From Hydrogenophaga sp. (GTDB lineage: Bacteria > Pseudomonadota > Gammaproteobacteria > Burkholderiales > Burkholderiaceae_C), in the NCBI GenBank assembly GCA_030696525.1, contig JAUYSB010000260.1, positions 1-32,635 on the forward strand: 32,635 bases of DNA. Reading direction: 5' to 3'. The notes below the pieces were generated by a model that was not told the DNA's origin, searched no databases, and worked only from the letters and a program-made list of their open reading frames with translations. Position 1 is the stretch's first letter; each line of letters starts with the position of its first letter. Below, piece after piece: positions 1 to 32,635 of this stretch. Position numbers and translations under genes: made by a program.

Positions 1-377
1 GTGGGCGAAGCCAATCCTTGCGCACGGCGGATCAGCGCGCGCACACGGGCCAGCAGTTCTTCGGTGTGGAAGGGTTTGGTCAGGTAGTCGTCGGCGCCGG
101 CGTCGATGCCGGCCACCTTTTCGTGCCACTGGTCGCGCGCAGTGAGGATGAGCACAGGTGCGGCCATGCCTTCGCTGCGCCAGCGTTTGAGCACGCTCAG
201 ACCGTCCATCACCGGCAGGCCGAGGTCGAGCACCACGGCGTCGAAGGCCTGCGTGCCGCCCAGGGCCCAGGCGTCGCGGCCATTGTCCACCCAGTCCACC
301 GCGTAGCCGGCCTCGGTCAGCGTCTGCTTCAAGGGTTGGGCCAGGGCGGCCTCGTCTTCCACCAGCAAGACCCGCAT
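1..377 (-). CDS. OmpR-family response regulator, receiver domain (partial, C-terminus off window)
   Basis: Reading leftward from ATG 377-375, 125 codons are visible and the frame runs open to the window edge. The N-terminus MRVLLVEDE gives the acidic pocket (E7, D8). D51 in VVLDLGLP is the phosphoacceptor, T79 sits in LILTARD, and K101 in DDYLTKPF completes the receiver signature. The visible part stops just after the receiver domain (HTEELLARVRALIRR), so the expected winged-helix output domain lies outside. The start overlaps the stop of the upstream PepSY gene by one base (TGATG), which implies translational coupling. The sequence resembles QseB/PmrA-type regulators (family knowledge). A sensor kinase is probably the next gene to the left, but this cannot be seen. 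Confidence 0.93.
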   Translation of the reverse strand, partial: MRVLLVEDEAALAQPLKQTLTEAGYAVDWVDNGRDAWALGGTQAFDAVVLDLGLPVMDGLSVLKRWRSEGMAAPVLILTARDQWHEKVAGIDAGADDYLTKPFHTEELLARVRALIRRAQGLASP

Positions 378-703
378 CAATGGCCCTCCGGACGGCGCGG
401 CCTGGCCTTGAGCACGCGCGCGCTGGCGGCGTCCACCTCCAGCTTGAGCAGGCCACCGCCGGCCTGCAGCAATTTGATCTCGTAGACCCAACGCGCGCCC
501 TCACGCTCCAGCTCCACCTCCAGCACCTGGCCTGGGTGCTCGGCGGCCACACGCTGCAGCACGGTGGCCAGCGGGAGGATTTCGCCGGCTTGCAATGCGG
601 CGCGTGCGCGGTCGTGGTCGGCGCGGTCGCTGGCCAAGGCGGGCGCCGCCAGCGCGCAGGCCAGCAAGGCAGAGGCAAGGATGGCGACGGCAGGGTGTTT
701 CAC
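377..703 (-). CDS. Periplasmic PepSY-domain protein
   Basis: 108 residues. The first 24 form a signal peptide (MKHPAVAILASALLACALAAPALA, cleavage after ALA). The mature part contains one PepSY-like unit of about 65 residues: LATVLQRVAAEHPGQVLEVELE, then WVYEIKLLQ and LLKLEVDAASARVL, the usual helix plus three-strand pattern. PepSY proteins are small periplasmic modules thought to bind or inhibit partners, and single-domain ones often accompany two-component systems (family knowledge). Here the gene is first in a leftward operon with the response regulator, with a one-base stop/start overlap. It may modulate the unseen sensor kinase, but that is inference. It diverges from the cytochrome operon at 802. 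Confidence 0.85.
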   Translation of the reverse strand: MKHPAVAILASALLACALAAPALASDRADHDRARAALQAGEILPLATVLQRVAAEHPGQVLEVELEREGARWVYEIKLLQAGGGLLKLEVDAASARVLKARPRRPEGH

Positions 704-746
704 GGCGTGTGAGGGCGGCAGGAGGTCTTGATTGTCGGGGCGCGGG

Positions 747-764
747 GATGAACCTCAGATGAAC
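747..764. promoter_or_regulatory. Direct repeat GATGAAC-N4-GATGAAC, candidate response-regulator site
   Basis: GATGAAC occurs at 747-753 and again at 758-764, an 11-bp period (one helical turn). It lies in the roughly 100-bp divergent region between PepSY/response regulator and the SHP cytochrome operon. Read on the minus strand it is GTTCATC-N4-GTTCATC. OmpR/PmrA/QseB-type regulators bind tandem half-sites with this spacing (family knowledge). Assignment to the neighbouring regulator is inference. Confidence 0.5.
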
Positions 765-801
765 GGCGGCTTCAGGAACGGTACAGGCGCCCGATCGCAC
801 C

Positions 802-1218
802 ATGGCGGCCATGACACACCGAACACACCACCTCTGCGCCGCGCTCCTGGCCGGCCTGCTCGCCGCCGGCGCGGCCACAGCCGCCGACACCAGCGCGACC
901 CAGCAACTTGAACGCTGGAGCGCCCAGGCCGGCGCGCCGGGCAACGCCGATCGTGGCCAGCGGCTGTTCACCACCCGCCAGGGCGGCGAGTGGTCGTGCA
1001 GCAGCTGCCACCACAGCCCACCCACCACAGGAGGCAAACACGCCAGCACCGGCAAGCCCATCGCGCCGCTGGCGCCTGCCTTCAACCGCGAGGCCTTCAC
1101 CGACACCGCCAAGGTGGACAAATGGTTTCGCCGCAACTGCAAGGACGTGCTGAGCCGCGAATGCAGCGCCGCAGAAAAGGCCGACGTCATGGCCTACCTC
1201 CTGAGCCTGAAACCATGA
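802..1218 (+). CDS. shp: SHP-type monoheme cytochrome c (DUF1924)
   Basis: 138 residues with a signal peptide (to about A28, AATAAD). One heme c site CSSCH lies at residues 66-70. The C-terminal part WFRRNCKDVLSREC followed by MAYLLSL matches the DUF1924 / sphaeroides heme protein (SHP) family. In SHP the sixth heme ligand is an asparagine that moves away to let O2 bind; N112 sits in the matching place, and C113/C121 could form the family's disulfide (inference). ATG 811 (MTHRT) is an equally possible start; neither has a strong Shine-Dalgarno sequence. It overlaps the next gene by ATGA, and SHP-DHC-cytochrome b operons are known from Rhodobacter and Shewanella. The predicted role is a periplasmic O2- or small-ligand-binding redox protein. 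Confidence 0.88.
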   Translation: MAAMTHRTHHLCAALLAGLLAAGAATAADTSATQQLERWSAQAGAPGNADRGQRLFTTRQGGEWSCSSCHHSPPTTGGKHASTGKPIAPLAPAFNREAFTDTAKVDKWFRRNCKDVLSRECSAAEKADVMAYLLSLKP

Positions 1219-1709
1219 AAACCACCCTGGTACTCGTCGCCCTGCTTGCAACCGCGTTCAGCGCCCACGCCGACAGCGGCCGCGCCATGCCCGCCCAGGT
1301 GCCCAAGGCCTACACCCAGGAATGCGCGGCCTGCCACCTGGCCTATCCACCGGGGATGTTGCCGGCGGCCTCGTGGCGCCGCGTGATGACGGGGCTGGAA
1401 AACCACTACGGCACCGACGCCAGCCTGGACCCGGCCGTCGTGACCCAGCTCGCCAGCTGGCTGCAAACCCACGCCGGCACCTACAAGCGTGTGAGCACCG
1501 AGCCGCCGCAAGACCGCATCACCCGCTCCGCCTGGTTTGAACGCAAGCACCGAAAGGTGTACGCCGCCGTGTGGCAGCTGCCCAGCGTGAAAAGCGCCGC
1601 CAACTGCGCGGCCTGCCACGGTGGCGCCGACCAAGGCGATTTCGACGACGACCGGCTGCGCATCCCTGCCGGCCTCAGCGCACGCCAGCAGGCCGCTTGG
1701 CGCGATTGA
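1215..1709 (+). CDS. dhc: Diheme cytochrome c (DHC), SHP electron donor
   Basis: 164 residues from ATG 1215, chosen because it overlaps the SHP stop as ATGA and gives a clean signal peptide (MKTTLVLVALLATAFSAHA, cleavage after A19). Two heme c motifs are present, CAACH at 37-41 and CAACH at 131-135, with extra histidines (H64, H86, H112) available as distal ligands. The segment WRRVMTGLENHYGTDASLD is typical of the DHC family. DHC is the known electron-transfer partner of SHP, binding it and reducing its heme (family knowledge). The position between SHP and a b561-type cytochrome supports a chain quinol, cytochrome b, DHC, SHP (inference from order). Confidence 0.88.
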   Translation: MKTTLVLVALLATAFSAHADSGRAMPAQVPKAYTQECAACHLAYPPGMLPAASWRRVMTGLENHYGTDASLDPAVVTQLASWLQTHAGTYKRVSTEPPQDRITRSAWFERKHRKVYAAVWQLPSVKSAANCAACHGGADQGDFDDDRLRIPAGLSARQQAAWRD

Positions 1710-1728
1710 AAACAAGGACAAGCACACC

Positions 1729-2436
1729 ATGAACACCACCACGCCCCTCGCCACGTCCACACACGCCACGCCGGTCGCCACGCGCCGCGTGATCGACGCC
1801 CCCACCCGCATGTTCCACTGGCTGTTTGCCCTGTGCTTCGTGGGCGCCTACGCCACGGCCGACGGTGAACGCTGGCGGCTGCTGCACGTGACCCTGGGCT
1901 ACACCCTGGCCGGCTTGCTGGGCTTTCGAGTTTTGTACGGGTTGCTGGGGCCACGGCAGGCGCGGCTGTCGCTGCTGTGGCGCAAGCTCGGCGGCCTGCC
2001 GAACTGGCTGCGTTCACCCCAATGGCGCCAAGGCCAAAACCTGGCCATGGCGGGCGCGGTGCTGCTGCTGATGGCGCTGGTGCTGCCGCTCACGCTCAGC
2101 GGCTACGCCACCTACAACGAATGGGGCGGTGAGTGGCTGGAAGAGGTGCATGAAGTTGTGGGCGAATTTTTCCTCTGGACCGTGCTGGCCCACCTCGCAC
2201 TGCTGTTGGGCCTGAGCCTGCTGCGCCGCAAGAACCAGGCGATGCCCATGCTGACCGGCCGCGTGGAAGGCAACGGGCCCGACTTGGCCCAACGCAACCA
2301 CCTGTGGCTGGCCGCGCTGGTGCTGGTGGCCGTGCTGGGCTACTGGGCCTGGGAGTGGCAGCAGGCGCCCAGCGGCGTCAGCGGCCCAGCCAGCAGCGGC
2401 TGGGCCGAACGCCACCACAACGATGACGACGACTGA
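1729..2436 (+). CDS. Cytochrome b561-family membrane protein
   Basis: 235 residues starting MNTTTPLATSTHATPVATRRVIDAPTRM. ATG 1729 is the plausible start; an upstream extension would only read through the DHC gene. Four or more membrane helices are visible: FHWLFALCFVGAYATA, LLHVTLGYTLAGLLGFRVLYGLLG, LAMAGAVLLLMALVLPLTLSGYAT and FFLWTVLAHLALLLGLSLL, plus a late LWLAALVLVAVLGYWAWEW. Histidines in FHW, LLH, EEVHE and LAH are candidate b-heme ligands. The tail HHNDDDD is very acidic. This is the third gene of the SHP-DHC-b operon, probably the quinol-oxidising membrane anchor that feeds DHC. The next gene converges with a 3-bp gap and no recognisable terminator. Confidence 0.88.
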   Translation: MNTTTPLATSTHATPVATRRVIDAPTRMFHWLFALCFVGAYATADGERWRLLHVTLGYTLAGLLGFRVLYGLLGPRQARLSLLWRKLGGLPNWLRSPQWRQGQNLAMAGAVLLLMALVLPLTLSGYATYNEWGGEWLEEVHEVVGEFFLWTVLAHLALLLGLSLLRRKNQAMPMLTGRVEGNGPDLAQRNHLWLAALVLVAVLGYWAWEWQQAPSGVSGPASSGWAERHHNDDDD

Positions 2437-2439
2437 ACG

Positions 2440-2982
2440 TCAGCGTTTCAGCCGCGCCCCAGGCAACACGCCGCCTTTGTCATCGGACACCACGGCGCAG
2501 TTGACCACCACGCGTGTGATGCGCAGGCTCAGCTGGCCGCGCTCCACGGCGTCAAGCACGGATTCTTCCGACGTGAGCACGCGGCGCGTGGCGCCTGGCA
2601 ACCAAGCCACCTCCACCATGCGCCAGAGCGGGCTGTAGGCGCGGTCGGTGCTGGCCGGGCCCACAGGCACCGGGACCGAGGGAAACACATTGATCTGCGC
2701 GCTGTCGGTGAACACATACACCCGCTCCAGCGCGTGGCGTTGGCCGGGCGGCGCGTGGTCGGCTGGCACCGTGGCCGCCAGGCGGGGTGCGTGGTTGATG
2801 CCCATGGCGCGGGCCACGTCGGCGTCCGACGCATCGGTGCTGACATAGCCGACTTGCCGCCCTTCGAACCACGCGAAGCGCAGCGGCAAACTGACCTGTG
2901 GCGCACTGGCACAGGCCACCAACAGCAGCGCCACAAGGGCAGCCGCCAGCCGCTTCCAACCCGACATCAACGAGGTGTTCAT
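2440..2982 (-). CDS. Hypothetical lipoprotein
   Basis: About 180 residues with a lipoprotein signal: WKRLAAALVALLLVACASA, lipobox LVAC with the lipidated cysteine at residue 24 from ATG 2982. ATG 2991 and ATG 2967 are alternative starts; none has a strong ribosome site. I do not recognise the mature domain. It contains repeated beta-like stretches (SLPLRFAWFEGRQVGYVSTDASD, RVYVFTDSAQINVFPSVPVPVG, PLWRMVEVAWLPGATRRVLTSEESVLDAVERGQLSLRITRVVVNCAVV). The last part suggests a two-strand fold ending in a conserved-looking basic tail. It lies outside the cytochrome operon, tail to tail with it, and is followed upstream by the EamA transporter gene in the same direction. No function can be assigned. 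Confidence 0.75.
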   Translation of the reverse strand: MNTSLMSGWKRLAAALVALLLVACASAPQVSLPLRFAWFEGRQVGYVSTDASDADVARAMGINHAPRLAATVPADHAPPGQRHALERVYVFTDSAQINVFPSVPVPVGPASTDRAYSPLWRMVEVAWLPGATRRVLTSEESVLDAVERGQLSLRITRVVVNCAVVSDDKGGVLPGARLKR

Positions 2983-3013
2983 GCCCGCCATGCTAGGCGA
3001 TGCCGGCCTGGGC

Positions 3014-3967
3014 TCACAAGGCCAGGGCTTTTGCGCGCGACCCCGCGCGCTGTGCCCAGGCCTGCAGCGGCGCCCCGTACAGAATGAGCGCCAGCGCCGC
3101 CAGCACCAGCGGCATGGCCAGGTAGACCCAGCCGGTCAGCAGCTCGCCGCCCAGCGCCACGCCCACCCACAGCGCCACAGCGGGGTTCACGAACGAGTAG
3201 CTGCCGGCCACGGCGGGCGTGGCGTTTTGCAGCAGCCACAGGTAGGCGTTGAGCGTCACCAGGGTGCCCATCACCACCAGGTACACCCACGCGGCCCAGG
3301 AGGCGGCGCTGACCTGGCCCAGTTGGAAGGTCGCGGTGGCCGGCTCCAGCGCCCAGGCCGCCAACAATCCCATCAGGCCGCCGAGCAGCCACTGCGCGCC
3401 CGAGGCCATGGCCGGCGCCGGCTGCGACAGCTTGCGCGAGGCATAAGAGCCCAGGCTCCAGCACAACGGCGCACCAAAGGCGCACAGCGTGCCCAACAAC
3501 GTGGCCGAAAAGTCACCTTCCAGCGCCAGCACGGCCGCGCCGGCCACGCCCAGCACCAGGCCCAGCCAGCTGGTGGCGGGCACCCGCTCGCCGCCCAGGC
3601 GCGACCACAGCGCCAGCCACATGGGCATGGTGGTCACCACGGTGGCCATCAGGCCTGAGCCAATGCCCAGCTTTTGCGCCAGCACCACCATGGACATGGC
3701 GCCAAAGGCCATCAGCCCGCCCACCAGCGCCGTGTGGCGCCACTGCGCCGCCGTGGGCCAGGCTTGGCCTTGCACCCGTGCGATGGCCAGCATCACCACC
3801 CCGGCCAGCACAAAACGCGCGCCGTTCATGAGCAGCGGCGGCATGGACGCCATGGCCACGCCGAGCGCGTAGTAGGTGGTGCCCCAGACGAGATAAACGA
3901 TGAGCAGGGCCAGCAGCAAAGGCCCGAGGCGGCCGTTCTGGGCGGCCAACTTGAAATCGGTAGGCAT
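3014..3967 (-). CDS. EamA/DMT-family exporter (YedA-like)
   Basis: 317 residues from ATG 3967 (MPTDFKLAAQNGR). A longer frame upstream reads through the operator region and the Lrp gene and is rejected. Ten hydrophobic segments are arranged as two EamA repeats. The first begins LLLALLIVYLVWGTTYYALGVAMASMPPLLMNGARF, and the second begins around LGTLCAFGAPLCWSLGSYASRKL and ends in LAMPLVLAALALILYG. The WGTTY...P...ARF pattern is the DMT-superfamily hallmark of inner-membrane metabolite or amino-acid exporters. The divergent Lrp/AsnC regulator, 70 bp away and sharing a palindromic site, suggests amino-acid-responsive control, so an amino acid efflux role is a reasonable inference. Confidence 0.88.
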   Translation of the reverse strand: MPTDFKLAAQNGRLGPLLLALLIVYLVWGTTYYALGVAMASMPPLLMNGARFVLAGVVMLAIARVQGQAWPTAAQWRHTALVGGLMAFGAMSMVVLAQKLGIGSGLMATVVTTMPMWLALWSRLGGERVPATSWLGLVLGVAGAAVLALEGDFSATLLGTLCAFGAPLCWSLGSYASRKLSQPAPAMASGAQWLLGGLMGLLAAWALEPATATFQLGQVSAASWAAWVYLVVMGTLVTLNAYLWLLQNATPAVAGSYSFVNPAVALWVGVALGGELLTGWVYLAMPLVLAALALILYGAPLQAWAQRAGSRAKALAL

Positions 3968-4013
3968 ATTGGGCCTTAGGCAGGATAATTTCCGGCAAAC
4001 CGGCGATGCGCCG

Positions 4014-4029
4014 AATTTTGACCAAAATT
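4014..4029. promoter_or_regulatory. Palindromic operator AATTTTG-AC-CAAAATT
   Basis: A perfect inverted repeat with 7-bp arms (4014-4020 and 4023-4029) and a 2-bp spacer sits only 8 bp before the Lrp/AsnC start codon, in the 70-bp divergent region shared with the EamA exporter. It is strikingly AT-rich for this genome. Lrp/AsnC proteins bind AT-rich dyads of about 15 bp and usually autoregulate (family knowledge). A GATAAT -10-like box for the regulator gene lies at 3984-3989, which would put the dyad downstream of the transcript start, fitting repression. Confidence 0.65.
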
Positions 4030-4037
4030 GCGCGGCC

Positions 4038-4517
4038 ATGCAAGCAAATTTACAGATAGACCCGGTTGATGCCAGAATTCTTACGGCTCTCAGCACCGAC
4101 AGCCGACGTTCTTACGCCGAGGTGGCCGCAGAGGTGGGCCTGTCCACCGCCGCCGTGCACGAGCGGGTGAAGAAGATGCTGGAGCGCGGCGTGATCGAGC
4201 GTTTTGCGTTGCGGGTCGACCCGGCCAAGGTGGGTCAGCATTTCACCGCCTACGTGGCAATTCGCAACGACGGCGGCGTGCACTGCCGCGACATCGCGCC
4301 ACGCCTGCGCGACATGCCCGAGGTGCTGGAGCTACACAGCGTGGCCGGTGAGCACGACTTCCTGGCCAAGATACGCACCACCCACGCCCGGGCGCTGGAA
4401 GAGGTGCTCTACCAGATCAAGGCCATCCCCGGCGTGGCCCGCACCACCAGCACCGTGGTGCTCAACACCGAGTTCGAGGACAGGCCCCTCCACTACGGTA
4501 TGCACGCCAGCGCATAA
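4038..4517 (+). CDS. Lrp/AsnC-family transcriptional regulator
   Basis: 159 residues from ATG 4038 (MQANLQIDPVDARIL); upstream in-frame sequence belongs to the control region. Residues 7-65 form the AsnC-type helix-turn-helix (IDPVDARILTALSTDSR, EVAAEVGLSTAAVHERVKKMLERGVIERF). Residues 70-150 form the ligand-sensing RAM domain (FTAYVAIRND, VLELHSVAGEHDFLAKIRT, and a final VVLNTEFEDRPL). The G-E-H-D-F/L loop is the usual effector-binding area. Divergent from the EamA exporter with a shared AT-rich palindrome, it probably controls that exporter and itself in response to an amino acid (inference). Confidence 0.92.
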   Translation: MQANLQIDPVDARILTALSTDSRRSYAEVAAEVGLSTAAVHERVKKMLERGVIERFALRVDPAKVGQHFTAYVAIRNDGGVHCRDIAPRLRDMPEVLELHSVAGEHDFLAKIRTTHARALEEVLYQIKAIPGVARTTSTVVLNTEFEDRPLHYGMHASA

Positions 4518-4596
4518 CTCGAAACCCCCAGGCGCGGCGCACGCCAACCCTGGGTAGCATCGCGGGCCTTCCCCACCTTCGCCGGAGACCCGCCCC

Positions 4597-5433
4597 ATGT
4601 CCGTTTTCCCCCGCATCGTTTCCCTGCCTCGCGTGCTCGCCGCGGCCGCCTTCGGCCTGGCGGCGCTGGCCGCCCAGGCCCAGTCCATCGTGGTGGCTTC
4701 CACCACATCCACCGAACAATCCGGCCTGTTTGCCCACCTGCTGCCCGCCTTCAAACAGGCCAGCGGCATCGACGTCAAGGTGGTGGCCCTGGGCACCGGC
4801 CAGGCCATCGACATGGCACGCCGGGGCGACGCCGACGTGCTGTTCGTGCACGACAAGGTGGCCGAGGACAAGTTTGTGGCCGACGGCTTTGCCGAGCGCC
4901 GCTTTGAGGTCATGTACAACGACTTCGTGCTGATCGGCCCCAAGGCCGACCCGGCCACCACCAAGGGCAGTGACATCGTGGGCGCACTCAAAAAAGTGGC
5001 CAGCACCAACGCGCCCTTCATCTCGCGCGGCGACAAAAGCGGCACCCACGCCGCCGAACTGCGCTTCTGGAAGATGACGGACACCGATGCCAACAAGGGC
5101 AGCGGCTACAAGGAGTGTGGCTGTGGCATGGGCCCGGCGCTCAACATTGGCGCGTCCTCGGGCGCCTATGTGCTGGCCGACCGCGGCACCTGGCTCAACT
5201 TCAAGAACCGCGCCGACCTGGCGGTGCTGGTCGAGGGCGACAAGCGCCTGTTCAACCAGTACGGCGTGATGCTGGTGAGCGCGGCCAAACACCCGCACGT
5301 GAAAACCGCCGATGGCAAAAAGTTCGTTGACTGGGTGGTGTCGCCGACCGGCCAGGCCGCCATCGCGGGCTACAAGATCGGCGGCGAGCAGCTGTTTTTC
5401 CCGAACGCAGCCAAGTCAATTCAGGCGCCCTGA
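4597..5433 (+). CDS. tupA: TupA-like tungstate/oxyanion ABC substrate-binding protein (orphan)
   Basis: 278 residues with a signal peptide ending AQA (about residue 28). The mature start SIVVASTTSTEQSGLF contains the TTST loop (36-39) that contacts the oxyanion in TupA. FISRGDKSGTH at 141-151 supplies R144 and the SGTH turn, the second part of the site (family knowledge). GTGQAIDMARRGDADVLFVHD and the C-terminal FVDWVVSPTGQAAIAGYKIGGEQLFFPN are also typical. A CGCG motif in YKECGCGMGPALN is unusual-looking but seems to be a family variant. A GGAGA ribosome site lies at 4584-4588. No tupB permease or tupC ATPase follows; the next gene converges and overlaps by 13 bp, so the transporter partners must be elsewhere. 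Tungstate versus molybdate cannot be settled here. Confidence 0.88.
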   Translation: MSVFPRIVSLPRVLAAAAFGLAALAAQAQSIVVASTTSTEQSGLFAHLLPAFKQASGIDVKVVALGTGQAIDMARRGDADVLFVHDKVAEDKFVADGFAERRFEVMYNDFVLIGPKADPATTKGSDIVGALKKVASTNAPFISRGDKSGTHAAELRFWKMTDTDANKGSGYKECGCGMGPALNIGASSGAYVLADRGTWLNFKNRADLAVLVEGDKRLFNQYGVMLVSAAKHPHVKTADGKKFVDWVVSPTGQAAIAGYKIGGEQLFFPNAAKSIQAP

Positions 5434-5951
5434 TCCTGCCGCCAGCGCCGCCACAGCCACACGCAGGCGGCCCCGATCACCAGCGTGGCGACAAGTCGCA
5501 GCAGCCCGGCCAGCCGGGCGTCGGCGGCCAGCCAGCCCCAGCGCGAAAGGATCTCGGTCCAGTCGTGGTCGCCGCCGCCCACCAGGGGCAGTGCCTGGGT
5601 GCGTGCGTCGGCCATGTAGCGCGCCACATTGAGCCCGTTTTCACCCAGCCACACCACGGCCACCGCCACGCCCACGCCGTGCTCGCGGCGCCGAAAGTGC
5701 CAGGCCACCGCCAGCGGAAAGCCGAGCTGGAACAGCGTGCCCCCGTAGACCATGAGCCGTTCGCTGAACAGGCCCACCAGCGGGTGGCCAGCCTCGTGCA
5801 AGGCCAGGTTGAAACTGTCCAGAATCGGCACCCAGCCCTGTTCGCTGAAGGCATGGGAACCCAGACACAGGACCGCAAAGGCGATCACCGCGAACAGCGC
5901 GGGCGCCGAAACGGGGTGGGTGGGTGCGGCTTCGCCGTGCCAGAGGGACAT
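5421..5951 (-). CDS. Integral membrane protein with HEAGH motif
   Basis: About 176 residues from ATG 5951 (GTG 5957 adds two). Hydrophobic segments: APALFAVIAFAVLCLGSHAF, then YGGTLFQLGFPLAVAWHF, GVAVAVVWLGENGLNVARYM and LLRLVATLVIGAACVWLWRR. Between the first two lies NLALHEAGHPLVGLFSERLMVYGGTL, with HEAGH matching the HExxH zinc motif. The motif at the membrane edge recalls site-2-protease-like (M50) proteins. However, the protein is short and I see no clear second metal-ligand motif (LDG/NPDG). It could be a small M50-like peptidase or a non-catalytic relative. Its 3' end overlaps the tupA-like gene by 13 bp, tail to tail. Function unknown. Confidence 0.8.
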   Translation of the reverse strand: MSLWHGEAAPTHPVSAPALFAVIAFAVLCLGSHAFSEQGWVPILDSFNLALHEAGHPLVGLFSERLMVYGGTLFQLGFPLAVAWHFRRREHGVGVAVAVVWLGENGLNVARYMADARTQALPLVGGGDHDWTEILSRWGWLAADARLAGLLRLVATLVIGAACVWLWRRWRQDQGA

Positions 5952-6025
5952 GGGCACAAAGATAACCGTTTGCCTCGGCTCGGGCGCGCAATTTCGGCCA
6001 CGGCCCGTTGGCCCAGGAGCATCCC

Positions 6026-7015
6026 ATGAACCCTGTCTTGCGTCGTCGCACGCTCTGGCCCCTGTCGCTGGCCGGGCTGTGGTCCTGCGCGCAGCCGGTG
6101 GTGCCGGCGCTGCGCCGGGTGGACCTTCAAGGCCACCGGGGGGCGCGCGGCCTGGCGCCTGAGAACACGCTCGAAGGCCTGCAGCTGGCGCTTGACCTGG
6201 GTGTCACCACCCTCGAAATCGACGTGGTGGCCAGCGCCGATGGTGTGCTGGTGCTCAGCCACGACCGCCAGCTCAACGCCGACATCACACGCGATGCCAG
6301 TGGCCGCTTTCTCGACCGCACCGGTCCGCCGGTCAACGCGCTGACCGTGACGCAGCTGCACACCTACGACGTCGGCCGGCTGCGGCCGGGCTCGCGCTAC
6401 GCCGCCGAATTTGCGCAGCAGCGCCCACACGATGGCGCGCGCGTGCCACGGCTGGCCGACGTGCTGGCGCGGGTCAAAGCCCACGGCAACCCCCGCGTGC
6501 GGCTCGCCATCGAACTCAAATCGACGCCGCTGGCGCCCGCGCTCACACCGCCGCCCGAGCGTTTTGCCGACCTGCTGCTGTTGGCACTGGCCGACCACGG
6601 GCTGGCCGACCGGGCGCAAATCCTGTCGTTTGACTGGCGCACGCTGCAGGCGGTGCAAAGGCTGCGCCCAGGCACGCCGACCGTGTACCTGACGGCGCAG
6701 CTGCCCGGGCTGGACAACGTGTTGGCACGCCAAAACCACCCATCGCCCTGGACAGCGGGCTTCCATCACCACGCGCACCGCTCGGTGCCGCGCATGATCG
6801 CTGCGGCCGGCGGCAGCCACTGGTCGAGTTTCTGGCGCGAACTCGACGCCGCCCAGGTGCGCGAAGCCCAGTCACTGGGCTTGCAGGTGCTGGCCTGGAC
6901 GGTCAACCGCCCCGAGGACATGCGCCAGGTGCTGGACCTGGACGTGGACGGCGTGGTGACCGACCGCCCCGACCTCGCCATGCTGGTGTGGCGCGAGCGC
7001 GGGCTGCTGTGGTGA
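6026..7015 (+). CDS. Glycerophosphodiester phosphodiesterase, exported
   Basis: 329 residues from ATG 6026, which has an AGGAG ribosome site at 6015-6019. The N-terminus RRRTLWPLSLAGLWSC is a short export signal, perhaps Tat-like given the three arginines, or lipoprotein-like at the cysteine. GDPD hallmarks follow in order: GHRGARGLAPENTLEGL (catalytic His and Arg, Glu-Asn), TLEIDVVASADGVLVLSHD (metal Glu/Asp and second His), AIELK, ILSFDW, LQVLAWTVN and VDGVVTDRPD. It hydrolyses glycerophosphodiesters to glycerol-3-phosphate and an alcohol (EC 3.1.4.46). The glp genes that could use the product are 7 kb to the right. It stands alone here, with a 112-bp gap before the next gene. Confidence 0.92.
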   Translation: MNPVLRRRTLWPLSLAGLWSCAQPVVPALRRVDLQGHRGARGLAPENTLEGLQLALDLGVTTLEIDVVASADGVLVLSHDRQLNADITRDASGRFLDRTGPPVNALTVTQLHTYDVGRLRPGSRYAAEFAQQRPHDGARVPRLADVLARVKAHGNPRVRLAIELKSTPLAPALTPPPERFADLLLLALADHGLADRAQILSFDWRTLQAVQRLRPGTPTVYLTAQLPGLDNVLARQNHPSPWTAGFHHHAHRSVPRMIAAAGGSHWSSFWRELDAAQVREAQSLGLQVLAWTVNRPEDMRQVLDLDVDGVVTDRPDLAMLVWRERGLLW

Positions 7016-7034
7016 CGACCTCACTCAAAATATA

Positions 7035-7048
7035 GTTGCAAGCGCAAC
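7035..7048. promoter_or_regulatory. Inverted repeat GTTGC-N4-GCAAC upstream of VOC-fahA operon
   Basis: Perfect 5-bp arms (7035-7039, 7044-7048) around AAGC, preceded directly by an AT-rich TATA stretch at 7031-7034, in the 112-bp gap before the VOC gene. The form resembles MarR-family operators (family knowledge). No MarR gene lies nearby, so the regulator is unknown. An AGGAG ribosome site for the VOC gene is at 7117-7121. Confidence 0.45.
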
Positions 7049-7127
7049 CAAACGCCGTTACAGTGGCGCACTCTGATCCGCGTGCGGCTGCGCCCACGCA
7101 CCCCACAACCGACCGCAGGAGACTCCC

Positions 7128-7670
7128 ATGCTTGTCCAACAAGTCCACCACGTGGCTTACCGCTGCATCGATGCCAAACAGACCGTCGAGTGGTACGAAA
7201 AACACCTCGACATGAAATTCGTCCTGGCCATCGCCGAGGACGAAGTGCCCTCGACCAAGGCACCCGACCCCTACATGCACATCTTCATGGACGCCGGCAA
7301 CGGCAACATCCTGGCCTTCTTTGAACTGCCCAGCCAGCCGCCCATGGACCGCGACCGCAACACCCCCGCCTGGGTGCAGCACCTGGCGCTCAAGGTCGAT
7401 TCGGTGGACACCCTGATCGCGACCAAGGCCCGCCTGGAAGCCGCCGGCATCGAGGTGCTGGGCCCGACCAACCACACCATCTTCAAGAGCATCTACTTCT
7501 TCGACCCCAACGGCCACCGCCTGGAGCTGGCCGCCGACACCGCCACACCCGAAATGATGGCCCAGCTCGACAAGGTCAAGCGCGACATGCTCGAAGAGTG
7601 GAGCCGCACCAAGAAGGCGCCCAAACACGCGGCCTGGATGCACGACGACTCCCTGAGCGTTCCCCACTGA
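7128..7670 (+). CDS. VOC-superfamily (glyoxalase/dioxygenase fold) protein
   Basis: 180 residues. Two beta-alpha-beta-beta-beta modules are visible. Module one is VHHVAYRCIDAKQTVEWYEKHLDMKF to MDAGNGNILAFFELP. Module two is VQHLALKVDSVDTLIATKARLEAAGIEVLGP to SIYFFDPNGHRLELA. Metal-site candidates are H8 or H9 near the start, the glutamate in AFFEL, H85-like in WVQHLAL and the glutamate in HRLELA, the usual VOC His/Glu set. The tail (MLEEWSRTKKAPKHAAWMHDD) is extra. The gene is 9 bp upstream of fahA and surely co-transcribed. It could be a ring-cleavage dioxygenase or an isomerase acting before fumarylacetoacetate hydrolysis. The exact substrate is not readable from sequence. Confidence 0.85.
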   Translation: MLVQQVHHVAYRCIDAKQTVEWYEKHLDMKFVLAIAEDEVPSTKAPDPYMHIFMDAGNGNILAFFELPSQPPMDRDRNTPAWVQHLALKVDSVDTLIATKARLEAAGIEVLGPTNHTIFKSIYFFDPNGHRLELAADTATPEMMAQLDKVKRDMLEEWSRTKKAPKHAAWMHDDSLSVPH

Positions 7671-7679
7671 GGCACACGG

Positions 7680-8993
7680 ATGGCTTTGCTCAACGAAACC
7701 CACGACCCCGCGCTGCGCAGCTGGCTGGCTTCGGCCAACGCGGCGGCGTGTGATTTCCCCCTCCAGAACCTGCCGTTTGCGGTGTTCCGCCGGCAGGGCA
7801 GCGCAGAGGCCTTCCGGGGCGGCGTGGCCATTGGCGACCAGATCGTCGATCTGGCCGCACTCGCCCAGACCACGCTGCTCAACGGCGCGGCCCAACAGGC
7901 CGCACAGGCCGGCGCGGCGCCCAAGCTCAACGCCCTGATGGCCCTGGGCCCGGCGGCCTGGAACGCGCTGCGCCTGGCACTCTCGCGCCTGCTGCGCGAA
8001 GGCGCCAGCCACCAGACCGACACACAAGCCTGCCTGGTGCCCCAGGCCGTGGCCGAGTTCGACGTGCCGGCGCAGATCGGCGACTACACCGACTTCTACA
8101 CCTCGGTGCACCACGCCACCAACATCGGCAAACAGTTCCGCCCCGACAACCCGCTGCTGCCCAACTACAAGTGGGTGCCCATCGGCTACCACGGCCGGGC
8201 GTCCAGCATCGTCGTCTCGGGCCACGCCTTCCCGCGCCCGCGTGGCCAGGTCAAGGCGCCCGATGCCGCCGTGCCGGTGCTGGCCGCCAGCCAGCGTTTG
8301 GACATCGAGCTGGAGATGGGCGTGTTCATCGGCACCGGCAACGCCCTGGGCGACCCGATCACCATGACCGAAGCCGAAAACCACGTGTTCGGCATCTGCC
8401 TGCTCAACGACTGGTCGGCACGCGACCTGCAGGGTTGGGAATACCAGCCGCTGGGGCCCTTCCTGTCCAAGAACTTCGCCTCCACCATTTCGCCGTGGGT
8501 GGTGACGCTCGAAGCGCTGGCGCCCTACCGCGTGCCCTTCACCCGTCCCGCCGACGACCCGCAGCCGCTGCCCTACCTGGACAGCGAAGCCAACCGCGCG
8601 GGCGGCGCCTTCGATATCCAGCTGCAAGTGGGTTTGCAGACCACGCAGATGCGCCAGGCCGGTGAAAAAGACGCCAGCATCAGCCGCACCAGCTACCGCC
8701 ACGCCTACTGGACGCTGGCGCAGATGGTGACGCACCACACCATCAACGGCTGCAACCTGCAGCCCGGCGACATGCTGGGCACGGGCACCCTGTCCGGCCC
8801 CACGCTGGACCAGGCCGGTGCGTTCATCGAGCTGACCCAGGGCGGCAAGAAACCAGTGGCCTTGCCCAACGGCGAAACCCGCACCTACCTGCTCGACGGC
8901 GACGCCGTGGTGTTGCGCGGCTGGTGCGAAAAGCCCGGCGCTGCGCGCGTGGGTTTTGGCGAATGCTGGGGCACGGTGCTGCCGGCGAAGTGA
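7680..8993 (+). CDS. fahA: Fumarylacetoacetase
   Basis: 437 residues, the usual full length. The N-terminal SH3-like domain (FPLQNLPFAVFRR, VAIGDQIVDLAAL) leads into the FAH core. DFYTSVHHATNIGKQFRPDNPLLPNYKWVPIGYHGRASSIVVSG carries the catalytic His and the metal Asp. LDIELEMGVFIG supplies the metal Glu residues, LNDWSARDLQGWEYQPLGPFLSKNF the metal Asp and Lys, and GTGTLSGP the C-terminal signature. It hydrolyses 4-fumarylacetoacetate to fumarate and acetoacetate (EC 3.7.1.2), the last step of tyrosine/homogentisate breakdown. Homogentisate dioxygenase and maleylacetoacetate isomerase are not adjacent; the GST fragment at 32402 is too far to be tied in. It follows the VOC gene by 9 bp. Confidence 0.95.
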   Translation: MALLNETHDPALRSWLASANAAACDFPLQNLPFAVFRRQGSAEAFRGGVAIGDQIVDLAALAQTTLLNGAAQQAAQAGAAPKLNALMALGPAAWNALRLALSRLLREGASHQTDTQACLVPQAVAEFDVPAQIGDYTDFYTSVHHATNIGKQFRPDNPLLPNYKWVPIGYHGRASSIVVSGHAFPRPRGQVKAPDAAVPVLAASQRLDIELEMGVFIGTGNALGDPITMTEAENHVFGICLLNDWSARDLQGWEYQPLGPFLSKNFASTISPWVVTLEALAPYRVPFTRPADDPQPLPYLDSEANRAGGAFDIQLQVGLQTTQMRQAGEKDASISRTSYRHAYWTLAQMVTHHTINGCNLQPGDMLGTGTLSGPTLDQAGAFIELTQGGKKPVALPNGETRTYLLDGDAVVLRGWCEKPGAARVGFGECWGTVLPAK

Positions 8994-9022
8994 AGCCAGG
9001 TCTGTCCGCATAATGGCGCGAA

Positions 9023-9039
9023 GGGCCCGGTTCGGGCCC
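9023..9039. terminator. GC-rich hairpin between fahA and DUF2868 gene
   Basis: GGGCCCG-GTT-CGGGCCC, a perfect 7-bp stem with a 3-base loop, lies 30 bp after the fahA stop and ends 4 bp before the next ATG (9044). No T-run follows. It may end or attenuate the fahA transcript, or mask the ribosome site of the DUF2868 gene. Both roles are inference. Confidence 0.4.
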
Positions 9040-9043
9040 AGGG

Positions 9044-10450
9044 ATGCGTCAGATGAACGAACAACAGGCCAGGGCGGTGTTGCTGGTCAAGGCGATTGAA
9101 ACCGAATCGACGGGCGACGCCTTCCTGAGTGCCGCGCAGCGCGACGCCGCCAGCGCCGCCGCGCTGGCGGCCGCGCCCAGGCCGGCCTCCGCTGCTCGCC
9201 GCCTCGAATGGACCGAGGCCTTCATCGTCCGCCGCGCCGAGCGCCTGCTGGCCGACGCACTTGCACGCCAGCCGCGCCTGAACGCCCTGCAAGGCGACGC
9301 CTGGCTGATGACGCTGCTGCGCTGGGGCTTGCCGCTGCTGGGCCTGCTGGCCGGGCTGGCCGCCGAGTTCTGGGTCTCGCCCCAGGCCATCGACCTGCTG
9401 TCGCCCGCGCTGAGCCTGTTCGTGGTCTGGAACCTGCTCGTGTTCGTGGGGCTCGCGCTGCTGGGCTTGCGACGCCTGCTGGCGCCGACGGAGCGCGTGT
9501 CGTGGCTGGGCGCCGGGCTGGCGCGCCTGGCCTGGCCCCGGGCCTGGACGCGCCCGCTGTGGGCCATCGCCCGGCACTTTCAACGCGACTGGATGCGCCT
9601 GGCGGGGCCAGCCACCGGCGCCCGCATGGCGGCCACGCTCCACCTCTCGGCGGCCCTGTGTGCCGTGGGCATGGTGGCAGCGCTGCTGGCCAAGGGCTTT
9701 TTCACCGAGTTCCGCGTCGGCTGGCACAGCCAGTGGCTGAACGCGCAGCAGATGCACGCGCTGTTTGCCACAGTGGGCCAGTGGCTGGGGGCCGCCCCCA
9801 TCACGCTGGACGACATGCTGCGGCTGGAGCGCGGCACCGGTGCGGTCAAGGCCGACGGCAGCACCTGGGCGCTCTGGTGGAGCCGCCTGCTGTTGCTGGG
9901 CGTGGCAGCCCCCCGGCTGGTGCTGGCGAGCCTGGCGCTGTGGCGCGCGCGCCGGGCGCTCGGCAGCCTGCACCTCGACCTCTCCGACCCCTGCTTCGTG
10001 CGCCTGCTGGCCGACCACGGCGGCCCCGCCACCACCGCCGTGGTGCTGCCCTACAGCCGCCGCCTCACGCCGGCCGGCGAACACGGCCTGGCCACCGCGG
10101 TGCGCGAACGCTTCGGCCCCTCGGCCACCCCCCTGCTGCAGCCACCCGTGGCCTATGGCGACGCGGCCCTGGCCCTGCCCGCGTTGCCGCGCGACCAGCA
10201 GCGCCAGGTCGTCGTGTTGTTCGGACTGGCGGCCACGCCCGAGGCCGAAACCCACGGCGCCTTTGTGCGCCAGGTGGCGGCCGCCGCCGGCACGCTGGAG
10301 GTGTGGCTGGACAGCAGCGCCTTCAGCGCCCACCTGCCCCCGGGCGCACGCGCCGCGCGCCTGGCCGAACGCGAAGCGCTGTGGCGCGACTTCCTGGGCA
10401 CGACGACTGTGCGGGTCTGGCAGCTGGAGCAGCAAGATGGACAGCCCTGA
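9044..10450 (+). CDS. DUF2868 membrane protein, partner of the GTPase downstream
   Basis: 468 residues; ATG 9044 or 9053 (MNEQQARAVLLVKAIE) can start it. The N-terminal 85 residues are soluble and basic. Hydrophobic segments occur near residues 87-108 (LMTLLRWGLPLLGLLAGLAAEF), 122-144 (ALSLFVVWNLLVFVGLALLGL), 196-218 (LHLSAALCAVGMVAALLAKGFF) and 281-300. The C-terminal 150 residues look like a soluble alpha/beta domain (TTAVVLPYSRRLTP, RQVVVLFGLAATPEAETHGAFVRQVAAAAG). The FTEFRVGWHSQWL segment after the third helix fits DUF2868. Its stop lies inside the following GTPase gene (14-bp overlap), so the two are translated together. Function unknown. Confidence 0.85.
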   Translation: MRQMNEQQARAVLLVKAIETESTGDAFLSAAQRDAASAAALAAAPRPASAARRLEWTEAFIVRRAERLLADALARQPRLNALQGDAWLMTLLRWGLPLLGLLAGLAAEFWVSPQAIDLLSPALSLFVVWNLLVFVGLALLGLRRLLAPTERVSWLGAGLARLAWPRAWTRPLWAIARHFQRDWMRLAGPATGARMAATLHLSAALCAVGMVAALLAKGFFTEFRVGWHSQWLNAQQMHALFATVGQWLGAAPITLDDMLRLERGTGAVKADGSTWALWWSRLLLLGVAAPRLVLASLALWRARRALGSLHLDLSDPCFVRLLADHGGPATTAVVLPYSRRLTPAGEHGLATAVRERFGPSATPLLQPPVAYGDAALALPALPRDQQRQVVVLFGLAATPEAETHGAFVRQVAAAAGTLEVWLDSSAFSAHLPPGARAARLAEREALWRDFLGTTTVRVWQLEQQDGQP

Positions 10451-11861
10451 CCCCAACACCCTGCAGCTGTGCCTGGTGTCGCACACCAACGTCGGCAAGA
10501 CCACGCTCACGCGCACCCTGCTGGGCGCCGATGTGGGCGAGGTGCGCGATGCCGCCCACGTGACGCAATTCGCCGAGGCCCACACCCTGCTGCAGACCGA
10601 AACTGGTGACCGCCTGGTGTGGTGGGACACGCCCGGCCTGGGCGACTCGGCGCGCCTGTACCGCCGCCTGAGCCAGGCCGGCCACCCGCTGGGCTGGTTC
10701 CTGTCGCAGGTGTGGGACCGTTGGACCGACCCGGCGTTTTTCCTGAGCCAGCGCGCCATGGCCAGCGCGCGCGACCATGCCGACGTGGTGCTCTACCTCG
10801 TCAACGCCAGCGAGTCGCCGCAGGACGCCGGCTACCTCGAACCCGAGCTCAAGATCCTGGCCTGGATGAACAAGCCCGTGCTGGTGTTGCTCAACCAGCT
10901 GGGCGCGGCCGGCAACGCCGAACCGCAGGCTGCCGAACTGGCGCGCTGGCAGCGGCACCTGGGCGCGTTTCCCGTGGTGCGCGATGTGCTGGCGCTGGAC
11001 GCCTTCAGCCGCTGCTGGGTGCAGGAGGACGCGCTGTTCCAGGCACTCGCGCCCCACCTGCCCGACCGCTTCTTGCCCACCCACCAGCGGCTGGTGGCGC
11101 AGTGGTGGCAGTTGCAATTGCGGCGTTTCAGGGCATCGATGGCGGCCATGGCGCCGGCACTTTTGTCGGCGGCCGAGGTGCAGCGCGGCCCCGCCGCCGA
11201 GCTGCCCGAGGCGCTGGTGCGGCGCGCGGCCCAGTGCCAGCAAGCACTCACGCGCGCACTGCTCGACCAGCACGGCCTGCACGGCGAGGCCGGCCACCCG
11301 CACTGGCAAGCGCTGGAACAATCGCTGCTGCAGGTGCGCACGCCGGTCAACACCACACAGGCCGGCTTGATCGGCGCCATTTCCTCGGGCGCGGCCACCG
11401 GCCTGGGGGCCGACCTGATGTCGGGCGGTCTGTCCATGGGCGTGGGCGCGCTGCTGGGCGCCGTGGCCGGCGCGGTGACCTTCGCCGGCGCCGCGCTGGC
11501 GGCCAACCGCATGCGCGGCGTCGAGGTGCCCGAAGCCCAGCTTTCGGGCGAGGCCTGGCGGGAGCTGGTGGAGGTGGCCTTGTGCACCTACCTGGCGGTG
11601 GCGCACTTCGGGCGCGGGCGCGGCGACTTTGTGGACGACGGCGCGCCCGCCCTCTGGCAAAACGTGGTGCGCAGCGTGGTGGCCAACCGCCAGGACGAAC
11701 TGGCGGCGCTGCGTGAAGCGCCTCAGGCGCCGGGCGCGCCCCAGCGCCTGGCCGGTTTGCTGGAGGGCATGGCCTTGCGCGCCCTCAGGCAGCTGTACCC
11801 GGCGATGGACCTGGGCACAGCGCAGCGGGAACTGGCGCGTCTGCCGCCGCCCACATCGTGA
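10437..11861 (+). CDS. GTPase of the DUF3482 family
   Basis: 474 residues from ATG 10437, inside the end of the DUF2868 gene; the much longer open frame upstream is only a shadow. The N-terminal G domain has SHTNVGKTTL as G1 (serine instead of the usual first glycine), VVWWDTPGLGDS-like LVWWDTPG as G3, and VLLNQLG in place of NKxD as G4, so guanine specificity may be altered. The middle is an alpha-helical DUF3482 region. Near residues 309-360 lies a glycine/alanine-rich hydrophobic stretch (GLIGAISSGAATGLGADLMSGG, VGALLGAVAGAVTFAGAALAANRM) that could insert in or pack against membrane, recalling dynamin-like or Era-like membrane GTPases. Pairing with a multispanning protein suggests a membrane complex (inference). 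Confidence 0.88.
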   Translation: MDSPDPNTLQLCLVSHTNVGKTTLTRTLLGADVGEVRDAAHVTQFAEAHTLLQTETGDRLVWWDTPGLGDSARLYRRLSQAGHPLGWFLSQVWDRWTDPAFFLSQRAMASARDHADVVLYLVNASESPQDAGYLEPELKILAWMNKPVLVLLNQLGAAGNAEPQAAELARWQRHLGAFPVVRDVLALDAFSRCWVQEDALFQALAPHLPDRFLPTHQRLVAQWWQLQLRRFRASMAAMAPALLSAAEVQRGPAAELPEALVRRAAQCQQALTRALLDQHGLHGEAGHPHWQALEQSLLQVRTPVNTTQAGLIGAISSGAATGLGADLMSGGLSMGVGALLGAVAGAVTFAGAALAANRMRGVEVPEAQLSGEAWRELVEVALCTYLAVAHFGRGRGDFVDDGAPALWQNVVRSVVANRQDELAALREAPQAPGAPQRLAGLLEGMALRALRQLYPAMDLGTAQRELARLPPPTS

Positions 11862-12060
11862 TGGCCTGAAACGGGCAGCGCGTCTCGCACAGGCTGCAGC
11901 CGGTGCAGCCAGCCGCGTCGTGCAGCACCGACAGCTTGGTGTGATCCGGCTGCGGCCACAGGCTCAGCACATGGGGTGGGCACACGGCCACACACCAGCC
12001 ACAGCCGGTGCAGCGCGCGGGGTCAATGCGTGGCAGCGGCGGCGGGCGGCGCGCTTTCAC
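11785..12060 (-). CDS. Two-[4Fe-4S] ferredoxin
   Basis: 91 residues from GTG 12060, which overlaps the hydrolase stop (GTGA), so it is coupled to the gene upstream. Two full cluster motifs CxxCxxCxxxCP are visible: CTGCGWCVAVCP and CTGCSLCETRCP, separated by about 30 residues (HVLSLWPQPDHTKLSVLHDAAG). The C-terminal 20 residues are proline/alanine-rich. Its last 77 bp are antisense to the 3' end of the DUF3482 GTPase. It is a small soluble electron carrier. The position after glpD and an alpha/beta hydrolase is unexplained; it could serve a flavoprotein or a dehydrogenase elsewhere. Confidence 0.85.
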   Translation of the reverse strand: MKARRPPPLPRIDPARCTGCGWCVAVCPPHVLSLWPQPDHTKLSVLHDAAGCTGCSLCETRCPFQAITMWAAADAPVPAALCPGPSPGTAA

Positions 12061-12914
12061 AGCGGTGTATCCAACGAGTCCAGCAGCCAGTTCAGCAGCC
12101 AGGTGTTGACCACATCCGCGGCCTCGAACTGCACCCAGTGGCCGGCGTCGGGCACCCAGTGCAGACCACGGAAGTGGGGGGCCAGCGCCAGCGCTTCGGC
12201 CACCTCGGCGTGGTGGCCCTCAAACAGCACATCGTGTTCGCCCCACAGCCCCCACAGCGGGCATTGCAGGCGCGGCAGAGCGTGGCGCAGCACATCGGTC
12301 TGCGAGAGCTTGCGGCGCTTCATGCGCCGGTGCTCGCGCCGCAGGTTGTGGGCCTGCAGCTGCAGCACCATGTCGGTCACCGACGCCGGGTGCCGCAGCA
12401 TCAGCGTCAGCAGGTTGTGGCGCAGCACGGCCTCGCGCGGCGCGCCCTCGGGCAGGTGCGACCACACGCGCAGGTCCAGCGGCTGTGCGCGTTGCATGCC
12501 CAGGCCAGGCGCCCCCAGCAACAACAGCCGGCGCACACGCGCAGGGTGTTGCGCGGCCAGCAGGCTGGCCACCATGCCACCGAACGAAAAGCCCACCATG
12601 TCCACCGCCGTGGTGCCCAGCAAGGTGTTCAGCCCCTGCTCCAGCCAGGCCGGCATCACGTCGGCGTCGTGGCCGTCGGGCGGTGGGCTGGAGTCGCCAA
12701 AACCGGGCAGGTCGGGCACCCACACGCTGTGCCCCGCCTGGGCCAGCGCGGCGATGTTGCGCACCCAGTGTGTCCAGCTGCCCGAGCCGCCGTGCAGCAA
12801 CACCAGCGGCGCACCTTCGCCCCAGCGGTGCCAGACCAGCTCGCCGTCGCCACACGGGGTGCTCAGGCGTTCAGCCCCCGCCTGCAGGGCTTGCAGATCG
12901 GCCCAGGTGTTCAT
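12057..12914 (-). CDS. Alpha/beta-fold hydrolase
   Basis: 285 residues. LVLLHGGSGSWTHW (oxyanion-hole HGG at 41-43), VWVPDLPGFGDS, the nucleophile elbow VGFSFGGM with S110, LWGEHDVLF supplying the acid, and PDAGHWVQFEA supplying the histidine make a complete Ser-Asp-His set. The substrate is not evident; members include esterases, C-C hydrolases and lipases. The start overlaps the glpD stop as ATGA and its own stop overlaps the ferredoxin start, so it is the middle of a tightly coupled three-gene unit. A role in freeing glycerol or acyl groups from esters would fit the glp context, but this is inference only. Confidence 0.9.
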   Translation of the reverse strand: MNTWADLQALQAGAERLSTPCGDGELVWHRWGEGAPLVLLHGGSGSWTHWVRNIAALAQAGHSVWVPDLPGFGDSSPPPDGHDADVMPAWLEQGLNTLLGTTAVDMVGFSFGGMVASLLAAQHPARVRRLLLLGAPGLGMQRAQPLDLRVWSHLPEGAPREAVLRHNLLTLMLRHPASVTDMVLQLQAHNLRREHRRMKRRKLSQTDVLRHALPRLQCPLWGLWGEHDVLFEGHHAEVAEALALAPHFRGLHWVPDAGHWVQFEAADVVNTWLLNWLLDSLDTPL

Positions 12915-14506
12915 GCGGGCAGCGTCAGGTGCTGCCGCGCCAGTGCCACACAGTCCGCCACCTGCGGGTCGCGCCCGGTTTCCTGTCGCACGATGGCGCC
13001 CACCTCCTCAGCCAACGACGCCGCCAAGGCCGCGTCCAGAAACAGCAGGCGCGAACGGCGCGCCAGCACATCTTCCACCGTGCGCGCGTACTCGAAGCGC
13101 ACCGCAAATCGCACCATGGCTTCGGTCAGGCCGCCGCCGAGTTCGCGCTCGGCGCCGGGCAGGGCCCACATGTGCTCGCGTTCGCCGCCGTAGCTGTGGG
13201 CGCCGGGCGGGGCGCTCACCGGCGGCTGGTCGGCCGGGGTGCCGGCCGCGCCCAGCAGGGGCAGGTGGTCGGAGCGGCCGTCGGCCAGCCCCGGCAGCAG
13301 GCCGGCGTCGCGGCACTTCTTGAGCACGTCCTCGGCCATGGCGCGGTAGGTGGTCCAGTTGCCGCCGGTGACGGTGACCAGGCCGCGGGCGCTGATGAGC
13401 ACCGTGTGTTCGCGGCTGATGCCCTGGGTGTTTTCGCCGCTGCTGCTGTCGGGCTTGACCAGCGGGCGCAGGCCGACCCAGTGGCTTTTCACATCGGCCG
13501 CGGTGGGCGCGCGTTGGAGGTAGCGCGCCGATTCGCCCAGGATGAAGTCAATCTCGTGGGCAAACGCGGTGGGCTCCAGCGGCAGGTCGGTGCGCGGCGT
13601 GTCGGTGGTGCCCAGGACGAGCTTGCCCAGCCAGGGCACAGCAAACAGCACCCGGCCGTCGGCCGTCTTGGGCACCAGCAGGGCGTGGTCGCTGGGCAGG
13701 AAGTCGCGGTCCACCACCACGTGCACGCCCTGGCTGGGCGCCAGCATGGCGCGCACCTCGGCATGGCGGGCAGCGCCGTCCTGCCGGCGCAGGCCGTCCA
13801 CCCACACACCGGTGGCGTTGATCACACAGCGCGCGCGCAACTCGAAGGCACGGCCCGTTTCGCGGTCCTCGCAGCGCAGGCCACCGAGCTTGCCCTGATC
13901 GTGCAGCAGGCCGGTGACGGGGCAGTGGTTGATCAGCAGTGCCCCATGGGCCGCCGCCGTGCGCGCCAGGGTCACGGCCAGGCGGGCGTCGTCGAACTGG
14001 CCGTCCCAGTAGCGCACGCCGCCCTTGAGGCCTTCGGTGCGCAGCGTGGGCAGGGCACGCAGCGCGGCCTCGCGGCCCAGAAAGTCGGTGGCCCCCAGGC
14101 CGGCGCTGCCCGCCAGCGCGTCGTACACCTTGAGGCCGATGCCGTAAAAGGGCGTTTCCCAGGTCTTGTACGAAGGCATCACAAAAGGCAGCGGCTGCGC
14201 CAGATGCGGCGCGTTGCGCAGCACGGTCGTGCGTTCGTGCAAGGCCTCTTTGACCAGACCCACATTGCCCTGCGCCAGGTAGCGCACACCGCCGTGCAGC
14301 AGCTTGGTGCTGCGCGAGGAGGTGCCCTTGGCGAAATCCTGGCCTTCGAGCAGCACCACGCTCAGGCCGCGCGAGGCGGCGTCCAGTGCCACACCCAGGC
14401 CGGTGGCGCCACCGCCCACCACCGCCACGTCAAAACGGCCGCCCTCGCTCAGGCGCTGCAGCAGCGCGGCGCGGTCGGTGGGCACAGGCGGTAGGGCGGT
14501 AGGCAT
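12911..14506 (-). CDS. glpD: Aerobic glycerol-3-phosphate dehydrogenase
   Basis: 531 residues from ATG 14506 (MPTALPPVP); the 45-residue extension upstream runs into the control region and is rejected. FDVAVVGGGATGLGVALDAASRGLSVVLLE (FAD-binding GGGATG at 31-36), GTSSRSTKLLHGGVRYL, INATGVWVD, LVLGTTDTPRTDLPLEPT and GGNWTTYRAMAEDVL are classic GlpD signatures. It oxidises sn-glycerol-3-phosphate to DHAP, passing electrons to quinone at the inner membrane (EC 1.1.5.3). It is divergent from glpK by 133 bp. A TATATT -10-like box for glpD lies at 14537-14542 on the minus strand; I see no clear GlpR site. It heads the glpD-hydrolase-ferredoxin unit. Confidence 0.95.
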   Translation of the reverse strand: MPTALPPVPTDRAALLQRLSEGGRFDVAVVGGGATGLGVALDAASRGLSVVLLEGQDFAKGTSSRSTKLLHGGVRYLAQGNVGLVKEALHERTTVLRNAPHLAQPLPFVMPSYKTWETPFYGIGLKVYDALAGSAGLGATDFLGREAALRALPTLRTEGLKGGVRYWDGQFDDARLAVTLARTAAAHGALLINHCPVTGLLHDQGKLGGLRCEDRETGRAFELRARCVINATGVWVDGLRRQDGAARHAEVRAMLAPSQGVHVVVDRDFLPSDHALLVPKTADGRVLFAVPWLGKLVLGTTDTPRTDLPLEPTAFAHEIDFILGESARYLQRAPTAADVKSHWVGLRPLVKPDSSSGENTQGISREHTVLISARGLVTVTGGNWTTYRAMAEDVLKKCRDAGLLPGLADGRSDHLPLLGAAGTPADQPPVSAPPGAHSYGGEREHMWALPGAERELGGGLTEAMVRFAVRFEYARTVEDVLARRSRLLFLDAALAASLAEEVGAIVRQETGRDPQVADCVALARQHLTLPA

Positions 14507-14639
14507 GGGCGAAGCGGCTTGAGGCGTCAAACATCCAATATAGGGCCAGCGTCGGCTAGGCGTCTGTCCCGATATCGCGGGTGAACCCCAAGGATAGACT
14601 GAACGACTGCGATGACAAACCCATGAAGCCCGCACCGCC

Positions 14640-16136
14640 ATGACCTACCTGCTCGCCCTCGACCAGGGCACCTCCAGCTCGCGCAGCATCGTGTTCGACG
14701 CCGACGGTCGCGTGGTGGCCGTGGCCCAGCGCGAACTCACCCAGCACTTCCCGCAGCCCGGCTGGGTGGAGCACGATCCGATGGAGATCTGGGACACCCA
14801 GCTGGCCACGGCGCGTGCGGCGCTGGCGCAAGCGGGCCTGAGCGCACGCGACATCCGCGCCGTCGGCATCACCCACCAGCGCGAAACCACGGTGTTGTGG
14901 CACCGTCGCACCGGCGAGCCACTGAGCCGTGCCATCGTCTGGCAGGACCGGCGCACGGAGCCCCTGTGCGCCCAGCTGCGCGAGCAGGGCCTGACCGAGA
15001 CGGTGCAGGCCACCACCGGCCTGGTGATCGACGCCTATTTCTCCGGCACCAAGCTGCGCTGGCTGCTCGACACCGTGCCCGGCGCCCGCGCGTTGGCCGA
15101 GGCCGGCGAACTGGCCTTCGGCACCATCGACAGCTGGCTCATGTGGCAGCTCACGCGCGGCGCGGTACACGCCACCGACGTCAGCAACGCCTCGCGCACC
15201 ATGCTGTTCAACGTGCACAACAACCGCTGGGACGATGGCTTGCTGGCCGCGCTCGACATCCCGCCGGCGGTGTTGCCGCAGGTGCTGCCGTCCAGCGCGG
15301 CCTTTGGCGATGTGCACGCCGACTGGCTCGGCCACGCCATCCCCATCGGCGGCGTGGCCGGCGACCAGCAAAGCGCGCTGTTTGGCCAGGCCTGTTTTTC
15401 AGAAGGCCTGGCCAAGAACACCTACGGCACCGGCTGTTTTTTGCTGATGCACACGGGCAGCCGTTGCCAGCGCTCGGCCAACGGCCTGCTCACCACCAGC
15501 GCCGCACAGACCAGCGCCACGCCGGCCTACGCGCTCGAAGGCAGCGTGTTCGTGGGCGGCGCCGTGGTGCAGTGGTTGCGCGACGGCCTGCAGGCCATCG
15601 ATTCGAGCAGCGGCGTTCAAGCCTTGGCTGAAAGTGTGCCCGACAGCGACGGTGTGGTGGTGGTGCCGGCCTTCACCGGCCTGGGCGCGCCCTACTGGAA
15701 GCCCCATGCGCGCGGCACCATCACCGGCCTCACACGCGGCAGCACGCTGGACCACATCGCGCGGGCGTCGCTGGAAAGCATTGCCTTCCAGAGCGCGGCC
15801 CTGCTGTTGGCCATGGACCGCGACGCCCAGACAGCGGGTGGCCAGCCCTTGCGTGAGCTGCGCGTGGACGGCGGCGCCAGCGCGAACAACCTCCTGATGC
15901 AGTTCCAGGCCGACCTGCTGGGCATCCCGGTGCTGCGCCCCAAAGTAATCGAAACTACGGCGCTGGGCGCGGCCTATCTGGCGGGCCTCAGCTGCGGCGT
16001 GTTCAGCGGCACCGACGAGCTGGCCGCGCGCTGGCAAGCCGAGCACCGCTTCGAGCCCCAGCGCGACCGCACCTGGGCCACCGAGCGCATGGCGGCGTGG
16101 GAACACGCGGTGCGCCAGGCCGCGCTGGAAACCTGA
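14640..16136 (+). CDS. glpK: Glycerol kinase
   Basis: 498 residues, standard length. [16 protein letters not shown] (phosphate 1), [84 protein letters not shown] and [21 protein letters not shown] are FGGY-kinase and GlpK signatures. It phosphorylates glycerol with ATP to sn-glycerol-3-phosphate (EC 2.7.1.30), feeding the divergent GlpD. No good Shine-Dalgarno sequence precedes ATG 14640. No glpF facilitator or glpR regulator lies beside it. It ends 3 bp before the aminotransferase stop on the other strand. Confidence 0.96.
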
Positions 16137-16139
16137 GCT

Positions 16140-17378
16140 TCAGCCGGGGTGGCGCGCCTGCGGCGTGGCGCTGTTCTGCAGCCACTCCAGCGCCGCCAAC
16201 ACCCCGCTGCCCAGCAGCTTGACGCCGGCCAGGCGCAGACCCATTTCGCAGCCGCCCAGCGCAGCCAGCAGGCTCAGGTCGTTGCATTCGCCCAGGTGGC
16301 CGATGCGGAACATGCGGCCCTTGAGTTTGCCCAGGCCCGTGCCCAGCGACAGGTTGAAGCGCTCGTAGATCAGCTGGCGCACCGCGTCGGCGTCCACCCC
16401 CTGGGGCAGCACCACACCGGTCAGCACCGGCGAATGCACAGCGGCGTCGGCGCACTGCACCTCCAGGCCCCAGGCGTGCACCGCCGCACGGCAAGCCGCC
16501 GCCAGCCGGTGGTGGCGGGCAAACACCGCCGGCAAGCCCTCGGCCTGCAGCATGTCCAGCGCCTCGCTCAGCGCGTACAGCAGGTTGGTGTTGGGTGTGT
16601 AGGGCCAGTAGCCGGTCTTGTTCATCTCGATGATCTCGTCCCAGGCCCAGAAGGCCTTGGGCAGGCGCGCTGAACGCGAGGCGGCGATGGCTTTCGGCGA
16701 CACCGCATTGAAGCTGATGCCGGGCGGCAGCATCAGGCCTTTTTGCGATCCGCTGACGGTCACGTCCACGCCCCACTCGTCGTGCCGGTAGTCGGCCGAG
16801 GCCAGGCCCGAGATGGTGTCCACCAGCAGCAGCGCGGGGTGGCCGGCGGCATCGATGGCGCGGCGCACGGCCGCGATGTCGGAGGTCACGCCGGTCGAGG
16901 TTTCGTTGTGCACCACACACACGGCCTTGATCTGGTGGCCGCTGTCCTCGCGCAGGCGTCGTTCGATCAGGTCGGCCTGCACGCCGCGGCGCCAGCTGTT
17001 GGGCAGACCGGTCTGCGGGCAGGTGCCCGGCAAGGCCACCACCTCGGGCACCAGGCCCAGGCGCTCGGCCATCTTGCGCCACAGGCTGGCGAAGTGGCCG
17101 GTTTCGTACATCAGCAGCGCGTCGCCCGGGCTCAGGGTGTTGGCCAGCGCCGCTTCCCAGGCGCCGGTGCCCGAGGCCGGGTAGACCACCACCGGGTGGC
17201 GGGTCTGGAAGACCTGCTGCAAACCCGCCAGCACCTGCCGACCCAGCGCACCAAACTCCGGCCCCCGGTGGTCGATGGTGGGGTAGCTCATGGCGCGCAG
17301 CAGGCGGTCGGGCACCGGGCTGGGGCCGGGGATGGCCAGGAAATGGCGGCCTGCGGGGTGGAAGTTGAGGTTGGGCAT
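16140..17378 (-). CDS. Class V aminotransferase, serine/alanine/ureidoglycine-glyoxylate type
   Basis: 412 residues from ATG 17378, which has an AAGGAG ribosome site; ATG 17399 overlaps the operator-like repeats and is rejected. FLAIPGPSPVPDRLLRAMSYPTIDHRGPEF is the AGT-family N-terminus, followed by VVYPASGTGAWEAAL, CVVHNETSTGVTSDI and LLVDTISGLASADYRHDEWGVDVTVSGSQKGLMLPPGI with the PLP lysine in SQKG. It probably uses glyoxylate as amino acceptor (EC 2.6.1.45/44). PucG-like (S)-ureidoglycine:glyoxylate aminotransferases belong to the same family, which is relevant beside ureide-hydrolase genes. It is divergent from a GntR regulator whose likely site overlaps its promoter. Confidence 0.9.
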   Translation of the reverse strand: MPNLNFHPAGRHFLAIPGPSPVPDRLLRAMSYPTIDHRGPEFGALGRQVLAGLQQVFQTRHPVVVYPASGTGAWEAALANTLSPGDALLMYETGHFASLWRKMAERLGLVPEVVALPGTCPQTGLPNSWRRGVQADLIERRLREDSGHQIKAVCVVHNETSTGVTSDIAAVRRAIDAAGHPALLLVDTISGLASADYRHDEWGVDVTVSGSQKGLMLPPGISFNAVSPKAIAASRSARLPKAFWAWDEIIEMNKTGYWPYTPNTNLLYALSEALDMLQAEGLPAVFARHHRLAAACRAAVHAWGLEVQCADAAVHSPVLTGVVLPQGVDADAVRQLIYERFNLSLGTGLGKLKGRMFRIGHLGECNDLSLLAALGGCEMGLRLAGVKLLGSGVLAALEWLQNSATPQARHPG

Positions 17379-17392
17379 GTCAGCTCCTTTGG

Positions 17393-17415
17393 TGTACAAA
17401 ATACAAAATACAATT
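17393..17415. promoter_or_regulatory. TACAAAA tandem repeats, candidate GntR operator
   Basis: TACAAAA at 17395-17401 and 17402-17408, then TACAATT at 17409-17415, form a 7-bp tandem array that begins with the palindrome TGTACA (17393-17398). It sits 15 bp upstream of the aminotransferase ATG and covers a possible -10 (TATTTT on minus, 17405-17410), with TTGGTT as a weak -35 at 17428-17433. GntR-FCD operators often contain TGTA/TACA half-sites (family knowledge). Linkage to the divergent GntR gene is inference. Confidence 0.5.
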
Positions 17416-17514
17416 TGAAGATATCACAACCAATGGCCAGCAGCAAGAGTGTCAGCATGGGTGCGGACTGGGTCCGATTTCTGGCGGTCGCCTCAACTGC
17501 ATACATAATTCGGC

Positions 17515-18192
17515 ATGTCCACCCCAACCGCCCCCCATTCGCCCGTTGTGGTGCGCGACACCTTGCACACCCAGGTGGTGGGGCTGCTGCGGCAACGGCT
17601 GATCGACGGCTCGCTGGCGCCGGGCAGCAAGCTCAACGAGCGGGTCTTGTGCGAGGAGATCGGGGTCTCGCGCACGCCGCTGCGCGAGGCCATCAAACAG
17701 CTGGCCACCGAAGGGCTGGTGACGCTGGAGGCCGGACGCGGCGCCTTTGCGGCAGCGCCCAGCCGCGACGACATCGAGCAGACCTTTGACGTCATCGCGG
17801 TGCTCGAAGGCCTGGCCGCCGAACGCGCGGCCCGGCACATCACCGACGCCGCCCTGGCCGAGCTGCAGGCGCTGCAGTACGACATGCAGGCCGCCTTCGA
17901 GCGGCGCGACCTGCAGGCCTACTACGCGGCCAACGCGCGGGCCCACGACCTGATGAGCGAAAGCGCCGGCAACGCGGTGTTGCGCCAGACCTGGCAACAG
18001 CTCAACCAGCGCCTGCACGCGCTGCGCTACCGCTCCAACCAGGACGAAACCAAGTGGCGGCACGCGCTGGCCGAACACGCCGACATGCTGCTGGCGCTGC
18101 GCCAGCGCGACGGCGCCGCCCTGCGCCGGCTGCTGGAGGAACACCTGCGGCGCAAACGCGACGCGGTGCTGGAGCAGCTCGACAAAGCCTGA
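17515..18192 (+). CDS. GntR-family regulator (FCD/FadR subfamily) 1
   Basis: 225 residues. The winged helix occupies about residues 12-75 (LHTQVVGLLRQRLIDGSLAPGSKLNERVLCEEIGVSRTPLREAIKQLATEGLVTLEAGRGAF). The rest is the all-helical FCD effector domain (FDVIAVLEGLAAERAARHIT, YYAANARAHDLMSESAGN, HADMLLALRQRDGAALRRLLEEHLRRKRDAV), whose spaced His/Asp residues usually hold a metal and a carboxylate effector. It is divergent from the class V aminotransferase with TACAAAA repeats in the 136-bp gap, and most likely controls it. It ends 3 bp from the stop of the racemase-like gene on the opposite strand. Confidence 0.92.
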   Translation: MSTPTAPHSPVVVRDTLHTQVVGLLRQRLIDGSLAPGSKLNERVLCEEIGVSRTPLREAIKQLATEGLVTLEAGRGAFAAAPSRDDIEQTFDVIAVLEGLAAERAARHITDAALAELQALQYDMQAAFERRDLQAYYAANARAHDLMSESAGNAVLRQTWQQLNQRLHALRYRSNQDETKWRHALAEHADMLLALRQRDGAALRRLLEEHLRRKRDAVLEQLDKA

Positions 18193-18195
18193 GGT

Positions 18196-18852
18196 TCAGG
18201 TGCTCAGCCGGGCCGACAGCAGCGCCACGCCACACGCCACACCGTCGAGCACCGGCACGCCCAGGCGCTGCTGCAAGGCCGGCGCATAACCGCACAACAC
18301 CGCACCGGCCAGCACCACGCTGCCGGCGCCGGCGGCGCACAGCGGCTGGGCAGCGCTGGCCAGGGTGTCCAACACCTCGGGCAACACGGCGCCGGGCTCG
18401 GCGGCAAAGGCGGCCGCACATTCGGGCGCGGCCACGCCCACCAGGGCATCCGCAAAGCCCAGACCACACACATGCTCACGGTAGCTGTTGGCCATGGCCG
18501 CGCCCAGTGTGAGCACGCCAAAACGCGGCCCGATCTGCAATGCGGCCAGGCAGGCGGCTTCGGTCATGCCCACCACCGGCTGGGGCGCACACGCCGCGCG
18601 GGTGGCGGCCAGGCCACAGTCGAGCGAAATGCCGATCAGCACCGCATCGTGATCGGCCTGATACGCCAGCGCCATGGCCAGCACGCGCTCGGCTGCGGCC
18701 TGCAGCTCCTCGGGCGACCGCACCGCCGCCGGCCCGTGGTCGGCGGTCAGCGCCGTGAGCTGCGCGCCGGGCGGCAACACGGCCCGCGCCGACAGCGCCA
18801 GGCGCTCGGTGATGTGGCGCGAGGTGTTGGGGTTGACCAGCAGCAAGCGCAT
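18196..18852 (-). CDS. Hydantoin/allantoin racemase-like protein (Asp/Glu racemase superfamily)
   Basis: 218 residues from ATG 18852. The start MRLLLVNPNTSRHIT with NPNTS is typical of HyuE/HpxA-type racemases. Both expected catalytic cysteines are present: C79 in IGISLDCGLAATR and C187 in LAGAVLCGYAP, so two-base racemisation is possible. The family racemises 5-substituted hydantoins or allantoin (family knowledge), which would let a stereospecific hydantoinase use both enantiomers. It is the last gene of a leftward operon, 10 bp after the second GntR gene, and is probably co-transcribed with it and with the AMDase-like gene. The exact substrate is unknown. Confidence 0.88.
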   Translation of the reverse strand: MRLLLVNPNTSRHITERLALSARAVLPPGAQLTALTADHGPAAVRSPEELQAAAERVLAMALAYQADHDAVLIGISLDCGLAATRAACAPQPVVGMTEAACLAALQIGPRFGVLTLGAAMANSYREHVCGLGFADALVGVAAPECAAAFAAEPGAVLPEVLDTLASAAQPLCAAGAGSVVLAGAVLCGYAPALQQRLGVPVLDGVACGVALLSARLST

Positions 18853-18862
18853 CGCCCAGGCC

Positions 18863-19570
18863 TCAGCTGCCGAACACGGCTTCGAGATCGACTTCGGCGG
18901 CCGAGCTGTCGAGCAGCAGGCTGCGCTCGATGTGGCCGAGGTGGGCCAGCATGAGCTTCTCGGCCTTGGCCACATCGCGCCGGGCAATGGCTTCGATGAT
19001 TTCCGAATGCTCGTCGGCGCGGCAGCTCATGGCGGTGGGCGCGTCGTAGAGCAGGATGATCAGGCAGGTCAGCGAAGACAGCTCGCGCAGGCTGCGCGAC
19101 AGCGCGCTGTTGCCGGCCAGTTCGGCCAGCAGCACATGGAACTCGCCCGAAAGGCGCACCACGGCGCGGCGGTCGTCGCGGCGGCGAGCGTCCAGCTCCA
19201 GCTCCTGGTGCTGGCGCAGGCGCGCCACCTTGTCGGGCGTGAGGTGGGCCACCAGGCGCTTGAGCACGGCCGGTTCGATCAGGCGGCGCGCCTCGAACAC
19301 GTCGATGGCCTGCTGTGGCGTGGGCTTGGCCACAAAGGCGCCGCGCTGCGGGTAGAGCTCGACGATCTGCTCGTGGGCCAGGCGGCTGAGCACCTCGCGC
19401 ACGCGGGCGCGGCTGACGTCGAAGATCTTGGCCAGCCGGTCCTCGCCCAGCTTGGTGCCGGGGTGCAGGCGGTGCTCCAGGATGGCGATGTAGATGCGCT
19501 CGTAGATCTCGTCGTTGGCGTTCTCGCGCGCCAGGCGGTCGGCGGATTCGGCAGGTGCGTTGCGTGGCAT
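18863..19570 (-). CDS. GntR-family regulator (FCD/FadR subfamily) 2
   Basis: About 235 residues from ATG 19570 (MPRNAPAESADRL); ATG 19630 (MKQQAAW) is possible but adds low-complexity sequence, and neither has a clear ribosome site. The winged helix is IYERIYIAILEHRLHPGTKLGEDRLAKIFDVSRARVREVLSRLAHEQIVELYPQRGAFV. The FCD domain follows (AIDVFEARRLIEPAVLKRLV, LSGEFHVLLAELAGNSAL, ADEHSEIIEAIARRDVAKAEKLMLAHLGHIERSLLL). Being sandwiched between the two racemase-fold genes and transcribed from the hydantoinase-facing promoter, it is the best candidate to bind the GTTGACAA repeats at 20472-20636. Confidence 0.9.
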   Translation of the reverse strand: MPRNAPAESADRLARENANDEIYERIYIAILEHRLHPGTKLGEDRLAKIFDVSRARVREVLSRLAHEQIVELYPQRGAFVAKPTPQQAIDVFEARRLIEPAVLKRLVAHLTPDKVARLRQHQELELDARRRDDRRAVVRLSGEFHVLLAELAGNSALSRSLRELSSLTCLIILLYDAPTAMSCRADEHSEIIEAIARRDVAKAEKLMLAHLGHIERSLLLDSSAAEVDLEAVFGS

Positions 19571-19682
19571 CGGGGACTTGGGTCGAGGCGAATGGGTTGC
19601 CGGCGGCAACCAGGCAGCCTGCTGCTTCATTCTATCGAGCGCCACATCGGCGGCGGCCTCGCCACAGCAAGCCCCTGCGGCT

Positions 19683-20408
19683 TCAGCGCCAGCCATACAG
19701 CTGCCCCCAGCCCGCCACCTGCGAGGGCGCCACGCCGGCCGCGCGCAACATGCCCCAGACGGTGGTGCTCACGGTGTCCAGCAGCGGGATGCCGGTGTCG
19801 GCCTCGATGGCCTCGGCCAGGCGCGCCGCATGCAGGTTGGTGCAGAAGGTGGTGATGGCCTGCGGCTGCGCCTGCGCCACCTCGCGCATCATGTGGTCCA
19901 GCTGCGCCTCGGGCACCAGCGCAAAGTCGTGGTTGACGCAAATGCCCAGATGGCGCTCGGCCACCACCTCCACGCCCAGCGCCGCGTAGTTCGCCACGAT
20001 GCGCTGCTGTACGTCGGCGGTGTAGGGCGTGACGAGGCCCAGGCGGCGTATGCCCTTGAGCGCCAGCAATTCGTTGAGCGCCAGCACCGCGGTGGTGGCT
20101 TTGATGCCGGTGTGCGCGTGGATGCGCTCGACCAGGCGCTGGTCGCGTTCAAAACCCATCCAGCCCGCCGCCGTGCCGCTCCAGCCGATCACGTCGACCT
20201 TCGCATCGGCCAGCAGCTCGGCCGCAGCCAGGATCTTGCTGTCGTCGAACTGGCCCAACGCGTCGGGCGAGAGCGAGATTTCGGTGACCTTGAAACGCGC
20301 GAAATGCGCGCTGACACCGGGCAGCCCGGCCACGATGGCGCTGGTCAACGGCTCCAGCGCGGTGTTGGACGAAGGGGTGAGCACACCCAGGCGAACAGGG
20401 GACGACAT
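19683..20408 (-). CDS. Arylmalonate decarboxylase/maleate isomerase-like protein
   Basis: 241 residues. LGVLTPSSNTALEPL is the N-terminal signature of this Asp/Glu-racemase subgroup. The second catalytic cysteine is present as C189 in ITTFCTNLHAARLAEAIE. Where maleate isomerase and Asp/Glu racemases carry the first cysteine, the sequence reads GWSGTAAGW (S77), with no cysteine nearby. That one-cysteine arrangement is known from arylmalonate decarboxylase (family knowledge), so a decarboxylase or one-sided protonation chemistry is possible. It is the first gene of the leftward operon, starting 270 bp from the divergent hydantoinase. Other readings are a specialised racemase or a maleate-isomerase variant. 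Confidence 0.85.
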   Translation of the reverse strand: MSSPVRLGVLTPSSNTALEPLTSAIVAGLPGVSAHFARFKVTEISLSPDALGQFDDSKILAAAELLADAKVDVIGWSGTAAGWMGFERDQRLVERIHAHTGIKATTAVLALNELLALKGIRRLGLVTPYTADVQQRIVANYAALGVEVVAERHLGICVNHDFALVPEAQLDHMMREVAQAQPQAITTFCTNLHAARLAEAIEADTGIPLLDTVSTTVWGMLRAAGVAPSQVAGWGQLYGWR

Positions 20409-20449
20409 GGTTTCCTTTCTCGGGGCACGGCCAGCGCCAACCCGCTTCT

Positions 20450-20478
20450 ATTGCAAACAAATCACGACCGTTTGTCAA
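20450..20478 (-). promoter_or_regulatory. Candidate sigma-70 promoter for the AMDase-like/GntR/racemase operon
   Basis: On the minus strand TTGACA (20478-20473) is a perfect -35, followed after 17 bp by TGCAAT (20455-20450), four of six matches to -10. The start codon of the AMDase-like gene is 42 bp further on. The -35 lies inside the left arm of the dyad at 20472-20505, so a protein bound there would block it. This predicts autoregulation if the bound protein is the GntR in the operon. Confidence 0.5.
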
Positions 20479-20505
20479 CCTTAGTGTTAACACCATTGTT
20501 GACAA
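20472..20505. promoter_or_regulatory. Two-tier dyad: TTGTCAAC ... GTGTTAACAC ... GTTGACAA
   Basis: The outer arms TTGTCAAC (20472-20479) and GTTGACAA (20498-20505) are exact reverse complements. Between them lies the perfect 10-bp palindrome GTGTTAACAC (20484-20493). Both share the same centre (20488/20489), making one nested 34-bp symmetric element in the 269-bp divergent region. It overlaps the leftward -35 and lies about 60-90 bp upstream of the rightward sigma-54 element. It probably binds GntR 2 or an enhancer-binding activator (inference). Confidence 0.65.
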
Positions 20506-20562
20506 CTTCAAAAGTTTGGCACATTCCACCTCACAAGCACGAGCCATGCCGAACATCCGACC

Positions 20563-20578
20563 TGGCACGTGAATTGCA
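20563..20578 (+). promoter_or_regulatory. Sigma-54 (RpoN) -24/-12 promoter for the hydantoinase-TRAP operon
   Basis: TGGCACG (20563-20569), four bases, then TTGCA (20574-20578) match the sigma-54 consensus at every conserved position. The invariant GG (20564-20565) and GC (20576-20577) are separated by exactly 10 bp. A pyrimidine precedes TGGCACG as preferred. Transcription would start near 20589, giving an 89-base leader to ATG 20678. Sigma-54 promoters need an enhancer-binding activator; none is encoded in the window. Confidence 0.7.
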
Positions 20579-20614
20579 AAGCAAAGCCATACAGGCAGCC
20601 AACATGCACCCATT

Positions 20615-20636
20615 TTGTTGACGATGTTGTTGACAA
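20615..20636. promoter_or_regulatory. Downstream direct repeat TTGTTGAC, operator half-sites
   Basis: TTGTTGAC occurs at 20615-20622 and, extended to TTGTTGACAA, at 20627-20636 (12-bp spacing). TTGTTGACAA also occurs at 20496-20505 in the upstream dyad. Lying downstream of the predicted sigma-54 start and 41 bp before the hydantoinase ATG, the pair could be a repressor roadblock paired with the upstream dyad by looping (inference). Confidence 0.55.
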
Positions 20637-20677
20637 AAAAAGGCGCAAACAGTTGCCTCTCACCTCGGAAAACACAC

Positions 20678-22090
20678 ATGAACGCCGCTTTTGATCTGGT
20701 TGTCCGCCACGCCCGCATCGCCACCGCCAGCGAATGCTATGCGGCCGATATCGGTGTGCGCGGCGGGCAGATCGTCCAGATTGGTGCGCAACTCGGGGCC
20801 GGCATGCGCGAAATTGATGCGCAGGGCCGCGTGGTCACGCCCGGCGGCGTGGACGCCCACTGCCACCTCGATCAGCCCATGGCGCCGCCGGTGCGCATGG
20901 CCGACGACTTCGACACCGGCACCCGTTCGGCCGCGTGTGGCGGCACCACCACCGTGATCCCATTTGCCGCGCAGGCCAAGGGGCAGTCGCTGCGCGCCGC
21001 CGTGGCCGACTACCACCACCGCGCCGACGGCAAGGCGCATGTGGACTACGCCTTTCACCTGATCGTGAGCGACCCCACGCCCGAGGTGTTGCAGCACGAG
21101 CTGCCGCAGCTGATTGCCGAGGGCTACACCTCGTTCAAGATCTACATGACCTACGATGACCTCAAGCTCGACGACGGTCAGATACTGGACGTGCTGTCGG
21201 TGGCGCGCGAACACGGCGCCATGGCCATGGTGCACGCCGAAAACGCCGACTGCATCGAGTGGTTGACCAAACGCCTGGAGGCCGCTGGCCGCACCGCACC
21301 GCGTTTCCACGCCCACGCCCGCCCCATGCTGGTGGAGCGCGAGGCCACGCACCGCGCGATCGCGCTGTCGGAGCTGGTTGACGTGCCCATCCTGATCGTG
21401 CACGTGTCGGGCCGCGAGGCGGTGGAACAGATCCGCTGGGGCCGCGCGCATGGCCTGCAAATCTTTGCCGAGACCTGCCCGCAGTACCTGTTCCTCACCG
21501 CCGAAGACTTGGGGCTGGACGACAGCTACCAGGGTGCGCGCTGCATCTGCAGCCCGCCGCCGCGCGACGCCTCCAACCAGGACGTGATCTGGAACGGCCT
21601 GCGCGACGGGCTGTTCACCGTGTTTTCATCCGACCACGCGCCCTTCAACTTCGACGGCACCGAAGGCAAAAAGCCGGGCGGCCAGGAACAGCCCTTCCGC
21701 CACATCCCCAACGGCATTCCGGGTCTGGAAACACGCATGCCGCTGCTGTATTCCGAAGGGGTTCTGGGCGGGCGCATCACGCTGGAGAAGTTTGTTGAAC
21801 TCACCGCCACCAACCCCGCCAAGGCCTACGGCCTGCACCCGCGCAAGGGCTCGATTTCGGTCGGCGCCGACGCCGACCTGGTGATCTGGGAGGAAGGCGA
21901 GCGCGTCATCCGCAACGCCGACCTGCACCACGCGGTGGACCACACGCCCTACGAGGGCCGCCGCCTGCGCGCCTGGCCGGCCATCACGCTGAGCCGCGGC
22001 GAGGTGGTGTGGGACGGCCAGTTCCACCCCCGGCGCGGCCAGGGCCAGTTCTTGCATTGCCAACCGCCCAGCCTGTGGCCGCGCCGCTGA
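20678..22090 (+). CDS. Dihydropyrimidinase/D-hydantoinase-family cyclic amide hydrolase
   Basis: 470 residues from ATG 20678; the in-frame extension covers the promoter region. The amidohydrolase metal site is complete: H61 and H63 in GGVDAHCHLDQP, K154 (carboxylated lysine) in TSFKIYMTYDD, H186 in MVHAEN, H242 in IVHVSG, and D319 in SSDHAPFNF. CICSPPPRDASNQDVIWNGL is a typical substrate-loop region. These enzymes open six- or five-membered cyclic ureides (dihydrouracil, dihydrothymine, hydantoins) to N-carbamoyl amino acids (EC 3.5.2.2). It is the first gene of a rightward operon behind a sigma-54 promoter and is followed after 70 bp by TRAP genes. Allantoinase activity is a less likely alternative. 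Confidence 0.92.
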   Translation: MNAAFDLVVRHARIATASECYAADIGVRGGQIVQIGAQLGAGMREIDAQGRVVTPGGVDAHCHLDQPMAPPVRMADDFDTGTRSAACGGTTTVIPFAAQAKGQSLRAAVADYHHRADGKAHVDYAFHLIVSDPTPEVLQHELPQLIAEGYTSFKIYMTYDDLKLDDGQILDVLSVAREHGAMAMVHAENADCIEWLTKRLEAAGRTAPRFHAHARPMLVEREATHRAIALSELVDVPILIVHVSGREAVEQIRWGRAHGLQIFAETCPQYLFLTAEDLGLDDSYQGARCICSPPPRDASNQDVIWNGLRDGLFTVFSSDHAPFNFDGTEGKKPGGQEQPFRHIPNGIPGLETRMPLLYSEGVLGGRITLEKFVELTATNPAKAYGLHPRKGSISVGADADLVIWEEGERVIRNADLHHAVDHTPYEGRRLRAWPAITLSRGEVVWDGQFHPRRGQGQFLHCQPPSLWPRR

Positions 22091-22160
22091 GGCCGCCACC
22101 TGCCTGTCCATTTCCCAACCCGCGTTCCCCTCACCCAACCGCAACCCAAGGAGTAACACC

Positions 22161-23222
22161 ATGAACCTGACCCGATCACTCTCGCGCTGCCTGCTGCCGC
22201 TGGCCGCTGCCGCCGCCCTGCTCACCGGCGGCCACGCCAGCGCACAGGACCGCATCACCTTCAAGGTGATCGGCCAGCCCGCCGCCACCGGCATGGTGCA
22301 GAAGAACAAGGAAAAGCCCTTCTTCGACGAGTTCGCCAAGCGCACCGGCCTGGCCATCGACGCCGACTACAAGGCCATCGACCAGCTCGGCATCAAGGAC
22401 ACCGAGCAGCTGCGCGTGATGAAGGCCGGCCTGTTCGACATCGTGTCGCTGCGCGTGTCGCAGAACTCGCGCGACGAACCCACGCTGCTGGGCCTCGATC
22501 TGGTGGGCGCCGCGCCCAACTACGAGACCGCGCGCAAGGTCTACGAGGCCTACTTCGACACGCTCGACCAGCGCCTGCAAAAGCAGTTCCAGGTCAAGCT
22601 GCTGGGCGCCTGGCCCTTCGGCCCACAAATCCTGTTCTGCAAGAAGCCGGTGTCCAAGCTGGCCGACCTCAAGGGCCTGAAGGTGCGCGTGTACGACCAG
22701 AATCTGGCCAAGTTCATCGAGACCGTGGGCGGCGTGCCGGTGCCGCTGTCCTTCACCGAAGTGCACCAGTCGCTGTCGCTGGGTGTGGTGGACTGCGCCA
22801 TCACCGGCCCGAGTTCGGCCAACAGCTCGGGCTGGCCTGAGGTGACGACCCACCAGTACCCGATCGGCTTCCAGATGGCGGTCAACGGTTACGCCATCAC
22901 CCTCAAGGCCTGGAACCGCCTGAACGCCGACCAGCAGACCAAGATGCAGGCCGCCTTCAAGGCCCTGACCGACGACATCTGGGTGTATTCGGAGCAGCTG
23001 ACCAAGGACGCCATGAACTGCAACGCCGGCAAGGAACCCTGCACCACCGGCAAGAAGTTCAACCTGGTGGACGTGCCGGTGCAGCCGGCCGACCTGGCCA
23101 CCCTGCGCGACGCCGTGGCGTCCATCTCGGTGCCCACCTGGGCCGAAATCTGCGACAAGTCCAACCCCGGCTGCTCCGCCGCATGGAAGGCCACCGTGGG
23201 CAAGGTTGTCGGCATCAAGTAA
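22161..23222 (+). CDS. dctP: TRAP transporter solute-binding protein
   Basis: 353 residues with a signal peptide (MNLTRSLSRCLLPLAAAAALLTGGHASA, cleavage after A28) and an AAGGAG ribosome site at 22147-22152. DctP-family hallmarks: FKVIGQPAATGMVQKNKEKPFFDEF, LGLDLVG, ADLKGLKVRVYDQNLAKFIETVGGVPVPLSFTEVHQSLSLGVVDCAITGPSS. R176 in KVRVY is the conserved arginine that usually binds the ligand carboxylate, so the imported compound probably carries a carboxyl group. Placed between the hydantoinase and the DctQ/M genes, it defines the substrate of the cluster. A strong hairpin follows its stop. Confidence 0.93.
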   Translation: MNLTRSLSRCLLPLAAAAALLTGGHASAQDRITFKVIGQPAATGMVQKNKEKPFFDEFAKRTGLAIDADYKAIDQLGIKDTEQLRVMKAGLFDIVSLRVSQNSRDEPTLLGLDLVGAAPNYETARKVYEAYFDTLDQRLQKQFQVKLLGAWPFGPQILFCKKPVSKLADLKGLKVRVYDQNLAKFIETVGGVPVPLSFTEVHQSLSLGVVDCAITGPSSANSSGWPEVTTHQYPIGFQMAVNGYAITLKAWNRLNADQQTKMQAAFKALTDDIWVYSEQLTKDAMNCNAGKEPCTTGKKFNLVDVPVQPADLATLRDAVASISVPTWAEICDKSNPGCSAAWKATVGKVVGIK

Positions 23223-23230
23223 GGCATGAC

Positions 23231-23256
23231 GGGTGGGCGTGCCGGCACGCCCACCC
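23231..23256. repeat. 26-bp perfect palindrome (stem-loop) between dctP and dctQ
   Basis: Arms GGGTGGGCGTGC (23231-23242) and its exact reverse complement (23245-23256) flank only CG, 8 bp after the dctP stop and 21 bp before dctQ. No T-run follows, and an AACGGAGG ribosome site comes next. Such intercistronic hairpins often protect the upstream message or cause partial termination, giving more binding protein than membrane subunits (known in ABC/TRAP operons; applied here by inference). Confidence 0.75.
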
Positions 23257-23277
23257 GCGCACAACGGAGGAACCCTC

Positions 23278-23898
23278 ATGAAAGACACCCTCGAACGCTG
23301 GCTGGGCACGCTGTTCGGCCTGATTTTTGTGGCCCTGTCGCTGGTGGTGGCGGTGGAGACCGCGCTGCGCAAGCTGTTCAACATCTCGCTGCAGGGCGCC
23401 GACGAACTGGGCGGCTACGCCCTGGCCGTGGGTGCCACCATCGCCTTCAGCCTGGCGCTGCTGGGGCGCAACCACATCCGGGTGGATGTTTTTCATGAGC
23501 GTTTGCCCAAGGCAGTGCAGGTGCTGCTGAACTGGCTGTCGGCGCTGTCGATGGCTGGCTTTGCCGCCTTGCTGGCCTACCTGGCCTGGTTCGTGATCCA
23601 GGACTCGCGCAGCTACCAGAGCGTGTCGCAAACCCCATGGGCCACGCCGCTGGTCTACCCCCAGACCGCGTGGCTGCTGGGTCTGGGCACTTTCGGTCTG
23701 CTGGCGGTGGGCATTGCGGCCTACGCCACCTACCTGCTGGTGACGGGGCGCACGGATGCACTCAACCGCATGCTGCACCCGCGCTCGACCCGCGAAGAAC
23801 TCAAGGAAGAACTGGACGACCTGCAGCACAGGTCCAACGCAGCCGATGTCAGCGGCACACCAGCCGCTCCCTCTACCCAAACCGCAGGTGCAGCATGA
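23278..23898 (+). CDS. dctQ: TRAP transporter small membrane subunit
   Basis: 206 residues from ATG 23278, preceded by GGAGG at 23266-23270. Four membrane helices are visible: LFGLIFVALSLVVAVETAL, GGYALAVGATIAFSLALLG, LLNWLSALSMAGFAALLAYLAWFVI and WLLGLGTFGLLAVGIAAYATYLL. ADELGGYALAVGATIAFSLALLGRNHIRVDVFHERLP is the DctQ signature. The C-terminal 40 residues are charged and extend into the cytoplasm (STREELKEELDDLQHRSNAADVSG). It overlaps dctM by ATGA. Its role is to couple with DctM for sodium-driven import of the ligand bound by DctP. Confidence 0.92.
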   Translation: MKDTLERWLGTLFGLIFVALSLVVAVETALRKLFNISLQGADELGGYALAVGATIAFSLALLGRNHIRVDVFHERLPKAVQVLLNWLSALSMAGFAALLAYLAWFVIQDSRSYQSVSQTPWATPLVYPQTAWLLGLGTFGLLAVGIAAYATYLLVTGRTDALNRMLHPRSTREELKEELDDLQHRSNAADVSGTPAAPSTQTAGAA

Positions 23899-25187
23899 AC
23901 CTCCAATTTGTTGCGATCGGCTTTTTTGCCATGCTGGGCATGATGCTGCTGGGGCTGCCGATCGCCACCTCCATGGCGGTGGTCGGCATCATCGGCGGCA
24001 TGGCGGCCTATGGCCTGCCCTTCATCGACTCCATCGCACCCGTGGTCTGGGGCGTGCACAACGACAACCTGCTGACCTCCATCCCGCTGTTTGTGCTGAT
24101 GGGCGAGCTGCTGCTGCGCTCGGGCATTGCCGACCGCATGTTCGGCGCCCTGGCGGCGTGGCTGGGCCGGCTGCCGGGTGGCCTGCTGCACACCAACATC
24201 GGCTGCAGCGCGCTGTTTGCCGCCACCTCGGGTTCGTCGGTGGCCACCGCTGCCACCGTCGGCACGGTGGCCCTGCCCTCGCTCTACAAGCGCGGCTACT
24301 CCATGCCCATGTCGCTGGGCTCGATCGCGGCCGGCGGCACGCTGGGCATCCTGATCCCGCCTTCGGTCAACATGATCGTCTACGGCTCGCTGACCGACAC
24401 CTCCATCGGCAAGCTGTTCATCGCCGGCATCGTCCCTGGCCTGCTGCTCTCTGGTGCCTTCATGGGCTTCATCATGCTGCACGCGCTGTTGACCAAAAAC
24501 ACCATCCGCGAGGAGAAGGTGCCCCTGCCGGAGCGCCTGCGCCTGCTCAAGGACCTGGTGCCGCCCGGTGTGGTGTTCCTGATCGTGATGGGCAGCCTCT
24601 ACAGCGGCATCGCCACCACCACCGAGTCGGCCGCGCTGGGCGTGGTGGCCTCGCTGGGTTTTGCCTGGCACAGCCGCAAGCTCAACTGGCCGCTGCTGCA
24701 GAACTGCTTCGTGCAGACCGCCAAGACCAGCGGCATGATCCTGCTGATCATCACCGCCGCCTTCATCCTCAACCTGGCGGTGAGCCTGACCGGCGTGGCC
24801 GAGATGATGACGCAGTGGGTCACATCCTTCGGTCTGTCGGGCACGCAGATGCTGTTCATCCTGATCCTGTTCTACCTGCTGCTGGGCATGTTCATGGACG
24901 TGCTCTCCATGATGGTGGCCACCATCCCCATCACCTTCCCCATCGTGGTGGCGCTGGGCATCGACCCGGTGTGGTTCGGCATCTTCATCGTCCTGATGTG
25001 CGAGCTGGGCCTGATCACGCCGCCGGTGGGCATGAACCTGTTTGTGGTGCAGGGCATACGCCCCGACGGCGGCTCCATCCGCGACCCCATCATGGGTGCC
25101 CTGCCCTACGTGATCATCCTGCTGGGCTTCACGCTGCTGCTGATCGCCTTCCCGGCCATCGTCACCTGGCTGCCGGGGCAGATGTGA
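23895..25187 (+). CDS. dctM: TRAP transporter large permease subunit
   Basis: 430 residues from ATG 23895, inside the dctQ stop (ATGA); the longer upstream frame only shadows dctQ. About 12 hydrophobic segments are present. DctM hallmarks: SIPLFVLMGELLLRSGIADRMFGALAAWLGRLPGGLLHTNIGCSALFAATSGSSVATAATVGTVALP, GSIAAGGTLGILIPPSVNMIVYGSLTDTSIGKLFIAGIVPG, LLGMFMDVLSMMVATIPITFPIV and CELGLITPPVGMNLFVVQGI. It forms the elevator-type channel part of the sodium-coupled importer in the inner membrane. It is followed with a GTGA overlap by the amidase gene, so uptake and hydrolysis are co-expressed. Confidence 0.95.
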   Translation: MNLQFVAIGFFAMLGMMLLGLPIATSMAVVGIIGGMAAYGLPFIDSIAPVVWGVHNDNLLTSIPLFVLMGELLLRSGIADRMFGALAAWLGRLPGGLLHTNIGCSALFAATSGSSVATAATVGTVALPSLYKRGYSMPMSLGSIAAGGTLGILIPPSVNMIVYGSLTDTSIGKLFIAGIVPGLLLSGAFMGFIMLHALLTKNTIREEKVPLPERLRLLKDLVPPGVVFLIVMGSLYSGIATTTESAALGVVASLGFAWHSRKLNWPLLQNCFVQTAKTSGMILLIITAAFILNLAVSLTGVAEMMTQWVTSFGLSGTQMLFILILFYLLLGMFMDVLSMMVATIPITFPIVVALGIDPVWFGIFIVLMCELGLITPPVGMNLFVVQGIRPDGGSIRDPIMGALPYVIILLGFTLLLIAFPAIVTWLPGQM

Positions 25188-26605
25188 GCGGCGGCGCCCC
25201 CAACACCCCGCTGTGGATGTGGTCGGCCACGGCGCTGGCTGCGGGCTACCGCAACGGGCAGGTCACGCCACTGGACGCGGTGCGCGCCTGCCTGGGGCGC
25301 ATCGACACCGTCAACCCGCAGATCAACGCCTTCGTGGCGCAGCGCGAGGCGGTGCTGGACGATGCGCGGGCCAGCACCGAACGCTTTCGCCTTGGCCAGC
25401 CCCTGTCCGCCCTCGACGGCATCCCGCTGTCCATCAAAGACAACCTGGCCACCGCCGACCTGCCCACCACTTGGGGCAGCCCGGCACTGCGCGCGCACCC
25501 GCCCACTGCGCGCGACGAGCTGCCGGTGGCACGCGCACGCGCGGCCGGTGCGCTGGTCGTGGGCAAAACCAACGTGCCCGAATTCACGCTCGAGGGCTAC
25601 ACCGCCAACCCGGTGTTCGGCGTCACCCGCAACCCATGGAACCTGGCGCTCACGCCCGGCGGCTCCAGCGGCGGCGCGGTGGCCAGCGTGGCGGCAGGCT
25701 GCACGCCACTGGCCCTGGGCACCGACGGCGGCGGCTCCATCCGCCGCCCGGCCTCGCACTGTGGCCTGGTCGGGTTCAAGCCCTCCATCGGCGCCATTGC
25801 GCGCGGCGACGGCCTGCCGCCGCTGCTGCTCGACTTCGAGGTGGTGGGCCCCATGGCCCGCGCCGTGGCCGATGTGCGGCTGCTGTTTCAGGCCCTGCGC
25901 GGCGCGCAAGCGGCCGACCGCGCCTCGCTGGCGGCGGCCCATGCCACCTTGCACGCGCCCGCCGGCACGCCGCTGCGGGTGCTCTATGTGCCCACACTTG
26001 ACCAGGCGCCGGTGGAGCCGGAGATTGCCGCTTCCTGCGCCGATGCGGTTGAGCACCTGCGTGCGCTGGGCCACGAGGTGCACACCGGCACCCTGCCGCT
26101 GGACATCACCGAGCTGACCCGCCAATGGCCTGCGGTCGGGCAGATCGGCCTGGCCGCGATGTTCGCCGACCACCCCGCGTGGCGCGAACTGGCCTCCAGC
26201 AAATACCAGCAGATGGCCGAGCAGGGCCACGCCCTGGGTGCCCCGGCACTTTGGAAACTGCTGGACACGGTGGAGCGCTTGCGCCGCGACTGCGCGGCGC
26301 TGTTCGAACAGATCGACCTCATCGCCATGCCCAGCGCTGCCGCCCTGCCCTGGCCAGCGGCCGAGGCCTTTCCGCCCACGATTGCCGGCCAGCCCGTGGG
26401 GCCACGCGGCCACGCCGTGTTCACCGGCTGGGTCAATGCGGCGGGCCTGCCTGCGGTGTCGCTGCCCACGGCCCCGGCCAGCAGCGGCCTGCCCATCGGC
26501 CTGCAGCTCATCGGGCCATTCGGTGCCGACGACCGCGTGCTGGCCGTGGCCGAGGCGATGGAAACGCTGGCGCCCTGGGCGCACCGCCGCCCCCCACTGC
26601 CATGA
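25184..26605 (+). CDS. Amidase-signature family hydrolase
   Basis: 473 residues from GTG 25184, which overlaps the dctM stop (GTGA); the 949-residue frame covering it is an artefact of reading dctQ/M out of frame. The Ser-cisSer-Lys triad is complete: K85 in LSIKDN, S161 in GGSSGG, S185 in GTDGGGSIRRPAS, with the 24-residue S-S spacing of the family. The C-terminus ends in VSLPTAPASSGLPIGLQLIGPFGADDRVLAVAEAME. These enzymes hydrolyse amides, half-amides or carbamoyl groups. In this operon it is the best candidate to cleave the ring-opened hydantoinase product, replacing a canonical beta-ureidopropionase (inference). It is coupled by ATGA to the next gene. Confidence 0.93.
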   Translation: MSGGAPNTPLWMWSATALAAGYRNGQVTPLDAVRACLGRIDTVNPQINAFVAQREAVLDDARASTERFRLGQPLSALDGIPLSIKDNLATADLPTTWGSPALRAHPPTARDELPVARARAAGALVVGKTNVPEFTLEGYTANPVFGVTRNPWNLALTPGGSSGGAVASVAAGCTPLALGTDGGGSIRRPASHCGLVGFKPSIGAIARGDGLPPLLLDFEVVGPMARAVADVRLLFQALRGAQAADRASLAAAHATLHAPAGTPLRVLYVPTLDQAPVEPEIAASCADAVEHLRALGHEVHTGTLPLDITELTRQWPAVGQIGLAAMFADHPAWRELASSKYQQMAEQGHALGAPALWKLLDTVERLRRDCAALFEQIDLIAMPSAAALPWPAAEAFPPTIAGQPVGPRGHAVFTGWVNAAGLPAVSLPTAPASSGLPIGLQLIGPFGADDRVLAVAEAMETLAPWAHRRPPLP

Positions 26606-27531
26606 CACCCGCCACCGCCGACCCGACCAACGCGCGCCGGTTTGCGCCACGCCGCCCTGACAGCATCGACGCCGGCTGGCGCTGGCCGCAGGGCCGGGGC
26701 CTGGCCCTGTCCTTTGTGCTCAACATCGAAGAAGGCGCCGAGTTGGCGCTGAGCAGCGGCGACGATCACAACGAAGGCGTGCACGAGGTGGTCAACGAGA
26801 TCCGCGGCGCGCGCGACTTCTGCATGGAAACCCATTTCGAATACGGCGCACGTTGCGGCTACGACCGCGTGCTGCAGCGTTTTGCCGACCGCCACTGGCC
26901 GCTGACCCTCAACGTCTGCGGCCGCGCGCTGGAACACACGCCGTGGGTGGCCACAGACGCCATCGCCCACGGCCACGAGTTGTGTGGCCACGGCTGGCGC
27001 TGGGAGTCGCCCGCGCTGATGGACGAGGCCACCGAGCGCGCCCAGATCGCGCGCACCGTGGCCAGCATCACCCGCCTGTGGGGCCGCGCGCCGGCCGGCT
27101 GGCACTGCAAAAGTTCGCGCTCGGTCAACACCCGCCGGCTGCTGCAGGACATGGGTTTTCTGTACGACAGCGACGACTACGGCGACGACCTGCCCACCAC
27201 CCTGCCGCGTGCCGATGGCGGGCAACACGTGGTGCTGCCCTACGCCTTCGACACCAACGACATGCGCTTTTACGACCGCGCCAGCTTTGTGCACGGCCGC
27301 GACTTTGCCGACTACGTGATCGCCGCCATCGACACCCTGCTGAACGAAAGCCGGCACGCGCCACGCATGCTGACCGTGGGCCTGCACACCCGCATCATCG
27401 GGCGCCCGGCGCGCATCGGCGGGCTCGACATGGTGCTGCGCCATGTGGCACAACACGCCGACGACATCTGGGTGGCGCGGCGCGAAGACATCGCGCGACA
27501 CTGGCTGGCGCGAACGCCCGCCCAGCGCTGA
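26602..27531 (+). CDS. PuuE-like polysaccharide-deacetylase-fold hydrolase
   Basis: 309 residues from ATG 26602, in the amidase stop (ATGA). ALSFVLNIEEGAE (34-47) replaces the usual FDDG, and GHELCGHGWRWE (124-135) has HGWRW (130-134) where zinc deacetylases have HxxxH. METHFEYGARCGYDRVL, CKSSRSVNTRRLL, LYDSDDYGDDLP and LPYAFDTNDMRFY are typical of the PuuE (metal-free allantoinase) subgroup. The fold is known for opening cyclic ureides, and some bacterial cyclic imide hydrolases are reported in the same superfamily (recalled, less certain). It is last in the hydantoinase-TRAP-amidase operon and converges on the LysR gene. It is probably a second ring-opening or amide-cleaving hydrolase. Confidence 0.88.
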   Translation: MTPATADPTNARRFAPRRPDSIDAGWRWPQGRGLALSFVLNIEEGAELALSSGDDHNEGVHEVVNEIRGARDFCMETHFEYGARCGYDRVLQRFADRHWPLTLNVCGRALEHTPWVATDAIAHGHELCGHGWRWESPALMDEATERAQIARTVASITRLWGRAPAGWHCKSSRSVNTRRLLQDMGFLYDSDDYGDDLPTTLPRADGGQHVVLPYAFDTNDMRFYDRASFVHGRDFADYVIAAIDTLLNESRHAPRMLTVGLHTRIIGRPARIGGLDMVLRHVAQHADDIWVARREDIARHWLARTPAQR

Positions 27532-27567
27532 CGCCACCGACACCGACACCGTGGCGAGGCCGGCGCC

Positions 27568-28491
27568 TCAGCGGTGGGCGGCCAGCAGCGCCTCGCGGAA
27601 GGTCTCGGCCACCCGGGACGGCGCCGGTGCACGCCGGTGCATGCAAGCGAAGGCACACCGGTAGAACAGGGTGCGCGGCGCCACCGCGCGCATGCGGCCC
27701 GCGGCCACAAAAGCCTGGGCATAGTGGTCGGGCAAAAAACCCACGTAGGCGCCTGAGAGCACCAGCGTGGCCACGGCCTCCTGGTCGCTGGCGGTGGCGG
27801 CGCGTTCCAGCCGCCGCTCGTGGGTGAGCGCCATGTTGGGCGAGTGGTAACCCAGCGCAGCCAGGTCCTGGTGGCGCAGATCGGCCCAGCCGTGGCGGGC
27901 GCCTGTGTCGGCAAACCAGGCGTGGCCCTGGCCGGCGTACAGGCACATGGTCTCGTTGAACAGCGGGTCGTAGGCCAGGCTGTCGGAGCGCCGGTGCTCG
28001 GGGATGATGCCCAGGTGGTACTGGCCGTCGATGACGCCGCGCTCGATCATGGCGATGCTGCCCACGTGCATGTGCAGCGTGACCTGCGGCGCGCGCTGCC
28101 GGAAGGCCGCCACCGCCTGCGCGATGTGCGCCTGCGGGTTGCTCACGGTTTTTTCGAACACCGCCACGTGCAGGTCGCCGCCCAGGCGGCGGTGGACGTC
28201 GTGCAGGCTGCTGCGAAAGGCGTCGGTGGCGGCCAGCAGCTGTTCGGTGGCGGCGTAGAGCTGCTCGCCCTCGGGCGTGAGCGCAAACCCGGCGCGCCCG
28301 CGCCGGCACAACACCAGGCCCAGCCGGGTTTCCAGGTCTTTCACATGGCGGCTGATGGTGGACATGGCCAGGTTCAGCTCCAGCTCGGCCGAGGCCATGC
28401 CGCCGCAGTCCACCACCGCCTTGAACACCCGCAGCAGGCGCAGGTCGGCGTCGCTGAGTTGCCCGATCGGTGCGACGTTCTTTACTTGCAT
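27568..28491 (-). CDS. LysR-family transcriptional regulator
   Basis: 307 residues. The N-terminal helix-turn-helix is LSDADLRLLRVFKAVVDCGGMASAELELNLAMSTISRHVKDLETRLGLVLCRRGRAGFALTPEGEQLY (about 12-80). It is followed by the linker helix and a periplasmic-binding-like effector domain (LHVAVFEKTVSNPQAHIAQAVAAF, YHLGIIPEHRRSDSLAYDPLFNETMCLYAG, GAYVGFLPDHYAQAFV). It is divergent by 86 bp from the transaminase-dehydrogenase operon and is most likely its activator, responding to a beta-amino acid or the derived semialdehyde (inference). It converges with the PuuE-like gene, with a 36-bp gap. Confidence 0.92.
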   Translation of the reverse strand: MQVKNVAPIGQLSDADLRLLRVFKAVVDCGGMASAELELNLAMSTISRHVKDLETRLGLVLCRRGRAGFALTPEGEQLYAATEQLLAATDAFRSSLHDVHRRLGGDLHVAVFEKTVSNPQAHIAQAVAAFRQRAPQVTLHMHVGSIAMIERGVIDGQYHLGIIPEHRRSDSLAYDPLFNETMCLYAGQGHAWFADTGARHGWADLRHQDLAALGYHSPNMALTHERRLERAATASDQEAVATLVLSGAYVGFLPDHYAQAFVAAGRMRAVAPRTLFYRCAFACMHRRAPAPSRVAETFREALLAAHR

Positions 28492-28498
28492 GAATCTT

Positions 28499-28519
28499 CA
28501 ACCAAGCTGAGATAAGTTG
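28499..28519. promoter_or_regulatory. Candidate LysR-type site CAAC-N13-GTTG
   Basis: CAAC (28499-28502) and GTTG (28516-28519) form an interrupted inverted repeat in the 86-bp divergent region, 8 bp from the LysR start. Size and position suit a LysR recognition-binding site, but the arms are short. An AAGGAG ribosome site for the transaminase is at 28566-28571; I found no convincing -35/-10 pair. Confidence 0.3.
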
Positions 28520-28577
28520 TCATTTTCAAGACTAACACGCCTGCCCAGAATCGCCCCATCTCTTCAAGGAGCCTTTC

Positions 28578-29942
28578 ATGGACATGACCGACAGCCAACG
28601 CCTGAACCCACCCGCAACCACTGGCATGCGGACCGACGCCGCATGGCTGGCCGCCCACTGGATGCCCTACACCGGCAACCGCCAGTTCAAGGCCGACCCG
28701 CGCCTCATCGTGGCGGCCCAGGGCGCCCACTTCACCAGCCACGACGGCCGGCAGATCTTTGACGGCCTGTCGGGGCTGTGGTGTTCGGGCCTGGGCCATG
28801 GCCGCACCGAAATCACCGAGGCCGTGAGCCGCCAGGTGGCCACGCTGGACTATTGCCCGGCCTTCCAGTTCGGGCACCCGCTGTCCTTCGAGCTGGCCAA
28901 CAAAATCGTCGAACGCATGCCGGCCGGCCTCAACCGCGTGTTCTTCACCGGCTCGGGTTCGGAGTCGGCCGACACCTCGCTCAAGATGGCGCGCGCCTAC
29001 TGGCGCGCCAAGGGGCAGGCCAGCAAGACGCGCCTGATCGGCCGCCTCAAGGGCTACCACGGCGTGAACTTTGGCGGCATTTCGGTGGGCGGCATCGTGG
29101 CCAACCGCAAGCTGTTCGGCCAGGGCGTGGAGGCCGACCACCTGCCCCACACCCAGCCCGCCAACGGCAGTTTCCACAAGGGCATGCCCCCTACCGGGGC
29201 CGAGCTGGCCGACCACCTGCTGGACCTCATCGCGCTGCACGATGCCTCCAACATCGCGGCCGTCATCGTCGAGCCCTTCTCGGGCTCGGCTGGCGTGGTG
29301 ATCCCGCCCGTGGGCTACCTGCAGCGCCTGCGCGAGATCTGCACCGCGAACCACATCCTGCTGATTTTTGATGAGGTCATCAGCGGCTTCGGGCGCTCGG
29401 GCGCCTGGACCGGCGCCGAGGCCTTTGGCGTCACGCCCGACATCCTGAACTTCGCCAAACAGGTCACCAACGGCGCGCAGCCGCTGGGCGGCGTGGTGGT
29501 GCAGCAAGGCATCTACGACACCTTCATGGCGCAGGGCGGCCCCGATTACATGCTGGAGTTCCCACACGGCTACACCTACTCGGCCCACCCGGTGGCCTGT
29601 GCGGCCGGCGTGGCCGCCATGGACCTGCTGGCCAGCGACAACGCGGTGCAGCGCGTGCGCGAACTGGCGCCGCATTTCGAGAATGCGGTGCACGGCCTGC
29701 GCGGCGCGAAACACGTGGCCGACATCCGCAACTTCGGCCTGGCCGCCGGCATCACCATCAGCCCGCTGCCGGGCGAACCCGCCAAGCGCCCTTACGAAAT
29801 TGCCATGGCCATGTACGCCAAAGGTTTCTACGTGCGCTACGGCGGCGACACCATCCAGCTCGCGCCGCCCTTCATCAGCACGCCGGCCGAGATCGACCGC
29901 CTGGTCGATGCACTGGGCGACACCCTGAACCAAACCGCATGA
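28578..29942 (+). CDS. bauA: Beta-alanine (omega-amino acid):pyruvate transaminase
   Basis: 454 residues, class III PLP aminotransferase. HWMPYTGNRQFKADPRLIVAAQGAHFTSHDGRQIFDGLSGLWCSGLGHGR, TLDYCPAFQFGHPLSFELANKI, FTGSGSESADTSLKMARAYWR, GRLKGYHGVNFGG, LIFDEVISGFGR and NFAKQVTNGAQPLGG (PLP lysine K294) closely follow the known beta-alanine:pyruvate transaminase of Pseudomonas as I recall it. FPHGYTYSAHPVACAAG and FYVRYGGDTIQLAPPF are also shared. It converts beta-alanine or 3-aminoisobutyrate plus pyruvate to malonate (or methylmalonate) semialdehyde and alanine (EC 2.6.1.18). It overlaps the dehydrogenase gene by ATGA. Confidence 0.92.
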   Translation: MDMTDSQRLNPPATTGMRTDAAWLAAHWMPYTGNRQFKADPRLIVAAQGAHFTSHDGRQIFDGLSGLWCSGLGHGRTEITEAVSRQVATLDYCPAFQFGHPLSFELANKIVERMPAGLNRVFFTGSGSESADTSLKMARAYWRAKGQASKTRLIGRLKGYHGVNFGGISVGGIVANRKLFGQGVEADHLPHTQPANGSFHKGMPPTGAELADHLLDLIALHDASNIAAVIVEPFSGSAGVVIPPVGYLQRLREICTANHILLIFDEVISGFGRSGAWTGAEAFGVTPDILNFAKQVTNGAQPLGGVVVQQGIYDTFMAQGGPDYMLEFPHGYTYSAHPVACAAGVAAMDLLASDNAVQRVRELAPHFENAVHGLRGAKHVADIRNFGLAAGITISPLPGEPAKRPYEIAMAMYAKGFYVRYGGDTIQLAPPFISTPAEIDRLVDALGDTLNQTA

Positions 29943-31444
29943 GCATGAGCACATCCATTCCCCACCTGATCAACGGCCGCCGCACCGACGGCGGCCAACG
30001 CAGCCAGCCCGTCTACAACCCCGCCACCGGCGCCGTGAGTGGCCAGGTGCAACTGGCCGATGCGCTCACCGTCGATGCGGCGATCGCCTCAGCCCAGGCC
30101 GCCTTCCCAGCCTGGCGCAACACGCCGCCGCTCAAACGCGCACGCGTGATGAGCCAGTTCAAGGTGCTTCTGGAGCAGCACGCCGACACCATCTGCCAGC
30201 TCATCACCGCCGAACACGGCAAGGTGCTGGCCGACAGCCTGGGCGAGCTGCAGCGCGGCATCGAAAACGTCGAGTACGCCAGCTACGTGACCGAGCTGCT
30301 CAAGGGCGAACACAGCCGCAACGTCGGCCCCGGCATCGACTCGTGGAGCGAGCACCAGGCCCTGGGCGTGGCGGCGGGCATCACACCCTTCAACTTCCCG
30401 GCCATGGTGCCGCTGTGGATGTGGCCCATGGCCGTGGCCTGTGGCAACACCTTCGTGCTCAAGCCCAGCGAGCGCGACCCCAGCAGCGCCCTCTACATCG
30501 CCGAACTCGCGCTGCAGGCCGGCCTGCCGCCGGGCGTGCTCAACGTGGTGCAGGGCGACAAAGAAGCGGTGGACGTGCTGCTGACCGACCCGCGCGTGAA
30601 GGCCGTGAGTTTTGTCGGCAGCACACCGATTGCCGAATACATCTACGCCGAAGGCTGCAAGAACGGCAAACGTGTGCAGGCCCTGGGCGGCGCCAAGAAC
30701 CACGCGGTGGTGATGCCCGACGCCGACATCGGCAACGCGGTGAGCGCGCTGATGGGCGCGGCCTATGGCTCGTGTGGCGAACGCTGCATGGCCATCCCGC
30801 TGGTGGTGGCGGTGGGCGACGCCACGGCCGACGCGGTGATCGCCGGCCTGAAGGCCGAGATCGCCCGGATGAAGGTGGGCCCCGGCACTGAGGCCAGCTG
30901 CGACATGGGTCCGCTGGTCACACAGGCGCACTTCGAGAAGGTGCGCGGCTATGTGGACCAGGGCGTGACTGAGGGCGCCACGCTGGTGGTGGACGGCCGC
31001 ACCCTGAAGGTGCCTGGCCATGAGGGCGGCTACTTTCTGGGCCCCTGCCTGTTCGACCACGTCCAAGCCGGCATGCGCATCTACCAGGAAGAGATTTTTG
31101 GCCCGGTGCTGGGCGTGGTGCGGGTGCAGACGCTGCAACAAGCCATGGACCTGATCGACGCCCACGAATACGGCAACGGCACCTGCATCTTCACCCGCGA
31201 CGGCGAGGCCGCGCGCTTCTTCACCGACCACATCCAGGTCGGCATGGTGGGCGTCAACGTGCCCCTGCCGGTGCCGGTGGCCTACCACTCCTTCGGCGGC
31301 TGGAAACGCAGCCTGTTTGGCGACCTGCACGCCTACGGCCCCGACGCGGTGCGCTTCTACACCAAGCGCAAGACCATCACCCAGCGCTGGCCCTCGGCCG
31401 GCGTGCGCGAGGGCGCGGTGTTCAGTTTCCCGTCGAGCCGCTGA
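29939..31444 (+). CDS. mmsA: CoA-acylating (methyl)malonate-semialdehyde dehydrogenase
   Basis: 501 residues from ATG 29939, overlapping the transaminase stop; ATG 29945 (MSTSIPHLINGRR) is equally usable. ALDH-superfamily features: VAAGITPFNFPAMVPLWMWPMAVACGNTFVLKPSERDPSS, VSFVGSTPIAEYIY, QALGGAKNHAVVMPDAD and the nucleophile C283 in SCGERCMAIPLVVAVGD, the MmsA-specific context. VGVNVPLPVPVAYHSFGGWKRSLFGDLHAYG and FYTKRKTITQRWP also match MmsA. It converts malonate semialdehyde to acetyl-CoA, or methylmalonate semialdehyde to propionyl-CoA, with CO2 release (EC 1.2.1.27/18). With the transaminase it forms a BauA-BauC-like beta-alanine pair. Confidence 0.94.
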   Translation: MSMSTSIPHLINGRRTDGGQRSQPVYNPATGAVSGQVQLADALTVDAAIASAQAAFPAWRNTPPLKRARVMSQFKVLLEQHADTICQLITAEHGKVLADSLGELQRGIENVEYASYVTELLKGEHSRNVGPGIDSWSEHQALGVAAGITPFNFPAMVPLWMWPMAVACGNTFVLKPSERDPSSALYIAELALQAGLPPGVLNVVQGDKEAVDVLLTDPRVKAVSFVGSTPIAEYIYAEGCKNGKRVQALGGAKNHAVVMPDADIGNAVSALMGAAYGSCGERCMAIPLVVAVGDATADAVIAGLKAEIARMKVGPGTEASCDMGPLVTQAHFEKVRGYVDQGVTEGATLVVDGRTLKVPGHEGGYFLGPCLFDHVQAGMRIYQEEIFGPVLGVVRVQTLQQAMDLIDAHEYGNGTCIFTRDGEAARFFTDHIQVGMVGVNVPLPVPVAYHSFGGWKRSLFGDLHAYGPDAVRFYTKRKTITQRWPSAGVREGAVFSFPSSR

Positions 31445-31529
31445 GGCAGGCGCAGCTTGCCACCGCCGCCGGATGGGGTGACAGCGGCTGGCCAGGGCAG
31501 ACAAGGCCAAAGTGTTGAACAATGACCGC

Positions 31530-32405
31530 ATGAACACCACCAACCCCTACACCCCACCCAAAGTCTGGACACCGCCCGCCGCCAGCGGCGGCCAGTTCGC
31601 CAACATCAACCGCCCCACGGCCGGCGCCACCTTCGACAAGCCGCTGCCTGTGGGCAAACACCCGCTGCAGCTCTACTCCATGGGCACGCCCAACGGCGTG
31701 AAGGTGACGGTGATGCTGGAGGAGCTGCTGGCCGCCGGCCACAGCGGCGCGGAGTACGACGCCTGGCTGATCAACATCCGAGAGGGACAGCAGTTTGGCA
31801 GCGGCTTTGTGGCCGCCAACCCCAACTCCAAGATCCCGGCATTGATGGACCACAGTGGCGCCACGCCGCAGCGGGTGTTCGAATCCGGCGCCATCCTGAT
31901 GTACCTGGCCGAGAAGTTCGGCGCCTTCATCCCGTCTGACGGCCCGGCCCGCGCGGCCTGCCTGTCGTGGCTGTTCTGGCAGATGGGCAGCGCGCCGTTT
32001 CTGGGCGGCGGCTTCGGCCACTTCTACGCCTACGCGCCCACCAAGATCGAATACGCCATCGACCGCTACGCCATGGAAGTCAAGCGCCAGATGGACGTGC
32101 TCGACCGCCACCTGGCCGACCACCGCTACCTGGCCGGCGACGGCTACACCATCGCCGACATGGCGACCTGGCCCTGGTACGGCCTGCTGGCCAAGGGCCT
32201 GCTGTATGAAGCGGGCGAGTTTTTGCAGGTGCACGAATACACCCACGTGCTGCGCTGGGCCGAAGACATTGCGCAGCGCCCAGCCGCGCAGCGCGGGCGC
32301 ATGGTCAACCGCGTGATCGGGCCATTGAACACCCAATTGCACGAGCGCCACGACGCCAGCGACTTCGACACCCGCACCCAGGACAAATTGTTGCCCGCAC
32401 CATGA
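31530..32405 (+). CDS. yghU: YghU-like glutathione S-transferase (disulfide-bond oxidoreductase)
   Basis: 291 residues from ATG 31530 (MNTTNPYTPPKVW); GTG 31512 would add six. The long N-terminal arm with YTPPKVW and FANINRPTAGATFDKPLPVGKHPLQLYSMGTPNGVKVTVMLEELL is characteristic of YghU/YfcG-type Nu-class GSTs. IPALMD and VFESGAILMYLAEKFG form the glutathione site (ES pair), and WLFWQMGSAPFLGGGFGHFYAYAP opens the C-terminal helical domain. Such proteins bind two glutathiones and reduce disulfides or peroxides (family knowledge). It lies 85 bp after mmsA, with possible co-transcription; the gap shows no clear terminator. It overlaps the next GST gene by ATGA. Confidence 0.92.
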   Translation: MNTTNPYTPPKVWTPPAASGGQFANINRPTAGATFDKPLPVGKHPLQLYSMGTPNGVKVTVMLEELLAAGHSGAEYDAWLINIREGQQFGSGFVAANPNSKIPALMDHSGATPQRVFESGAILMYLAEKFGAFIPSDGPARAACLSWLFWQMGSAPFLGGGFGHFYAYAPTKIEYAIDRYAMEVKRQMDVLDRHLADHRYLAGDGYTIADMATWPWYGLLAKGLLYEAGEFLQVHEYTHVLRWAEDIAQRPAAQRGRMVNRVIGPLNTQLHERHDASDFDTRTQDKLLPAP

Positions 32406-32635
32406 TCACCTTCTACGACTGCGCCACCGCACCCAGCCCGCGCCGCACCCGCATCCTGCTGGCCGAAAAAAACGTGCCACATGAAACGGTGATGATCGAC
32501 CTGCGCCAGGGCGAGCAGCTGGGCGCGGCCTTCCGCGCCATCAACCCGCAGTGCAACGTTCCCGCGCTGCACACCGACGAAGGTGTGGTGCTCACCGACA
32601 ACGCGGGTATCGCCGCCTGGGTGGAAGCCCGCTTC
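32402..32635 (+). CDS. Glutathione S-transferase, N-terminal part (truncated by window)
   Basis: 78 codons are visible from ATG 32402, overlapping the yghU-like stop. MITFYDCATAPSPRRTRILLAEKNVPHETVMIDLRQGEQLGAAF, then INPQCNVPALHTDEGVVLTDNAGIAAWVEARF form the thioredoxin-fold GST N-terminal domain, with NVPAL as the cis-proline loop and a TDNAGIA segment where most GSTs have ESxAI. The putative catalytic Ser/Cys region (CATAPSPRR) is near residues 7-15. The rest lies beyond the right edge, so class and function cannot be decided. Coupling to the YghU-like gene suggests paired glutathione-dependent enzymes. Confidence 0.88.
   Translation, partial: MITFYDCATAPSPRRTRILLAEKNVPHETVMIDLRQGEQLGAAFRAINPQCNVPALHTDEGVVLTDNAGIAAWVEARF

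Follow-up and report, generated by a model that had tools for sequence, protein, structure and literature searches.

In Escherichia coli, the yge/ssnA purine cluster carries a hydantoinase (hyuA/ygeZ) together with a carbamoyltransferase (ygeW), the carbamate-kinase-like yqeA and the aminohydrolase SsnA as components of its own, and the excerpted account (PMC4016543) describes it without a TRAP importer, an AMDase-like protein, an amidase, a class V aminotransferase (AT5) or an FAH-family protein. The allantoin regulon of E. coli includes the oxamate carbamoyltransferase (OXTCase) AllFGH, which acts on oxalurate (PMC11326118, in part). We analyzed a window of 32,635 nucleotides from Hydrogenophaga sp. 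(contig JAUYSB010000260.1), meaning the whole of that stretch, which contains an island with features of several such systems. The hydantoinase is in common with the yge/ssnA cluster, and 5 of 23 loci have, as in that cluster, aminohydrolases of the broad SsnA kind close to the AMDase-like gene. Unlike the allantoin regulon, as far as the excerpt covers it, the window combines an amidase with a TRAP importer and lacks an allantoate amidohydrolase alongside. With the ectoine eut clusters, in the portion of PMC5924519 drawn on here, the island shares a solute-binding importer, a GntR-superfamily regulator and an EutA-like protein, but the hits listed for the scanned window proteins include no EutD- or EutE-type match. 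An AMDase-fold gene beside TRAP genes has likewise been described (PMC4996985, in part), although the window protein departs from the AMDases of that study in several criteria, and the word dihydropyrimidinase is absent from its main text. No paper on the cluster was found by title and start of abstract among open-licence PMC texts; a description elsewhere is possible.

Profile scores recovered in the window all families named by the sequence-only reading, including its three local regulators, two of GntR/FCD and one of LysR type. The central unit, hydA-dctPQM-amidase-puuE, consists of hydA (20678..22090, + strand), the TRAP solute receptor gene dctP (22161..23222, +), the small permease gene dctQ (23278..23898, +), the large permease gene dctM (23895..25187, +), an amidase-signature hydrolase (25184..26605, +; PF01425, 322.6 bits) and a puuE-like hydrolase. 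The last had been proposed before and is indeed present, but extends only over 26602..27531 (+), as the long reading frame from 26125 overruns the amidase in another frame. Divergent from this unit lie race (18196..18852, −; PF01177, 115 bits), the GntR/FCD regulator gntR (18863..19570, −) and amdase (19683..20408, −; PF17645, 73 bits). A regulator/aminotransferase pair follows, in which the GntR/FCD gene fcd2 (17515..18192, +) is divergent from AT5 (16140..17378, −; PF00266, 60 bits). The nearest relatives of AT5 are the serine-glyoxylate aminotransferase 6pk1 (352 bits) and BhcA, its best NCBIfam match (NF045640), where it scores 434.6 bits against a cut-off of 650. A reading frame at 17452-18144 (−) was rejected as a gene; it matches no family and has fcd2 on the opposite strand. 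On the other flank, lysR (27568..28491, −) probably regulates the divergent unit of aptA, an omega-aminotransferase (28578..29942, +; NF052567, 699 bits over a cut-off of 500), and mmsA, a CoA-acylating methylmalonate-semialdehyde dehydrogenase (29939..31444, +; TIGR01722, 649.7 bits over 448.5). Four-base start/stop overlaps, read from the translations, at dctQ/dctM, dctM/amidase, amidase/puuE and aptA/mmsA argue for operons. The last reading frame (31530-32405) codes for a glutathione-dependent disulfide-bond oxidoreductase (NF008731, 511 bits against a cut-off of 325) and apparently lies outside the pathway.

The arrangement was followed in 80 loci recovered with DctP and kept out of 180 relatives, many on short contigs (51 of the 80 are at least 19 kb). 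dctQ was found in 78 and dctM in 77 of these loci, the amidase in 61 (directly behind dctM in 56 of them), the AMDase-like gene in 58, hydA in 57, gntR in 48 and AT5, with an identity of at least 60%, in 36; the fcd2-AT5 pair recurs, for example, in L107, L109, L118 and L120. Altogether 42 loci, from Burkholderiales and Gammaproteobacteria, hold hydA, amdase, dctQ, dctM and amidase together, and a gene order recurring in so many named genomes is more than chance. The conserved import-and-breakdown island that had been proposed, for which a non-conserved order was named as refutation, thus passed this check. The puuE-like gene, on the other hand, reached an identity of 55% in 11 of the 80 loci and is accessory, so that the earlier mention of two extra hydrolases was fair except that one of them is not a regular member. 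A hydratase-like FAH gene, absent from the earlier list, also belongs to the regular set (55 of 80 loci), and its best match in the genome of the window lies on another contig (60% identity). This gene fits no evident step of the ureide scheme given below and counts against it.

HydA scored over the cut-offs of TIGR02033 (523.9 versus 393.25) and of the PRK13404 subfamily (782.7 versus 647) and is, by profile score, a D-hydantoinase/dihydropyrimidinase family member; a V. paradoxus hydA, 79% identical to that of the window, is grouped with genes for ureidoglycolate lyase and PuuE. The PuuE-like protein, scored on the overlong reading frame, stayed below the TIGR03212 cut-off (254.7 of 424.6) and forms a clade apart from the canonical allantoinase PuuE (support 0.975). 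The genome of the window carries a canonical M20-uraD-puuE cluster at another place, so that the basic allantoin route of this bacterium is not the island described here. The predicted structure of Race (pLDDT 96.9) showed the hydantoin/allantoin racemase fold, with a TM score of 0.90 to 5lg5 and 3qvk, and its solved relatives by profile are allantoin racemases, hydantoin racemases and one fungal epimerase, OpaE. Neither catalytic Cys was seen in 43 of 45 aligned rows (members of 180-330 residues), the window included; the two exceptions, at 20.3 kb in L061 and at 3.9 kb in L118, have both. Going by these residues, Race keeps the allantoin-racemase fold but cannot racemize by the two-Cys mechanism.

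Maleate isomerase uses two catalytic Cys, and some relatives of the AMDase-like protein are labeled 'maleate isomerase' in databases. With the sites placed by an alignment to 2xec, however, the first is Gly in all 42 aligned proteins (G78), with Cys at the second (C189); these proteins are the window's own and 41 of 43 members, two falling outside 0.8 to 1.4 times the window length. Racemization, a step of the sequence-only reading, was therefore not borne out, as one racemase-fold protein lacks both catalytic Cys and the other lacks one. The single Cys and the Gly agree with arylmalonate decarboxylase, which has Cys188 and Gly74 in place of the second Cys, among 12 search criteria that include P14P15, S76 and G189 (PMC4996985, in part). 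The full set does not hold; the P14P15 region reads TPSSN, the G189 site is Thr in 42 of 42 and the S76 site is Ala in the window and Ser in 30 of 42 (sites placed by eye), and the NCBIfam score is 63 against a cut-off of 225. DctP, with a Cys-rich C-terminus, carries the invariant Arg (Arg176) that restricts TRAP receptors to carboxylates (PMC4646407, in part). In structure comparison the pyroglutamate receptors 2pfy and 2pfz ranked 2 and 8, at only 19-23% identity, lactate receptors ranked 5-7 and others scored alike, so that no one ligand was singled out, nor was one found for this receptor family.

OXTCase genes stand behind dctM instead of the amidase in 4 of 80 loci. Shared with the E. 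coli allantoin regulon (PMC11326118, in part) is fdrA/allF, which scores over its NCBIfam cut-off and immediately follows dctM in L101, L105 and L113; L104 has a partial fdrA with carbamate kinase. L101 also has AllG (PF06545, 281 bits), AllH (PF11392, 92.8), carbamate kinase and the ureidoglycolate lyase AllA, which scores above its Pfam cut-off (PF04115, 118.8) but under those of NCBIfam (107.8 of 160). Two of the four are Ramlibacter, L101 has amidases too, and three of the contigs end soon after, so that loss of the amidase there is not demonstrated. Of 399 genomes in the order, only 25 have fdrA, so that 0.02 such neighbors would be expected among 80 loci. L043, L065, L108, L177 and L187 have uraD and/or HIUase genes within the cluster or next to it (PF09349 and PF00576 in those tested). 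Profile tests confirmed the names YlbE/YlbF, AllA, UraD and HIUase, with the exception of L187:13694-14620, which is linked to PuuE by a Pfam match under the cut-off and an identity of about 31% to other PuuE proteins. In 5 of 22 genomes, from three lineages, an HIUase or HIUase-like gene lies no more than 12 kb from the AMDase-like gene, versus 0.13 expected, with the distance limit chosen after seeing the data, G000 left out and tandem HIUases merged; three of the five share a genus, and their HIUase-like genes, at 70-73 bits, miss the TIGR02962 cut-off of 87.45. A count per locus, with hits under half the query length dropped, gave uraD, hiuH, allA, fdrA or ylbE in 9 of the 103 test loci and in 2 of the 60 random ones, which is not a significant enrichment (Fisher p=0.16); the adjacency is significant only by counts based on whole-genome gene numbers. 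Combined together, the AllA/PuuE, UraD and HIUase neighbors and the allantoin-racemase fold favor a purine-derived cyclic ureide, and the allantoin-like alternative of the earlier reading, which the OXTCase genes also back, gains most.

We argue, at about an even chance, that the island serves to break down a cyclic ureide of purine origin, five-membered, carboxylated and of the hydantoin type; more broadly, a carboxylated cyclic ureide that is imported, as suggested earlier, is the probable substrate. The TRAP importer would take up the ureide acid, and the AMDase-like enzyme would remove the carboxyl next to the ring carbon, with reprotonation through its single Cys. Ring opening of the hydantoin by HydA may then give an N-carbamoyl (ureido) acid of the ureidoglycolate or ureidoglycine type, with the PuuE-like enzyme as a possible second ring opener in some lineages. 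The amidase could strip the carbamoyl group; four relatives have OXTCase genes behind dctM. AT5 would connect the two-carbon acid so formed with the pool of amino acids at glyoxylate/glycine. The LysR/aptA/mmsA unit may be a neighbor of this pathway.

We also considered dihydroorotate or hydantoin-5-acetate as substrate, which HydA would convert to N-carbamoyl-aspartate, the amidase to aspartate and AT5 to oxaloacetate, with decarboxylation by the FAH-family enzyme. The closeness of AT5 to BhcA, an aspartate-glyoxylate aminotransferase, the binding of the lactam acid pyroglutamate by two solved DctP relatives, and fcd2-AT5-dctPQM-amidase-FAH without hydA within the stretches covered at L107, L109 and L118 speak for it. 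However, the BhcA score is sub-cut-off, and the HIUase, UraD, AllA and OXTCase neighbors and the AMDase-like protein stay unexplained, making this route unlikely. A reductive pyrimidine branch, in which HydA opens dihydrouracil or dihydrothymine, the amidase yields beta-alanine or beta-aminoisobutyrate and AptA and MmsA lead to acetyl- or propionyl-CoA, appears quite improbable. HydA exceeds the dihydropyrimidinase cut-off and aptA-mmsA with the divergent LysR lies next to the cluster in the window, L121, L125 and L127, but the latter three are the only ones of 80 loci with aptA, all gammaproteobacterial (Zobellella maritima, Oceanisphaera and an unclassified MAG), while control loci L209, L217 and L249 held only 25-34% paralogues of AptA/MmsA, which speaks against the regular exit to CoA esters proposed earlier. 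Only 3 of 13 cluster genomes had the dihydropyrimidine dehydrogenase PreA over its cut-off, disfavoring this source, and the draft genome of the window (80.2% complete) did not; dihydrouracil, moreover, has no carboxylate for the receptor Arg. The M20 N-carbamoylase was found in 7 of 10 genomes, the copy of the window's genome adjoining uraD and the canonical puuE. That independent catabolic operons merely lie side by side is very improbable; the hydA-free loci just named, hydA-amdase with other importers (L044, L052) and AT5-FAH without dctPQM and amidase (L197) point that way, yet 42 of 80 loci keep the five genes together and reading frames overlap in the window. Least probable is a cyclic-imide (maleimide/succinimide) route with a PuuE-like imidase, the amidase as half-amidase and the AMDase-like protein as maleate isomerase, for although its three enzyme families and the database labels match, the Gly at the first Cys site, the rarity of the PuuE-like gene and the unexplained ureide-gene neighbors leave cyclic imides unsupported as the favored class.

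In its most specific form, which is distinctly unlikely to hold in every part, the preferred ureide reading would describe a new aerobic route for carboxylated (alloxanate-like) hydantoins of purine oxidation: after TRAP uptake, a single-Cys EutA/AMDase relative would decarboxylate the substrate without cofactor to 5-hydroxyhydantoin, HydA would form ureidoglycolate, the amidase or, in some lineages, an OXTCase complex would decarbamoylate it, and the Cys-less allantoin-racemase fold would be reused. If true, this would give a job to the widespread hydantoinase subfamily PRK13404, annotated as dihydropyrimidinase, to 'maleate isomerase' and 'racemase' proteins without the cysteines which those reactions need, and to the TRAP receptor family of DctP, and it would suggest that an amidase and a phosphorolytic carbamoyltransferase are alternative solutions to one step.

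Family scans recovered every gene class of the sequence-only reading in the window, which is contig C257 of a draft genome (3.97 Mb, 80.2% complete), gene starts being adjusted using translations. The genes for the hydantoinase, TRAP importer, amidase and PuuE-like protein form a forward-strand unit, hydA-dctP-dctQ-dctM-amidase-puuE (20678-27531), with three four-base overlaps, and a further such overlap lies in aptA-mmsA. The racemase-fold gene race, gntR and the AMDase-like gene amdase are transcribed opposite to hydA and away from its promoter region, and the regulator gene fcd2 and the class V aminotransferase gene AT5 are divergent. HydA, the amidase and AT5 visibly retain what we take to be their catalytic residues. 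A glycerol-3-phosphate dehydrogenase-like gene and a glycerol kinase occupy 12911-16136, the kinase ending three bases from the end of the convergent AT5, and this junction is the left border of the island. A fumarylacetoacetase (PF09298, PF01557) at 7680-8993 is of the FAH family and distinct from the FAH gene of the relatives' clusters; a glutathione-dependent disulfide-bond oxidoreductase (31530-32405), within the span first proposed, is apparently unrelated to the island.

A DctP profile search of 84,980 species genomes gave 180 relatives, of which we kept the best 80, scoring gene presence per locus by set identity limits. Going by record titles, these 80 were mostly from Burkholderiales, the closest being Hydrogenophaga (97%), with Zobellella, Oceanisphaera, Oceanimonas, Pseudomonas, Vreelandella, Pararhizobium and one MAG labelled Acidobacteria as other hosts. 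Among them we observed dctQ in 78, dctM in 77, the amidase in 61, amdase in 58, hydA in 57, the FAH-family gene in 55, gntR in 48 and AT5 in 36; of 61 loci with amidase and dctM, 56 had the amidase directly 3' of dctM, and amdase and hydA were no more than 1 kb apart in 43/51. In Zobellella maritima (L121) and Oceanisphaera (L127) a single run comprises an additional TRAP set, amdase, an FCD regulator, hydA, race, AT5, dctPQM, amidase, FAH, an SBF-like transporter and LysR/aptA/mmsA. The import-and-breakdown island read from the sequence is real and conserved among relatives, and that reading is right in part as to its broad outline; the racemisation, imides and CoA exit proposed with it are weak. 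aptA and mmsA occurred in 3 of these 80 loci, the puuE clade in 11. The units also separate: L107, L109 and L118 have fcd2-AT5-dctPQM-amidase-FAH and, within the stretch covered, no hydA; L042 and L120 have it with amdase, again without hydA; and hydA-amdase with a GntR regulator is paired with other importers at L044 and L052. AT5-FAH is a smaller unit, since a Caballeronia plasmid carries both without amidase and dctPQM. L052 is a related set, race-gntR, an ABC importer and amdase-hydA-FAH, on a plasmid of human-source Klebsiella michiganensis; HydA matches 568 Klebsiella plasmid records, and 1029 records over all organisms, 997 of them below 60% identity.

As to the substrate, DctP keeps Arg176 in 30/30 aligned members, and its best structural matches (16-23% identity) were 4n4u, whose title names no ligand, and 2pfy (DctP7, pyroglutamate) at rank 2, followed by lactate receptors at ranks 5-7 and 2pfz (DctP6, pyroglutamate) at rank 8; a cyclic amide acid is a plausible putative ligand. 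A ureide is favoured by several neighbours. fdrA/allF, an oxamate-carbamoyltransferase gene, lies directly 3' of dctM in L101, L105 and L113, and L104 has carbamate kinase and a partial fdrA there, making 4/80 of the best DctP loci, where 0.02 was expected from its presence in 25/399 genomes of the order. L101 also holds AllG, AllH and ureidoglycolate lyase, each above its Pfam cut-off, and V. paradoxus VAI-C groups gntR, hydA (79%), an ABC importer, ureidoglycolate lyase and PuuE. uraD and/or HIUase occur in L043, L065, L108, L177 and L187. In L108 and L187 there is a further gene of the HIUase family in which a Tat-type signal is visible by eye, and L177 has a relative of it. In 22 genomes from even draws, chosen solely for having amdase, HIUase or an HIUase-like gene lay within 12 kb of amdase in five, from three lineages, against an expectation of 0.13 (P 3e-7; counted by lineage, 3e-4). 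Aminohydrolases like the deaminases of related plasmid loci were found in 5/23 amdase loci, 0/80 DctP loci and 0/60 random loci. Several points speak against a ureide: the per-locus tally of ureide genes (9/103 test versus 2/60 random, p=0.16); the 12 kb limit, picked after seeing the data; the HIUase-like gene in three of those five genomes, all of one genus, which is below the TIGR02962 cut-off; and the L101 AllA, which is below its NCBIfam cut-offs. Uracil is disfavoured, as dihydropyrimidine dehydrogenase (PreA) was above cut-off in only 3/13 cluster genomes, and cyclic imides are a weak candidate.

The AMDase-like family keeps a single Cys (42/42 aligned sequences) and has Gly at the other site, where maleate isomerase and racemases have Cys. 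It agrees with arylmalonate decarboxylases in Gly74/Cys188 and departs from them in other criteria, and we therefore do not class it there. In the race family both Cys are gone in 43/45 aligned rows (canonical IACFGDPGL to VAAFGDPGL, canonical LGCAGM to LAGAPLAGL, or similar); only one gene each in L061 and L118 has both. The nearest structures to the window race model (pLDDT 96.9) are the P. fluorescens and K. pneumoniae allantoin racemases (TM ~0.90, 27% identity), and a profile search with race returned only allantoin and hydantoin racemases and one fungal epimerase, OpaE. Since the P. fluorescens entry, aligned with the model, likewise lacks the first-site Cys, that absence alone may not decide; two-Cys racemisation in the window is unsupported.

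The PuuE-like protein belongs to a 27-member clade (support 0.975, 60-sequence tree) with WH[CST][KR] at the WYTGR site of canonical PuuE, and is a separate subfamily, perhaps for another ring substrate; a canonical M20-uraD-puuE allantoin cluster lies apart from the island on contig C99 of the same genome (L039, G000:C99:759-3392). In L032, L034, L035 and L036 (genomes G012, G242, G060 and G272, same order) an amidase (31-32%), a member of this clade and a race gene (37-38%) make up a trio near a second, canonical-type puuE. A mini-cluster recurs in L108:16956-18508, L265, L266 and L267. It combines HIUase, another protein of the HIUase family, in which a Tat-type signal can be made out by eye for L108 and L265, uraD and an MFS gene (weak matches, 22-25%); its paired HIUases hint at a periplasmic urate step.

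Alongside the gene content, order, conservation, missing cysteines and neighbours, which were observed directly, we infer a route in which a ureide acid would be taken up by the importer and decarboxylated by the AMDase-like protein, its ring opened, and the product decarbamoylated and transferred to the amino-acid pool. Of the described systems we found, the hyuA/ygeW/ssnA/yqeA purine set of E. coli is the closest analogue (PMC4016543); against its description as covered here, the window differs in its importer, amidase, AMDase-like protein and AT5, and relatives also in FAH. We read the island as a putative variant of ureide catabolism.
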